DNA from: Mitsuaria sp. 7
GTDB taxonomy: Bacteria; Pseudomonadota; Gammaproteobacteria; Burkholderiales; Burkholderiaceae_C
Direction: 5' to 3'
DNA length: 64,000 nucleotides
NCBI RefSeq assembly: GCF_001653795.1
Contig: NZ_CP011514.1
Location: 5,758,420 to 5,822,419 of the forward strand
Below the pieces are notes generated by a model that was not told the DNA's origin, made no database searches, and worked only from the letters and a program-made list of their open reading frames with translations. The translations under genes were made by a program, and so were the position numbers. Shown piece after piece: positions 1 through 64,000 of the stretch (positions are counted from its first letter, which is position 1; each line of letters starts with the position of its first letter).

Positions 1-927
1 GCGTCCGCGCATGCGGACGACTACGTCCGCTACGCGATGGCGCAAGGCGTGGGGCCGAACGGCGCGCAGGTCGCGATCCCCGCCGACATCGGCCCGGGCA
101 CGCTGATCTACCGCAAGGACCTGCTCGACAAGGCCGGCATCAGCGAAGCGGAGATCACCCGCGACTGGTCCTCGTACCTCGCCGCGGGCGAGCGCATCCG
201 CAAGACCACCGGCGCCTACCTGATGGCCGATGCCGCCGACCTGCGCGACATCGCGCTGCGGCAGGGACTGCAGGATGGCGAGGGCCTTTACTTCGATGCC
301 GAGGGGCGCGTGCTCGTCGAGTCCGCGCGATTCCGCCACGCCTTCGAGCTCGGCCGCGCCGCGCGCCGCGCAGGCCTGGACGCACGCGCCATCGCGTGGA
401 CCAACGACTGGGCGGCGGGATTCAAGCAGGGCCGCATCGCGACGCAGATGATGGGCGCGTGGCTCGTGGGCCAGCTGCGCAACTGGATCGCGCCGCAGAC
501 GGCGGGGCTGTGGCGCTCGGCGCCGCTGCCCGGCGGCGTGCAGGCCGCCTATGGCGGCTCGTTTTATGCGATCCCGAAGAAGGCCGCCAACAAGACCGCT
601 GCGTGGGATTTCATCCGCCTGATGACGGCCGACGCAGAGGTGCAGCTCGAATCGCTCAAGGTGCTCGACAGCTTTCCCGCGATGCGCGCGGTGCTGCGGG
701 ATCCGGTGATGGACGAGCCGATCGCCTTCCTCGGCGGCCAGCGCGCGCGCCAGCTGTGGCGCGAGACCGCGGCGCACATCCCCGCGATTCCGGTGAACCG
801 CTTCGACGTCCTGGCGACGACGGTGATCCGCGACGAGTTCGAGCGCGTCATCGCCAGGGGCAAGGCCATCACCGAAGCGCTGGCCGATGCGCGCCATCTC
901 ATCGAGCGCCGCGCGCGCCGCCGCTGA
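1..927 (+). CDS. Sugar ABC transporter substrate-binding protein, 5' end missing
   Basis: This is the C-terminal 308 residues of a periplasmic sugar-binding protein. The reading frame is open from base 1, so the gene begins before the window and the in-frame ATG at 37 is internal. The tail shows the usual pattern of a family 1 solute-binding protein: a segment about selecting a mature sugar pocket (QMMGAWLVGQL), then GGSFYAIPKKAANKTAAWDFIRLM, where binding proteins of this family carry a conserved helix. It should capture an oligosaccharide and deliver it to the two permeases that follow 11 bases downstream. The beta-glucosidase and glucokinase downstream suggest a beta-glucoside such as cellobiose. 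The exact sugar cannot be read from the sequence. Confidence 0.85.
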   Translation, partial: ASAHADDYVRYAMAQGVGPNGAQVAIPADIGPGTLIYRKDLLDKAGISEAEITRDWSSYLAAGERIRKTTGAYLMADAADLRDIALRQGLQDGEGLYFDAEGRVLVESARFRHAFELGRAARRAGLDARAIAWTNDWAAGFKQGRIATQMMGAWLVGQLRNWIAPQTAGLWRSAPLPGGVQAAYGGSFYAIPKKAANKTAAWDFIRLMTADAEVQLESLKVLDSFPAMRAVLRDPVMDEPIAFLGGQRARQLWRETAAHIPAIPVNRFDVLATTVIRDEFERVIARGKAITEALADARHLIERRARRR

Positions 928-937
928 GGAGCCACGG

Positions 938-1885
938 ATGACCTCGCGCCGGCTCGCACCCTACCTGTTCATCGCGCCGTTCTTCGCGCTGTTCCTGGTG
1001 TTCAGCCTGTTCCCGCTGGTCTTCTCGATCTACCTGTCGCTGCAGCAGTGGAACCCGGCCGAAGGCCTGCACACGATGCACTGGGTCGGGCTGGAGAACT
1101 ACGGCTACGCGCTCACCGACCCGTGGTTCTGGGATGCGCTCTACAACACCGCCTGGTTCGCGCTCGTCGCCGGCGTGCCGCAGCATCTGGTGGCGCTGCC
1201 GCTGGCCTTCTTCATCCATCGGCGTTTCAAGCGCGGGCGCGACCTGGTCGTCGGCGCGTACTTCGTCCCGTACATCACGTCGAGCGTCGCCATCGCGCTG
1301 ATCTTCACGACGCTGTATTCCAAGGACTACGGCCTGATCAACGCCGCGCTGGCCGAGCTCACGCGCATCCCGTTCATCGGCAGCCCGCTGGCGTCGCTGA
1401 CGGCGTTGAAGGACGGCGGCGGCATCGACTGGCTCGGCGACGCCGACGTCACGCGGCCCGCCGTGGCCTTCGTCGTGTTCTGGCGCTACCTCGGCTGGAA
1501 CCTCGTGCTCTACCTGTCCGGCCTGCAGGTCATCGACAAGGACCTCTACGAGGCCGCGACGCTGGACGGCGCCACCGAGTGGCAGCAGTTCTGGCACGTC
1601 ACGCTGCCGCTGCTCAAGCCCATGATGTTCTTCGCGGTGACGCTGACCATCATCGGCAACCTGCAGCTGTTCGAGGAGCCCTTCATCCTCGTCGACGGCG
1701 AGAAGGGCGTGTCTTCATCGGTGATGACGACGGCGATCTTCATGTACCGGACGGCGTTCTCTGACGGCGACTTCGGCACCGCGTCGGCGATGTCGTGGCT
1801 GATGTTCGTGCTGATCGCCGCGCTGACCTGGGTCAACGCGCGGCTGTTCGGCCGTGATCCGAGGAGCCGCCATGGCTCGCGCTGA
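938..1885 (+). CDS. Sugar ABC transporter permease, MalF/UgpA type
   Basis: Inner-membrane permease of a carbohydrate importer (315 aa), with about six hydrophobic segments beginning at YLFIAPFFALFLVFSLF. The EAA loop that docks on the ATPase is visible as YEAATLDGATEWQQFWHVTLP. The start at 938 is preferred over an upstream in-frame ATG at 887 because GAGGA lies 8 bases before it and the upstream one would run far into the binding-protein gene. It pairs with the next permease, which overlaps it by 14 bases. No ATPase gene is in this operon, so the pump must use one encoded elsewhere, as happens with shared MsmX/MalK-type ATPases. Confidence 0.93.
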   Translation: MTSRRLAPYLFIAPFFALFLVFSLFPLVFSIYLSLQQWNPAEGLHTMHWVGLENYGYALTDPWFWDALYNTAWFALVAGVPQHLVALPLAFFIHRRFKRGRDLVVGAYFVPYITSSVAIALIFTTLYSKDYGLINAALAELTRIPFIGSPLASLTALKDGGGIDWLGDADVTRPAVAFVVFWRYLGWNLVLYLSGLQVIDKDLYEAATLDGATEWQQFWHVTLPLLKPMMFFAVTLTIIGNLQLFEEPFILVDGEKGVSSSVMTTAIFMYRTAFSDGDFGTASAMSWLMFVLIAALTWVNARLFGRDPRSRHGSR

Positions 1886-2696
1886 ACGCCATTGGCCGGC
1901 GTGGCTGATCGTCGTAGGCGGCGCGGTCCTGCTAGTGGCGCCGCTGTACTTCACCTTCGTCTTCGCGACGCACGGGCGCTCGGAGATCTTCGACAACCCG
2001 CCGCCGCTGTGGTTCGGCGACGCCGCGCCGTCCAACCTGCGCCTGCTCGAAGAGCGCCTGCCGTTCTGGCGCAACCTCGGCATGAGCCTCTACGTCGCGT
2101 CCATGACGACGGTGCTCAACCTGCTGCTGTGTTCGCTCGCGGGCTACGCGTTCGCGATCTACGAGTTCCGCTTCAAGCGCACGCTCTTCGCGATCGTGCT
2201 CGGCTCGATGATGCTGCCGGCCTTCATGCACATGATCCCGAGCTTCATGGTGATGGACGCGCTGGGCTGGATCGACGAGCCGCGCGCGCTCTACGTGCCG
2301 GCGGCCGCGAGCGCGCTGGGCATCTTCCTGATGCGGCAGTACATCGGCTCCGCGATCCCGCCCGACCTGATCGACGCCGCGCGCATCGACGGCTGCGGCG
2401 AACTGCGCATCTTCTGGAGCATCGTGCTGCCGCTGCTCACGCCCGCGCTGGGCACGCTGGGACTGATCACCTTCATCGCGAGCTGGAACAACTTCGTCGC
2501 GCCGCTGGTCGTCATGCGCTCGGCCGAGAACTACACGCTGCCGCTGGCGCTGCGCTCGATGCAGGCGCCCAACAACACCGAATGGGGCGCGCTGATGATC
2601 GGCAGCGCCATCGCGATGCTGCCGCTGCTGGTGGCGTACTTCTTCAGCGCCCGGCGGCTCGTCGCCGGGCTCACCTCGGGCGCCGTGCGCGGCTGA
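1872..2696 (+). CDS. Sugar ABC transporter permease, MalG/UgpE type
   Basis: Second permease subunit (274 aa) of the carbohydrate importer. It has about six membrane segments, and the EAA loop appears as IDAARIDGCGELRIFWSIVLP. The start at 1872 has GAGGAG six bases upstream inside the end of the preceding gene, giving a 14-base overlap and suggesting translational coupling. The in-frame ATG at 1854 has no such site. Together with the preceding permease it forms the membrane channel for the sugar taken up by the binding protein. The spacing to the beta-glucosidase downstream is 23 bases, so one transcript is likely. Confidence 0.93.
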   Translation: MARAERHWPAWLIVVGGAVLLVAPLYFTFVFATHGRSEIFDNPPPLWFGDAAPSNLRLLEERLPFWRNLGMSLYVASMTTVLNLLLCSLAGYAFAIYEFRFKRTLFAIVLGSMMLPAFMHMIPSFMVMDALGWIDEPRALYVPAAASALGIFLMRQYIGSAIPPDLIDAARIDGCGELRIFWSIVLPLLTPALGTLGLITFIASWNNFVAPLVVMRSAENYTLPLALRSMQAPNNTEWGALMIGSAIAMLPLLVAYFFSARRLVAGLTSGAVRG

Positions 2697-2719
2697 CCGA
2701 AACGACCGCCGGAAACGCC

Positions 2720-4177
2720 ATGCCCACTCCTGCGACCACTCCCCCGATTTCCTCGAACCCCTCGACTTCCTCGACCTCCTCGACCTCGACTGACACCACC
2801 ATGCACGCGAACGACGCCAACCCCGCCGCAGATACCGCCACCTTCCAATCGCTGATCCAGTCGTTGCCTGCGGACTTCCAGTGGGGTTCCGCCACCAGCG
2901 CCGCGCAGATCGAGGGTGCTGCCCGCGAGGACGGGAAGGGCGAGTCGATCTGGGACCGTTTCTGCGCCCAGCCGGGCCGCATCAAGGACGGCTCCAACAT
3001 CGACGTGGCCTGCGACCACTACCGCCGTTATCCCGAGGATGTGAAGCTGATGAAGTGGCTGGGGCTGGAGGCCTACCGCTTCTCGTTCTCGTGGCCGCGC
3101 GTGCAGCCGCTGGGACGCGGCGCGTGGAACGAGGCCGGCTTCGCGTTCTACGACCGGCTGATCGATGAACTGCTCGCCGCCGGGATCAAGCCGAACGCGA
3201 CGCTCTATCACTGGGACCTGCCGCAGGCGCTGGACGATTCGATCGGCGGGCTGCTGTCGCGCGACGTGGTGCCGCTGTTCGCCGAGTACGCGGCCGAGAT
3301 CGCGCGCCGCTTCGGCGACCGGTTGTCGACGATCGCCACGCTGAACGAGCCGTGGTGCTCGGCCACGCTGGGCTACGAGACCGCGCAGTTCGCGCCCGGC
3401 CACACCAGCCGCGCCGAGGCCTATCAGGTCTCGCACCACCTGCTGATGATGCACGGCGCCGCGATCCAGGCGATGCGTGCGGTGGGCTCCAAGGCGCAGC
3501 TCGGCATCGTGCTGAACCACACGCCCTCCTTCCCGGCCGATCCGCTCAGCGAGGACGACCGCCGCGCCGCGCGCATCGACGACGGCACCAACGTGCGCTG
3601 GTACATGGATCCGGTGTTCCGCGGCCAGTACCCGGCGGACATCGTCGAGCACCTCGGTACCGATGCGCCGAAGATCCAGGAGGGCGACCTCGCGCTGATC
3701 CAGCAGCCGCTGGACTTCCTCGGCATCAATTTCTACACGCGCAGCGTGCTCAACGGTCAGCAGCAGTTCGTGACGCCGCCGGGAGAACTCGGCTTCACCG
3801 ACATGGGCTGGGAGATCTATCCGCAGGCGCTGACGCAGCATCTGCTGCGCATCACGCGCGAGTACACGCCGCCGCCTATCGTCATCACCGAGAACGGCAT
3901 GGCCAACGCGGACAGCGTGGTGGACGGGCGCGTGCCGGACGCGGCGCGCATCGCCTACCTGCGCGGTCACCTGGAGGCGCTGGCGCAGGCGGTGGCGCTG
4001 GGCGCCGACGTGCGAGGCTATTTCTACTGGAGCCTGCTGGACAACTTCGAGTGGAACTCGGGCTACCTCAAGCGCTTCGGGCTGTTCCACGTCGACTACG
4101 CGTCGCAGGAGCGGCTGGCCAAGGACAGCGCGCACTGGTATCGGGACGCGATCGCGGCGTTCAAGGCCGGGCGTTGA
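2720..4177 (+). CDS. GH1 beta-glucosidase
   Basis: Retaining glycoside hydrolase of family 1 (485 aa from this start) that releases glucose from beta-glucosides such as cellobiose. The acid/base Glu is E210 in TLNEPW and the nucleophile is E391 in ITENG. FQWGSATSAAQIEGA and YFYWSLLDNFEWNSGY are further family landmarks. No signal peptide is seen, so it acts in the cytoplasm on imported sugar. The first 27 codons are Pro/Ser/Thr-rich, made partly of repeated CTCGAC-type units, and the family homology begins only around residue 48. The ATG at 2801 is a plausible alternative start that would omit this stretch. The gene follows the importer and precedes glucokinase. Confidence 0.92.
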   Translation: MPTPATTPPISSNPSTSSTSSTSTDTTMHANDANPAADTATFQSLIQSLPADFQWGSATSAAQIEGAAREDGKGESIWDRFCAQPGRIKDGSNIDVACDHYRRYPEDVKLMKWLGLEAYRFSFSWPRVQPLGRGAWNEAGFAFYDRLIDELLAAGIKPNATLYHWDLPQALDDSIGGLLSRDVVPLFAEYAAEIARRFGDRLSTIATLNEPWCSATLGYETAQFAPGHTSRAEAYQVSHHLLMMHGAAIQAMRAVGSKAQLGIVLNHTPSFPADPLSEDDRRAARIDDGTNVRWYMDPVFRGQYPADIVEHLGTDAPKIQEGDLALIQQPLDFLGINFYTRSVLNGQQQFVTPPGELGFTDMGWEIYPQALTQHLLRITREYTPPPIVITENGMANADSVVDGRVPDAARIAYLRGHLEALAQAVALGADVRGYFYWSLLDNFEWNSGYLKRFGLFHVDYASQERLAKDSAHWYRDAIAAFKAGR

Positions 4178-4317
4178 GCGCGACGCGCTAAACACCGGTC
4201 GCGACCCCATCCGCCGTCGGGATCCGCCGGCGGGCTGTGGCAGCATCCGAGGCTTCTGCGGGCAGGCGACGGACTTGCCACGCGAAGGCAGGGAGCACCG
4301 GTGAAGGAAGACAAGGC

Positions 4318-5316
4318 ATGAGACAGGGCGCGAAGGCGGCGCCGGCGCGTTTGCTGGCGGATGTGGGGGCGACGCACGTGCGCTTCGCCAGCCAGGGCGG
4401 CGCGGCGGATCCGCTGGAACACGTGGCGCGGTATGTCTGCCAGGACTTCGACACGCTGGCCGATGCGATCTTCTATCACCTGCATCGCGAGGGCCTGTCG
4501 ACGCCGCGCAGCTGCGCGATCGGCATCGCGACGGCGGTCACCGGCGACCACGTCCGGATGACCAACCACCACTGGAGTTTCTCCACGCGCGCGCTGCAGT
4601 CGGCGCTCGGGGCCGACCGGCTGCTGGTGATCAACGACTTCACCGCGCTCGCGTTGGCGCTCCCGGGCATCGATCCGCGATCGACGCGCAAGGTCGGCGG
4701 CGGCGAGGCGGTCGACGGCGCGGCACGCGGGTTGGTCGGCCCGGGGACGGGGCTGGGCGTCTCGGGCCTGCTGCCGTCCGAGGACGGGACCTCGATGGTC
4801 GCCGTCGGGGGCGAGGGCGGGCATGCGACGCTCTCGTCCTACGATCCCGAGGAGCGCGCCGTGCTCGACCTGCTGCACCGGCGCTTCGGCCACGTGTCGG
4901 CGGAGCGCGCGGTGTCCGGTCCCGGTCTCGAAAACCTCTACACGGCGCTCGCCGAACTGCGCGGCCTCAAGCTCGCGCCCGGCGAAGGCCGCATCGCACC
5001 GGCCATCACGGCCGCGGCGCTCGCCGATGAATCCTTCAGCAGCGACGTCGTGAACATGTTCTGCGCGCTGCTCGGCGACATCGCCGGACATGTCGCGCTC
5101 ACGCTCGGCGCGCGCGGCGGGCTCTACATCGGCGGCGGCATCGTGCCTCGCCTCGGCGAGTGGTTTGATCGCAGTCCGTTCCGGGCGCGCTTCGAAACCT
5201 GCGGTCGGCTGACCTCCTACCTGCGTGCCATCCCGACCTTCGTCGTCCACGAGGCGGATCAGGCGCCGCTGCTCGGCGCAAGCCGGGCGCTGGATCGGGA
5301 AGGGCTGACGCACTGA
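4318..5316 (+). CDS. glk: Glucokinase
   Basis: ATP-dependent glucose kinase of the bacterial Glk family (332 aa), converting glucose to glucose 6-phosphate in the cytoplasm. The phosphate-binding motif LADVGATHVRFA is near the N-terminus (family form LADIGGTNARFA). GPGTGLGVSGLLP and GGLYIGGGIVPRL are the other expected motifs. The start at 4318 is chosen because GAAGGA precedes it; an upstream in-frame ATG at 4237 would add 27 residues without homology. In context it phosphorylates the glucose freed by the neighbouring beta-glucosidase. In organisms with only a regulatory PTS, as here, glucokinase is the usual entry of glucose into metabolism. Confidence 0.93.
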   Translation: MRQGAKAAPARLLADVGATHVRFASQGGAADPLEHVARYVCQDFDTLADAIFYHLHREGLSTPRSCAIGIATAVTGDHVRMTNHHWSFSTRALQSALGADRLLVINDFTALALALPGIDPRSTRKVGGGEAVDGAARGLVGPGTGLGVSGLLPSEDGTSMVAVGGEGGHATLSSYDPEERAVLDLLHRRFGHVSAERAVSGPGLENLYTALAELRGLKLAPGEGRIAPAITAAALADESFSSDVVNMFCALLGDIAGHVALTLGARGGLYIGGGIVPRLGEWFDRSPFRARFETCGRLTSYLRAIPTFVVHEADQAPLLGASRALDREGLTH

Positions 5317-5333
5317 GGGCGACTGTCCTTCCG

Positions 5334-5447
5334 CGGCCTGGGCGTTGGCCGCCGATGCATGGGGCCTTGGCGGCAAGCGCCAAAACCCCACGCATCACCG
5401 TCCCCCCTCACTGTCGTCCTGCCACGGTTTTGCGACCGAAGACTGCA
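5334..5447 (-). ncRNA. Covarying structured RNA element, copy A (novel family)
   Basis: One of two related copies in the window (the other is at 51792-51903). Over the 106-base core (5342-5447) the two are 81/106 identical with no gap. On the plus strand the core folds as a long stem, 5354-5364 with 5386-5396, capped by an inner stem 5367-5372 with 5378-5383. A 4-bp hairpin CGGT/ACCG lies at 5425-5438, and CGGCC/GGCCG pairs 5334-5338 with 5347-5351. Six stem pairs are changed on both sides between the copies, and non-canonical pairs become G-U only on the minus strand, hence the strand call. It lies between convergent glk and the M13 peptidase, beyond the latter's terminator. Function unknown; a REP/ERIC-like repeat is the main alternative. 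Confidence 0.6.
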
Positions 5448-5450
5448 ATG

Positions 5451-5476
5451 AAAAACGGCCGGGGATGCCGGCCGTT
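5451..5476 (-). terminator. Rho-independent terminator of the M13 peptidase gene
   Basis: A 9-bp perfect stem, AACGGCCGG (5454-5462) with CCGGCCGTT (5468-5476), with a 5-base loop. Read on the minus strand it is followed by a run of five T (complement of 5451-5455). It lies 18 bases after the peptidase stop codon. On the plus strand there is no T run, so it mainly ends the minus-strand transcript. Confidence 0.8.
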
Positions 5477-5493
5477 CTTGGTGGGGTCAGGTC

Positions 5494-7515
5494 TTACCAG
5501 ATCCGGATGCGGTCCTCGCTGGACTTGAACATCTTGTCGCCCGGCTTGGTCTTGAAGGCCTCGTGGAAGCCATCATGGTTGACGGCAGCACCATTGGCGC
5601 GGAACTCCGGCGGGGAGTGCGGATCGATCGTCAGCAGCTGCAGCTTGCGCTCCTCACGCGCCTTCTCGCGCCACGCCTGCGACCAGCCCATGAAGAAGCG
5701 CTGCTCGCCCGTGTAGCCGTCGATCACCGGGGCCGGCTTGCCGCCCAGCGAGCGCAGGTAGGCCTTGTAGGCGATCTGCAGGCCGGACAGGTCGGCGATG
5801 TTCTCGCCCAGCGTCAGCTTGCCGTTGAGGTGCTTGCCGGCGATGGGCTCGTAGCCTTCGTACTGGGCGACCAGCCGGTTGCCGATGGCGTCGAAGGCCT
5901 TGCGGTCGTCGTCGGTCCACCAGTTGCGCAGCTTGCCGTCACCGTCGAACTGGCTGCCCTGGTCGTCGAAGCCGTGGCTGATCTCATGCCCGATCACGGC
6001 ACCGATGGCGCCGTAGTTCACCGCGTCGTCCGCCTTCGTGTTGTAGAAGGGCGGCTGAAGGATCGCGGCCGGGAAGACGATCTCGTTGAGCGTCGGGTTG
6101 TAGTACGCATTGACCGTCTGCGGCGTCAGCAGCCACTCGCGGCGATCGACCGGCTTGCTGGCCTTGGCGGCCTGGCGCTTCCATTCGAAGATCGATGCGC
6201 GCAGGTTGTTGCCCACCGGGTCGCCGGCCTTCACGGTCAGCGCAGCGTAGTCGCGCCAGACGTCCGGGTAGCCGATCTTCACCATGTACTTCGACAGCTT
6301 GTCCTGCGCCTGCGCCTTGGTCGCCGGCGTCATCCAGCTCAGCTTGTCGATCGACTCCTTGTACGAGGCCAGCAGGTTGTTGACCAGCTCCGCCATCCGC
6401 GCCTTGTCCGCCGCGGGGAAGTAGCGGGTGACATAGACCTCGCCGACGGCTTCGCCCAGCGCGCCGTTGACGTTGCCCACGGCCTGCTGCCAGCGCGGCA
6501 GCTGGCTCTTCGCGCCGGTCAGCGCCGCGCCGTGGAAGGCGAAGTGCGCGTCGCGGTAGACCTTGGGCAGGGTCGAGGCATTGGCGTCGATCGCGCGGAA
6601 GGTCAGGTAGAGCTTGAGGTCGTCCAGCGGCGCCTCGCCCAGGATCTTCGCCGCGCCGGTCAGGTAGCTTGGCTGCGAGGCCGACAGCTTGTCCAGGCCC
6701 GGCAGAGACGCCGCGGTGAAGAAGGCGTTCCAGTCGAAGCCCGGCGCCTTCTGCGCCAGCTCGGCCGGCGTCATCGGGTTGTAGGTCTTCTGCGGATCGC
6801 GCAGCTCGACCTTGTCCCATTGCACCTGCGCCAGACGTTCCTCGAGCGCCAGCACGCGCTGCGCGCTGCCGGCCGGATCGGCGATGCCCGCGGCCTTGGC
6901 CAGCTTCTGCAGGTAGTCGACATAGGCGCCGCGCGCCTTGCCCAGGCGCTCGTCGTCCTTCTTCAGGTAATAGTCGCGGTCCGGCAGACCCAGGCCGCCC
7001 TGCCAGGTCTGCAGGCGGTTGATGGTGGGGTCCTGGTAGTCGGCCTCGATGCCCAGCGGCACCGGCAGGTCGACGACGCCGGTCTGCGCGCCCAGCCAGG
7101 TCGCGAGCTGTTCGCGCGTCTGGATGGCGGTGATGCTGTCCAGCAGCGGCTTGACCGGCGCGAGGCCGGCCTTGTCGATCGCCGCGGTGTTCATGTAGGC
7201 GGCGTAGTAGTCGCCGATCTTCTGCTCGACGGTGCCGGCCTTGGCCTTCTTCTTCGAGAGGTCCTCGATGATCGAACGCGCGCGCTTGTCCGAGAGGTCC
7301 GCCAGTTGATGGAAGGCACCGTAGGAGGACTTGTCCGCGGGGATCTCGGTGGTCGAGAGCCAGTGGCCGTTGGCGGCGCGGAAGAGGTCGTCCTGCGGGC
7401 GGACGGTCTTGTCGTAGCCCTTGAGGTCCAGGCCCGATTGCGGCGGTGCCGCCATCGCGAAGCCGCCCAGCTGCATCAGCAGGGCGAGGGTGGTGAGGCG
7501 GAGGGCATTCTTCAT
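5494..7515 (-). CDS. M13 family zinc metallopeptidase (PepO/neprilysin-like)
   Basis: Secreted or periplasmic endopeptidase of the neprilysin family (673 aa). A signal peptide is visible (MKNALRLTTLALL...AMA). The zinc site is H510-E511-I-S-H514, with the third ligand E571 in GENIADLSG. NAYYNPTLNEIVFPAAILQPPFY is the conserved substrate-binding stretch before it, and the C-terminus ends in RIRIW as in bacterial homologues. Length fits the family (about 670-700 aa). It stands alone on the minus strand with its own terminator. It should cleave short peptides outside the cytoplasm; the native substrate is unknown. Confidence 0.93.
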   Translation of the reverse strand: MKNALRLTTLALLMQLGGFAMAAPPQSGLDLKGYDKTVRPQDDLFRAANGHWLSTTEIPADKSSYGAFHQLADLSDKRARSIIEDLSKKKAKAGTVEQKIGDYYAAYMNTAAIDKAGLAPVKPLLDSITAIQTREQLATWLGAQTGVVDLPVPLGIEADYQDPTINRLQTWQGGLGLPDRDYYLKKDDERLGKARGAYVDYLQKLAKAAGIADPAGSAQRVLALEERLAQVQWDKVELRDPQKTYNPMTPAELAQKAPGFDWNAFFTAASLPGLDKLSASQPSYLTGAAKILGEAPLDDLKLYLTFRAIDANASTLPKVYRDAHFAFHGAALTGAKSQLPRWQQAVGNVNGALGEAVGEVYVTRYFPAADKARMAELVNNLLASYKESIDKLSWMTPATKAQAQDKLSKYMVKIGYPDVWRDYAALTVKAGDPVGNNLRASIFEWKRQAAKASKPVDRREWLLTPQTVNAYYNPTLNEIVFPAAILQPPFYNTKADDAVNYGAIGAVIGHEISHGFDDQGSQFDGDGKLRNWWTDDDRKAFDAIGNRLVAQYEGYEPIAGKHLNGKLTLGENIADLSGLQIAYKAYLRSLGGKPAPVIDGYTGEQRFFMGWSQAWREKAREERKLQLLTIDPHSPPEFRANGAAVNHDGFHEAFKTKPGDKMFKSSEDRIRIW

Positions 7516-7650
7516 CGCAACGAACTCTTGAGCGCGGGCCGGGCCCGACGAGGCCGCCAGCCTATGCCAGAAGACAGCCCCATGACAAAAGGCATGAGGC
7601 CGCCTGTGGTGCCCGTCGCACCGGGACTTTCCAGCTTGTCGGGAGGCGCA

Positions 7651-8655
7651 TCAAGTGGCTGGGCAGCGCCCGCCGGTACCCGCCAGCGCTGCGGCCTTTA
7701 CCTCGGCTTTACCGGTGGGGCCGTTTCCCGTCGTGGTGGTTCCCGTGCCTCGCGGTGCCGATGCCGGCGATCGCGTGCTCAGCGTGAGCGCCGCGATGAC
7801 GAGCGCCGCGCCTATCCATTCCTGCATGGCCGGATGCTGACCCAGCGCGACGCTCATCAGCAGCGCCGAGACCGGCACGCCGTTCAGGAACAGGGTCCCG
7901 CGCGAGGCGCCCAGCTGCCGTACGCCGAAGTTGAAGGCCACCACCGCGGCCACCGTGGGGACCGCCGCGATGTAGATCAGATGCGGCGCGACGGTCGTCA
8001 CGTCCTGCCAGGCGGGCGCGGCGATCCAGCCGCCGGCCGTCGCGACGAGCGCGAACGCCACCTGCCACGGCAGTGCGGCGATGGCGGTCAGGCCGGTGTA
8101 TTCGAGCGGGCTGAGGTCCGGCACCTTCGCCGCTCCCCGCGTGTAGAGCACCCAGCCGACCGTGCCCAGCAGCGTCAGCGCGTCGCCCAGCAGCATGTGC
8201 GGCGGACCGTCGGTGCGTCCCAGCACGCCGGAGACGAGGATGACGCCGCTCAGCGCCAGCACGGCCGCACCGGCGACGCCCAGTCCCGGGCGCTGGCCGT
8301 CGAGCAGCCAGCGCAGCAGGAGGGTCGTCATCGGCATCGTGGCCATGAGCACCGCGCCGTGCGAGGGCAGCGAGAGCTTCAGCCCTTCCAGCACGAGGAT
8401 GCCGAAGAAGCCGTAGCCCAGCACGCCGTAGCGCGTCAGCGTGCCCCAGTGGGCGCGGAGCTTGGCCCAGGGCCGCTCGCCGAAGAAGACGACCAGCAGC
8501 GTCATGCCGATGCCCGCGAGCAGGTAGCGCACCGCCGTGAACCAGACGGGATCGAGCCGGCTCAGCACCGGCTTGCCGACGAGGAACAGGCTGCCCCACG
8601 AGACCGCCGCGAACAGCATCGCGACGGTGGCGGCATAGGGATTGGAGAGGCTCAT
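7651..8655 (-). CDS. EamA/DMT family transporter
   Basis: Inner-membrane protein of 334 aa with about ten hydrophobic segments arranged as two EamA repeats, characteristic of the drug/metabolite transporter superfamily. These usually export amino acids or other small metabolites; the substrate here is unknown. The start at 8655 has AAGGG 6 bases upstream; the frame stays open to 8760, but the added residues look like non-membrane filler. It is divergent from a LysR regulator that starts at 8794, the usual arrangement when the regulator controls the exporter. Confidence 0.85.
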   Translation of the reverse strand: MSLSNPYAATVAMLFAAVSWGSLFLVGKPVLSRLDPVWFTAVRYLLAGIGMTLLVVFFGERPWAKLRAHWGTLTRYGVLGYGFFGILVLEGLKLSLPSHGAVLMATMPMTTLLLRWLLDGQRPGLGVAGAAVLALSGVILVSGVLGRTDGPPHMLLGDALTLLGTVGWVLYTRGAAKVPDLSPLEYTGLTAIAALPWQVAFALVATAGGWIAAPAWQDVTTVAPHLIYIAAVPTVAAVVAFNFGVRQLGASRGTLFLNGVPVSALLMSVALGQHPAMQEWIGAALVIAALTLSTRSPASAPRGTGTTTTGNGPTGKAEVKAAALAGTGGRCPAT

Positions 8656-8793
8656 GGCGCCCTTCGCTTTCGCAAGACTTCGATGGGAAGGAAGTCTGGG
8701 CGACGCTTCGCGCGGGGTCCATGCGCATCTTTGGAACACGCGTTCCGGGAATGTGAACAACGGTCCCGCGGCGGCTTGTCAGAATGCGGACCC
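8656..8793. promoter_or_regulatory. Divergent control region between EamA exporter and LysR gene
   Basis: This 138-bp region holds two clear dyads: AGACTTC (8675-8681) with GAAGTCT (8691-8697), 9 bases apart, and GGAAC (8733-8737) with GTTCC (8742-8746). LysR proteins bind dyads of this kind between their own gene and a divergent target. Which one is the operator is an inference. No confident -10/-35 pair was found. Confidence 0.4.
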
Positions 8794-9672
8794 ATGGAGC
8801 TGTACCAGCTGAAGAGCTTTCTGGCCGTCGTGGCCGAACGCAACCTGACCCGCGCCGCGGAGAAGGTGTTCACGTCCGTGCCCGCCGTCAGCGCGCAGAT
8901 CAAGGCGCTGGAGGAGGAACTCGGCGTCCAGCTGTTCGAGCGCAGCTCGCGCGGCATGACGCTGACGTCCGCCGGCGAGAAACTCGCCGAAGAAGCCCGC
9001 CGGACGCTGGACGCGGCGCAGCGCTTGCGGCACGCGGCCGCACAGATCCGCGGCGACGTGCAGGGCGTGCTCCGCATGAGCACCGTCAGCGATCCGATCT
9101 CGCTGCGCCTGGGCGACGTGCTGGTCAAGCTGGCGGAGCGGCATCCCGGCATCGGCCTGCAGCTGATGCAGCGCCTGTCGCTGCAGAGCGTGCAGGCGCT
9201 GCGCCGGGGCGAAGTGGATTGCGCCTACGTGCTCCACGACAACGAGGCGGCGGAAGGGCTCGTCGTCAATCGTCTGCGACGGATGGAGCTCGCCATCGCG
9301 GTGCCGCGCCGCTTCGCCGACCGCGAGTGGCCGGTCTCGCGGGACGCGCTGCTGTCGCTGCCCTGGATCGGCACACCGGTGGTCTGCGGGCTGCGCGCCG
9401 CGGCCGAACGGCTCTTCCAGAGTGCAGGCCGGGAACCGCCACACAGCCTGATGGCAGAGACCGAGTCCGCCGTGCGCGGCATGGTCGCGAGCGGCCTCGG
9501 GGCCGCGATTCTCCGGCTCGATCAGGCGCAGGCGGCCGTCGAGGCCGGCGAGCTCCGCATCTGGCCGCACTGGCAGGACGAGACCTGGCTGTGCTGGCTC
9601 CAGAAGGAGGGGCCCGAGGAGCATGCATTGACCGCCGTGCGCGAGTTGGTCGAGGAAGTCTGGCGGGACTGA
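8794..9672 (+). CDS. LysR family transcriptional regulator
   Basis: DNA-binding regulator of 292 aa. The N-terminal winged helix-turn-helix is textbook LysR: MELYQLKSFLAVVAERNLTRAAE, then SVPAVSAQIKALEEELGVQLFER. The rest is a periplasmic-binding-protein-like effector domain. The ATG at 8794 is the natural start since the MELYQLKSF N-terminus is typical. It is divergent from the EamA transporter and probably controls it and itself in response to an effector that cannot be deduced. Confidence 0.93.
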   Translation: MELYQLKSFLAVVAERNLTRAAEKVFTSVPAVSAQIKALEEELGVQLFERSSRGMTLTSAGEKLAEEARRTLDAAQRLRHAAAQIRGDVQGVLRMSTVSDPISLRLGDVLVKLAERHPGIGLQLMQRLSLQSVQALRRGEVDCAYVLHDNEAAEGLVVNRLRRMELAIAVPRRFADREWPVSRDALLSLPWIGTPVVCGLRAAAERLFQSAGREPPHSLMAETESAVRGMVASGLGAAILRLDQAQAAVEAGELRIWPHWQDETWLCWLQKEGPEEHALTAVRELVEEVWRD

Positions 9673-9705
9673 AGGGCGCGCCGCTTCCGGAGCTTCTTCT
9701 TTCGA

Positions 9706-9717
9706 CCGACCGGTCGG
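9706..9717. promoter_or_regulatory. TetR-type operator-like palindrome
   Basis: CCGACCGGTCGG is a perfect 12-bp palindrome, extended by flanking GA on the left and G on the right. Sequences built on GACCGACCGGTC are common operators of TetR-family repressors of fatty-acid and acyl-CoA genes. It lies 38 bases before the GTG start of the crotonase gene, where it could block transcription. No TetR gene is in the window. Confidence 0.45.
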
Positions 9718-9754
9718 GCTGCGATACTCCGTCGATCACAACGGAGACTGCATC

Positions 9755-10564
9755 GTGGAGACCCTGCAGATAACGACCGACGCTCGCGGCGTGACCCGCG
9801 TGATGATGAACCGGCCCGAGGTGTTCAACGCCTTCGACGAGGCCATGATCGCGGACCTCGATGCCGCTTTCGCGCGCCTCGGCCAGGATCCGGCCGTGCG
9901 GATCGTCGTGCTGGAAGGCGCCGGCAAGGCCTTCAGCGCCGGCGCCGATCTCCAATGGATGAAGCGCGCGTCCGAAGCGACGCAGGAATGGAATGTCGAG
10001 GACGCGCGGCGCTTTGCCGGCATGCTGGACCGCATCGCCCGCTGCCCGAAACCGACGATCGCCAAGGTCCACGGCGTGGCGCTGGGCGGCGGCGTCGGGC
10101 TGACGCTCGCCTGTGACATCGCGGTTGCCGCGGTCGGCGCGCAGTTCGCGGTCAGCGAGGCGCGCTTCGGCATCCTGCCGTCGGTGATCGGACCCTACGT
10201 GATCAACGCCGTCGGCCCGCGCGAGGCGCGCCGGCTCGCGTTGACCGCGAGCCGCATTCCTGCCGCCGAAGCCCTGAGGATCGGCATGCTGCATGAGGTC
10301 GTGGAAAGCGACGCGGCGGGCGGGCTCGATGGCGCTGTCGAACGCTGGATCGCGGAACTGCTACTGAACGGCCCTTCGGCGCAGGCGGAGATCAAAACCT
10401 TGTTCTCCCGACTCGAGGTGGGCCCGGTGAGCGCCGAGGTGCGCGAACTGACAGCACAGACCATCGCCCGCGTGCGCATGGGCGCCGAGGCGAAGGAGGG
10501 CTTCGCCGCGTTCCTCGCCAAGCGACCCGCCGCCTGGGTGCCGAAGAAGGACGCCTCGGACTGA
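9755..10564 (+). CDS. Enoyl-CoA hydratase/isomerase family protein, LiuC/AtuE-like
   Basis: Crotonase-fold enzyme of 269 aa. The oxyanion-hole segments SAGADLQWMKRA and HGVALGGGVGL are present, and E135 in SEARFGILPS occupies one catalytic position. The first catalytic Glu of classical enoyl-CoA hydratases is replaced by Gly (GGGVGL), a pattern I associate with methylglutaconyl-CoA hydratase LiuC and terpenoid-pathway AtuE. So the likely reaction is hydration of an unsaturated branched acyl-CoA. Start is GTG with GGAG about 9 bases upstream. It is followed by a 3-hydroxyacyl-CoA dehydrogenase, which supports a beta-oxidation-type pathway. Confidence 0.8.
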   Translation: METLQITTDARGVTRVMMNRPEVFNAFDEAMIADLDAAFARLGQDPAVRIVVLEGAGKAFSAGADLQWMKRASEATQEWNVEDARRFAGMLDRIARCPKPTIAKVHGVALGGGVGLTLACDIAVAAVGAQFAVSEARFGILPSVIGPYVINAVGPREARRLALTASRIPAAEALRIGMLHEVVESDAAGGLDGAVERWIAELLLNGPSAQAEIKTLFSRLEVGPVSAEVRELTAQTIARVRMGAEAKEGFAAFLAKRPAAWVPKKDASD

Positions 10565-10666
10565 ATCAGCACGGGGCGACATGAGACTGCATGAAGCGGG
10601 TCGGCACGCGGAGCGTCGCCGAACTGGATTCGAAGCAAGACACGAAGAGAAGATCAGGAGACTGCA

Positions 10667-12190
10667 ATGACGGAATCGAAGGGATCCTGGCGCGTCGCGA
10701 CGGCCGAGGCCGAGCACGCGACGGTGGCAGTGATAGGCGCCGGCGTGATGGGCGCGGGCATCGCGCAGGTGGCGGCGCAGGCCGGACACCCGGTCCAGTT
10801 GATGGACCTGCGCGAAGGCGCCGCCGCGGCGGCGATCGCGCAGATCGGAAAGGCGCTCGATGGACTGGTGACGAAGGGCCGCATGGAGGCGGCCGAGCGC
10901 GAGGCGGTGATGGGGCGGCTCGCCCCTGCCGCCGCGACGGCGGAACTGAAGGACGCGGCGCTCGTGATCGAGGTGATCGTCGAGAAGCTCGAACCGAAGC
11001 AGGCGCTGCTTCGGGAGCTCGACGCGCTGCTGCCGCCCGACGCGCTGATCGCGTCCAACACCTCGTCGATCAGCATCACCGCGCTGGCCAACGGGATGAC
11101 GACGCCCCGCCGTCTGGTGGGCATGCACTTCTTCAATCCGGTGCCGCTGATGAAGCTCGTCGAGGTCGTCTGCGGCGCGGAGACGGCGCCGTCTGCCGCA
11201 TCGGCGGTCGAACAGCTGTCACGCCGCTGGGGAAAGACGCCAGTGCGCGCGAAGTCAACGCCAGGGTTCATCGTGAACCGCATCGCGCGCCCGTATTACG
11301 CCGAGACGCTGGCCTTGCTCCAGGAGCAGGCCGGCTCACACGCGCAATTGGACCGCGCGCTGCGCAGCGCCGGCTTCCGCATGGGGCCTTGCGAGTTGAT
11401 GGACCTGATCGGGCACGACACCAATTACCTGGTGACGCAGTCGGTGTTCGAGGCCAACTTCGGCGACAAGCGCTATCAGCCGTCGCTGGTGCAGAAGGCG
11501 CTGGTCGACGGCGGCCGGCTGGGACGCAAGTCCGGCAAGGGCTTCTACAACGGCATACCCGCCGTGACGCCGCCGGTCGCCCCCGTCGACGAGGATGTCG
11601 GCGCGGTGACGCTGGCGGGGCAGGGCGTGCTGGTCGAACGGCTGGGCGACTGGATGATGACGCGCGGCGTCGCGTTCGAGCGGGATCCGGCGGCGGACTG
11701 GCAGGGCGTGGCGATGGAAGGTCTGCAGTTGCACCTCACCCTGGGACGTTGCGCCGCTCAACTGGCGCATGAGCGCCACCAGCCCGGTCTGGCAGTGATC
11801 GACTGGCCGTTGTCGCCGGATCGCATCGACGGCCTGGCCATCGCCTTTGCGCCGCGCGTCGATGCCGAGTCGCGGGCACGTGCGGAGGCGCTGCTGCGTC
11901 ATTTCGGCTGGGAGCCGCTGGTGCTGCGCGACGTGCCTGGACTCGCGGTCGCGCGGACGATCGCGATGCTCGTCAACGAAGGCGCGGATGCGGTCTGGCA
12001 AGGCGTCTGCGACGAGGCCGGCGCCGACACGGCGATGAAGCTCGGCGTCAACTATCCGGCGGGTCCTTTCGAATGGCTGGCGTTGCTCGGCGCGACGAGG
12101 GTCGTCGACGTGCTGGACGGACTCTTCGATGCGTATCGCAGCGAGCGCTACCGCGTCAGCCCGCTGCTTCGGCAGCGTCTGTGGGCCTGA
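10667..12190 (+). CDS. paaH: 3-hydroxyacyl-CoA dehydrogenase, PaaH type
   Basis: NAD-dependent dehydrogenase of 507 aa that oxidises a 3-hydroxyacyl-CoA to the 3-oxoacyl-CoA. The Rossmann motif GAGVMG is at residues 24-29. SNTSSISITALA and GMHFFNPVPLMKLVEVV carry the substrate and catalytic His region, and there is a second 3HCDH C-terminal domain after residue 400. The length and the double C-terminal domain match PaaH of phenylacetate breakdown (3-hydroxyadipyl-CoA dehydrogenase). The thiolase at 13713-14912 would cleave its product, which supports this name. A general beta-oxidation dehydrogenase remains possible. Confidence 0.82.
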   Translation: MTESKGSWRVATAEAEHATVAVIGAGVMGAGIAQVAAQAGHPVQLMDLREGAAAAAIAQIGKALDGLVTKGRMEAAEREAVMGRLAPAAATAELKDAALVIEVIVEKLEPKQALLRELDALLPPDALIASNTSSISITALANGMTTPRRLVGMHFFNPVPLMKLVEVVCGAETAPSAASAVEQLSRRWGKTPVRAKSTPGFIVNRIARPYYAETLALLQEQAGSHAQLDRALRSAGFRMGPCELMDLIGHDTNYLVTQSVFEANFGDKRYQPSLVQKALVDGGRLGRKSGKGFYNGIPAVTPPVAPVDEDVGAVTLAGQGVLVERLGDWMMTRGVAFERDPAADWQGVAMEGLQLHLTLGRCAAQLAHERHQPGLAVIDWPLSPDRIDGLAIAFAPRVDAESRARAEALLRHFGWEPLVLRDVPGLAVARTIAMLVNEGADAVWQGVCDEAGADTAMKLGVNYPAGPFEWLALLGATRVVDVLDGLFDAYRSERYRVSPLLRQRLWA

Positions 12191-12237
12191 ACGAGGCGTT
12201 CCACCCAAGCGGACAGGGACACCCGGCCCACCCATGA

Positions 12238-12263
12238 AAAAAGCGACCCTCGGGTCGCTTTTT
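12238..12263. terminator. Bidirectional terminator between paaH and the IclR gene
   Basis: AAAAAGCGACC (12238-12248) pairs with GGTCGCTTTTT (12253-12263) around a CTCG loop. The stem is flanked by A on the left and T on the right, so it can end both the plus-strand paaH transcript and the minus-strand regulator transcript. Confidence 0.9.
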
Positions 12264-12295
12264 CGCTGGCGCTTCTGGATCCGGCGTCTGAAGCC

Positions 12296-13132
12296 TCAGA
12301 GCAGCATGCGCAGGTGCGCTTGCGCCTGCAGCAGCGGCGGCAGGCAGTGCTCGACCATCTGTTCCATGCTCATGCGGGTCGCGTGAACGCTGATGGCCAT
12401 CGCGGCGACGGTGTCGCCCTTGTAGTTCTTCAGCGGCACCGCCACCGAGCGCAGGCCTTGCTCCAGTTCCTGATCGATCAGCGCGTAGCCTTGGGCACGG
12501 GCGCGGGCGATCTCGATGCGCAGGCGTTCCGGATGCGTGATCGTGTGCGGCGTCAGCGCGGTCAGTTCCTGCCGGGCGATGAAGGCGTCGACTTCCGCCT
12601 GGGGCTGCGCCGCCAGCAGCACGCGGCCGTTGCCGGTGCAGTAGGCCGGCACGCGGGTGCCCGGCTGCAGCGTCGGGGAGACCACGCGGCCCGCGCTCGT
12701 CGCCGAGATGCAGATCACGTCGTTGCCGTCCAGCACGCCAGCCGACGAGGCTTCCTTCATCGCATACGCCAGCTTGTGCAGCTCGGGTTCGATGATGCGC
12801 GGCAGGCGGGCGGAGTGCATGTAGCTCTGGCCCAGGCGGAGCACCTTCGGGGTCAGCGCAAACATCTTGCGGTCCTGCGACACGAAGCCCAGGTGGGTCA
12901 GCGTCAGCAGGTAGCGGCGGGCTGCCGCGCGGGTCAGGCCGGTACGGCCGGCGACTTCGCTGATGGTCAGTCTGGGGCGTTCCTGATCGAAGGCTTCGAT
13001 CACGGCCAGGCCCTTTTCCAGGCCGGCGACCAGGTCGCGCTTCAGCGGACCGGTCCGGACTTCAGCGTCAGGGGCGGGGATGACCGCTTGGATCGCGGTC
13101 AATTCATCATCGTGGGCTCGTGCAGCGGACAT
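12296..13132 (-). CDS. IclR family regulator, PcaR/PobR-like
   Basis: Transcription regulator of 278 aa. The N-terminal winged helix includes LAVIEAFDQERPRLTISEVAGRTGLTRAAARRYLLTL and is followed by a C-terminal effector-binding domain with GTRVPAYCTGNGRVLLA. The pattern best matches the PcaR/PcaU/PobR branch that controls aromatic acid catabolism. This fits the adjacent 3-oxoadipyl-CoA thiolase. The start at 13132 is a compromise: no clear ribosome-binding site precedes it, and the frame stays open to 13258. The upstream 126 bases look non-coding in style and contain a dyad (13224-13237), so the shorter form is preferred. Confidence 0.85.
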   Translation of the reverse strand: MSAARAHDDELTAIQAVIPAPDAEVRTGPLKRDLVAGLEKGLAVIEAFDQERPRLTISEVAGRTGLTRAAARRYLLTLTHLGFVSQDRKMFALTPKVLRLGQSYMHSARLPRIIEPELHKLAYAMKEASSAGVLDGNDVICISATSAGRVVSPTLQPGTRVPAYCTGNGRVLLAAQPQAEVDAFIARQELTALTPHTITHPERLRIEIARARAQGYALIDQELEQGLRSVAVPLKNYKGDTVAAMAISVHATRMSMEQMVEHCLPPLLQAQAHLRMLL

Positions 13133-13682
13133 GGCGGAGAGGGAGGACGTGCGTTTGACGCCCAAATCTGCTGGGCGTAAGCAGGTGATGTCCACGACTA
13201 TAGGGACAACCCTGTGAAGAATGTTTGCCAGGGCAAATGTTTTATCCGCAAATCGCACGCTTGTGCATCAAATTGGTGCATTTTCTGCGCAGAACGCCCC
13301 ACCTCCTGGGTGCAAGAGGTGTTCGTGGGCGTTCAGCGGGAAAAAGGTGCGCGAAACCGCGGTCGGTGGTCGCTAAGCAGGCGGTCAATAGTCAGACATC
13401 ATGCTTGTCACCGCATACCCTACATATATGAGCGGTATGCGCCATCAAACGAAGTCAGTATCACATGCGATGTGCGATTGGCGCCTACGTGGTCCTACGT
13501 GCGCCCATGACTATTTCTTTGGCGCCCCCAACCTTTGGCTATAGGTCGCGCCAGAGCGGCAACGGTGGATGGTGGCGGGCGGCGTTCATCCGCTGCACCA
13601 AAAAGAGGTCAGACAACCTGGGCGATTGCTGGAATCCTCAAATGTCCTCCAATGATCAGGTTCCACCATGAACGAGGGACAA
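13133..13682. promoter_or_regulatory. 550-bp non-coding region with two dyads, between the IclR gene and pcaF
   Basis: No convincing gene is seen here. Nearest the IclR gene lies TTTGCC (13224-13229) with GGCAAA (13232-13237), and a direct repeat of GTGCAT about 13266-13284; both suit autoregulation. Further out is a perfect 8-bp dyad, CGCATACC (13412-13419) and GGTATGCG (13434-13441), with an AT-rich spacer. The tract around 13390-13480 is clearly more AT-rich than its surroundings. Confidence 0.5.
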
Positions 13683-13704
13683 GGAGCCGACCTGTGCCGG
13701 CTCC
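13683..13704 (-). terminator. Hairpin after pcaF
   Basis: GGAGCCG (13683-13689) pairs with CGGCTCC (13698-13704), nine bases past the pcaF stop codon. Read on the minus strand it is followed by TTGTCCC, only weakly T-rich, so termination may be partial. Confidence 0.6.
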
Positions 13705-13712
13705 CGAGAAGG

Positions 13713-14912
13713 TCAGACGCGCTCGACGACGATCGCGATGCCTTGACCCACGCCGATGCACATCGTGCACAGCGCGTAGCGGCCCTGGATGCGGTGGAGC
13801 TGATTGATGGCCGTCGTGACCAGCCGCGCGCCGCTTGCGCCCAGCGGATGGCCCAGCGCGATGGCGCCGCCGTTGGGATTCACGCGCGGGTCGTCATCCT
13901 GCAGGCCGAGGTCGCGCAGTACCGCCAGTCCCTGGGCGGCGAAGGCTTCGTTCAATTCGATGACGTCCATCTGGTCCAGGGTCAGACCGACCTGGGCCAG
14001 GACCTTGCGCGCCGCCGGCGCGGGGCCGATGCCCATGATGCGTGGCGCGACGCCGGCCGTCGCCATGCCGAGCACGCGCACCCGCGGCGTCAGGCCGTGC
14101 CGGGCGACCGCCGCCTCGCTGGCCATCAGCAACGCGCAACTGCCGTCGTTGACGCCGGACGCGTTGCCGGCAGTCACGCTACCGTCCGGTCGGACGACGC
14201 CCTTGAGCCTGGCCAGCGCCTCCAGGCTGGTCTCGCGGGGATGTTCGTCCTGGCTCACGACGACGGCGTCACCCTTCTTCTGCGGAATCGTGACCGGACA
14301 GATCTCGGCGTCGAAGAAGCCGCTGCGCTGCGCTGCCAGCGCCTTGGTCTGGCTGGCCAGCGCCATGCGGTCCTGCGCTTCGCGTGCGATGCCGAAGTCG
14401 ACGGCGACGTTCTCGGCCGTCTCCGGCATCGCGTCCACGCCGTACTGGGCCTTCATCTTCGGATTGATGAAGCGCCAGCCGATGGTCGTGTCGTAGATGG
14501 CGTTGGCGCGGGAGAAGGCGGACTCCGCCTTCGGCACGACGAAGGGGGCGCGGCTCATGCTCTCGACGCCCCCGGCGATCAGAAGGTGGGCTTCGCCGGC
14601 CCGGATCGCACGTGCGGCGCTTCCGACGGCGTCCATGCCGGAGCCGCAGAGCCGGTTCAGCGTCACGCCGGGCACGCTGATCGGCAAGCCCGCCAGCAGC
14701 GCGGACATGCGCGCGACGTTGCGGTTGTCTTCACCGGCTTGGTTTGCGCAGCCGTAGAACAGGTCATCCAGCGCTTCCCAATCCAGCGACGGGTGGCGCG
14801 CCATCAAGGCCTGGATGGGCATTGCCCCCAGATCGTCCGCGCGGATGGACGACAGGGCGCCGCCGTAACGCCCGAAAGGGGTGCGCTGCGCATCGCAGAT
14901 GAAGGCGTGCAT
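13713..14912 (-). CDS. pcaF: 3-oxoadipyl-CoA thiolase
   Basis: Thiolase of 399 aa that cleaves 3-oxoadipyl-CoA into succinyl-CoA and acetyl-CoA, the last step of the beta-ketoadipate and phenylacetate routes. The acylated Cys is C89 in LNRLCGSGMDAV; the His is in GHPLGASGARL, and the proton-transfer Cys in CTMCIGVGQG. AGEDNRNVARMSALLAGLP is typical of PcaF/PaaJ. A good AGGAG lies about 9 bases before the ATG. The IclR regulator nearby is a likely controller. PaaJ is an equally acceptable name. Confidence 0.9.
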   Translation of the reverse strand: MHAFICDAQRTPFGRYGGALSSIRADDLGAMPIQALMARHPSLDWEALDDLFYGCANQAGEDNRNVARMSALLAGLPISVPGVTLNRLCGSGMDAVGSAARAIRAGEAHLLIAGGVESMSRAPFVVPKAESAFSRANAIYDTTIGWRFINPKMKAQYGVDAMPETAENVAVDFGIAREAQDRMALASQTKALAAQRSGFFDAEICPVTIPQKKGDAVVVSQDEHPRETSLEALARLKGVVRPDGSVTAGNASGVNDGSCALLMASEAAVARHGLTPRVRVLGMATAGVAPRIMGIGPAPAARKVLAQVGLTLDQMDVIELNEAFAAQGLAVLRDLGLQDDDPRVNPNGGAIALGHPLGASGARLVTTAINQLHRIQGRYALCTMCIGVGQGIAIVVERV

Positions 14913-15112
14913 GAAAAGTCTCCTGTATCTTTATGAGAATGCGAGGTTCGAGGGATCATAGGGGGGCGCAGGAAAAACCTGTGACAAGTTGCACGGTCCC
15001 TCCAGGATCATGCGCAACGCCGTACGGTTGACGCGCTTTTGATTTAAGTTGCGCCCCTCCGCAGCCGAAGCTGCTGACGAGGGCGTCCGAACCGGGACGC
15101 GGAACTACAAGA

Positions 15113-16411
15113 ATGAAGGACAGATCGGCCGACCCGCTCATCGATGTGAACCAGCTGAAAGTGGGGATGTTCATCCATCTCGACCTCGGCTGGATGTCGC
15201 ATCCGTTTCCGCTCAGCAGCTTCAAGCTGAGTTCGGAGGAGCAGTTGCTGATCCTGCGCCGCCTGGGCCTGAAGCAGGTGCGCTGGAGTCCGGGCAAGAG
15301 CGACCTGCCGCTGGAGGCGACGCCGATGCCGGCGCCTGTGCCCGCCGCGACCGTGGTCGAGGAGAACCGCAGCGCCGAGGATGAAGTCCGCGAACGCCAT
15401 CGCCGCCTGCTGGCCGAGCAGCGCGACGCGTTGCTGTTGTGCGAGCGCCAGTACGCCGAGGCGGCCACCGCCTTGCGCGATCTGATGGATCTGGTGCCGC
15501 GTGAGCCGACGGATGCGCGCGACCGGTCGTCCGCGTTGTCTCGCGCGTTGCTGGACAAGATGCTGGTCGAGGGCGACATCAACATCCGGCTGCTCAACGA
15601 AGGCGCCGGCGACCGCGGGACCGCGCACGCGCTCAACGTCGCCGTCATCGCGATGCTGCTGGGCCGGGCCTTCGGCCTGGGTCGTGACGAGATGCTGGAC
15701 CTCGGGCAAGGCGCGCTGCTCCATGACATCGGCAAGATGGAGCTGACGGCCCGCTTCCGCCACCGCGACGACAGCTTCACCGCCGCCGAGGTGGCCGCCT
15801 ACCAGCAGCACGTCGCCAAAGGCGTGGTGCTGGGACAGAAGATGGGCGTGGGCGCCGGGCCGCTGCTGATCATCGCGCAGCATCACGAGCACGCCGACGG
15901 CAGCGGATTCCCGCAACGTCTGAATGCGGATCGCATGAGCATCGGCGCCCGCATCGTGGCGCTCGTCAACCGCTTCGACGGCTTGTGCAATCCGCTGCTC
16001 AGCTCCAAGGCGATGACGCCGCACGAAGCGCTGTCGTTGATGTTCGCGCAGGGGCGCAGCCGTTTCGATGCGACCATGCTCAACGCCTTCATCCGGATGA
16101 TGGGCGTCTACCCGCCGGGCTCCGCGGTGCAATTGACCGACGACCGCTATGCGTTGGTCGTGGCCGTCAACTCGTCGCGCCCGCTCAAGCCCAAGGTCAT
16201 GGTCCACGACCCCAAGGTACCGCGCGACGATGCGCTGGTACTGAACCTCGAAGAGTTGCCCGACCTCGGCATCCGGCGCAGCGTCAAACCGCAGCAACTG
16301 CCGCGCGCTTCGTTGGACTACCTCAGCCCGCGCAGCCGCATCGCCTATTTCTTCGAGTCCGCCGGCCCGACGTCCCTGCCGCCTGCTCCCCACGGGGAGA
16401 TGGCTGCGTGA
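15113..16411 (+). CDS. HD-GYP cyclic-di-GMP phosphodiesterase
   Basis: Protein of 432 aa. An N-terminal DUF3391-like part (VNQLKVGMFIHLDLGWMSHPF) precedes the HD-GYP domain. The metal pair is H204-D205 in LLHDIGK, and HHEHADGSGFP (GFP at 265-267) stands where most members have GYP. The family hydrolyses cyclic-di-GMP, often to GMP. The Tyr-to-Phe change is conservative and need not abolish activity. The following GGDEF-EAL gene overlaps by four bases, so the two cyclic-di-GMP enzymes are probably made from one message. Confidence 0.9.
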   Translation: MKDRSADPLIDVNQLKVGMFIHLDLGWMSHPFPLSSFKLSSEEQLLILRRLGLKQVRWSPGKSDLPLEATPMPAPVPAATVVEENRSAEDEVRERHRRLLAEQRDALLLCERQYAEAATALRDLMDLVPREPTDARDRSSALSRALLDKMLVEGDINIRLLNEGAGDRGTAHALNVAVIAMLLGRAFGLGRDEMLDLGQGALLHDIGKMELTARFRHRDDSFTAAEVAAYQQHVAKGVVLGQKMGVGAGPLLIIAQHHEHADGSGFPQRLNADRMSIGARIVALVNRFDGLCNPLLSSKAMTPHEALSLMFAQGRSRFDATMLNAFIRMMGVYPPGSAVQLTDDRYALVVAVNSSRPLKPKVMVHDPKVPRDDALVLNLEELPDLGIRRSVKPQQLPRASLDYLSPRSRIAYFFESAGPTSLPPAPHGEMAA

Positions 16412-18573
16412 CCCTGCCGACCCGAACCGCCACCGCGCCTCCCGCGGTGGTCAATACCGCGTTCCTGCCGTTGATCGACGGCCTGCAGGAGGGGGTATGG
16501 CTCGTGGATGCGCGCACCCATTGCGTCGTTGCAGTCAACCGCGCGTCGCAGCAGTTGCTTGGGTTGCAGGCCAAGGATCTGGTTGGAAGCAGCGTCGAAT
16601 CGCTGGCGTCGACGCCGGAGGATGCGCTGTTCTGGATGGACGCCGCGATCGGTCGCCGCGAGAGCCTCCACACCGACACGATGATGCGCCACGCCGACGG
16701 CCGCATGCTGTGGATATCCCGCCGGATCAGCCATGTCGCGCAATCGCAGGGCGATGGTTTGTGGCTGATCGCGATGCGCGACCAGACCCTGCAGCGCCAG
16801 CACGATGAGGAACGCGAGACGCTGCTCGCTGAACTGCGCGCCACGCTCGAATCGACCGCGGACGGCATCCTGGTCACGGACCTCGCCGGCCGGATCCGCA
16901 GCTTCAACCAGCGGCTGGCGTCGCTGTGGGGTATCCCCGAGGACCTGCTCAACGACCGCAACGACGACGCCGTCCAGGCGTGGATGCGGCGAAGCGTGGT
17001 CGACGGCGCCGCCTATGCGATGCGGCTTGGCGCCATTCAGGAATCGCCGTTGCTGCACACGAGCGACAACCTCAAGCTGATCGACGGTCGCGTGCTGGAG
17101 CGCGTGTCGCTGCCGCAATGGAGCCGGGGCCGGCCGATCGGTCGCGTCTACTCGTTCCGCGACCTCAGCGAGAAGCTTGCTGCGCACCAGCGCATCGAGG
17201 AGCTGTCGCACAACGACATGCTCACCGGGCTGCCGAACCGCCGCGCGCTGATGGAACGCCTCGACTACGCGCAGGCCATGGCCCGCCGCGAGACGACGCC
17301 GTTCGCGCTGCTCAACGTCGACCTCGACCGCTTCAAGCAGATCAACGACACGCTGGGTCACTCCTACGGCGACCGCGTCCTGAAGGAAGTCGCGTTGCGA
17401 CTGAAGGAGTCGCTGCGCGAGGTCGACACCGTCGCGCGGCTTGACGGCGATGAGTTCGCACTGCTAATCCACCAGGCGGACGCTCGCGGCGCCGAGCACG
17501 CGGCGCGGCGCGTCCAGGAGGCGATGTCGCGGCCGTTCTGCTTCGACACGCTCAGCTTCACGGTCACCTGCAGCACCGGCATTGCCCTGTTCCCCGGCGA
17601 CGGCGCCAGCGCCGAAGAGCTGTTGGCCAGTGCCGAGCGTGCGATGCATTGGGTCAAGGAGAGTGGCCGCAGCGCCTTCCGCTTCCACCAGCCACGCAAG
17701 GACGTAGACCTGCTGTCGCGCATGCGGCTCGACCACGCCATGCGACAGGCACTGCAGGAGCATGAGTTCCGCCTGCATTTCCAGCCGCAGGTCTCGCTGG
17801 AAACCGGTGAGCTCGTCGGCGCCGAAGCGCTGATCCGCTGGCGCGATCCGCTGCGCGGAGACGTGCCGCCGTCCGAGTTCATCCCTGTGGCCGAGGAGAG
17901 CGGGTTCATCATCGCGATCGGCCAGTGGGTGCTGCAGCAGGCGGTGGCGCAGGCCGCAGCCTGGCTCAAGAAGGGCTTGCGCGTGCCGGTTGCGGTCAAT
18001 GTGTCGGCGCTGCAGTTCCAGCAGACGCAGTTCGTCGAGCAGGTCGCGCAGGCCCTTCGTGCCTACGATCTGCCGCCGTCGTTGCTGGAGCTGGAACTCA
18101 CGGAGTCCGTTCTGCTGCGCGATGCCGAAGAGGCGCTGCATCGGATGGAGGCGCTGTCGGAGCTCGGCGTGCTGATGTCGATCGACGATTTCGGGACCGG
18201 CTATTCCAGCCTCGGCTATCTGAAGCGCTTCCCGATCCAGCGTCTCAAGATCGACCGCAGCTTCGTCAAGGGGCTGCCAGGCGACGCAAGCGATGCCGGT
18301 ATCGTCAACGCGATCGTGCAGATGGGGCGCGCGCTCAATCTGAAGGTGATCGCCGAAGGCGTTGAAACCGACGCGCAACGCGATTTCCTCGCGCGCTGCG
18401 GCTGCCACGAATACCAGGGTTTCCTGTGCGCGCCCGCGCTCGAGACGCGGGCCTTCGAGGAGCGTCAGGTCCAGATCGCCGCACAGGCTGAAGCCGGCAA
18501 GCTGGCGCGTCAGCAGGCCGCCTCCGCGCCGCGCGCCGTGCGCGCCTCCGTGCACCTGCTCCGCGGAGGCTGA
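16408..18573 (+). CDS. PAS-GGDEF-EAL cyclic-di-GMP turnover protein
   Basis: Protein of 721 aa with PAS sensing segments (about residues 10-260), then GGDEF and EAL domains. The synthase signature reads DGDEF (346-350), with the first Gly replaced by Asp. The EAL domain looks complete: E473 in EALIRW, NVS, ELTES, DDFGTGYSSLGYL, LKID, AEGVE and YQGF. Hydrolysis of cyclic-di-GMP is therefore the safest activity; synthesis is uncertain. The GTG start overlaps the preceding stop (GTGA) and has GGGGAGA upstream. No membrane segment is seen, so it senses in the cytoplasm. Confidence 0.9.
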   Translation: MTLPTRTATAPPAVVNTAFLPLIDGLQEGVWLVDARTHCVVAVNRASQQLLGLQAKDLVGSSVESLASTPEDALFWMDAAIGRRESLHTDTMMRHADGRMLWISRRISHVAQSQGDGLWLIAMRDQTLQRQHDEERETLLAELRATLESTADGILVTDLAGRIRSFNQRLASLWGIPEDLLNDRNDDAVQAWMRRSVVDGAAYAMRLGAIQESPLLHTSDNLKLIDGRVLERVSLPQWSRGRPIGRVYSFRDLSEKLAAHQRIEELSHNDMLTGLPNRRALMERLDYAQAMARRETTPFALLNVDLDRFKQINDTLGHSYGDRVLKEVALRLKESLREVDTVARLDGDEFALLIHQADARGAEHAARRVQEAMSRPFCFDTLSFTVTCSTGIALFPGDGASAEELLASAERAMHWVKESGRSAFRFHQPRKDVDLLSRMRLDHAMRQALQEHEFRLHFQPQVSLETGELVGAEALIRWRDPLRGDVPPSEFIPVAEESGFIIAIGQWVLQQAVAQAAAWLKKGLRVPVAVNVSALQFQQTQFVEQVAQALRAYDLPPSLLELELTESVLLRDAEEALHRMEALSELGVLMSIDDFGTGYSSLGYLKRFPIQRLKIDRSFVKGLPGDASDAGIVNAIVQMGRALNLKVIAEGVETDAQRDFLARCGCHEYQGFLCAPALETRAFEERQVQIAAQAEAGKLARQQAASAPRAVRASVHLLRGG

Positions 18574-18709
18574 GTCGCACCGCGTCGCCGGCGCATCGGG
18601 ATCGACCCGGGGACCGGACCGGGCGGGGGGTCGGGAGACCTCTCCACTGCCGGTCGCGCGAGGGCGGCACAATGCGTCGATGGCCGCCGTCGACGGCCGG
18701 GAGACAAGC

Positions 18710-19033
18710 GTGCTGTACAAGTTCAAATCGAAGGCAGGGGCTGACGTCATCATGTTGGCAGCCCATGGCGATCAAGCGCTGCAGGCCCTGGGCCGCGGAC
18801 CCGCGCCCCAGGGAATCTTCCAGGCGTCGGATCTGTCCGCGCTGATCTCGCAAGGCGAGGCGGCGATCGCGGACGAACAACGGGCGTTGGATCGTGCCGC
18901 GGAGGAGGCCCAGGCCGAGGATCGCAAACCTCCGCCTAAGCCCGAAGTGACGCTGCGCCAACGCCTGTGGCCGCTGCTGGAGTTGATGCGTGCCGCGCAG
19001 GCCGCCAACACGGACGTGGTCTGGGGCGTCTGA
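18710..19033 (+). CDS. DUF1840 domain protein
   Basis: Small cytoplasmic protein of 107 aa beginning VLYKFKSKAGADVIML, a conserved N-terminus of the DUF1840 family found mainly in Betaproteobacteria. The centre is rich in Glu and Ala and probably helical. The GTG at 18710 is chosen because the family starts at this residue and GGGAGA precedes it; an ATG 30 bases upstream is in frame. Function is unknown. It abuts the phosphatase gene without a gap. Confidence 0.8.
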   Translation: MLYKFKSKAGADVIMLAAHGDQALQALGRGPAPQGIFQASDLSALISQGEAAIADEQRALDRAAEEAQAEDRKPPPKPEVTLRQRLWPLLELMRAAQAANTDVVWGV

Positions 19034-19711
19034 GTGGAGTCGACCCTGATCCTGGCCATCCGGCACGGCGAGACAGCCTGGAACCGTGAAGGTCGCCTGC
19101 AAGGTCACCTGAACCTGCCGCTGAACGCACGGGGTGAGCGCCAGGCCGAGCGGCTCGGTGCCGCGCTGGCCGACCAAGCGATCGACGCGATCTATGCCAG
19201 TGACCTGGATCGCGCTGCGGTGACGGCCCGGCATCTGGCGGCGCCACACGGACTCGAGGTGCGCCATGACGAGCGTCTGCGGGAGCGCGCCTTCGGCATC
19301 CACGAGGGCAAGCTCTGGACCGAGATCGAGTCAGGGTTCCCTGAGGACGCACTGCGCTGGCGCCGGCGTGACCCCGACTTCGAGCCGCCCGGTGGTGAGA
19401 GTCTGATCGCGCTCTATGACCGCTGCATCGCCGTCGTGTCCGAGCTGGCCACGGCACATGCGGGGCAGACGATCGCGATCGTCGCGCATGGCGGGGTGAT
19501 GGACTGCCTGTACCGTGCCGCGACCCGCATCGATCTGCAGGCGCCGCGCAGTTGGGTCCTCGGCAACACGAGCGTCAACCGGCTGCTGCATTCCCCGCAG
19601 GGGTTCAGCCTGGTCGGATGGAACGACGATCAGCATCTGCAAGGCCTGGCGCTGGATGATCCAGGCGTGCCGGGCTTCATGCCCGCCGTGGTCGCGACCG
19701 CCAAGGCCTGA
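19034..19711 (+). CDS. Histidine phosphatase family protein
   Basis: Phosphoglycerate-mutase-like phosphatase of 225 aa. The phospho-accepting His is H11 in IRHGETAWN, the likely proton donor Glu is E84 in RLRERAFG, and the second His is H152 in VAHGG. It starts with GTG immediately after the preceding TGA, so translation is probably coupled. The lack of the long insert of true glycolytic mutases suggests a phosphatase, for example of the GpmB/CobC type. The substrate cannot be assigned. Confidence 0.87.
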   Translation: MESTLILAIRHGETAWNREGRLQGHLNLPLNARGERQAERLGAALADQAIDAIYASDLDRAAVTARHLAAPHGLEVRHDERLRERAFGIHEGKLWTEIESGFPEDALRWRRRDPDFEPPGGESLIALYDRCIAVVSELATAHAGQTIAIVAHGGVMDCLYRAATRIDLQAPRSWVLGNTSVNRLLHSPQGFSLVGWNDDQHLQGLALDDPGVPGFMPAVVATAKA

Positions 19712-19794
19712 ACGCGGGATCGCCGGCTCCCAGGAGGGCCGGCGGCCGCCGACATCGACAGAAGCGCCGCATCGAGCGCTCATCGAGGAGACAC

Positions 19795-20871
19795 ATGACC
19801 GACGCACAGATCATCGTGCTGGCCACGCCGGTGTTTTTCGCCCTGATCGGGCTTGAGTACTGGATCGGGCTGCGCCGCGGCCGCAATACCTATCGCCTGA
19901 ACGACGCGGTGAGCAGCATCGCGCTGGGCATGCTCAGTCAGGTGGTGGGCGTGCTGACCAAGCTTTTCACGCTGGGCATCTACACCTGGGTCTTCGAGCG
20001 GGCCGCGTTGACCCGCCTGGACGCGGGCGCCTGGTGGGTCTGGCTGCTGGGGCTGCTGCTGTATGACTTCCTCTACTACTGGCACCACCGGCTCGGCCAC
20101 ACGACCGCGCTGCTCTGGGCCGCGCATGCCGTCCACCACCAGAGCGAGGACTACAACCTTTCCACCGCGCTTCGCCAGACCGGCAGCGGTTGGCTTGTCG
20201 GCTGGCTCTTCTACCTGCCGATGGCGATCCTCGGCTTCCCGCCGCTGGTCTATGCGGTGGTCGCGCTGATCGACCTGCTCTACCAGTTCTGGGTGCACAC
20301 GCAGCAGATCGGAAAGCTGGGCTGGTTCGATCGCTGGTTCTGTTCGCCGTCCAACCACCGCGTGCATCATGCCGTCAACGATCCCTATCTGGATCGCAAC
20401 TACGGCGGAATCCTCATCGTCTGGGACCGCCTGTTCGGCAGCTTCCACGAGGAACTGGATGGCGAGCCCTGCGTCTACGGCACGCGCGATGCGCTCCAGA
20501 GCTGGAACCCCTGGACGGCCAACGTCCAGGTCTACGCCAGGCTCCTGGCCAAGACGCGACGCACGACGCGCTGGCGGGACAAGTTGCGCCTCTGGTGGGA
20601 GCCAGCCCACTGGGAGCCGGGATTGGGTGCCCGCATAGCGCCCGGATACGACCCCCATGCAAGGCCGCTGTTCGACCCGAAGGTCGCGTCCTCGCACGCC
20701 TGGGCGGCGGGGGTGATGTTCCTCCTGCTGCTCGGTGCGGTCGCGCTGTTCCTCTGGAACGCCCATCGACTGGGCCCGATCGAGCAGATCGCCGTCCTCG
20801 CCGCACTGCTCGCGGGACAGGTGCTGACGGCCCGCCTGTTATCACCCACGAACCCTCTGGTTCACCCCTAA
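19795..20871 (+). CDS. Sterol desaturase family membrane hydroxylase
   Basis: Integral membrane di-iron enzyme of 358 aa. The His clusters of the fatty acid hydroxylase superfamily are visible: WHHRLGH, HAVHHQSEDYN and HRVHHAVNDPYLDRNYGG. Four or more membrane segments surround them, plus two at the C-terminus. GAGGAGAC lies just before the ATG. Such enzymes hydroxylate or desaturate lipids; the substrate here is unknown. It stands alone, upstream of a porin on the same strand. Confidence 0.85.
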   Translation: MTDAQIIVLATPVFFALIGLEYWIGLRRGRNTYRLNDAVSSIALGMLSQVVGVLTKLFTLGIYTWVFERAALTRLDAGAWWVWLLGLLLYDFLYYWHHRLGHTTALLWAAHAVHHQSEDYNLSTALRQTGSGWLVGWLFYLPMAILGFPPLVYAVVALIDLLYQFWVHTQQIGKLGWFDRWFCSPSNHRVHHAVNDPYLDRNYGGILIVWDRLFGSFHEELDGEPCVYGTRDALQSWNPWTANVQVYARLLAKTRRTTRWRDKLRLWWEPAHWEPGLGARIAPGYDPHARPLFDPKVASSHAWAAGVMFLLLLGAVALFLWNAHRLGPIEQIAVLAALLAGQVLTARLLSPTNPLVHP

Positions 20872-20925
20872 CGGGGAACTGTTGCAATTTTGCGTCGGGC
20901 GTTATGGGTGCGTGCAACGCACTTC

Positions 20926-20931
20926 TATACT
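20926..20931 (+). promoter_or_regulatory. Possible -10 element of the porin promoter
   Basis: TATACT matches the sigma-70 -10 consensus at five of six positions and lies 67 bases before the porin start. The -35 region upstream (TTATGG, 18 bases away) is a weak match, so this is a candidate only. Confidence 0.35.
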
Positions 20932-20997
20932 CCGCACACCTTGCAGTAAAGCCATTGAGCCAGACCGGCTGAAACCTCCAACTGGATGAAGGTGGGT

Positions 20998-21954
20998 ATG
21001 AAAAAGATTGCATTCGCTGCGGCCATCGCGGCCCTTTCCGCTCCCGTGTTCGCGCAGAGCTCCGTCACGCTCTGGGGCCGTATCAACACCTCGGTGGAAA
21101 GCATCAAGACCGGCAATGCCGACCGCGTCGCCTCGGTGATCAACAACAACTCGCGTCTTGGCTTCAAGGGCACGGAAGACCTGGGCAGTGGTCTGAAGGC
21201 CAGCTTCGCGCTGGAACATGGTCTGAACTCGGACGACGGTCGCGCCACGAACCCGACGGCGTTCTGGAATCGTGAAGCCAGCGTGCAGCTGGCGGGCGAT
21301 TTCGGTGCGATCCGTCTGGGCCGCTGGACCCCGGGCTCGTACTATGCGACCGCCGACTACGTGTCGATGCACAACCACGATACGGGCACGTCGGAAGACA
21401 AGCTGTACTCTGGCGCCGGTTTCACGCAGACCAACAAGGTCGGCTACTTCACGCCGAACATCAGCGGCTTCAACGCTGAACTCGCGCTGCACGCCGGTGA
21501 AGGCGTCGATGAGCGCGGTTATGACCTCGCCCTGAACTACGACCAAGGTCCTCTGCACCTGGGCGCTGGTTACAGCAAGCAAGGCTCGGCCAAGCAGTAC
21601 GCGTTCCGCGGCCTGTACGAACTGGGTGCCTTCACCTTCGGCGGCTACGTGCAGCGCGAAGAGTCGGGCAGCCCGCTGACCGCTGGCGGCAAGGACAGCC
21701 GTTGGATCGGCCGCGCCGCTGTGATGTACACGCTGGGTCAATCGGAATTCCACCTGAACGTCGGTGGAACCAAGGCTGGCGCTTACTCGTTCAACAATGG
21801 TCAGAACGGTGGCAAGCAGTACACGATTGCCTACAACTACAACCTGAGCAAGCGCACCAAGGTCTACGCGTTCTACACCGCCGTGGACGCCACTACCGCG
21901 AACAAGGTCAACGACCTGAACTCGTTCGCCCTGGGCATCCGCCACAACTTCTGA
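20998..21954 (+). CDS. Gram-negative porin
   Basis: Outer-membrane beta-barrel porin of 318 aa for passive diffusion of small solutes. The signal peptide is MKKIAFAAAIAALSAPVFAQ; the mature protein begins SSVTLWGRINTSVE and ends in Phe (RHNF), as barrel proteins do for assembly. SRLGFKGTEDLGSGLKASF is the conserved early strand pair of Burkholderiales porins. It is somewhat shorter than the usual 350-390 aa. The ATG at 20998 (GGTGGG upstream) gives a clean signal peptide; an in-frame ATG four codons earlier exists. Codon choice is more biased than in its neighbours, as expected for high expression. Confidence 0.9.
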   Translation: MKKIAFAAAIAALSAPVFAQSSVTLWGRINTSVESIKTGNADRVASVINNNSRLGFKGTEDLGSGLKASFALEHGLNSDDGRATNPTAFWNREASVQLAGDFGAIRLGRWTPGSYYATADYVSMHNHDTGTSEDKLYSGAGFTQTNKVGYFTPNISGFNAELALHAGEGVDERGYDLALNYDQGPLHLGAGYSKQGSAKQYAFRGLYELGAFTFGGYVQREESGSPLTAGGKDSRWIGRAAVMYTLGQSEFHLNVGGTKAGAYSFNNGQNGGKQYTIAYNYNLSKRTKVYAFYTAVDATTANKVNDLNSFALGIRHNF

Positions 21955-21973
21955 TCTTCAGATCACGAAGCAG

Positions 21974-21999
21974 AAAGGCGCTCTTCGGAGCGCCTTTTT
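21974..21999 (+). terminator. Porin terminator
   Basis: AAAGGCGCTC (21974-21983) pairs with GAGCGCCTTT (21988-21997) around a TTCG tetraloop and runs into T. It begins 20 bases after the porin stop, a strong factor-independent terminator. Confidence 0.92.
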
Positions 22000-22048
22000 C
22001 GTTGTTGCGGCGGTGGCGCCAAGCCCGTTGTCCACGAGCCCGTCACCT

Positions 22049-23113
22049 TCATTCGAGGTCGAACAACCGTCCCGCCTGCTTCGGCGGCGCGACGCCGAGG
22101 TGGCGATACGCCGCCAGCGTGGCGATCCGACCGCGCGGTGTGCGCTGCAGGAAACCCTGCTGTATCAGGTAGGGTTCGATCACGTCCTCGATGGTGCCAG
22201 GCTCTTCCCCGATGGCGGCTGCGACGTTGTCCAATCCCACCGGCCCGCCGTCGAAGCGGTGCACCACCGCTTCCAGCAACTTGCGGTCCATCAGGTCGAA
22301 GCCCAGCGGATCGACGTCCAGCATCGCCAGCGCCTTCTCCGCAATCGTGCGCGTGATGGTTCCGTCCGCCTTCACGTCGGCGTAATCGCGGACGCGGCGC
22401 AGCAGCCGGTTGGCGATACGAGGCGTGCCGCGCGAACGCCTCGCGACTTCGAGCGCGCCTTCCGGATCGATAGGCGCGTTGAGCAGCGCCGCAGATCGGG
22501 TCACGATGCGCTGCAGTTCATCAGCGGTGTAGAACTCCAGGCGCGCGACGATGCCGAAGCGGTCGCGCAGTGGATTGGTGAGCATGCCGGCGCGGGTGGT
22601 CGCCCCCACCAGCGTGAACGGCTGCAGATCTAACTTGATTGACCGAGCCGCCGGACCCTCGCCGATCATGATGTCGATCTGGTAGTCCTCCAGTGCCGGG
22701 TAGAGGATTTCCTCGACGACTGGCGAGAGCCGGTGGATCTCGTCGATGAACAGCACGTCGTTGCGTTCGAGGTTGGTCAGGATCGCCGCGAGGTCCTTGG
22801 GCTTCTCCAGCACCGGGCCACTGGTCTGACGCAGGTTCACGCCCAGTTCAGCAGCGACGATGTGGCTCAATGTCGTCTTCCCCAGGCCCGGCGGTCCGAA
22901 CAGCAGCACGTGGTCCAGTGCCTCGCGACGCTTCTTCGCAGCACCGATGAAGATCTCCAGCTGTTCCCGCGCCTTGGTCTGGCCGACATACTCGTCGAGC
23001 AGCTTGGGACGCAGCGCGCGTTCGATCGCGTCCTCGTTCGGCGACGCGGGCTGTGCACTGATCAGGCGGGCCTGCTGCGGCGCGGGCGTGAAGTCGTCGG
23101 TCTGGATGCTCAT
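22049..23113 (-). CDS. ruvB: Holliday junction helicase RuvB
   Basis: AAA+ motor of the RuvABC branch-migration complex (354 aa). Walker A GPPGLGKT is at 73-80 and Walker B with DEIH at 124-127. [30 protein letters not shown] and [19 protein letters not shown] are diagnostic. The C-terminal winged helix follows ([14 protein letters not shown]). It is 28 bases downstream of ruvA, so the two form an operon. ruvC is not in the window. Confidence 0.98.
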
Positions 23114-23141
23114 GTTGGGAGGGTACGCCGCGCGCGTGGTT

Positions 23142-23711
23142 TCATGACAGGTGCTTCATCGCCAGCTTGATGCCTTCGCTGACGCCGATGTCCGGCGGCA
23201 GCGTCTTCAACGCGATGCCTGCTTCCTTCTCGCTGTAGCCCAGCGCGACCAGGGCCTGCAGGATGTCAGCCTGCGCGTCGTTGGCCACGGAGACCGGCTG
23301 CGACAGGTCCGGGCTCAGCTTGCCCTTGAGCTCCAGCAGCAGCCGCTCGGCGGTCTTCTTGCCGATGCCCGGCACCTTCACCAGCCGGCCGGCTTCCTGC
23401 TTGGACACGGCCTGCGCCAGATCCCCGACCGACATGCCCGACAGCAGCGAGAGTGCCATCTTGGGGCCGACGCCGCTGATCTTGATCAGTAGACGGAAGG
23501 TGCTGCGCTCCTCGGCGGAGAGGAAGCCGAAGAGGACGTGTGCGTCCTCCCGGATGCTCAGGTGCGTCAAGAGCGTCGCGCGTTCGCCCAGGCCCGGCAG
23601 GTTGAAGAAGGTGCTCATCGGCACGTCGACTTCATAGCCGACACCTTGGACATCGATGAGGATCTGCGGGGGCGATTTTTCCGCGATGACGCCGGTGAGC
23701 TTGCCGATCAT
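23142..23711 (-). CDS. ruvA: Holliday junction DNA-binding protein RuvA
   Basis: Junction-recognising subunit of RuvAB (189 aa). The N-terminal OB fold starts [12 protein letters not shown], followed by tandem helix-hairpin-helix motifs ([18 protein letters not shown] and [19 protein letters not shown]) and the C-terminal domain that binds RuvB ([12 protein letters not shown]). Length is normal. It is the first gene of the ruvAB pair. Confidence 0.98.
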
Positions 23712-23821
23712 GGCCGCGGATTATCCGCGTTCGGCAGCGATCCGACGGCGATTTGCTGGATGTTTGTCCAGTATTTTCCCGAGGCGCGCGACCGCCCCTC
23801 GAGATCCCGTGCTCAAAGCGT

Positions 23822-24475
23822 TCAGTTCCTGCCGAACAGTCCCAGGCGCTGGGCTTCCAGCGCGGCCTCGGCACGCGAGCTCACGTTGAGCTTGCGGTAG
23901 ATCTGCTTCACATAGTCGGCGATGGTGTGACGCGACAAACCCAGCTGCACGCCGATCTCGGGCAGCGTGAAGCCCTTGGCGACGCGCAGCAGCACTTCCG
24001 TTTCGCGGTCCGTCAGGGACACCTCATGCAGCACCTGTGCGGCCTGGGGCCGGCGTTGCGACGTGAAGTAGGCGATGACCTTGCGCGCAATGGACGGCGA
24101 CAGCGGCGGCTCGCCCTGGCTGATGCGCTGGAGCTGCTCGACCAGCAGTTCGCGCGACTGTTCCTTGAGCAGATAGCCGAAGGCACCAGCCTGCAGGGCA
24201 GGGAAGAGATGTTCGTCGTCGTCGTGGATGGTGACGATGACCGATTGGACTTCGGGCTGCTTCTCGCGCAGCGCGGAGATCACGTCGACGCCGGAACCGT
24301 CAGGCAGGCCCAGGTCCAGCAGCGCGAGCGTGAAACGCTGCGAGTTGACCTGCTGCAGCGCGTCCTGCACCCGCGAGCATTCAGTGACGACCGCGTTGGC
24401 GAACACCTGTTTGACCAGGACCTTGAGCCAGGCGCGGATTTCGGGAATGTCTTCGAGGAGCAGGATGTGGTTCAT
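23822..24475 (-). CDS. NarL/FixJ family response regulator
   Basis: Response regulator of 217 aa. The receiver has acidic residues E8/D9, phospho-acceptor D54 in LLDLGLPDG, T82 and K104. A LuxR-type helix-turn-helix follows (about 155-205: TDRETEVLLRVAKG...LGLSRHTIADYVKQIYRKL). The partner kinase lies 152 bases upstream on the same strand. Target genes are unknown. Confidence 0.92.
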   Translation of the reverse strand: MNHILLLEDIPEIRAWLKVLVKQVFANAVVTECSRVQDALQQVNSQRFTLALLDLGLPDGSGVDVISALREKQPEVQSVIVTIHDDDEHLFPALQAGAFGYLLKEQSRELLVEQLQRISQGEPPLSPSIARKVIAYFTSQRRPQAAQVLHEVSLTDRETEVLLRVAKGFTLPEIGVQLGLSRHTIADYVKQIYRKLNVSSRAEAALEAQRLGLFGRN

Positions 24476-24598
24476 GGCGCGGATTCTTGCTCAGGATTGT
24501 CATGCGGGCGGAGTGCTCGCTGACTTCCTGCAACGGTACGGCTTTCTGGAGGGGCTGACCATCCTGATCTACGCCGGACTGTGGTGCAGGCGGCAATG

Positions 24599-24629
24599 GA
24601 TCACGCGGGATCGCGATCAGCGCGTGATC
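24599..24629 (-). repeat. Hairpin at the kinase stop codon
   Basis: GATCACGCG (24599-24607) is a perfect 9-bp inverted match to CGCGTGATC (24621-24629), and the loop contains the palindrome GATCGCGATC. It overlaps the kinase stop codon and lies before the response regulator gene, so it could reduce or protect the downstream message. No T run follows. Confidence 0.5.
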
Positions 24630-26106
24630 AAAGTGGGATCGTGAGCCGGATGACGGTGCCCCAGCCGGGTCCGGATTCGACCAGGCATTGCCCATGCATC
24701 TGCTTGGCCCGGGCCTTCATGCTGGCCATGCCGTGTCCCTTGTCCAGGCGACCTTCCAGCTCCAGAGGAATGCCCTGGCCGTTGTCCTGGATGACCACCG
24801 AGAAGTAGCCGTCCTGCGCCGAGCAGCTGATCACGCAATGCGTGGCGCCGCTGTGCTTGATGATGTTGCTGACCGATTCGCGCAGGATGCGCGTCGTCTG
24901 CACGTAGGCGCGCGCGGGGAAGGTGTGCTCGATGTCCTCGGCGGGCGATTTCCACTCGGCCAGGATGTTGGCCTGGGCCAGGCGCGAGACCACCTCGGCG
25001 CGCCAGTCTCCCAGCGCGTCCAGCAGTTGCACCGGCTTGCCGGTCAGGCCGCGCACCGACAGCCGCATCTCCTCGAGCGCTTCGCGCGCGAGCGTGGAAA
25101 TCCGGTCCGACTCGCTGGTATGGACGATGGTCAGCAGCTTGGCGCCCAGGTCGTCGTGGAGATCGGCGGCGATGCGCTTGCGCTCGCGCTCGGTGACCTG
25201 CTCCAGCTTGGTTTCCGCGACCTGATCGAAATGGCGCTCCAGTTCGGCGATGCGTTCCTGCAGGCGAAGCTCGCCCTGCAGGACCGCAAGCTCGGACTGG
25301 GCGAGCGCCCGGGCGAATTCGCGCACGCGATGCAGGCCCAGTCCCAGCAGACACAGCGGTCCGAGGATGCCGGCCAGACCGCTGCCCGGCAACATCCAGG
25401 CCGCGAGCACCGCGAGCATGCCGAAGCCGATCAGCACGCCGCTGAGGATGAAGTCGGATTGCGGATAACGCTCCTCCAACGTCGGAAGGAACATGTCCTG
25501 CCACAGATGCCAGAGGTGCCAACCCATCGCGACCAGCAGCTGCGCGCCCAACCACCAGAGAGCGAAGGTGGCGACGCGTGTCGCCGGCACCGGCAGCAGC
25601 AGCGCCGCGGGAAAGATCAGCGCCTGGGCCAGCAGGGCACGGTGCATGCGGCGATCGCGCCGCCGCATCCGTCGCATCAGGTAATGGACGGCGCACCACA
25701 GCAGCCACGGCGCGAGGATCACCGCGATCCCGGTGCGCCACGACAACAGGGGCGCGAGGCCGACGGTGATGACCCATCCCGGCATCAGCACGAGCAGCCA
25801 TCCGATGTGGCGTTGGGCACGGCGTTGCCAGATCAGCAGGCCCAGCACGAAGGCCATCAGCACCATCGCGGATTGCAGACCGTAGGCGAGCTGGGGCGCG
25901 AGGCGCGTCCACAGCGCGGCGAATGAGCCGGCGGTGACGCCGTCCGCGCCGGCGACCGCCGCGCCCGCCACCTGCGCGAGGCAGACCGGCACGGCCAACG
26001 ACAGCGCGACGGCGGCGCCGTACGCCGCAGGCCTGCTTCCCCCTTGCGCCGGCACGGCATCCCTGTGGCCGGCAGCGTCTCCTTGTTGTTCCGTGGTCCG
26101 GTGCAT
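24628..26106 (-). CDS. Membrane sensor histidine kinase, DesK/NarX type
   Basis: Sensor kinase of 492 aa. The N-terminal half has about seven or eight hydrophobic segments and no obvious periplasmic domain. A coiled coil leads to HisKA_3 with phospho-accepting H317 in [10 protein letters not shown]. The ATPase domain is intact: N-box [14 protein letters not shown]1 DNGQGIP, G2 [11 protein letters not shown]. It should phosphorylate the NarL-type regulator downstream. The start is uncertain: ATG at 26106 and GTG at 26145 both lack a clear ribosome-binding site. The signal is unknown. Confidence 0.9.
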
Positions 26107-26197
26107 GGGGGGCGATTGTGCAGGCGCAGCAAGCGCGCGGGGCACCGGCGCGCGACAATACCGCCCTCAACCCCCCTGAATACGGAGCCTTCTCCGC

Positions 26198-27460
26198 TTG
26201 AACCTGCGCCACGCCTTCACCCCCGCCGACAACCGTCGCCTGTCGCACCTGTGCGGCCCGCTGGACGAGCATCTCCGCCAGATCGAGGCGGCGCTGACCG
26301 TGCGCATCACCCACCGCGCGGAGCACTTCAACATCGAGGGCGACCGCGCGCCGGCGGAGCGCACGCTCGCCCTGCTGGAAGCGCTCTACGCGCGCGCCGA
26401 CCGGGCCATCCCCGGCGAGACCCTGCGGCTGGCCATCGTCGAGGCCGCCAACGACGTGGCCGCGCCGACGAAGCTAACCAACGGCGAGGACACGGACGGC
26501 GACACCATCGTGCTGCGCACGCGCCGCGCGGACCTCGCGGGTCGCACGGGCAACCAGCACCTCTACCTGCGCAGCATCCTGTCGCACGACATCAGCTTCG
26601 GCATCGGTCCGGCGGGCACGGGCAAGACCTTCCTCGCGGTGGCTTGCGCGGTGGATGCGCTGGAGCGCTCGACGGTGCAGCGCATCATCCTGACGCGCCC
26701 GGCGGTCGAAGCGGGCGAGCGCCTCGGCTTTCTGCCCGGCGATCTGACGCAGAAGGTCGACCCGTACCTGCGGCCGCTCTACGACGCGCTGTACGACCTG
26801 ATGGGCTTCGATCGCGTGACCAAGGCGTTCGACAAGGGTCAGCTGGAGATCGCGCCGCTGGCCTTCATGCGGGGGCGGACTCTGAATCACGCCTTCGTCA
26901 TCCTCGACGAGGCGCAGAACACGACGCCCGAGCAGATGAAGATGTTCCTGACGCGCATCGGCTTCGGCAGCAAGTGCGTGGTGACCGGCGACACGAGCCA
27001 GATCGACCTGCCGCGCGGTATGCGCAGCGGGCTGGTCGACGCGGAGCAGGTCCTGGACGGCGTCGAGGGCATCGCGATCACGCGTTTCACGCGCGCGGAC
27101 GTCGTGCGCCATCCGCTGGTCGCGCGCATCGTGCAGGCCTACGAGAACCAGACGGAAGCGCTGGCGCGCGAGGAAGCGCGCGAGCAGGAAGCGCACCGCG
27201 CCCAGTTCGCCGAAGAACGCGAGGAGCGTCGCCTGCGTGCGCTGCGCTTGCGCGAGGAGGCGATGCGCTTCGAAGAAGCGCCTCCGCCGCCTGCCGTGAA
27301 GAAGCCAGCGGTGAAGAAGCCTGCGGCGAAGAAGGCGGCAGTGAAAGGGGCGGCGGTGAAGAAATCCGCGGCGAAGAAGCCCGGTGCGACCAAGTTGGTT
27401 GCGAAAAAGGCGGCGGCCAAGACGGCCGGCAAGCCTGCGCGCAAGGGAGCCGCACGATGA
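26198..27460 (+). CDS. phoH: PhoH-like ATPase with basic C-terminal tail
   Basis: ATPase of the PhoH/YbeZ family (420 aa), thought to act with YbeY in rRNA maturation. Walker A GPAGTGKT is at 137-144 and Walker B VILDEAQN with D237. [19 protein letters not shown] and [17 protein letters not shown] are diagnostic. It starts with TTG, preceded by GGAG. From about residue 364 the protein carries some 57 residues of Lys/Ala/Pro repeats (VKKPA, AAKK types), resembling a histone H1 tail and absent from E. coli YbeZ. The stop overlaps the ybeY start (ATGA). Confidence 0.93.
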
Positions 27461-27966
27461 GCCGCCAGGAACTGAGCCTTTCGCTGCAATTCGCGGATCC
27501 GCGCCACAAGGCGCTGCTGCCGCGGCACAAGGTGATCCGCTGGATGCGCGCGGCGTTGGAGCTGCCGGGCGAGATCACCGTCCGCATCGTCGATGCGGAG
27601 GAGGGGCAGTCGCTCAATCGCGAATACCGCTCGAAGGACTACGCGACCAATGTGCTGACCTTCGACTACACGCACGAGCCTGTCGTGGCTGCGGACCTGG
27701 TGATCTGCGCGGAGGTCGTGGAGCGCGAGGCCAAGGAGATGGGCCTGGACCTGGCGGCGCACTACGCGCACATGCTTGTTCACGGGACCTTGCACGCACA
27801 GGGCTACGACCACGAGGAAGACGACGAGGCCGAGTTCATGGAAGCACGCGAGACCGAGGTGATGGTCGGGCTCGGCTTCGCCGACCCCTATGCCGCGAGG
27901 TCCGAGCCGGCCAAGACCGTGAAGGCCAAAGCCAAGGCCAAGGCCAAGGCCAAGGCGAAACTCTGA
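27457..27966 (+). CDS. ybeY: Endoribonuclease YbeY
   Basis: Zinc-dependent endoribonuclease of 169 aa needed for 16S rRNA 3' processing and ribosome quality control. The metal site [11 protein letters not shown] supplies H109, H113 and H119; [17 protein letters not shown] is the other family motif. It overlaps phoH by four bases, the usual phoH-ybeY order. The last 14 residues are a Lys-Ala alternation encoded by a near-perfect tandem AAGGCC hexamer (27922-27960), an unusual ending for the family. Confidence 0.95.
27922..27960 (+). repeat. Tandem AAGGCC hexamer inside ybeY
   Basis: About six and a half copies of AAGGCC, with one AAAGCC and one AAGGCG variant, encode the Lys-Ala tail of YbeY. 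Such arrays can change length by slippage, adding or removing Lys-Ala pairs without shifting the frame. Confidence 0.8.
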
Positions 27967-27982
27967 ACGTTCCCCGTCCCCG

Positions 27983-29077
27983 CTACTGCTGCGTGCCCAG
28001 GTAGCGCTTGCGCCAGAAGAATGCGCCCAGCGCGAGGGCCGTGACGACCATGACGCCGACGGCGATCCAGAAGCCGGTGGCCCGGTGGATCAGCGGCAGC
28101 GTATCGAAGTTCATGCCGAAGACGCCGGTGATCAGGTTCAGCGGCAGGAAGATGGCCGTCAGCACGGTCAGCGTCCGCATGATGTTGTTGGTGCGCTCGC
28201 CGGTGAGCGAGAAGTGCATCTGCACCGAGGTCTCGGCGGACGTTTCCAGACGCCTCACGTGGGTCAGCACCCGCTCGACGTGTTCGAGCACGTCGCGCGA
28301 CCGCACGCGCAGCAGCTCGCGCTCGCGCTCCGCCCGCGCGTCGCCGACCGGCCATTCGCCGAGCGCGTCTATCCATTCCTGGACGGCGCTGCGCTGGTCC
28401 TCGCAGAGGTCTTCCAGCCGCGACAGCGTGTCGCGGGCGTGCAGCACGACGGGCCAGTCGCGGAAGTGACCACGGCGGTCGAGCAGCAGGTTCTGCAGCG
28501 TCGTCAACTGGCGCGTCAGCAGCCGGCGCAGGTCGAGGTAGCTGTCGACCATGTGGTTGACCATGCGCAGCATCAGCTCGGCCGGGCTGTGAGGCAGGCG
28601 CGTGCTGCCGCGCAAGTCGCGACCTTCCTGCTGCGCCCCCAGCTTCCCGGCGAAGTGATCCCTCAACGAGCACTCGCCCGGATGCACCGTGATCAGCACG
28701 CGGTCGAAGACGGCGAAGCCGACCGGACTCGTGTCGATGGCCTTCAGCGCCTCGTTGACCGCCGCCGCATGACGGGGTTCGTCGTCGGACAGGTATTGCT
28801 CGCTGCCCGGCATCGTCGCGAGCCGTCGGAAGACCATCAGGTCGTACGAGCTCGTGTAGTCGAAGTGCGACGGCAGTTGCGGATTCATCAGATCCGAGAC
28901 GTGCAGATCGAGCAGCTGCGCGCCGGCCCATCGCATCAGCCGCTGCTGCAGCGTGCCCAGTTGCAGCTCGAACTCGCGCCGCGGCAGGCCGATCCACAGG
29001 AAGCCTTCTGGCGGGAGCTCATCGGGCAGCGCGGCGAGCTCCTCATAGAGCGCGTCGCTGAGATGGAAGATGCGCAT
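27983..29077 (-). CDS. CorA family divalent metal transporter
   Basis: Inner-membrane channel or transporter of 364 aa. A long cytoplasmic, largely helical domain is followed by two C-terminal membrane segments with the selectivity motif GMN at 321-323 (VFGMNFD). This is the hallmark of CorA (Mg, Co) and ZntB (Zn). The TLTVLTAIFLPLNLITG segment before GMN is typical. Which ion it carries cannot be told. It converges on ybeY with 16 bases between stops. Confidence 0.88.
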   Translation of the reverse strand: MRIFHLSDALYEELAALPDELPPEGFLWIGLPRREFELQLGTLQQRLMRWAGAQLLDLHVSDLMNPQLPSHFDYTSSYDLMVFRRLATMPGSEQYLSDDEPRHAAAVNEALKAIDTSPVGFAVFDRVLITVHPGECSLRDHFAGKLGAQQEGRDLRGSTRLPHSPAELMLRMVNHMVDSYLDLRRLLTRQLTTLQNLLLDRRGHFRDWPVVLHARDTLSRLEDLCEDQRSAVQEWIDALGEWPVGDARAERERELLRVRSRDVLEHVERVLTHVRRLETSAETSVQMHFSLTGERTNNIMRTLTVLTAIFLPLNLITGVFGMNFDTLPLIHRATGFWIAVGVMVVTALALGAFFWRKRYLGTQQ

Positions 29078-29118
29078 GCGTCGGTCGGGCAGCCGGCGTT
29101 CCCTGGCGTCGTGGACGC

Positions 29119-30326
<1,208 letters not shown>

Positions 30327-30346
30327 CGCGCCTCCATAATGCCGCG

Positions 30347-30775
30347 ATGCTCTGGATCAAAGCGCTTCACATCATTTTCGTCGCCGCGTGGTTCGCTGGC
30401 CTGTTCTATCTGCCGCGGATCTTCGTGAACCTGGCCATGGTCCCGGCAGACAGCCACGCCGAGCGCGAACGGCTGTTGATCATGGCGCTGAAGCTCTATC
30501 GCTTCAGCTCGGGCCTGATGCTGCTCGCCCTGGTCTTCGGCGCGGTGCTGTGGCTGTACTACGGCATCGGTCGCGGTCCGGGCAACGGATGGATGCACGC
30601 CAAGCTCGCGCTGGTCGTCGCGGTCATCGGCTATCACCACGTGTGCCGTGCCTTCCTGCGCAAGTTCGAGATGCTCGCCAACCGCCGCAGCCACAAGTGG
30701 TTCCGCGTGTTCAACGAGGTCTCGGTGCTGATGTTCGCGGCGATCGTGATCCTGGTCGTCGTCAAACCCTTCTGA
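30347..30775 (+). CDS. hemJ: HemJ-type protoporphyrinogen IX oxidase (CopD/UPF0093 family)
   Basis: Membrane protein of 142 aa with four hydrophobic helices. MLWIKALHIIFVAAWFAGLFYLPRIFV, the WMHAKLAL helix and the end HKWFRVFNEVSVLMF...VVVKPF match HemJ, which oxidises protoporphyrinogen IX late in heme synthesis. The conserved His in LHIIFV and Lys in HAKL are present. It is divergent from hemB, another heme gene, which supports the call. No Shine-Dalgarno is visible; the ATG follows the terminator T run by 20 bases. Confidence 0.78.
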   Translation: MLWIKALHIIFVAAWFAGLFYLPRIFVNLAMVPADSHAERERLLIMALKLYRFSSGLMLLALVFGAVLWLYYGIGRGPGNGWMHAKLALVVAVIGYHHVCRAFLRKFEMLANRRSHKWFRVFNEVSVLMFAAIVILVVVKPF

Positions 30776-30782
30776 TCCGGCG

Positions 30783-31979
30783 ATGCATAGGCGCAGTTCC
30801 GCCACCTGGCTGGCCCTGTGTTATGCCGTGCTGGTGGTCTATGCCAGCCTCTATCCGTTCTGGCCCTGGCGCATGCCGCCCAGCCTGCCCTGGCCGGGCT
30901 TCGTCGGACTGCCCTGGCCGCGCTACTGGGGCAAGTTCGACATCTGGGTCAACGTCGTCGGCTACTGGCCGCTGGGCCTGCTCTGCTTCTCGGCGGTGAT
31001 CCGTGGCAGCGGCAGTCTGGTGCGCGCGCTGTTGCTGACGGTGGTCGGGCTGCCGCTGCTGTCGTTCTCGATGGAGACGCTGCAGTACTTCCTTCCCGGC
31101 CGCGTGCCGTCGCTGGCCGACTTCCTGCTGAACAGCGCCGGCGCGTGGCTCGGTGGACTGTGCGCCTGGGCGGTGCTCGGACTCGGCGGCCTGCGGCGAT
31201 GGAACGGCTGGCGCGAGCGCTGGTTCGTGCCGCACAGCGCGGGTGCGCTGGCCTTGCTGGCGCTGTGGCCGGTGGGACTGCTGTATCCGGCACCGTTGCC
31301 GCTGGGCCTCGGCCAGCTGTTCCCCCGGTTGCGCGAATGGGCAGAGCTGCTGCTTGAGAACACGCCCTGGGAACTCGTTCCCAAGGAACTCACCGACGAG
31401 CTGCCCTTGCCGCCTGGCCTGGAGGCCATCGCCATCGCCATGGGCGTCCTGGCGCCATGCCTGCTCGCGTTGTCGGTGGCGCGACCCGGCAAGCGACGCG
31501 CGTTGCTGGTGCTGGGCGCGATCGCGCTGGGCGTGACCACGACGGCCTGGTCGACGGTGCTGAACTTCGGCCCCGATCACGCCTGGGCCTGGCTGACCTC
31601 GACGACCGAGCCGGGCCTGATCATCGGCGGCGTGCTCGCGATGCTGGCGGCCTTCATGTCGCGGCGCGCGAACGCGGCGTGGGGCCTGGTCGTGCTGACC
31701 GCGCTGATCGCGTTGATGGCCGAGGCGCCGTCCGATCCCTACCTGCTCGAGAGTCTGCAGTTCTGGGAGCAGGGCCGTTTCGTCAACCTCTACGGACTGG
31801 CGCAATGGGTGGGATGGCTGTGGCCGTTCGCCGCGCTGGCGTGGCTGCTTTATGGCGTCACGCAGAGCGATCGCGCGGGTTCGCCGCCTGCCGGTGGGCG
31901 CTCTGAAGGACGAACGGTTCGTGAAGGACCGCACGAATCGCCGCTCGGTGAAAACCCTGAAACTACAATCGACCGATGA
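30783..31979 (+). CDS. VanZ family membrane protein
   Basis: Membrane protein of 398 aa with roughly ten hydrophobic segments. The N-terminal third resembles VanZ: DIWVNVVGYWPLGLLCF then SFSMETLQYFLPGRVPSLADFLLNSAGAWLGG. The rest is a less conserved membrane domain. VanZ relatives affect glycopeptide sensitivity in some bacteria, but the role of these longer proteins is unknown. The stop overlaps the next start (ATGA), so it is probably co-translated with the ferredoxin gene. Confidence 0.75.
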   Translation: MHRRSSATWLALCYAVLVVYASLYPFWPWRMPPSLPWPGFVGLPWPRYWGKFDIWVNVVGYWPLGLLCFSAVIRGSGSLVRALLLTVVGLPLLSFSMETLQYFLPGRVPSLADFLLNSAGAWLGGLCAWAVLGLGGLRRWNGWRERWFVPHSAGALALLALWPVGLLYPAPLPLGLGQLFPRLREWAELLLENTPWELVPKELTDELPLPPGLEAIAIAMGVLAPCLLALSVARPGKRRALLVLGAIALGVTTTAWSTVLNFGPDHAWAWLTSTTEPGLIIGGVLAMLAAFMSRRANAAWGLVVLTALIALMAEAPSDPYLLESLQFWEQGRFVNLYGLAQWVGWLWPFAALAWLLYGVTQSDRAGSPPAGGRSEGRTVREGPHESPLGENPETTIDR

Positions 31980-32308
31980 GCTCAGCCAGCTACTACCAAC
32001 GCCACATCTTCTTCTGCCTGAACCAGCGCGAGAACGAGAACGCCTGCCTTCAGCACAACGCGCAGGAGGCCTTCGACCACTGCAAGAAGCGCGTGAAGGC
32101 CGAGAAACTGGCCGGCAAGGGCGGCGTGCGCGTGAACAAGGCGGGCTGCCTGGACCGCTGCGCCGGCGGGCCGGTGGCGGTCGTGTACCCGGACGCGGTC
32201 TGGTACCAGTTCGTGGACAACAGCGACATCGACGAGATCGTCGAGCGCCACCTCAAGCACGGTGAAGTCGTCGAGCGCCTGGTGCTCGACGATTCGGTCG
32301 GCCGCTGA
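31976..32308 (+). CDS. [2Fe-2S] ferredoxin, thioredoxin-like
   Basis: Small electron-transfer protein of 110 aa. Four Cys spaced as in Shethna-type ferredoxins are C14, C24, C58 and C62 (NKAGCLDRCAGGPVAVVYP), with an extra C36. The partner is not evident from the neighbours. It overlaps the VanZ-like gene by four bases and is followed after 16 bases by a hydrolase gene, so these three appear co-transcribed. Confidence 0.87.
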   Translation: MSSASYYQRHIFFCLNQRENENACLQHNAQEAFDHCKKRVKAEKLAGKGGVRVNKAGCLDRCAGGPVAVVYPDAVWYQFVDNSDIDEIVERHLKHGEVVERLVLDDSVGR

Positions 32309-32324
32309 TCGGGAGTCCGTTCGA

Positions 32325-32960
32325 ATGAATGCACAGACCCAGCGCCGCCAGATCGCAGGCCCGGCCGGCGAGATCGAATGCGCCATCGATGAGCCCGCGG
32401 TCGACGCGGGCCCGCTGCGCGGCGTGGTGGTGATCTGCCACCCGAACCCGACGCAGGGCGGCACGATGGACAACAAGGTGGTGCAGACGATCGCTCGCGC
32501 GTTCGTGCACCTGGGCTATCGCGCGGTGCGCTTCAACTTCCGCGGCATCGGCAAATCCGCTGGTGCCTGGGACGAAGGTCGCGGCGAGGTCGACGACGCG
32601 CTGGCCGTGATCGCGGCCTTGCGCGATCCGGCGCAGCCGCTCGCGCTGGCGGGGTTCTCCTTCGGCGGCTTCGTCGCGTCGCAGGCGGCGCTCCAGCTCG
32701 AGCAGCCGGCCGAGCGCCTGCTGCTGGTCGGTCCTGCCGCGAGCCGCTTCGGCGTCGCGACGGTCCCGGCCGATACCGTCGTGATCCACGGCGAACAGGA
32801 CGATGTGGTGCCGCTGAGTGCGGTCTTCAACTGGGCGCGCCCGCAGGCGCTGCCGGTCATCGTGGTGCCCGGTGTCGGGCATTTCTTCCATGGGCAGTTG
32901 CCGCTGCTCAAGAACTTGGTGACGCGCGGCTGGCATGCCGTCGGCGAAGCGCGCACCTAA
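32325..32960 (+). CDS. Small alpha/beta hydrolase (COG2945-like)
   Basis: Cytoplasmic hydrolase of 211 aa. The nucleophile is S112 in GFSFGG, the acid is in HGEQDDVVP and the His in GVGHFFHG. CHPNPTQGGTMDNKVVQT and RFNFRGIGKSAG are typical of this group of uncharacterised esterase-like proteins. The start at 32325 is preceded by GGGAG; an upstream in-frame ATG at 32262 would overlap the ferredoxin gene by 47 bases. Substrate unknown. Confidence 0.85.
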   Translation: MNAQTQRRQIAGPAGEIECAIDEPAVDAGPLRGVVVICHPNPTQGGTMDNKVVQTIARAFVHLGYRAVRFNFRGIGKSAGAWDEGRGEVDDALAVIAALRDPAQPLALAGFSFGGFVASQAALQLEQPAERLLLVGPAASRFGVATVPADTVVIHGEQDDVVPLSAVFNWARPQALPVIVVPGVGHFFHGQLPLLKNLVTRGWHAVGEART

Positions 32961-32973
32961 GGATCTCTCCCGA

Positions 32974-34143
32974 ATGAAACGATTCCTCGCCTCCCTGGCC
33001 CTCGGCCTGGGCCTGTCCAGCTTCGTGATGACGACCGGCGCGTCGGCGCAGGCGCTGGCGCCGCCCGAGATCGCGGCCCGCAACTTCGTGCTGCTGGACC
33101 TGACGACCCACCAGACGCTCGCCGAGCGCGATGCCGACACGCCGCAGGATCCCGCCTCGCTGACCAAGCTGATGACGGCCTATGTCGTGTTCGACGCGCT
33201 CAAGGCCAAGCGCCTGACGCTGGACCAGACGCTGACCGTGTCCAAGCGCGCGTGGGACGAGCGCAAGGGCGATCCGTCGCTGATGTTCATCGACACGACG
33301 ATGACGCCCAAGGTCGACGAGCTGCTGCGCGGCATGATCATCCAGTCGGGCAACGACGCCTCGGTCGCGCTGGCCGAAGGCGTGGGCGGTACCGTCGAGC
33401 AGTTCGTCGCGATGATGAACAAGCAGGCGCAGGCCTGGGGCCTGAAGAACACCTCGTTCAAGAACGTCACCGGCATCACCGAGCCCGGCCACAAGACGAG
33501 CGCCCGCGACATCGCGGTCATCTTCTCGCACGTGATCCAGGACTATCCGCAGTACTACGCCGACTACTATTCCAAGCGCGAGTACACCTTCAACAAGATC
33601 CGCCAGTCCAACCGCAACATGCTGCTGGGCCGCGATCCGTCGGTGGACGGCGGCAAGACCGGCTACACCGATGCGGCCGGTTACTGTCTGGCGGCCAGCG
33701 CGCAGCGCGACGTGCCCAACGGCAAGCGCCGCGTGCTGAGCGTGGTGATGGGCACGGCCTCGAAGGAAGCGCGTGCGACCGAAAGCCAGAAGCTGCTGAA
33801 CTGGGGCTACTCGGCCTTCGACGCGGTGCGCCTGTTCGAGAAGAACCAGCCGATCACGACCGTCAAGGTCTGGAAGGGCGCCCTGCCGGAAGCCAAGCTG
33901 GGCGCGGCCGATGCGGTCTTCGTCGCGGTGCCGCGCGGCGAGGGTGGCAAGCTCAAGACCGACATCCAGCGCACCGACCCGCTGGTCGCGCCGCTGGCGC
34001 TGAACCAGCGCGTGGGCACGCTGAAGGTGACGACCTCGGGCGGCGCGCCGGTGGCCGAAGTGCCGCTGGTCGTGCAGCAGGAGGTGCCGCTGGCCGGCAT
34101 CTTCGGTCGAGCCTGGGACGCGATCCGTCTCTGGATCAAGTGA
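32974..34143 (+). CDS. dacC: D-alanyl-D-alanine carboxypeptidase (PBP5/6 type)
   Basis: Periplasmic penicillin-binding protein of 389 aa that trims the terminal D-Ala of peptidoglycan stem peptides. A signal peptide ends at ASAQA. The active-site motifs are S62-L-T-K65, S125-G-N127 and K228-T-G230. The C-terminal PBP5 domain is followed by an amphipathic tail (IFGRAWDAIRLWIK) that anchors to the inner membrane. AAGGA precedes the ATG. It lies upstream of a D-amino-acid transaminase, so released D-Ala could be recycled. dacA would be an equally fair name. Confidence 0.93.
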   Translation: MKRFLASLALGLGLSSFVMTTGASAQALAPPEIAARNFVLLDLTTHQTLAERDADTPQDPASLTKLMTAYVVFDALKAKRLTLDQTLTVSKRAWDERKGDPSLMFIDTTMTPKVDELLRGMIIQSGNDASVALAEGVGGTVEQFVAMMNKQAQAWGLKNTSFKNVTGITEPGHKTSARDIAVIFSHVIQDYPQYYADYYSKREYTFNKIRQSNRNMLLGRDPSVDGGKTGYTDAAGYCLAASAQRDVPNGKRRVLSVVMGTASKEARATESQKLLNWGYSAFDAVRLFEKNQPITTVKVWKGALPEAKLGAADAVFVAVPRGEGGKLKTDIQRTDPLVAPLALNQRVGTLKVTTSGGAPVAEVPLVVQQEVPLAGIFGRAWDAIRLWIK

Positions 34144-34150
34144 GACCTGT

Positions 34151-34180
34151 CGCCTGACCGGCTGACCGGCCGGTCAGGCG
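34151..34180 (+). terminator. GC-rich hairpin after dacC
   Basis: CGCCTGACCGG (34151-34161) pairs with CCGGTCAGGCG (34170-34180), an 11-bp perfect stem starting eight bases after the stop. There is an alternative palindrome CTGACCGGCCGGTCAG (34162-34177). No T run follows, so it may stabilise the 3' end rather than terminate. Confidence 0.5.
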
Positions 34181-34312
34181 CCTGCGCGATGGTCCTCCCG
34201 GGCCATGGGGACGGGGCTTGGGCCCCAAGGCCCCTCGCTTGCCGGGGTTGGCGGGCCGGGCCGGCGGCGTACAGTCGGTGGCTTCGGCGTGACCACACTG
34301 CGGGAGCCACCG

Positions 34313-35194
34313 ATGACCATGCCCTGGGCCGATCTTCCCTGCTACCTGAACGGCCACCTGGGCCGGCTCGGCGATGCCCGGGTGCCGGTGATGGACCGAG
34401 GATTCCTCTTCGGCGACGGCGTCTACGAGTCCATCCCGGTCTATGCGCGCCGCCTGTTCCGCGTGGATGACCACCTCGACCGGCTCGGTCGCAGCCTGAA
34501 GGCGCTCCGCATCGAGGACCCCTACGAGCGCGAAGCCTGGCTGGACCTGTTCCACAGTCTGGTGGCGCATCTGCCGGAGGTCGAGGATCAGATGATCTAT
34601 CTGCAGGTCACGCGCGGCGTCGCGGCGCGCGGCCATGCGATGCCCAGGGACCTGGAGCCGACGGTGCTCGCGTACACGCAGCCCCTGCTCGCGTTGACGC
34701 CGGAGCAGCGCCATCAAGGCCTGATCTGCGTGACGGCGCGGGATTTCCGCTGGCAGCGCGGCGACATCAAGAGCATCTCGCTGCTGGGCAACGTGCTGGC
34801 ACGGCAGGCCGCGGCCGATCAGGGCGCGGACGAGACCGTGCTGATCCGCGACGGCTATGTGACCGAGGGCTCCAGCAGCAACGTGTGGATCGTCCGCGAC
34901 GGCGCGCTGCTGACGCCGCCGCCGGGCGAGGCGCTGCTCGAAGGCATCCGCGTGCGTCTGCTCAAGGAGCTCTGCGAGGAGCTCGGCATCGCCTGCAACC
35001 TGCGTCCGATCGCGGAGACCGAGCTGAGCACCGCCGATGAAATCCTGCTGACCTCCGCCAGCAAGGAGGTCGCCCCGGTCACCCGGCTCGATCACGAGCA
35101 GGTCGGCCACGGCGCGCTGCGCGGCAAGCCCGGCCCGGTCTACGCGAAGCTCCACGAGGCCTATCAGCGGGCCAAGATCTTGCAAAGCCGCTGA
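34313..35194 (+). CDS. dat: D-amino-acid transaminase
   Basis: PLP enzyme of fold type IV (293 aa) that swaps amino groups between D-alanine and 2-oxoacids. The PLP Lys is K153 in GDIKSISLLGN; RGFLFGDGVYES and TEGSSSNVWIV are the other conserved parts. The start at 34313 has GGGAG seven bases upstream; the frame is open from 34205, but that part is non-coding in character. Branched-chain transaminases share the fold, but this pattern fits Dat. It may use D-Ala released by the carboxypeptidase. Confidence 0.88.
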   Translation: MTMPWADLPCYLNGHLGRLGDARVPVMDRGFLFGDGVYESIPVYARRLFRVDDHLDRLGRSLKALRIEDPYEREAWLDLFHSLVAHLPEVEDQMIYLQVTRGVAARGHAMPRDLEPTVLAYTQPLLALTPEQRHQGLICVTARDFRWQRGDIKSISLLGNVLARQAAADQGADETVLIRDGYVTEGSSSNVWIVRDGALLTPPPGEALLEGIRVRLLKELCEELGIACNLRPIAETELSTADEILLTSASKEVAPVTRLDHEQVGHGALRGKPGPVYAKLHEAYQRAKILQSR

Positions 35195-35218
35195 CCGACA
35201 CCATTTGAATTTCCCATC

Positions 35219-35509
35219 ATGACCAGCTTCAACAACGCCCCGATCCCGCCCGAGCAGTCGCTCATCGAGTACCCGTCGCAGTTCCCCATCAAGGTGATGG
35301 GGGCGCAGGTGGACGGCTTCGTCGAGGCGATCGTCAGCGTCGCGCAGCAGTTCGATCCGGCCTTCGACGCGGCGACGGTGGAGACCCGCCCGAGTTCGGG
35401 CGGCAAGTACCTGGGCGTGACGATCACCGTCACGGCGACCAGCCGCGAGCAGCTCGACGAGCTCTATCGCACGCTGACCACGCACCCCATGGTGAAGGTC
35501 GTCCTGTAA
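35219..35509 (+). CDS. DUF493 (YbeD-like) protein
   Basis: Small cytoplasmic protein of 96 aa of the YbeD/HP0495 family, with an ACT-like fold. YPSQFPIKVMG near the start and LYRTLTTHPMVKVVL at the end are the conserved blocks. In many proteobacteria it sits just before lipB, as here apart from one inserted gene on the other strand. A role in lipoate metabolism is suspected only from this context. Confidence 0.88.
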   Translation: MTSFNNAPIPPEQSLIEYPSQFPIKVMGAQVDGFVEAIVSVAQQFDPAFDAATVETRPSSGGKYLGVTITVTATSREQLDELYRTLTTHPMVKVVL

Positions 35510-35520
35510 ACCAGGAGCGG

Positions 35521-35540
35521 TCGGACCGCGTCAGGTCCGA
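35521..35540. terminator. Hairpin between converging ybeD-like and Sel1 genes
   Basis: TCGGACC (35521-35527) pairs with GGTCCGA (35534-35540), lying in the 41-bp gap between the two stop codons. There is no strong T run on either side. Confidence 0.5.
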
Positions 35541-35550
35541 TCCGGCCGGC

Positions 35551-36219
35551 TCATACGGAGCCGGCGTCGGCCGCGAGCGCCGCGTCGACCGCCTTGAGCT
35601 TGTACGGCGCCGCCTCGTCGCCGTTGCGTGCGGCGATGTCGTACCAGTAGCGCGCCAGGCGCAGGTCGCGATCGACGCCCAGCCCCGACTCGTACATCGA
35701 CGCGATCAGGTACTGCGCGCCAACGTCGCCGCCCTTGGCGGCTTCGCGGTACCACTGCGCCGCCTGCGGGAAGTCCTTGCCGGCGCCACGACCCAGGTAG
35801 AAGGCGGTGGCCACGGCCACCTGCGCATCGACGCTGCCATGCTCGGCTGCCTTCAGGTACCACGACTGGGCCTGGACCAGGTCGCGCTGGCCGTCCTCGC
35901 CCTGTTCGTGGAACTGGCCCAGCGCCAGCTCGGCGCGAACGAGGCCGCGACCGGCCGCGCGCAGCAGCAGTTGCCGGGCGAGCTTGGGATCAGGCTTGGG
36001 CACCTCCGCGCGCAGATGCATCATCGCGAGGTTGTAGTCGCCGAGCGCGAGGCCCTGCTGCGACAGCGCGCGGAACTGCTTCTCCGCCGCGCGGAGGTCG
36101 CCGCGTTCGTACGTGGCGAGCGCCTGCTCCAGCGTGACGCCGGCGGCGACGGCAGGGCCGCCCTGCAGCGCAAGGCAGCAGACCGCTGCGGCAGCGAGGG
36201 CCGTGATGTGACGCGGCAT
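35551..36219 (-). CDS. Sel1-repeat (tetratricopeptide-like) exported protein
   Basis: Protein of 222 aa with a signal peptide ([20 protein letters not shown]...AVAA) and four to five Sel1-type helical repeats, for example [29 protein letters not shown] and [27 protein letters not shown]. Such proteins mediate protein contacts in the periplasm. It sits on the opposite strand between the DUF493 gene and lipB, breaking an otherwise plus-strand cluster. Its partner is unknown. Confidence 0.85.
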
Positions 36220-36281
36220 GGCGCGGCTCCTGAATGTCCTGATGACCGCGATGCTAGAGCCATCGCGGCTAGCATGCCGGG

Positions 36282-36950
36282 ATGCTGATCAAGACCTTGG
36301 GCCGCGTCGACTACGCGGCCACGCTGGACGCGATGCGCGCCTTCACCGACGCCCGCGGTCCGGACACGCCGGACGAGCTCTGGCTCTGCGAATTCGATCC
36401 CGTCTACACCCAGGGCCTGGCCGGCCAGGCCGACAACGTCCTGGACCCGCAAGGCATTCCCGTCGTGCAGACCAACCGTGGCGGACAGGTGACGTATCAC
36501 GGCCCCGGCCAGGTGGTGGCCTATCCGCTGGTGGACCTGAAGCGGCTGGGGATCTTCGTCAAGGAATACGTCTTCCGCCTGGAAACGGCCGTGATCCAGA
36601 CGCTGGACGGATTCGGCGTGACCGGCCATCGCGTGACCGGCGCGCCCGGCATCTACGTGCGGCGGGACGTCCCGGGGGCGCATGCCGCACTCACCGGGCC
36701 GGCCGATCCGGCGGATCCGTTCCGGGGCCTGGGCAAGGTCGCGGCGCTGGGGATCAAGATCAGCCGGCACTGCACGTATCACGGCGTGGCGCTGAATGTC
36801 GCGATGGACCTGAAGCCCTTCCTGGGCATCCATCCGTGCGGATACGCAGGGCTCCAGACGGTGGACCTCGGTACACTCGGGGTTTTCACGGACTGGGCCA
36901 CGGTGGCCCAGCGGTTCGGAGAGCGGCTCGCCGCGCAGCTCCAACCCTGA
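36282..36950 (+). CDS. lipB: Octanoyltransferase LipB
   Basis: Moves octanoyl from acyl carrier protein to lipoyl domains, the first step of endogenous lipoylation (222 aa). The catalytic Cys is C186 in HPCGYAGLQ and the Lys K152 in [34 protein letters not shown] is diagnostic. It is followed by lipA after 32 bases, so the two form one unit. Confidence 0.97.
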
Positions 36951-36982
36951 GGCCCGGAACAAGGCAACCGAGAGAACGCCTG

Positions 36983-37993
36983 ATGGCAACCGAGAACGTC
37001 ACCCACGAAGCCAAGAGCGCGTCCGACTACGACGCGACCGCCAAGCAGAAGGCGCAAGCCAAGACGGCGCGGATCCCGATCAAGATCATTCCGGCGGAAC
37101 AGCTGAAGAAGCCGGACTGGATCCGGGTGAAGGCCGGTTCGCCGTCGACGCGCTTCTACGAGATCAAGCAGATCCTGCGCGAGCACAAGCTGCACACGGT
37201 CTGCGAGGAAGCGTCCTGCCCCAACATCGGTGAGTGCTTCGGCAAGGGCACGGCGACCTTCATGATCATGGGCGACAAGTGCACGCGGCGCTGCCCGTTC
37301 TGCGATGTCGGCCACGGCCGGCCGGATCCGCTGGACGTGGACGAGCCGCTGAACCTGGCCAAGACGATCGCGGCGCTGAAGCTGAACTACGTGGTGATCA
37401 CCAGCGTGGACCGGGACGACCTGCGCGACGGCGGCGCCGGCCACTTCGCCGAGTGCATCCGCCAGGTGCGCGAGCTGAGCCCGCGCACGCAGATCGAGGT
37501 GCTGGTGCCCGACTTCCGCGGCCGCATGGACCGCGCGCTGGACATCCTGAAGGCGGCGCCGCCGGACGTGATGAACCACAACCTGGAGACTGCGCCGCGC
37601 CTGTACAAGGAAGCGCGTCCGGGCTCGGACTACCAGTTCAGCCTGAACCTGCTGAAGCGCTTCAAGGAAGCGGTGCCGGGCGTGCCGACCAAGAGCGGCA
37701 TCATGGTCGGCCTGGGCGAGACCGATGAGGAGATCCTCCAGGTCATGCGCGACATGCGCGAGCACCACATCGACATGCTGACGATCGGGCAATACCTGTC
37801 CCCGTCGGGCCATCACCTGCCGGTGCGTCGTTACGTGCACCCGGACACCTTCAAGATGTTCGAGGAAGAGGCCTACAAGATGGGCTTCACCCACGCGGCG
37901 GTCGGCGCGATGGTGCGCTCCAGCTACCACGCGGACCAGCAGGCGCACGCCGCGCTGGAGAAGGTGGAAGCGGAGAAGGCGTCCGCGGCCTGA
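36983..37993 (+). CDS. lipA: Lipoyl synthase LipA
   Basis: Radical SAM enzyme of 336 aa that inserts two sulfurs into the octanoyl group. The auxiliary cluster Cys are C74, C79 and C85 ([12 protein letters not shown]), and the radical SAM cluster Cys are C100, C104 and C107 ([13 protein letters not shown]). The end motif RSSYHA is present. The first 45 residues are a charged extension before the family core. The ATG at 36983 is 32 bases after lipB. The product is lipoyl-protein for the pyruvate and 2-oxoglutarate dehydrogenases and glycine cleavage. Confidence 0.98.
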
Positions 37994-38030
37994 GTGCTTC
38001 TGATCGCCCGAGCGATCGATGAACACACGG

Positions 38031-38051
38031 ACGGCCCTTCGGGGCCGTTTT
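38031..38051 (+). terminator. lipA terminator
   Basis: ACGGCCC (38031-38037) pairs with GGGCCGT (38042-38048) around TTCG, followed by T. It starts 38 bases after the lipA stop. The T run is short. Confidence 0.75.
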
Positions 38052-38157
38052 GCATGGCCACTCGAGCCGGTGCATGACTTTCGTTGAAGCGGGGAGTCGG
38101 CCCCTACAAACGGCGCTTCTTCATCCGGCCTCGCGCGCATCGCGTCCTCCGCTTCCC

Positions 38158-40125
38158 ATGCACAAGCACTCAAGCGCGTCGAAGCGCGCACTGGCCGGCG
38201 CGATGCTGTGCCTCCCCTTGATGGCGGTGGTCGCCGGTCCGACATCGGCACAGGCGGCTGACGGTCCGCAGGCGAAGACGCGGATCGCAGCCGCCAAGGC
38301 CGGTGAAGCCTTCCGCGGCGTCATGACGCTCGATGTCGATCTCACCGACACGCGTCGGCGGATCGTGACGATCAAGCAGCGCATCCCCGTGCAGCGCGCG
38401 GGCGAGATGACGCTGCTCTATCCGCAGTGGGAGATCGGGAGTCACGCGCCGTCCATTTCCGCGCACCGCCTGGCGGGCCTTGTCGTTCAGGCCGACGGCA
38501 AGACGCTGTCGTGGCGTCGCGATCCCGCTCGGGTCCACGCCTTCCGCATCGTCGTGCCCGCAGGCGCGCAGGTGCTCGATCTGAGCTTCCAATACCTGGC
38601 GCCGCTCAGCCGTGATCCCTCGGCGACGATCGTCGACGGCTTCGTCGGGGTCTACTGGAACCGGATGCTGATGTACCCGTCGGGCTGGAAGGCCAGCGAC
38701 CTGCCGGTGCAGGCGACGATCAAGCTGCCCGCAGGGATGGTGCCGGCGACCGCCTTGTCCGGCGCGCCTGACGGCGAACGGATCCGCTTCGATCCGGTGT
38801 CGCTCGATCGACTCATCGATTCGCCGGTGTTCTCGTCTCGCCACGTGGTGACGCGTGAGATTGCCGGCGGCGTGCGCCCCGTGCGCGCGAACTGGCTGGC
38901 CGCGGATGCCGAGGTGGTCAAGAACGTCGACCGTTTCGACGCCAGGATGCAGGCGGTCCAACGCGAGACGGAAGCGGTCTTCGGCTTGCCGCCCTTCAAG
39001 CGCTACGACTTCCTGATCGCGCTCGACGACCGGCTGCCCGGTCCCGGCGGGATCGAGCATGCCGACTCGGGCGAGGTCGTGCTGCCCGCGAATCTGTTCT
39101 CCGAGCCGGCGGAGTCGACCTCCGTCATCGACGTCATTCCGCACGAACTCATCCATGCGTGGAACGGCTTGTGGCGCGTGCCGGCGGACATGGCCGTGTC
39201 CACGCCGAACGATCCGTTCACCGGCACGCTGCTGTGGGTCTACGAAGGTCAGACCGAGTTCTGGTCACGCGTCATCGCGGCGCGCTCGGGACTGCGCACG
39301 GTCGAGCAGACGCTCGGCGCGATCGCCCTGGATGCGGCCATCGTCCAGCACCGCGCGGGCCGCCAGTGGAAATCGCTCGCCGACAGCGCCAACGATCCGC
39401 TGATCCAGGACGGGACCGTGTACTGGCGCGACTGGCAGCGGCGCGAGGACTACTACATCGAGGGCGTGCTGTTCTGGCTCGACATCGATGCGCGTCTGCG
39501 CCAATGCAGCCACGGCGCCCGGGGCCTGGACGACTTCGCCACGCGCTTCTTCAGCGCGGCGGACCAGAAGCCGGGCGAGCGGCAACGGCCTTATTCGGAA
39601 GCCGACGTCGCCGCGACGCTAGCTCGCGTCTGCCCGGGTCCGTGGGCGGGGACGCTCCGCAAGAAGCTCGATGCCCACGATGACGACGGTGTCCTCGATG
39701 GCCTCGCCGCGCACGGCTGGCGGCTCGTGTTCCGCGATGCGCCGACCGAGTATTTCCGCCTGTACGAGGCCGGCGAGGGCGTGCTCGATCTGAGCTGGTC
39801 GGTGGGCATGACGGTGACCAAGGACGGCCGGGTGAAGGCGGCGACGTGGAACGGGCCTGCCTTCCGCGCGGGCATCGTGCCCGGGGCGCGATTGAAGACG
39901 GTCGACGAGGAGCCGTTCAGCGCCGAACGTCTCACGGCAGCGATCGCCGCCGCCAGGCAAGGCGGCGTGCGGCTGGGCATCCTGGTCGACGGGAATCAGG
40001 AGACCGTGACGGTCGATGCTTCCCGGGGCCTGCGCTATCCGACGCTGGAACGCATCGAAGGCACGCAGGATTCGCTGTCGACGCTGCTGGCGCCGCGCGC
40101 ACCCCGCGCACCTCGCGCGCCTTGA
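38158..40125 (+). CDS. M61 family (glycyl aminopeptidase-like) metallopeptidase with PDZ domain
   Basis: Secreted zinc peptidase of 655 aa. A signal peptide ends at AQA. The zinc site is H329-E330-L-I-H333 in PHELIHAWNG with third ligand E363, and GGIEHADS before it is the family landmark. A PDZ domain occupies roughly 570-640. The C-terminus is an Ala-Pro-Arg repeat (three APR units). An in-frame ATG at 38050 lies inside the lipA terminator, so 38158 is preferred. The stop TGA directly abuts the reverse-strand stop of the next gene. Confidence 0.9.
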   Translation: MHKHSSASKRALAGAMLCLPLMAVVAGPTSAQAADGPQAKTRIAAAKAGEAFRGVMTLDVDLTDTRRRIVTIKQRIPVQRAGEMTLLYPQWEIGSHAPSISAHRLAGLVVQADGKTLSWRRDPARVHAFRIVVPAGAQVLDLSFQYLAPLSRDPSATIVDGFVGVYWNRMLMYPSGWKASDLPVQATIKLPAGMVPATALSGAPDGERIRFDPVSLDRLIDSPVFSSRHVVTREIAGGVRPVRANWLAADAEVVKNVDRFDARMQAVQRETEAVFGLPPFKRYDFLIALDDRLPGPGGIEHADSGEVVLPANLFSEPAESTSVIDVIPHELIHAWNGLWRVPADMAVSTPNDPFTGTLLWVYEGQTEFWSRVIAARSGLRTVEQTLGAIALDAAIVQHRAGRQWKSLADSANDPLIQDGTVYWRDWQRREDYYIEGVLFWLDIDARLRQCSHGARGLDDFATRFFSAADQKPGERQRPYSEADVAATLARVCPGPWAGTLRKKLDAHDDDGVLDGLAAHGWRLVFRDAPTEYFRLYEAGEGVLDLSWSVGMTVTKDGRVKAATWNGPAFRAGIVPGARLKTVDEEPFSAERLTAAIAAARQGGVRLGILVDGNQETVTVDASRGLRYPTLERIEGTQDSLSTLLAPRAPRAPRAP

Positions 40126-41625
40126 TCAGGCCGGCGTCCAGCGCCCTGCCACGTTCTTCAGCAGCAGGTTGATCGCCGCCAACTGTCGGTTGCGCACCGA
40201 CAGCAGCGAGGCCTCCGCGTTGAAGGCGCTGTTCTGTGCCGTCGTGACGTCCAGGAAAGACACCGTGCCCGCGCGGTACTGGTCGGTCACCAGTTCGAGG
40301 TTGCGCTGCGCGGCGTCCAGCGCCTCCTGCTGCAGCCGCGCTTCCTCGCGCAGGTGGTCGGTGAGGATCAGGTTGTCCTCCACCTCCTGCAGCGCGGTCA
40401 GCACCGTCTGGCGATAGGTGGAGGTCGCGACCTCGGCGCTGGTGCGCGCCTGCGCGCTCGCCAGCTTGCGCTGGCCGCCGTCGAAGATCGCCTGCGCCAG
40501 CGAGGGTCCCAGCGACCAGAAGAGGTTGGGCGCCGACAGCAGATCGCTCAGCGTGCTGCTGCGATATCCGGCGCTGCCCGAGAGCGTGAGTGACGGGAAG
40601 TAGGCCGCGTCCGCGACACCGATCTGCGAATACGCCGCCGCCACGCGCCGCTGCGCGGCCGCGATGTCGGGACGACGCTGCAGCAGCTGCGAGGGCAGCA
40701 GCTCCGGCACCTCCGGCGGCTTCGGCAGCGCCGCGTTCTTCGCCAGGTCCAGCGCGGACGGCGGCAGCCCGAGCAGCACCGCGATCGCGTGTTCCAGCTG
40801 GCCGCGCGTGGAGCGCGTCTCCAGCAACTGCGCCTGGGCAGAGCGCAGTTGCGTCTGCGCCTGCAGGACGTCGCTGCGCGCGGCGACGCCGCTCTGGTAA
40901 CGCGCCTGCGTCAAGTCGAGGAAGCGTTGATACGAGGTCACGCTGCGGTCGTACAGCGCCTCTTGCGCTTCCGCGGTCCGCAGCGAGAAGTAGGTCTGCG
41001 CCAGCGTCGCCTGCGCGCTCAGGCGCGCCGCGGCGAGGTCGTCGGCGCTCGCCTGCAGCGACGCGTTCGCGCCTTCGCTGGCCAGACGCAGCCGGCCCCA
41101 GAGGTCGGGTTCCCAGCTCGCGTTCAGCGAGGCCTGCACGCTGTTGGTCGGCCCGCGGTTGATCGAGCCGTTGGTGACGTTGCCGTCCGGACTCTTGCTG
41201 CGCGTGCCGGAGACGCCGACGGACAGCGTGGGGAACAGCGCCGAGCGGCTCGCCTCCAGCGCGGCGCGGGCGCCTTCCACCTGCGCGATCGCGGCCTTCA
41301 GGTTCTCGTTGCCGATCACCAGCCGATGCTGCAGGTCGTTGAGCACGGGATCGTCGAACAGCGTCCACCACTGCTCGGGCACCGGCTCGGCGGCGGCGGG
41401 GCGCGCCTGCTTCCACAGCGCGTTCTCCTTGAACTGCGTGGGCGCGGCGACCGGCGCGGGCGGATCGACGCGCGTCACCGCGCAGCCGCTCATCACGGCG
41501 ACCAGCGCCGTCATCGCCGCTGCCGCCGCGATGGTGGTGAGGGCCGCGCGCGAACGTGCGGCGGGGGCGGAGGAGGCGTTCATCATCATCGGGGTCTGCA
41601 TGTCGCTCTGCATGTCTGTCTGCAT
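40126..41625 (-). CDS. RND efflux outer-membrane lipoprotein (NodT/OprM family)
   Basis: Outer-membrane channel of a tripartite pump (499 aa). A lipobox MSGC with C48 follows a hydrophobic stretch, so the protein is a lipoprotein. WWTLFDDPVLN, ASWEPDLWGRLRLASEGANA and QLLQRRPDIAAAQRRVAAA are family hallmarks of the two OEP repeats. The N-terminus has several in-frame ATGs within a repeated ACATGCAG unit, and the true start could be any of them. It lies three bases after the second pump gene, closing the mdtABC-type operon. Confidence 0.92.
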   Translation of the reverse strand: MQTDMQSDMQTPMMMNASSAPAARSRAALTTIAAAAAMTALVAVMSGCAVTRVDPPAPVAAPTQFKENALWKQARPAAAEPVPEQWWTLFDDPVLNDLQHRLVIGNENLKAAIAQVEGARAALEASRSALFPTLSVGVSGTRSKSPDGNVTNGSINRGPTNSVQASLNASWEPDLWGRLRLASEGANASLQASADDLAAARLSAQATLAQTYFSLRTAEAQEALYDRSVTSYQRFLDLTQARYQSGVAARSDVLQAQTQLRSAQAQLLETRSTRGQLEHAIAVLLGLPPSALDLAKNAALPKPPEVPELLPSQLLQRRPDIAAAQRRVAAAYSQIGVADAAYFPSLTLSGSAGYRSSTLSDLLSAPNLFWSLGPSLAQAIFDGGQRKLASAQARTSAEVATSTYRQTVLTALQEVEDNLILTDHLREEARLQQEALDAAQRNLELVTDQYRAGTVSFLDVTTAQNSAFNAEASLLSVRNRQLAAINLLLKNVAGRWTPA

Positions 41626-41628
41626 GTC

Positions 41629-44600
41629 TCAGCCCTGCAGGGGCGGAGCCGCGGGCGGCTCGGGATTCATCGGGGGCGCGGCGTTCGAGGCCGTGCCGGC
41701 CTTGTCGGCCTTCGCTGCTCGCCTGGCCGCGCGGCGCTTCATCACGCGCTGACGAAGCCGCTCCATCGTCACGAAGACGACCGGCGTCGTGTACAGCGTG
41801 AGCACCTGGCTCAGGATCAGGCCGCCGACGATGGCGATGCCCAGCGGCTTGCGCAGTTCGGCGCCGTCGCCGCTGCCCAGCGCCAGCGGCACCGCGCCGA
41901 AGATCGCGGCGAAGGTCGTCATCAGGATGGGGCGCAGCCGCAGCTTGGCCGCACGGAAGATCGCCGCGCCGGCCGTCAGGTGCGCCGTCGTGCGCTGCCG
42001 CGCGATGGCGAAGTCGATCATCATGATCGCGTTCTTCTTGACGATGCCGATCAGCAGGATCACGCCGATCAACGCGATGATCGAGAACTCCGTGTTGAAC
42101 ATCATCAGCGCCAGCAGCGCGCCGACGCCCGCGGAGGGCAGCGTCGACAGGATGGTCACCGGATGCACCAGGCTCTCGTAGAGCATGCCCAGCACCAGAT
42201 AGATCGCGATGATGGCCGCGCCGATCAGGATGGGCTGCGACTTCAGCGCATCCTGGAACGCGTTGGCGGTGCCCGCGAAGGTGCCGCGCACCGAGACCGG
42301 CACGCCCAGCTCCGACATCGCGTTGTGGATCGCGTCCGTGGCCTGCGACAGGGACACGCCCTCGGGCAGGTTGAAGCTGATCGTCGACGCCGGAGAGCCG
42401 CTCTGGTGGTTCACCGACAGCGGCGTGTTCGTCGTCTCGAAGCGGCTGAACGCCGACAGCGGCACCTGCGCGCCCGCGCTGCTCGTGACGTAGAGCTTGC
42501 GCAGCGTCTCCGGGCCTTGCAGGTACTGCGGCGCCAGCTCCATGACCACGCGGTACTGGTTCAGCGGGTTGTAGATGACGCCGACCTGCCGTTGGCCGAA
42601 GGCGTTGTTCAAGGTCGTGTCGATGGTGCTCACCGTCACGCCCAGCCGCGCCGCCGCGTCGCGGTCGATGACCAGCGAGGTCTGCACGCCCTTGTCCTGC
42701 TGGTCGGTGTTGACGTCGGTCAGGTCCGGCAGCTGCGACAGCGCGTTGCGCACGCGCGGCTCCCACTCGCGCAGGGCTTCGAGGTCGTCCGCCTGCAGCG
42801 TGAACTGGTACTGCGCGTTGGCCTGCCGGCCGCCGATCCGGATGTCCTGCACCGGCACCAGGAAGAGGTTGGCGCCGGGCTCATGCGCCATCTTGTCGCG
42901 CAGCCGGTTCACGACCTGGTCGGCCGAGACCTTGCGCTCCTTCAGCGGCTTGAGCGTGATGTAGAAGTTCGCGCCGTTGCGCTGGCCGCCGCCGGTGTTG
43001 CCGTTGACGTTCTCCACCGCGGGGTCGGAGAGGATGATCTCCATGAAGCGGTCCACCCGCTGGCGCATCATCTCGAAGGAGCTGCCCTGGTCCGCCTGCA
43101 CGCCGCCGATCAGCACGCCGGTGTCCTGCTGCGGGAAGAAGGTCTTGGGGATCGCGCCGTAGAGATGCACGTTCAGCGCGACCACCGCGACGAGCGACAG
43201 CAGCGCGACCGGCTGATGCCGCAGCGTCCACATCAGCGAACGGCGATAGCCGCGTGCCAGCCCGCGATTGAAGCGTCCGGCCAGACGCGCGAACCAGCCC
43301 TTGCGCTTCGTGGCGGCGCCGGGCGCCGGCTCCTTGCGCGCCTTCAGCACCCGCGAGGCCATCATCGGCGTCGTCGTCAGCGACACGATCATCGACACCA
43401 GGATGGAGGCCGACAGCACGACGGCGAACTCGCGGAACAGGCGTCCGACGACGCCGCCCATCAGCAGGATGGGGATGAACACCGCCACCAGCGACAGGCT
43501 GATCGAGATCACCGTGAAGCCGATCTCGCGCGCGCCGCGCAGCGAAGCCTCGACGGGCGAGAGGCCCTGCTCGATGTAGCGGGTGATGTTCTCGAGCACG
43601 ACGATCGCGTCGTCGACGACGAAGCCCGTGGCCACCGTGAGCGCCATCGCCGACAGGTTGTCCAGGCTGTAGCCGCACAGGTACATCACGCCGAAGGTGC
43701 CGGCCAGCGACACCGGCACGGCGACCGCGGGCAGCAGCGTCGCGCGCCAGCTGCGCAGGAAGAGCAGCACCACGAGGATGACCAGGCCCACGGCGATCGC
43801 CATCGCACGCTGCACTTCGTCCAGCGAGGCGCGGATGGTCGGCGTGCGGTCGCTGATGACCTTGAGGTCGATCGCCGGCGGGATCGAGGCCTGCAGCCGC
43901 GGCAGCAGCTCACGCACGTGCCGCACGGTCTCGATGATGTTGGCGCCCGGCTCCTTCTGGATGAACAGCAGGATCGCCGGCTGGCCGTTGGAGGCGCCGT
44001 AGTTGCGCACGTCCTGGACCGAGTCGCTCACGTCCGCCACGTCGCGCAGCCGCAGCGCGGCGCCGTCGCGGTAGGACAGCACCACCGGCGCGTACTCGGA
44101 GGCGGTGCGCGCCTGGTCGTTCGCGCCGACCTGCCAGTAGCGGCCCGATTCCTCGACCGCGCCCTTGGGCCGGTTGGCGTTGGTGTTGGTGATGGCCTGG
44201 CGCACCTGGTCCAGCGAGATGCCGTTGGCCGCCAGCTTGTCCGGGTTGAGCTCGACCCGCACCGCCGGCAGCGCGCCGCCGCCGACGTTGACCTGCCCGA
44301 CGCCGCCGACCTGCGCCAGCCGCTGCGCGAGCACCGTCGACGCGGTGTCGTACATCTGGCCGCGCGTCAGCGTCTGCGAGGTCAGCGCCAGGATCATGAT
44401 CGGCGCGTCGGCCGGGTTGACCTTACGGTAGGTCGGGTTGCTCGGCATGCCGGTCGGCAGCAGCGTGCGCGCCGCGTTGATCGCGGCCTGCACGTCGCGC
44501 GCGGCACCGTCGATGTCGCGGCTCAGGTCGAACTGCAGCGTGACGTTGCTCGAGCCCAGCGAGGAACGCGAGGTGATCTCGGTGACGCCGGCGATGCTGC

Positions 44601-44814
44601 CGAGTGCGCGCTCCAGCGGCGTCGCGACGGTCGCGGCCATGGTGTCCGGGCTCGCGCCCGGCAGCGAGGCGGACACCGAGATCGTCGGGAAGTCCACCTG
44701 CGGCAGCGGCGCGATCGGCAGGAAGTGATAGCCGAGCATCCCCGCCAGCGCGATGCCGATGGTGATCAGCGTCGTCGCGACCGGCCTCGCGATGAACGGC
44801 GCGGAAATGTTCAT
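41629..44814 (-). CDS. mdtC: RND multidrug efflux permease, MdtC-like
   Basis: Inner-membrane proton-drug antiporter of 1061 aa with twelve membrane segments and two large periplasmic loops. The start [19 protein letters not shown], the proton-relay Asp pair in [14 protein letters not shown] and the [25 protein letters not shown] block are typical. The order after an MdtB-like gene makes MdtC the best name. The start overlaps the preceding stop by four bases (ATGA). MdtB and MdtC form a mixed trimer in E. coli; this is assumed here. Confidence 0.94.
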
Positions 44815-47800
44815 CGCAGGTCTCCGCCCGGTCCGATCGGACCGATGGGCCCGGCAGGATCGGCGATCTGCGGTGCGTCGGGACCCCGGCGTTCGTCGGC
44901 GGCCCGCGTCTCGCGCTTCGCGCCGCGGCGCTCGCGCCAGCGCTGCGCCATGCGCGCGAAGCCCAGGTAGATCACCGGCGTCGTGAACAGGGTCAGCAGC
45001 TGGCTCACGATCAGGCCGCCGACCATGGTCACGCCCAGCGGATGCCGCAGCTCATGACCGACGCCGGTGCCCAGCATCAGCGGCAGTGCGCCCAACAGCG
45101 CGGCCATCGTCGTCATCAGGATCGGACGGAAGCGCAGCAGCGAGGCCTGGTGGATCGCGGCGCGCGGTTCGAGGCCCTGTTCGCGCTCGGCCTCGAGCGC
45201 GAAGTCGATCATCATGATCGCGTTCTTCTTGACGATGCCGATCAGCAGAACGATGCCGATGATCGCGATGATCCCCAGATCCAGCCCGCCCAGCAGCAGC
45301 GCCAGCAGTGCGCCCACGCCGGCCGACGGCAGCGTCGACAGGATGGTCACCGGATGGATGTAGCTCTCGTAGAGCACGCCCAGCACGATGTACATCGTGA
45401 CCACCGCCGCCAGGATCAGGAACAGCGTGCTGGACAGCGAATTGCTGAAGGCTTCCGCCGCGCCTTGGAAACTGGTCTCGACGCTGATCGGCAGGTCGAG
45501 ATTGGCCTGCTCGGCCTTGATCGCCTTCACCGCGTCGCCGAGTGCGACACCGGGCGGCAGGTTGAACGAGATCGTGGCCGCCGGAAACTGCGCGACGTGA
45601 TTGATCGCCAGCGCCGCGGGACGTTCGACGATCTGCGCGACCGAGTTCAGCGGCACCTGCACCGAGGTCGTCGACGTCGTGCCGGTGGCGCTGGTGGTGG
45701 ACGTGCTGCCGGGCACGTACAGCCCTTCGAGCGCGCGCGGTCCGCTGCGGAACTCCGGCGCCGCTTCAAGCACGACGCGGTACTGGCTGGACTGCGTGTA
45801 GATCGTCGAGATCAGCCGCTGGCCGAAGGCGTTGTAGAGCGCGGTGTCGATCGCCGCGATCGTGACGCCGAGCCGGCCCGCCGCCTCGCGGTCGATCTGG
45901 ACCCAGGCCTGCAGACCCTGGTTCTGAAGGTCGCTGGCGACGTCGGCCAGCTGCGGCAGCGCCTTGAGCCGCTCCAGCAACTGGTCGTTGGCCTTCTGCA
46001 GGTCGGCCGTGTCCGGCGAGCTCAGCAGGAACTGGTACTGCGTCTTGGACACGCGGTCCTCGATCGTCAGGTCCTGCACCGGCTGCATGTAGGCGGTGAT
46101 GCCAGGCACCTGCCGGTTCGCGTCGCCCAGCCGCGCGATGATCTCCGTCGCCGACGCGTGGCGCGTCGCGAACGGCTTCAGCGTGATCTGCATGCGGCCG
46201 GTGTTCAGCGACGCGTTGGCACCGTCGACGCCGATGAAGGACGCGATGTGGTCGACGTCGGGATCCTTCAGGAAGACCTCGGCCAGCTTCTGCTGACGCT
46301 CGCTCATCGCGTCGAACGAGGTGCTCTGCGTCGCCTCGGTGATCACCTGCAGCAGGCCGGTGTCCTGCACCGGGAAGAAGCCCTTGGGCACGACGACATA
46401 CAGCAGCGCGGTCAGCACCAGCGTCCCGAAGAAGCCCAGCAGCGTCAGCACCGGACGGTCCAGCACCCAGTCCAGGCCGCGGCCGTAGGCCTGGATGACG
46501 GCCTCGAACTTCTCGCCGAACCAGGTGCCGAGTCGCGAGTGCTTCTGCTCGGACTCGGGCTTCAGCAGCCTCGCGCTCATCATCGGCGTCAGCGTCAGCG
46601 AGACGAAGGCCGAGATCAGGATGGAGACCGCCAGCGTGATCGCGAACTCATGGAACAGCCGACCGACGACGTCGCCCATGAACAGCAGCGGGATCAGCAC
46701 CGCGATCAGCGAGACGGTCAGCGAGATGATGGTGAAGCCGATCTGCCTGGAGCCCTTGATGGCCGCCTCCATCGGCGAGTCGCCTTCCTCGACGTAGCGG
46801 GCGATGTTCTCGATCATCACGATCGCATCGTCCACGACGAAGCCGGTCGAGATGGTCAGCGCCATCAGCGTCAGGTTGTTGATCGAGAAGCCGGCGAGGT
46901 ACATCACGCCGAAGGTGCCGATCAGCGACAGCGGCACCGCGACGCTGGGGATCAGCGTGGCGCTGCCGCTGCGCAGGAACAGGAAGATCACCGCGACGAC
47001 CAGCACGATCGCGAGCAGCAGCTCGATCTCGGTGTCGTCGACCGAGGCGCGGATGGTCGTCGTGCGGTCGGACAGGATCTGCACGTCGACGGAGGCGGGC
47101 AGCGTGCCCTGCAGCTTGGGCAGCAGCGCCTTCACGCGGTCGACGGTCTGGATCACGTTGGCGCCGGGCTGGCGCTGAACGTTCAGGATCACGCCCGGCG
47201 TCGTGTCGGCCCAGGCCGCCAGGCGCAGGTTCTCGGCGTCGTCGACGATCACCGCGACGTCGTTCAGCCGCAGCGGGTTGCCGTTCTTCCAGGCAATGAT
47301 CAGGTTCTGGTACTCGGCGGCGGAGCGCAACTGGTCGTTGGCGTCGATCGTCGACGCGCGTTGCGAGCCGTCGAAGCTGCCCTTGGCCTGGTTGACGTTG
47401 GCCGAGGCGATGGCGCTGCGCACGTCGTCCAGCGACAGCCCCAGCGCCGCGAGCGCGCGCGGATTCGCCTGGATGCGCACGGCGGGACGGCGCCCGCCGG
47501 CGATGCTGACGAGACCCACGCCGTCGACCTGCGACAGCTTGGGCGCGAGGCGGTTCTCGACCAGGTCATGGACCTTGATCACCGGCAGCGACGGCGAGGT
47601 CACCGCGATCGTCATCACCGGCGCGTCGGCCGGATTGACCTTGCTGTAGACCGGCGGCATCGGCAGGTCGCTGGGCAGCAGGTTGCTGCCGGCGTTGATC
47701 GCGGCCTGCACCTCCTGCTCGGCGACGTCCAGCGACAGGCCCAGCGAGAAGCGCAGCGTGATCACCGACGCGCCGCCCGAGCTCGACGAGGTCATCTGGC

Positions 47801-48038
47801 TCAGGCCCGGCATCTGGCCGAACTGGCGCTCCAGCGGCGCGGTGACGGTGGTGGAGATGACGTCCGGGCTCGCGCCCGGATAGAGCGTCGTGACCTGGAT
47901 GGTCGGGTAGTCGACCTCCGGCAGCGCCGACAGCGGCAGCAGCCGGTAGGCCAGCAGGCCGGCCAGCAGGATGGCCAGCATCAGCAGCGAGGTCGCGACC
48001 GGCCGCTCGATGAAGGGACGGGACGGATTCATGGCCAT
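44811..48038 (-). CDS. mdtB: RND multidrug efflux permease, MdtB-like
   Basis: RND permease of 1075 aa. [24 protein letters not shown] and [24 protein letters not shown] match MdtB. The proton relay appears in [21 protein letters not shown]. It lies between the adaptor (13 bases upstream) and the MdtC-like gene (overlap of four). Two near-identical permease types side by side with one adaptor is the characteristic mdtABC layout; in E. coli the pump expels bile salts and novobiocin. The local substrate is not known. Confidence 0.94.
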
Positions 48039-48051
48039 GGCCGGGCCTCGA

Positions 48052-49650
48052 TCAGTTGCCGCCGCCGGAGGCCGCCTGCCGGTTGGCGCGTTCGGCGCGG
48101 CGCTCGGCGATCCAGGCTTCCCGCTCGGCGGGACTCATCTTCATGACCTTCTCTTGGACATCGGGCGGCAGACGGTCCAGCCAGGCGGGACGGTCGCCGC
48201 CGGCTTGCGTGGCGTCGGCCGGACCGCCGGAGCCGCTCGCGGTGCCTTGCGGCGCCGATGCGCCGGAGGCGCGATGACCTTCGCCCCACGCGCCGGAGGC
48301 CGCGCCGCCCGGTGCGCTTGCGCTACGGCCGCGGCGCGGCGCGGCGTTGGCGCCGGCGCGCTGCTTCGGATCGGCGGCGATGACCTCGACCTTCGCGCCT
48401 TCGCGCAGCCGGTCGACGCCGTCGATGACGACGCGATCGCCCGGCTCGACCTTGCCGTCCACGGCCATCCAGTCGCCGTCGACCGCGCCGGTCTGCACGA
48501 CCCGCGTCGACACGCTGTTGTCCGCGCCGACGACATAGACGTAGAAGCCCTGCGCGCCGCGCAGCACCGCGGCGGCCGGCACGGCCACGCGGTTCGGCTC
48601 GGTCGCGAGCTGCAGCTTCACGCTCACCGACTGGTTGGGGTAGAGCGCGTCGTCGTCGTTCGGGAACAGCGCCTTGAGCTTGATCGTGTCGGTGGTGATG
48701 TCGATCGCGTTGTCGGCGGTCGCGAGCTTGCCGGTGGCCAGACGCGTCTTGCCGTCGCGGCTCCACGCCTCGACCGTCATCGCGGTCTTGCCTTTCAGTC
48801 CGGCGGTCACCTGCGGCAGCAGCGCCGACGGCACCGCGAAGGTCAGCGCGATCGGGCGCGTCTGCGTGATGCTGACGATGCCGTTGGCGTCGCCGGTCTG
48901 CACGACGTTGCCGATGTCCGCCTGCTTCAGGCCGACGCGGCCCGAGATCGGCGCCTGCACGCGGCTGTAGGTGACCTGCAGCCGTGCGCTGTCGACAGCG
49001 GCCTGGTCGGCCTTGACCGTGCCGATGAGCTGGTTGACCGTCGCCTGCTGCGTGTCGACCTGCTGACGCGCGATGGCGTCCTTGGCGAGCAGATCCTGGT
49101 AGCGCGTCAGGTCGATGCGGGCGTTGTCCAGCGTGGCCTTGTCGCGGGCCAACTGGCCTTCCGCCTGGCCGAGCGCGGCCTGGAACGCGCGCGGATCGAT
49201 CTGCGCCAGCGTCTGGCCGGCCTTGACCTGCTGGCCTTCGGTGAAGTGGATCTGCTGCAGCACGCCGGTGACCTGCGCGCGCACGACGGCGGTGTTGGAC
49301 GCGCTGATGGTGCCGATCGCGGCGGCGGTGTGGCGGATGTCCTGCAGCCGCGCGGGCATCACCGACACCGGCTGCACGCGGTTGGCGGCGAAGCGGCCGC
49401 CACGACCCGGGGCGCCACCGCCGGGACCACCGGCACCGCCGGGGCCGCTCGCGGCGGAGGCGGGTCCGCCGGCTGCGCCGTCGGCACCGCGGCCCTTCCA
49501 CCACCACCAGCCGCCGGCCGCGATGGCCAGCACCACGATGCCGAGGATCCAGGGTGTCGCCCGGCCTCGTTGCCGACGGTGCGTCGCCGCGTTGGAGAGG
49601 GGGGCGATGACAGTCCCCGGCACGCCGGGCAGGTTCTTGTTCGTGTTCAT
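48052..49650 (-). CDS. mdtA: RND membrane-fusion protein, MdtA-like
   Basis: Periplasmic adaptor of 532 aa joining the pump to its outer-membrane channel. A single N-terminal membrane anchor is followed by a Gly/Ala-rich linker (about 55-88). The lipoyl half-motifs [20 protein letters not shown] and [17 protein letters not shown] flank a coiled-coil hairpin, then beta-barrel domains. The C-terminus after about residue 430 is a long low-complexity, charged extension ([11 protein letters not shown]) not found in E. coli MdtA (about 415 aa). It is the first gene of the pump operon. No regulator is adjacent. Confidence 0.93.
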
Positions 49651-49783
49651 TCGGGCGGGCGATGCTTGCTATGTCGCTACCCTAGTATCTGGCGACAGCA
49701 GGCTGGTGTACCCGAGGAAAAGAATCGCAAAGCGTCGGGGCTAACCCGCGTAGTCGAGGGGTTTCCGAGGCTGTCCGGCCATG

Positions 49784-49807
49784 AAAAATGCCGCTCGGAA
49801 GCGGTAT
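49784..49807 (-). terminator. Hairpin upstream of mdtA-tlpA junction
   Basis: ATGCCGC (49788-49794) pairs with GCGGTAT (49801-49807), with one G-T pair. On the minus strand the hairpin is followed by four to five T. It lies 22 bases before the end of the thioredoxin gene's coordinates, just past its stop on the minus strand, so it terminates that gene. Confidence 0.7.
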
Positions 49808-49829
49808 GGATCGGTGGGGCGCGGAGGGC

Positions 49830-50339
49830 TCAGCTTTCGGCGAGCAGCTTCTCGATCGTGCCGTGCAGCGCCGCGAAGTCGGGCTCGCCGACGAAGCGCT
49901 TGACGATCTCGCCGCGCTTGTTGATCAGGAAGGTCGTCGGCGTGAGCTGGACCTTGCCGAAGCTGCGGGCGATCTCGCCCGTGCTGTCCATCGCGACGCC
50001 GAAGGGCAGATTGCGGGTCTCGGCGTAGTTGGCGACGTAGGCCGGCGGGTCGTAGCTCATGGCGACGGCCAGCGTGTCGAACCCCTTGTCCTTGTACTTC
50101 TGGTGCGTCGCGATGACCTGCGGCATTTCCTTGACGCAGGTCGTGCAGGAGGTCGCCCAGAAATTGACGAGCATCACCTTGCCGGGCCACGCCTGCACGG
50201 AGGCGTGCTTGGAGCCGTCGAGCAGCACGTAGTTCACCTGCGGGGCAGGCTCGGGCTTCAAGCCCTCATACGCGAGGCCGGCGCCGACGCCAACGGCGGC
50301 AACCAGCAGCAGGAGTCCAGACCAGCGAGGCAGCTTCAT
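49830..50339 (-). CDS. TlpA-type thiol-disulfide oxidoreductase
   Basis: Thioredoxin-fold protein of 169 aa anchored to the periplasmic side by an N-terminal hydrophobic segment (LLLLVAAVGVGAGLAY). The redox motif is C65-T-T-C68 in FWATSCTTCVKEMP. TPTTFLINKRGEIV with its cis-Pro is the second family landmark. Members reduce apocytochromes or other periplasmic thiols; the partner is not shown by the neighbours. It has its own terminator. Confidence 0.9.
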   Translation of the reverse strand: MKLPRWSGLLLLVAAVGVGAGLAYEGLKPEPAPQVNYVLLDGSKHASVQAWPGKVMLVNFWATSCTTCVKEMPQVIATHQKYKDKGFDTLAVAMSYDPPAYVANYAETRNLPFGVAMDSTGEIARSFGKVQLTPTTFLINKRGEIVKRFVGEPDFAALHGTIEKLLAES

Positions 50340-50368
50340 GGGGCGGAAGTGTATGCCCGAGGCTGGAG

Positions 50369-50388
50369 GCCCACCACTTTGGTGGGGC
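50369..50388. repeat. Hairpin between tlpA-like gene and pseudokinase gene
   Basis: GCCCACC (50369-50375) pairs with GGTGGGGC (50381-50388) around ACTTT. It lies in the 100-bp gap between the two minus-strand genes. No T run follows on either strand, so its role is open. Confidence 0.5.
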
Positions 50389-50439
50389 TTAAGTCAGGAG
50401 CCTGTCAGGGCGTCGGTGCCGGGTCGGCGCAGGGGCGCT

Positions 50440-51609
50440 TCAGAGCGCCTTGGACAGCTCGAACAGCAGCACCGACGGCAGCGCGTCCTGCAGGTTCTGG
50501 CGGGAGATCCTCGCCAGGTGATCCGGCGTGGCCGTGGACAGTTGCGTCTGCTGGTCGCCGTCCAGCACCTCGATGAAGCTGAAGCTGGGCACCTCGCCGG
50601 TGATGTCGGCGCGCAGGCGGTCGAAGTCGGCGTCGCGCATCGACTGCTCGAAGGCGATGCCGTGCGGCAGGCCTTCCTCGCAGAACTGCAGCGCTTCATC
50701 CATCGAGCCCACGGCGTCGATGATCAGTCCCATGTGGCGCACGGCGTTCTGGATCTCCTGACGCACCTCGCGGCGCGGCGAGACGATCAGCAGGTGGCAG
50801 CCCGCCAGCGGCTTGGAGTTGTGCGAGGGCGTCGGATCGTCGAGCTCGGGCCGCTCCGGCCGTGCGGGCGGTGCCAGTTCTTGCCGGACGGCGGGCTCGT
50901 CGCCGGCCACATGCGGGAACTCCAGCGTCAGCATGGTGATGCCGGCCTCGTCCTCGCGCAGCGGCAGCGCGCCGAGGGTCAGCGCGGTCTGCTCGATCAG
51001 GCGCCAGTGCAAGGAGTTCAGCGATTCCGGCGGCGCGTTGATCGCCGCCGACGGGGCGCTGCCCAGGTCCAGCGAGCGATGGGCGAAGCGGCACATCAGC
51101 CGGGCCTTGGCCGGCCACGGGGTCAGGTCCAGCCGCATCTCCAGCGAGGAATGCGTGTTGGCGAGCGCCCAGTCCATCACCGCGTTCAGCAGCGAGAACA
51201 GCAGCGAGGCGTCGGTGATCACCTCAATCGGCTGCAGCAGCTGCCGGATCTGGATGCCGCGGGCCTGCGTCTCGCGGCTGCGTTGCGTGAGCACGCCCCT
51301 CAGCACCTGCGTCAGCGGCACGCGCTCGCGCGACAGCCGCAGTCGTCCGGACGCCAGCCGCGCCAGCTGCTGGCTCACCATGCCGGCCTCGCGCGCCTGC
51401 GCCACCGAGTCGCGCAGCGCCCGCAGGCCCTGGCGGTCGATCTGGCCGGTGCTGATCAAGGTGTGGATCCGCTCCAGCGCCGCGCTCAGCGGGCCGGCGA
51501 TCTCCGCGCCGAGCTGCTGGACGATGTCGCCCCATTGCGAATCGCTCGGGGGCTGCGCCATGTCATTGGCGGCCAACGGCGCGGCAATGGAAGGGGGCGG
51601 GCGGGACAT
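50440..51609 (-). CDS. Degenerate histidine kinase-receiver protein
   Basis: Protein of 389 aa with the outline of a hybrid sensor kinase but without its catalytic residues. A DHp-like helix pair (about 28-95) reads LGAEIAGPLSAAL, with A35 where the phospho-accepting His should be. An ATPase-like part (about 95-233) has W147 in place of the N-box Asn and no recognisable G boxes. The receiver-like part (270-389) has SPRR (277-280) instead of the acidic pair and E321 instead of the phospho-accepting Asp. It probably works as a protein-binding scaffold. The start at 51609 has GAGAG upstream; the frame is open to 51816. Confidence 0.72.
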   Translation of the reverse strand: MSRPPPSIAAPLAANDMAQPPSDSQWGDIVQQLGAEIAGPLSAALERIHTLISTGQIDRQGLRALRDSVAQAREAGMVSQQLARLASGRLRLSRERVPLTQVLRGVLTQRSRETQARGIQIRQLLQPIEVITDASLLFSLLNAVMDWALANTHSSLEMRLDLTPWPAKARLMCRFAHRSLDLGSAPSAAINAPPESLNSLHWRLIEQTALTLGALPLREDEAGITMLTLEFPHVAGDEPAVRQELAPPARPERPELDDPTPSHNSKPLAGCHLLIVSPRREVRQEIQNAVRHMGLIIDAVGSMDEALQFCEEGLPHGIAFEQSMRDADFDRLRADITGEVPSFSFIEVLDGDQQTQLSTATPDHLARISRQNLQDALPSVLLFELSKAL

Positions 51610-51791
51610 GCTCTCTCGTTCTTGTGAGCCTCCGGCGGCATGCCGGGGCGGGGAGGCGCCATGGTTCCGCGCAGCCCCGGGGGAGGCCATCCCGTGAGTC
51701 GGGGGCAATCGCCCCCCTGGGTGGATGGCGTGAAATGGCTCACGATTCCTCATGGAATCGGGGCGGATGGCGGACGGGCAGGGACTGCATT
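51610..51791 (-). promoter_or_regulatory. Hairpin-rich leader of the pseudokinase gene
   Basis: The 182 bases before the pseudokinase start contain GGGGGC/GCCCCC around ATTG (about 51703-51718) and GATTCC/GGAATC around the tetraloop (about 51745-51760). It follows directly on the minus strand from copy B of the structured RNA element. If transcribed together they would make a leader of about 290 nt. No gene is seen. Confidence 0.45.
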
Positions 51792-51903
51792 GGCCGAGCG
51801 TTGGCCGCCAAGTCATGAGGCCCCGGAGTCAAGCTCCGAAACCTCACGACTTGCCGTCCCCAACCACTGCCGCCCTTCGACGGTTTTGCTACCGAGGACT
51901 CCA
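51792..51903 (-). ncRNA. Covarying structured RNA element, copy B (novel family)
   Basis: Second copy of the element at 5334-5447; the aligned core is 51798-51903. The main stem pairs 51810-51820 with 51842-51852 and the inner stem 51824-51828 with 51834-51838. The CGGT/ACCG hairpin is at 51881-51894, and GGCC/GGCC pairs 51792-51795 with 51803-51806. On the minus strand it begins inside the last codons of the hydrolase gene (whose stop is at 51889-51891) and leads toward the pseudokinase gene 180 bases on. It could be a 3' element of one or a leader of the other. Confidence 0.6.
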
Positions 51904-52665
51904 GTCGGTGCCTTCGGCCTGGCGGTTGGCCAGCATCAGGAGACGTTCGGTCAGCTCTTTTGGAGCAGAAACCATCACCTGATGACCCGTCGGGATCTCG
52001 AAGAGTTCCCAGCCGGGCTGACTGCGGGCGCGCTCGCGCGCGGCGGCGATCGTGAGAAGGGCGGGGCGGTTGCAGTCGATGAAGGTGCGTGGGCGCTCGA
52101 ACCAGGCCGCCTGATCGAAATCGAGCGGGCTGTCGTAGACGCCACCCGGCTGCGGGCGCTGGCAGCGCATCATCCAGTCGAAGTCGTCCGGCTTCAGCCC
52201 CATGCCGTTGGGCTCGGTCACCGGCAGATGGCCGAACTTCGAGATCTGTTCGCGGCGTTGGGCCTGCGTCTCCGGCGTGTGACGGCTGGACCAGGACTCG
52301 CCCGGCTCTGGCACCACGGCGTCGAGATAGACCAGCCGCGCGATGCGGTCCGGCATCTGGTCCGCAACGCCGGTGACCACCATGCCGCTGTAGCTGTGCC
52401 CGACGAGCAGGACATCGGTCAGTTCCTCGCATTCGATGACCGCCTTCACGTCGTCGATGTGCGTCTGCAGCCGGATGTCCCCGTGCGATTGATGGGCGCG
52501 TTCCCCGACGCCGCTCAGCGAGACGGGGAACACCTGATGGCCGGCCGCCCGCAATGGACCGAGCACGCGCTTCCATGCCCAGGCGCCCAGCCAGGCACCG
52601 TGCACGAGCACGATGTTGACCCCCTTGGGAGGCTCCAGCCCTTGCTTGCCGTCCTTGCTGCTCAT
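51889..52665 (-). CDS. Alpha/beta hydrolase
   Basis: Esterase-like hydrolase of 258 aa. The oxyanion segment VHGAWLGAWAW, nucleophile S91 in GHSYSG and a His in PTGHQVMVS are present, a pattern shared with salicylate-ester and hydroxynitrile-lyase-like enzymes. The start at 52665 overlaps the CoA-transferase stop by four bases, so both are co-translated. The last codons lie within the structured RNA element. It may act on the CoA-transferase's product family, but this is guesswork. Confidence 0.85.
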   Translation of the reverse strand: MSSKDGKQGLEPPKGVNIVLVHGAWLGAWAWKRVLGPLRAAGHQVFPVSLSGVGERAHQSHGDIRLQTHIDDVKAVIECEELTDVLLVGHSYSGMVVTGVADQMPDRIARLVYLDAVVPEPGESWSSRHTPETQAQRREQISKFGHLPVTEPNGMGLKPDDFDWMMRCQRPQPGGVYDSPLDFDQAAWFERPRTFIDCNRPALLTIAAARERARSQPGWELFEIPTGHQVMVSAPKELTERLLMLANRQAEGTDWSPR

Positions 52666-53927
52666 GCGATGACCCCTTCTTCCCGCCATGCGGCGATTGC
52701 GTCGGGGCCATGTCCGAGTTCCGCAAGAACTTCATCGGTGTGCTGGCCCATCAGCGGCGGGGGCAATCGGTAGGCCACGGGCGTCTCCGACAACTTCATC
52801 GGACTGGCGACCACGCGCAACGCATCGCTCTGCGGATGCGCCATCGAGACCACCATCCCGCGGTGCCGGACCTGCGGATCGTCGAAGACCTCGGACAGGT
52901 CGTTGATGGCGCCGCCCGGCACCTTGGCCGCTTCCATCGCATCCAGCCAATGTTGTCTCGGTCGTTCCGCGACGCGTGCCGCCAGCAGCGGGACCAGGTC
53001 GTCGCGATGCCGGACCCGCTGAGAGTTGGTCGCGTAGCGTGGATCGCGGGGGAGCTCGGGCAGGCCGAGGAGCTCGCAGAATCGGGTGAACTGGCCATCG
53101 TTGCCCACTGCAACGATCAGATGGCCGTCGCTGGCCTGGAACACCTGGTACGGCACGATGTTCTGGTGGGCGTTGCCCATGCGACCGGGCGCCTTGCCGG
53201 TCGTCAGGTAGTTGGCGCCGAGGTTCGCCAGCATCGCGACCTGCGTGTCCAGCAGCGCCATGTCGACGACCTGGCCCTGGCCGGTCGTGTCTCGGTGGCG
53301 CAGCGCGGCGAGGATCGCGACTGTCGCGTACATGCCGGTGAAGAGGTCCGCCACCGCCACGCCGACCTTCTGCGGACCGCCGCCGGGCAGCGCGTCGGCC
53401 TCGCCGGTGACGCTCATCAGGCCGCCCAGGCCCTGGACCGCGTAGTCGTAGCCGGCGCGATCCCGGTACGGTCCGGTCTGGCCGAAGCCGGTCACCGAAC
53501 AGAACACGAGCCGCGGGTTGAGCGCCAGCAGCGCCGCGGCGTCGAGTCCGTAGCGGCCCAGGTCACCGACCTTGTAGTTCTCGACCAGCACATCCGCCCG
53601 GCGCGCCAGTTCCCGGATCAAGTCCTGACCCCGCGGGCTGGCGATGTCGATCGCGACCGAGCGCTTGTTGCGGTTCGCCCCGAGGTAGTAGGCCGCCTCG
53701 GCGGTATCCTGCCCGTCGCGGTCCTTCAAATAGGGAGGACCCCATCCGCGGGTGTCGTCCCCCCCGGGATGGCCGTCTTTCGGGGGGCGCTCGACCTTGA
53801 TCACGTCCGCGCCGAGATCGGCCAGCGTCTGCGTGCACCAGGGGCCGGCCAGCACGCGGGAGAGATCCAGAACGCGCACGCCCTTGAGGGCCATGGCGGA
53901 GGGCGTGGGGGAGTTCGCTTCGCTCAT
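52662..53927 (-). CDS. Class III (CaiB/BaiF/Frc) CoA-transferase
   Basis: CoA-transferase of 421 aa that moves CoA between carboxylic acids through an aspartyl-anhydride. The nucleophile is probably D161 in RAGYDYAVQGLGG. VLDLSRVLAGPWCTQTLADLGADVIKVE and NRNKRSVAIDI are family motifs. The start at 53927 is chosen because the core begins about 14 residues later; the frame is open to 54083 but overlaps the divergent lipoprotein gene. Substrate unknown; it is coupled to the downstream hydrolase. Confidence 0.9.
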   Translation of the reverse strand: MSEANSPTPSAMALKGVRVLDLSRVLAGPWCTQTLADLGADVIKVERPPKDGHPGGDDTRGWGPPYLKDRDGQDTAEAAYYLGANRNKRSVAIDIASPRGQDLIRELARRADVLVENYKVGDLGRYGLDAAALLALNPRLVFCSVTGFGQTGPYRDRAGYDYAVQGLGGLMSVTGEADALPGGGPQKVGVAVADLFTGMYATVAILAALRHRDTTGQGQVVDMALLDTQVAMLANLGANYLTTGKAPGRMGNAHQNIVPYQVFQASDGHLIVAVGNDGQFTRFCELLGLPELPRDPRYATNSQRVRHRDDLVPLLAARVAERPRQHWLDAMEAAKVPGGAINDLSEVFDDPQVRHRGMVVSMAHPQSDALRVVASPMKLSETPVAYRLPPPLMGQHTDEVLAELGHGPDAIAAWREEGVIA

Positions 53928-53958
53928 CGGGGCATTGTGGGCCCTCCATAATCCTTCG

Positions 53959-54477
53959 ATGCGTCCGTCGACCTGGCCTGTCTCGATCTTTCTGCTGGTG
54001 CTGGCCGCCGGCTGCAGCCCGGCCTTGAACTGGCGCAAGGTGAGCCCGGAAGGCGCGCAGATGCAGCTGATGTTCCCCTGCAAGCCCGACCGCGAGGAAC
54101 GGACTCAGCCCGGACCGTCGGGCCAGGGCGTCGCCGTGCGATCGCTGAGCTGCAAGGCCCGGGGGAGCCAGTTCTCGCTGACCTGGACCGATCTCGGCGA
54201 GGCCGGCGCGACGTCCGCGGCGATGCGTCGCATGCACGAGGGCATCGCCCGGCAGATGGCCCCGCAGGCCTCAGCGCCGCTGGGTGTGCGCGGCATCGCG
54301 GCTGATCCGGAAGCGTTCCAGCAGTCCTTCGAGGCCCGCTCCGGCCAGCCTCGGCAGCAGGTGCGGCAGGCGGTGTTCTCCCGCGACGGACGGCTGTATC
54401 AGTTGTTGATGCAGGGTGAACGCCTGGACCCGGAGGCCTGGGACGTGTTCCTCGGGTCGGTGGAGCTGCCGCGCTGA
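53959..54477 (+). CDS. Hypothetical lipoprotein
   Basis: Putative lipoprotein of 172 aa: signal MRPSTWPVSIFLLVLAAGC with a lipobox LAAGC (C19). The rest has no recognised domain; a segment like FPCKPDREER and a C-terminal EAWDVFLGSVELP resemble small exported proteins of Betaproteobacteria. The 31-bp gap to the divergent CoA-transferase gene must hold both promoters or their ends. Function unknown. Confidence 0.75.
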   Translation: MRPSTWPVSIFLLVLAAGCSPALNWRKVSPEGAQMQLMFPCKPDREERTQPGPSGQGVAVRSLSCKARGSQFSLTWTDLGEAGATSAAMRRMHEGIARQMAPQASAPLGVRGIAADPEAFQQSFEARSGQPRQQVRQAVFSRDGRLYQLLMQGERLDPEAWDVFLGSVELPR

Positions 54478-54557
54478 GGTGGGGGAAGCGGGGGGCATCC
54501 TCCCCACGATTGAGGGTTTGTGCGAGCCACGCCCGCACCATGCTGCGCCGCACGATA

Positions 54558-54992
54558 ATGATCGCCATGTCCGGCCTGCTGTTGATCGCTCACGCCCCGC
54601 TGGCCACCGCGCTGAAGCAGGTGGCCGAGCACACCTTCCCGCATTGCTCCTTGCAGTTGAGAGTGCTGGACGTGACGCCGGAGATGAGCGCCGACGACGT
54701 CGAGTCGCAGGCGCGCGCGCTGATCAGCGCTTCCGGGCACCAGCAGACCCTGGTGCTGACCGACGTCTACGGTGCGACACCGACGAATGCCGCGCTGCGC
54801 CTGCAGGGCGAGCAGGTGAAGGTGCTCACCGGCGTCAACGTGCCGATGCTGTGGCGCTCGCTGTGCTACGCCGGCGAAGGCCTGGATGCGCTGGTCCAGC
54901 GCGCCAGCCAGGGCGGCACCCAGGGCATCCTGTGCGACGCGACGGCGCCTTGCGCCTCCAACAACCCTTCGTCCCAACCTTCCTGCTCATGA
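54558..54992 (+). CDS. PTS EIIA component, mannose-type (ManX)
   Basis: EIIA-Man domain protein of 144 aa, with phospho-accepting H12 in LLIAHAPLA and DVYGATPTNAALRL further on. No EIIB or membrane EIIC follows, so it is part of a regulatory rather than sugar-transporting PTS, as in many Betaproteobacteria. The next start at 54567 is an alternative; neither has a clear ribosome-binding site. The stop overlaps the HPr start (ATGA). Confidence 0.88.
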   Translation: MIAMSGLLLIAHAPLATALKQVAEHTFPHCSLQLRVLDVTPEMSADDVESQARALISASGHQQTLVLTDVYGATPTNAALRLQGEQVKVLTGVNVPMLWRSLCYAGEGLDALVQRASQGGTQGILCDATAPCASNNPSSQPSCS

Positions 54993-55258
54993 TCAAGTCG
55001 ACCCTCACCATCAGCAACAAGCTGGGCCTGCATGCCCGAGCCTCGGCGAAGTTGACGAAGTTGGCGGGGGGATTCAAGGCGGAGGTCTTCATGACCCGCA
55101 ACGGTCGTCGCGTGAATGCCAAGAGCATCATGGGCGTCATGATGCTGGCTGCGGGAATCGGCGCGGAAGTGGAGCTCGAAACCTCGGGCGAGGACGAGCA
55201 ACCCGCGCACGACGCCATCACGGCGCTGGTGAACGACAAGTTCGGCGAAGGCCAGTAA
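54989..55258 (+). CDS. ptsH: Phosphocarrier protein HPr
   Basis: HPr of 89 aa. The phospho-accepting His is H15 in LGLHARAS; S46 in NAKSIMGVMML is the regulatory serine site, often used by HPr kinase in Proteobacteria. It receives phosphate from EI (56318-58096) and passes it to EIIA. It is co-translated with the EIIA gene and separated from ptsI by the reversed olsB-like gene. Confidence 0.97.
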   Translation: MIKSTLTISNKLGLHARASAKLTKLAGGFKAEVFMTRNGRRVNAKSIMGVMMLAAGIGAEVELETSGEDEQPAHDAITALVNDKFGEGQ

Positions 55259-55273
55259 GGCCTTCGCGCTCGC

Positions 55274-56119
55274 TCAACGTCCCAGGAAGTGCTTCCGGTA
55301 CCGCGCCGGCAGGTCGGCGATGCGCATGATCATCGGCAGGTCGGCGGTATTGAAGTCCGGGTCCCAGGCCGGGCGGCCGAGGATGCGTGCACCGACCCGC
55401 AGGTAGCCCTTGATCAGCGGCGGCGGTTCGACCACCAGGTCCTGGCGCAGTTCGTCGACCGGCAGCGGCAGGCGCGGGCGCACCTGCCAGGCGATGTCGG
55501 CCATGTGGCTGGCGTCCAGTTGGCGCCACAGGCTGGCGGCGTAGTGACCGCCGTCGCGCATGCTGATGCTGGCGCATCCGATCATCGTGTCCAGGTCGTT
55601 GCGGACCATGAATTCGGTCAGCGCCCCCCACAGGGCCATGATGGCGCCGCCGTTGCGGTGGTCCGGGTGGACGCAGGAGCGGCCCAGTTCGACCATGCGC
55701 GGACGCAGCGAGCGCAGGCGGGTCAGGTCGAATTCGGTTTCGCTGTAGAGGCCGCCGGCGCGGCGTGCCGCCTCCGGCGTCAACACGCGATAAGTGCCGA
55801 TGACTTCGCCGGGCTGCCCGTGCTTGTCGAGCGTGCGCACCAGCAGGTGCTCGCAGAAGGGGTCGAAGAGATCGACGTCATGCCCGGCAGGCGCGCCAAC
55901 GGGCACGCTCAGGCGTGCGCCCATCTCATCGACGAAGATCTTGTACCTCAGGCGTTGGGCCTGACGGACTTCGTCTTCCGTGCGCGCCCAACCCACGTGG
56001 AAGCGAGTGCGCGCAGCATCGACAGCGACTTCTTGCGAACTGGCTGGAAGTGACCTCCGGGGCGCTTCGACGGAGCGCAGATCGGAGAAGGGCAGGGTAG
56101 GCAGCGGCAGATCCCTCAT
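55274..56119 (-). CDS. olsB: OlsB-like L-ornithine N-alpha-acyltransferase (GNAT fold)
   Basis: GNAT-type protein of 281 aa. FHVGWARTEDEVRQAQRLRYKIFVDEMGA, GTYRVLTPEAA, VELGRSCVHPDHRNGG and DLPMIMRIADLPARYRKHFLG match OlsB/hemolysin-like proteins that start ornithine-lipid synthesis by N-acylating ornithine. OlsA is not in the window. It lies on the opposite strand between ptsH and ptsI, a position that suggests its insertion there. GAGG lies before the ATG. A more general N-acyltransferase is possible. Confidence 0.75.
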   Translation of the reverse strand: MRDLPLPTLPFSDLRSVEAPRRSLPASSQEVAVDAARTRFHVGWARTEDEVRQAQRLRYKIFVDEMGARLSVPVGAPAGHDVDLFDPFCEHLLVRTLDKHGQPGEVIGTYRVLTPEAARRAGGLYSETEFDLTRLRSLRPRMVELGRSCVHPDHRNGGAIMALWGALTEFMVRNDLDTMIGCASISMRDGGHYAASLWRQLDASHMADIAWQVRPRLPLPVDELRQDLVVEPPPLIKGYLRVGARILGRPAWDPDFNTADLPMIMRIADLPARYRKHFLGR

Positions 56120-56317
56120 GGCAAAGCCTCGCTGAAGTGATGGCCGCGATGCTGAGCGGACGGGGTGACGCGTCGGTGACCTTCAAGTGAACGAACCGTG
56201 ACAGTCGCGGGGTCGTCACGGTCATGCGTCCGTGCCGTTGACGTCGGCTGCACAGAGGTTTTCGCGGAGTTCACCTTCGCCCACCGGGGATTCGGAACCC
56301 GCTGCTAAAGTCGGCGC

Positions 56318-58096
56318 ATGAGTTTCCAGGTCTTCGGCATTCCCGTTTCCCGCGGCGTGGCGATCGGCCGCGCAGTGCTGGTCGCTTCCAGCCGCGTCGA
56401 CGTCGCGCACTACTTCATCGCCGCCGCGGATGCGGAACAGGAGTACGCCCGCCTCGTGAGGGGCCGCGATGTGGTCACCCGTGAGTTGCAGGGGCTGAAG
56501 GCCGAGCTGCCGGAAGACGCGCCGCATGAACTCGATGCGCTGCTGGACGTCCACCTGCTGCTGCTGAACGACGAGGCCTTGGTCGATACGGCGCGGGACT
56601 GGATCGTCGATCGGCACTACAACGCCGAATGGGCGCTGTCAGCCCAACTGGAAGTCCTGGCCCGGCAGTTCGACGAAATGGAAGACGACTACCTGCGCGA
56701 ACGCAAGGCCGACCTGGAACAGGTGGTCGAGCGCGTTCTCTCAGCGCTCGCCGCGGAACTGGACGATGCGCCTCCCGGCGGCCCCGCCGCCGTGGTGGCC
56801 CGGGACTTCGCCGGGGAGGACCCGCTGCTGCTGGTCGCCGCCGACATCGCGCCGGCGGACATGATCCAGTTCAAGCGCAGTGTGTTCCAGGGCTTCATCA
56901 CCGACATCGGGGGGAAGACCTCCCATACCGCCATCGTGGCACGCAGCATGGCGATCCCCGCCGTGGTGGGAACGCGGGAGGCTTCCCGGCTGATCCGCCA
57001 GGACGACTGGGTCATCATCGATGGCGATGCCGGCACGGTGATCGTCAACCCCTCCCCCATCGTGCTGGAGGAGTACCGTTTCCGTCAGCGGCAATCCGAG
57101 CTTGAGAACGCACGTCTCGCACGCCTGCGACATACGCCGGCGATCACGATGGACGGGCAGCGCATCGAATTGCACGCCAATATCGAACTGCCCGGCGACA
57201 CCGTCGCGGCGCTGGCGTCCGGCGCGACCGGCGTCGGGCTGTTTCGCAGCGAGTTCCTGTTCATGAACCGTGAGGGCGACCTGCCCAGCGAGGAAGAGCA
57301 GTTCGCCGCTTATAAGAGTGCGGTCGAGGCCATGGCCGGTCTGCCGGTGACGATCCGCACGGTCGACATCGGCGCCGACAAGCCGCTTGATCGGATGTCG
57401 GTCAACGAGCTCCGTCACGAACATGTGCTCAACCCGGCCATGGGTCTTCGGGCGATCCGGTGGAGTCTGGCGGAGCCGAGCATGTTCCGGCAGCAACTGC
57501 GCGCGATCTATCGGGCGAGCGCCTTCGGCCAGGTGAAGCTGTTGATCCCGATGGTTGCCCACCTGGGGGAGATCCGTCAGGTCCAGGAAGCCACCAGGCG
57601 CGTGAAGACGCAGCTCGACGAGGCAGGTCAAGCCTATGGCGAGGTCGCTCTCGGTGTGATGGTGGAGGTGCCCGCTGCAGCGATCATGCTGCCGCAGCTG
57701 TTGAAGCATGTGGACTTCGTGTCGATCGGGACCAACGACCTCATCCAGTACACGTTGGCCATCGACCGCGCCGATGAGGCGGTCGCTCATCTATATGACC
57801 CGTGGCATCCCGCGGTCCTTCACCTGCTGGCGAATTCGATCTCGCAGGCGCGAGCGGCCGGGAAGGAAGTCAGTGTCTGCGGCGAGATGGCTGGTGATGC
57901 AGCCTTCACCGATCTGCTCCTGAGCATGGGGCTGACCAGTTTCTCGATGCACCCGTCGCAGATTCCCTCCGTCAAGCAGCGCGTCCTCCGGGCGGACGTG
58001 CCGCGGCTGTCTGCCGCGCTGCCTCGTATCCTGGAGAGCGACGAGCCAGCCAAGGTGGCCTTGGAGGTACTGGCGCCGCAGTCCCGGCTTCACTGA
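56318..58096 (+). CDS. ptsI: PTS enzyme I (phosphoenolpyruvate-protein phosphotransferase)
   Basis: Enzyme I of 592 aa that takes phosphate from PEP and gives it to HPr. The phospho-accepting His is H203 in GGKTSHTAIVARS. The PEP-binding C-terminal domain carries RSEFLFMNR and the Cys of SVCGEMAGD. With HPr and EIIA only, and no EIIB or EIIC, the chain likely serves to regulate, for example polyhydroxyalkanoate or carbon metabolism in related bacteria. The gene stands alone after a 198-bp gap. Confidence 0.97.
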   Translation: MSFQVFGIPVSRGVAIGRAVLVASSRVDVAHYFIAAADAEQEYARLVRGRDVVTRELQGLKAELPEDAPHELDALLDVHLLLLNDEALVDTARDWIVDRHYNAEWALSAQLEVLARQFDEMEDDYLRERKADLEQVVERVLSALAAELDDAPPGGPAAVVARDFAGEDPLLLVAADIAPADMIQFKRSVFQGFITDIGGKTSHTAIVARSMAIPAVVGTREASRLIRQDDWVIIDGDAGTVIVNPSPIVLEEYRFRQRQSELENARLARLRHTPAITMDGQRIELHANIELPGDTVAALASGATGVGLFRSEFLFMNREGDLPSEEEQFAAYKSAVEAMAGLPVTIRTVDIGADKPLDRMSVNELRHEHVLNPAMGLRAIRWSLAEPSMFRQQLRAIYRASAFGQVKLLIPMVAHLGEIRQVQEATRRVKTQLDEAGQAYGEVALGVMVEVPAAAIMLPQLLKHVDFVSIGTNDLIQYTLAIDRADEAVAHLYDPWHPAVLHLLANSISQARAAGKEVSVCGEMAGDAAFTDLLLSMGLTSFSMHPSQIPSVKQRVLRADVPRLSAALPRILESDEPAKVALEVLAPQSRLH

Positions 58097-58163
58097 CCGG
58101 GCACCAACCCGGGATGGGCTGCGGTCGAACATCGCCCGTCCAGCAAAAGCGTTATGCGGGGAG

Positions 58164-58193
58164 TTGCGCGAGTGAAAAAACTCGTGCTAGACT
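58164..58193 (+). promoter_or_regulatory. rRNA promoter P1 (distal)
   Basis: TTGCGC (58164-58169) and TAGACT (58188-58193) are 18 bases apart, with a GC-rich start region. The spacer contains CGAGT and ACTCG as an inverted repeat around A-rich sequence. Confidence 0.7.
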
Positions 58194-58338
58194 AGCGGTC
58201 TTCGCTGTTCACGACATTGTTTTGAACGGCGGCCTCGGAGGGTATGCCGAGGTAGTCAGGTGAATAACTAGCGAAAGCGGGTTTTCATTTGGCGGCGAGA
58301 TTCTCGCAGTCGACGATGAAATTAATTTCTCTGACTGC

Positions 58339-58368
58339 TTGACGGATTCGAAAGAAATCGTTCATAAT
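58339..58368 (+). promoter_or_regulatory. rRNA promoter P2 (proximal)
   Basis: TTGACG (58339-58344) and CATAAT (58363-58368) are 18 bases apart, close to consensus. The spacer again has an inverted repeat, GATT with AATC around CGAAAGA. The arrangement parallels P1. Confidence 0.75.
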
Positions 58369-58453
58369 CTCGCTTCTGCGCTGCTGACGACAAGTCAGCG
58401 ACGCGACGAAGTAAGTGGCAAGGGGCTGAGGCCTCGAGCGAAGGTTGCTTCGA

Positions 58454-58464
58454 TGTTCTTTAAT
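58454..58464 (+). promoter_or_regulatory. boxA antitermination site before 16S
   Basis: TGTTCTTTAAT matches the boxA consensus (TGCTCTTTA), which recruits NusB/S10 to make rRNA transcription resistant to Rho. A second copy lies before 23S (60554-60565). Confidence 0.7.
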
Positions 58465-58594
58465 AATTTACAGCCGATAAGCGTGGGCGTCTGGACGAGC
58501 GACCTGAGAAGGTTAAATCGCTAGATGCTCACGGAAGAAAGAATGAAGCTATGAAAGTAGTCTTTGTTCGATTCCGTTGAGTTTATTCAAGATC

Positions 58595-60126
<1,532 letters not shown>

Positions 60127-60303
60127 GAGAATGACGAGACCGTCGAGTTGCTCAGGCAGCTCGGGAGAGTCGAGTCGAAAAATGCGAGTTCAGCGCGCCC
60201 ACACTTATCGGCTGTAGACACACAACAGTGAGTGAGAAAACGCGTGAGCCTGGCGAGCTGGCCTTGCCGGTTGGCGCGATGCAGGAGCACGCAAGAAATG
60301 CGT

Positions 60304-60380
60304 GGGTCTGTAGCTCAGTCGGTTAGAGCACCGTCTTGATAAGGCGGGGGTCGCTGGTTCGAATCCAGCCAGACCCACCA
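60304..60380 (+). tRNA. tRNA-Ile (GAT)
   Basis: 77 bases with encoded CCA. The acceptor stem GGGTCTG pairs with CAGACCC, the anticodon loop is CTTGATAAG with anticodon GAT, and the T-loop is GGTTCGAATCC. It lies in the 16S-23S spacer, the classical place. Confidence 0.97.
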
Positions 60381-60399
60381 CGAGGGTCGTCAAGATCTT

Positions 60400-60475
60400 G
60401 GGGGATTAGCTCAGCTGGGAGAGCACCTGCTTTGCAAGCAGGGGGTCGTCGGTTCGATCCCGTCATCCTCCACCA
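60400..60475 (+). tRNA. tRNA-Ala (TGC)
   Basis: 76 bases with encoded CCA. The acceptor stem GGGGGAT pairs with ATCCTCC (one G-T), the anticodon loop is TTTGCAA with anticodon TGC, and the T-loop is GGTTCGATCC. It follows tRNA-Ile by 19 bases in the rRNA spacer. Confidence 0.97.
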
Positions 60476-60553
60476 ATCACTTCACATGGGTGGCAAACCA
60501 CAGCGTCCGAATGGGCACTGTGGTTTGCCAGTCTCGACATTCGTGTCGGCTGT

Positions 60554-60565
60554 TGTTCTTTAACA
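60554..60565 (+). promoter_or_regulatory. boxA antitermination site before 23S
   Basis: TGTTCTTTAACA matches boxA almost perfectly and sits in the spacer between tRNA-Ala and 23S, where a second boxA is usual. Confidence 0.75.
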
Positions 60566-60762
60566 ATTCGTAGAGTCGAATCAGCGTTGCTGGCGGAAAG
60601 CCGGCGCTCGTAAAGGGGCGACCGGCACCGTGCCGCCAGCGACATTTGATTGCGTCAACAAACTTCAACTCTGAAAAGAGAAGAAATTGAAGAACGGCGA
60701 ACGCGTGATACTCAAATAAATGCTCAAGTTGTTGAGCATCTGTCCTTGACGACATCTGCGGA

Positions 60763-60776
60763 TGTCAAAGTTATAG

Positions 60777-60783
<7 letters not shown>
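60763..60783 (+). repeat. 5' arm of the 23S processing stem
   Basis: This 21-base arm, which includes the first seven bases of 23S, is a perfect inverted match to 63649-63669 after the 23S end. In the precursor they form the helix cut by RNase III. Confidence 0.9.
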
Positions 60784-63648
<2,865 letters not shown>

Positions 63649-63658
<10 letters not shown>

Positions 63659-63669
63659 TAACTTTGACA
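63649..63669 (+). repeat. 3' arm of the 23S processing stem
   Basis: Perfect 21-base complement of 60763-60783, overlapping the last bases of 23S. Confidence 0.9.
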
Positions 63670-63834
63670 CTCAAAACGTCAGGGTGAGTGGTCACGCAGA
63701 TCGACGCGCAACCCGTATGCCGGAGTTGCCACGATCAAAACCGTTCTTCAATCCTTGAAGACGCAATCAAACCAAAGCTGATTTGACTCTACCGAATTGG
63801 GCCTGCTGAGCTCCTCAGCAAGCCAACCAGTCAA

Positions 63835-63948
63835 GCCTGATGACCATAGCGAGTCGGTCCCACCCCTTCCCATCCCGAACAGGACCGTGAAACGACTCAG
63901 CGCCGATGATAGTGCGGATTCCCGTGTGAAAGTAGGTCATCGTCAGGT
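63835..63948 (+). rRNA. rrf: 5S ribosomal RNA
   Basis: About 114 bases, from GCCTGATGACCATAGCG to CATCGTCAGGT, the two ends complementary as in all 5S. The core CCCATCCCGAACA..G is the standard loop C region. No tRNA lies between 23S and 5S. Confidence 0.95.
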
Positions 63949-63960
63949 TAATATCCCGCC

Positions 63961-64000
63961 AAACCCCTCGGTCAGCAATGATCGAGGGGTTTTGCCTTTT
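63961..64000 (+). terminator. rRNA operon terminator
   Basis: AAACCCCTCG (63961-63970) pairs with CGAGGGGTTT (63983-63992), followed by TT and a further TTTT at the window edge. It starts 13 bases after 5S. Confidence 0.88.

Follow-up and report, generated by a model that had tools for sequence, protein, structure and literature searches.

A probable new family of REP-like mobile repeats with a covarying hairpin in Mitsuaria sp. 7 and its genus

Short palindromic repeats are common in bacteria, and whether RNA or single-stranded DNA is the level at which they fold is a general question. As far as the accessible parts of the respective accounts go, REP repeats are located at gene 3' ends in convergent or tandem gaps (PMC3733652), compensatory hairpin changes have been reported for REP repeats with RAYTs (PMC3116915), and IS110 members insert in REPs (PMC1525189). 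For the CGTC REPs, the accessible part of PMC3733652 knows no dedicated transposase. The repeat described here shares the placement and behaviour of REP repeats. It fits no known family found; it fails the size, head, unit-pairing and RAYT-link features of GTAG REPs, REPINs and CGTC REPs, and no description of it was found in the openly licensed literature.

A preliminary description of the window, i.e., the whole stretch of 64,000 nucleotides of Mitsuaria sp. 7 analysed here, had reported two distant copies of one structured element, differing by six compensatory base-pair changes, and selection on their structure. A recount agreed with these observations. The cores 5342-5447 and 51798-51903 aligned without gaps with 81 of 106 positions identical, and all six named stem-pair changes were confirmed, comprising 12 of the 15 differences in core positions 13-56 (the remaining three were positions 26, 32 and 56). 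When 15 differences were scattered randomly over the 45-nt hairpin, at least six two-sided pairs arose in 112 of 200,000 draws. For the motif CGTTGGCCGCC-N(20-50)-CCGTC, the window contained two occurrences where 0.02 were expected, and for the tail motif CGGTTTTGCNACCGARGACT (three mismatches at most) two where 0.05 were expected. Structure and selection were both judged to have been rightly claimed; however, the weaker strand (plus) had been used and mobility had been missed. The features of both copies are collected in Table 1. Copy 1 was located between the glucokinase stop codon and a hairpin of the M13 peptidase gene that resembles a terminator. Copy 2 adjoined the 3' end of the alpha/beta hydrolase gene, and the present stop codon of this gene (51889-51891) sat inside the copy. 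Since, in the region 51889-51910, the hydrolase stop lies within the element and relatives without the element stop earlier, the insertion changed the end of the protein.

Table 1. Positions of the two repeat copies, their hairpins and the neighbouring genes in the window.
Feature	Position	Strand	Remarks
Copy 1, inserted unit	5317..5444	-	ends set by the empty sites of relatives, accurate to within a few bases
Copy 1, covariance-model match	5307-5447		genome C1:5763726-5763866
P2 of copy 1, 20-bp hairpin, 5-nt loop	5353..5397	-	20/20 pairs on minus, 16/20 on plus
P1 of copy 1	5400..5443	-	arms 5438-5443 and 5400-5405, around GGTCGCAAAACC hairpin
P3 of copy 1	5342..5352	-	GCG-GCCAA-CGC on minus, from sequence
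Copy 2, inserted unit	51777..51901	-	limits from relatives without the unit, good to a few bases
Copy 2, covariance-model match	51764-51903		genome C1:5810183-5810322
P2 of copy 2	51809..51853	-	20/20 pairs on minus, 16/20 on plus
P1 of copy 2	51856..51899	-	arms 51894-51899 and 51856-51861, around GGTAGCAAAACC hairpin
P3 of copy 2	51798..51808	-	from sequence
Glucokinase gene, convergent neighbour of copy 1	4237..5316	+	PF02685, E 8.2e-93
M13 peptidase gene, runs toward copy 1 in the element's sense	5494..7515	-	PF05649, PF01431
Alpha/beta hydrolase gene, runs into copy 2	51889..52689	-	PF12697, E 1.2e-20; ORF

The repeat unit measured 125-145 bp (about 140), and the window's minus strand, which is the sense strand of the unit, gave the best fold. 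Three hairpins followed each other in the 5' to 3' direction: P1, with the arms GUCCUC ... GGGGAC around a small GGUNGCAAAACC hairpin and two spacer G residues before the next stem; P2, with 20 bp and a 5-nt loop; and a small P3 of GCG-GCCAA-CGC. The tail after P3 ended with GCAGGUAGGCGGUC in the better copies. Among the relatives, P1 was variable in length and some subfamilies had a shorter P2 stem. The hairpin of the preliminary description was retained and its strand changed: with G·U counted, the P2 of both copies formed 20/20 pairs on the minus and 16/20 on the plus strand. The RNA folding z-scores of the two copies were -4.41 and -4.78 for the minus strand compared with -1.36 and -2.80 for the plus strand. 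Over 73 distinct stems, the P2 cells comprised 1250 Watson-Crick pairs, 227 G·U, 3 A·C, 42 other mismatches and 11 gaps. When the three fixed wobble columns were removed, 57 G·U stood against 3 A·C (p 6e-14, for sequences that are not independent), and P2 of the 17 copies found by BLAST alone likewise had G·U and zero A·C. A G·T on one strand is an A·C on the other, so a DNA cruciform would show equal counts; as G·U was far above A·C, what counts is the fold of one specific single strand, either RNA or DNA. Of 90 distinct copies, 52 had perfectly paired P1 arms, where shuffled upstream sequence would give 4.4; the copies are not independent in this count because the arm letters are conserved.

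Like the GTAG REPs and REPINs, the repeat consisted of dispersed palindromes in gene-end gaps with tandem clusters, compensatory changes and an IS110 insertion (PMC3733652, PMC3116915, PMC2817692 and PMC1525189, in their accessible parts), and the REP placement at gene 3' ends was found here as well. However, GTAG REPs and REPINs are palindromes of 20-40 bp with an unpaired GTAG-type head, whereas the present unit has the length given above and three hairpins, P2 alone taking 45 nt. The GTAG head was not located at the foot of P2, where GGACGG was found instead; GGTAG occurred within P1 and in the 3' tail of some copies. Unlike the inverted pairs of REPINs, the units in the 78 fetched loci were single or arranged head to tail on the same strand, and the short opposite-strand matches there overlapped the same hairpin. 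RAYT genes of REP and REPIN systems are flanked by cognate repeats, whereas the 20 Y1-transposase loci searched here had no model match at E <= 0.01, and the copy number amounted to tens rather than the hundreds of REP repeats. A likeness to the CGTC REPs was seen in CCGTC after P2 on the plus strand and in the 5-nt loop (PMC3733652, accessible part). Those repeats have an 8-9 bp stem, a 4-5 nt loop and a terminal CGTC, in contrast to the 20-bp stem and the extra P1 and P3 observed here, and their head-to-head dimers were not seen. ERIC, RU-1 (127 bp) and RU-2 of enterobacteria are also of similar length, intergenic and small mobile sequences of MITE-like character (PMC2759123, accessible part); judged by description alone, they differ in their taxa and from the long strand-specific hairpin with fixed wobble pairs of the present repeat.

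The covariation was analysed on two alignments, of which the 90-copy one was fitted to the model and so leans to the fold, and the MAFFT alignment of 17 own-genome copies was not. RNAalifold, applied to 17 own-genome copies, predicted 30 pairs, 14 of them with two-sided changes. In the MAFFT alignment, two-sided changes were recorded for 13 of the 20 P2 pairs, and all 13 such pairs were those of P2. Counted on the stated P1-P2-P3 structure, 98.4% of the 493 cells paired, while shuffled alignments gave 86.0% and slid ones 43-51%. The 13 two-sided pairs comprised 58 cells, and either figure was reached in 0/500 shuffles; the covariation score was 0.421 against 0.177. One of the five measures on this alignment, further pair types, was not above the shuffles (336/500). 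In our own tree-based test of 90 distinct copies with 60 null alignments, the top seven column pairs across the entire alignment all belonged to P2 and exceeded all 567,180 null values, the tail-fit E being below 0.05 for six of them. None of the six P1 pairs covaried significantly in the same test. The P3 pairs were invariant in 17/17 copies and hardly varied among the 90, hence covariation is uninformative on P3. P1 and P3 were accordingly rejected as covarying helices, and P2 alone is proven by covariation.

When copy 2 served as the BLAST query against the own genome, 23 matches at E <= 1 were obtained, the last one doubtful, and 17 of those were used to build the covariance model R1. With R1, 22 full-length matches at E <= 2e-19 were found in the own genome, and 40 at E <= 10 when weaker or partial ones were included. 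Among 60 genomes, 14 had a match at E <= 0.01: these were 11 of the 16 genomes of the same genus (own genome counted) and 3 of the 44 outside it, each of the latter with one weak match (E 0.002-0.005). A relative with no match genome-wide, G004, had a copy 1 gene sequence 82% identical to that of the window, against 77% in two carriers. When a second model, R2, was applied to 250 genomes of the family (141 genera), the own genome alone matched at E <= 1e-4; just 12 candidates per genome were scored, and therefore weak relatives might be missed. A DNA pattern recovered 38 stretches from a species collection; apart from two MAGs (titles Rubrivivax sp. PMG_223 and Burkholderiaceae SP106), all of the records bore Roseateles or Mitsuaria as their title. 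Searches of plasmid and phage records were negative. Rfam gave six matches over the window, none of them at either copy, where no family reached the gathering score; the strongest of the weak hits there scored 18.9 and 18.3 bits, with cut-offs of 168 and 100, and were of a chance-level microRNA type. Integron attC sites, group II introns and ribozymes were also considered, as far as this Rfam scan covers them.

Several expectations of the preliminary description were borne out by these searches. The covariance-model search that it had proposed did find further copies, bringing the full-length ones of the own genome to 22, its paired changes proved to be real covariation in the larger set (17 own-genome and 90 aligned copies), and the Rfam scan agreed with its failure to recognise a known RNA family. 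The idea of a new RNA family held as far as a structured, covarying element is concerned. It covers only part of the case, since the unit is a mobile interspersed repeat, restricted to the genus as far as searched, located behind genes and folding on the minus strand.

The placement of the repeat was determined with a codon-usage model that was trained on the window and applied to the 78 fetched loci (77 scored, one weakly scored). The copies were found between convergent genes at 40 loci, between tandem genes in the gene sense at 25 and against it at 8, and between divergent genes at 4. Thus, 73 of the 77 scored loci were convergent or tandem, with the copies coming after stop codons, and the gene upstream in the element's sense ran toward the element in 65 of 77. 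In the own genome, 15 of the 22 copies lay between convergent genes, compared with 54 of 232 sampled gaps of at least 30 bases (p 3e-5). For tandem gene pairs, the excess of the sense orientation (25 vs 8, p 0.005) was retained after shared loci had been merged by hand (17 vs 5, p 0.017). A replication-linked orientation was rejected: the sense strand was leading in 10/24 own-genome elements (p 0.54), with the origin and terminus placed by GC skew, which was sampled in 20 stretches of 20 kb and in the window. In 4/22 own-genome copies, the upstream side already carried a terminator-like hairpin and its T run.

At all four sites inspected, the unit was missing in at least one relative. At the copy 2 site, it was present in the own genome and in G005, whereas four relatives whose flanks could be aligned lacked it (G009, G006, G010 and G013); the remaining nine loci were too diverged to judge or had other sequence. 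The copy 1 site held the unit in the own genome and in G009 and an altered one in G006; it was missing in G005, G013, G002 and G004, a remnant without one stem arm was found in G010, and two further relatives had a different neighbour. The third site (C1:4274017) held the unit in the own genome, and G005 had 5 bases between two convergent stop codons there; the unit was also missing in G006, G010, G013, G004 and G002, with other sequence in G013 and G004. The fourth site (C1:3668019) held it in the own genome, with a clean absence in G005; it was also missing in G006, G010 and G013, and in G013 a match was located before the neighbouring paralogous gene instead. By eye, no target-site duplication was evident at the four sites, where the unit ends are known to a few bases. 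Head-to-tail arrays were observed in three relatives (G012, G014 and G015), with spacings of 302, 182, 288, 190 and others. The array units at L082 (G015) and L084 (G014) also carried, between the elements, another long palindrome (~73 nt).

An IS110-type element (PF01548, E 1.2e-22) was found within the hairpin of the own-genome copy at C1:125577, and no second copy of it was found in the 16 genomes. As this insertion is known from one copy, there is nothing to say beyond that case, and IS110 was rejected as a habitual visitor of the repeat.

The Y1 transposase (RAYT, PF01797) was considered as the mobilising enzyme. It was present in 16/16 genus genomes, the 5 lacking the repeat among them, and the 20 Y1-transposase loci gave no model match at E <= 0.01 (best 0.015). 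RAYT was rejected as the mover on both grounds. A GGTTTTGCTNNNGAG motif, chosen by eye, was shared with the region upstream of a 279-aa RAYT, which is a weak lead. Upstream of the only Y1 transposase gene of the own genome (L024), AGGTTTTGCTGTTGA resembled the element tail CGGTTTTGCTACCGAGGACT, and this could be chance; L136 and L138 also carried a motif of the AGGTTTTGCTGTTGA type resembling the tail.

Sequence change at shared sites was compared for 57 copies, namely 22 of the own genome, 17 of G005 and 18 of G009 (the last two had 20 matches each in the model search, 3 and 2 of which were left out). Fourteen sites were shared among these genomes, giving 28 between-genome comparisons. P2 differed there in 103 pairs, 78 of them on two sides and 25 on one side, and 9 differences involved a non-standard (unpaired) state. 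With flanks as diverged as these (78-99% identity), neutral drift would be expected to break mostly one side of a pair. The parts of the unit were also compared by their best match in 35 cases. For the P1 region, this was the same-site copy in 27, a different copy from the same genome in 6 and a tie in 2; for the P2 stem, the numbers were 18, 14 and 3, and for the tail 21, 9 and 5. The contrast between P1 and the stem, orthologue against paralogue, gave an uncorrected p of 0.03. Some whole stems were identical in two copies of one genome and unlike the same-site copy in a relative (L027, L034). In addition to selection for pairing, these data are suggestive of an exchange of hairpins among the copies.

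Sequence comparison established many dispersed copies, sites at which some related species have the complete unit and others lack it, a location directly after stop codons, a predicted three-hairpin fold on one strand, and the preservation of P2 pairing while its letters change. We proposed that the copies probably form a new REP-like family of non-autonomous mobile repeats, restricted to the genus as far as searched, with a single-strand fold under selection. The unit would be moved in trans by a putative enzyme reading the folded single strand, and the gaps behind genes would tolerate insertions best, as with REP repeats. Once inserted, a copy would often be co-transcribed with the upstream gene, and its transcribed hairpin could act as a 3'-end RNA structure by which the message is stabilised or read-through is limited. 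The pairing might be kept because it is the folded copies that multiply and replace others, or because the RNA hairpin has a use where it lies. The orientation and the kept pairing make an RNA role in 3' flanks plausible. The pairing kept at shared sites exceeds what a merely decaying inserted repeat would show, and this counts against the mobile-repeat reading. The negative outcome of the search for a mobilising enzyme, the lack of an evident target-site duplication and the limitation of the IS110 case to one copy likewise weigh against it.

It is possible, although we favour it less, that the fold is purely a signal in single-stranded DNA, the pairing being selected only when an IS200/IS605- or RAYT-type transposase grips the folded strand, with nothing at the RNA level. 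G·T is tolerated better than A·C in DNA as well. A precedent is offered by REP repeats with RAYTs and their compensatory hairpin changes (PMC3116915, accessible part), and the tail-like motif upstream of the RAYT gene is consistent with this explanation. However, the presence of RAYT does not track the repeat, the orientation follows genes and not replication, and long-kept pairing at shared sites would be unexpected without repeated overwriting.

A more doubtful proposal is that of a spreading 3'-end RNA device, as opposed to inert repeat DNA, whose hairpin would be kept folded at the same sites across species by pairwise replacement, with whole hairpins sometimes swapped within a genome and the rest of the unit following species descent. 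It is unlikely that the repeat is simply a 3'-end RNA serving the host, with copies retained since their hairpin, once transcribed, would protect the upstream message or terminate it, and with mobility incidental. Such a role would agree with the upstream gene pointing into the element at 65/77 scored loci, with the tandem sense orientation before and after merging and the lack of a replication link (10/24), and with the 78 two-sided P2 differences among 103, of which 9 involved an unpaired state. Yet presence differed among close relatives at 4/4 sites inspected, 4/22 own copies already had a terminator-like hairpin and T run upstream, remnants exist, and 5/16 genus genomes are without the repeat.

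An explanation by mutation and not selection, in which palindromes self-correct by template switching or gene conversion and two-sided changes come free, was considered improbable. It would account for 14/35 stems versus 6/35 P1 regions being closer to a same-genome copy (p 0.03). However, template switching would convert wobbles to Watson-Crick pairs, whereas two U·G columns were nearly invariant (89/90 and 82/90), and G·U was found on one strand only. A chance resemblance of two terminators, for which nothing speaks except that GC-rich hairpins are common, was refuted by the copies elsewhere, the motif counts and the P2 covariation.

Two-sided changes between two copies may stem both from a mobile repeat and from exchange among copies, and not necessarily from a stand-alone RNA gene, which calls for caution with such observations. 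With dozens of copies, empty sites, a bias to one strand and two-by-two replacement of pairs, the family offers a direct test of where selection acts.

Other repeats and structures were noticed during the analysis. The own-genome loci L142, L145 and L148 carried weakly matching copies that resembled a second subfamily, in which GTGGGGCCGGAATG precedes and GTGGAGAGCCCGCGCTTGGC follows the long hairpin. Another intergenic repeat of high copy number, around CCCTCTCCCGCAAGCGGGAGAGGG, was observed at L028:786-872 and at many positions of G000 and G005, the own genome giving some 20 matches at E <= 1e-20; in G013, a sequence of this type occupied a gap that holds the element in the own genome. Finally, an Rfam match to anti-hemB (RF02837) was recorded at window positions 30239-30326 (+), with 65.7 bits at a cut-off of 49.5.
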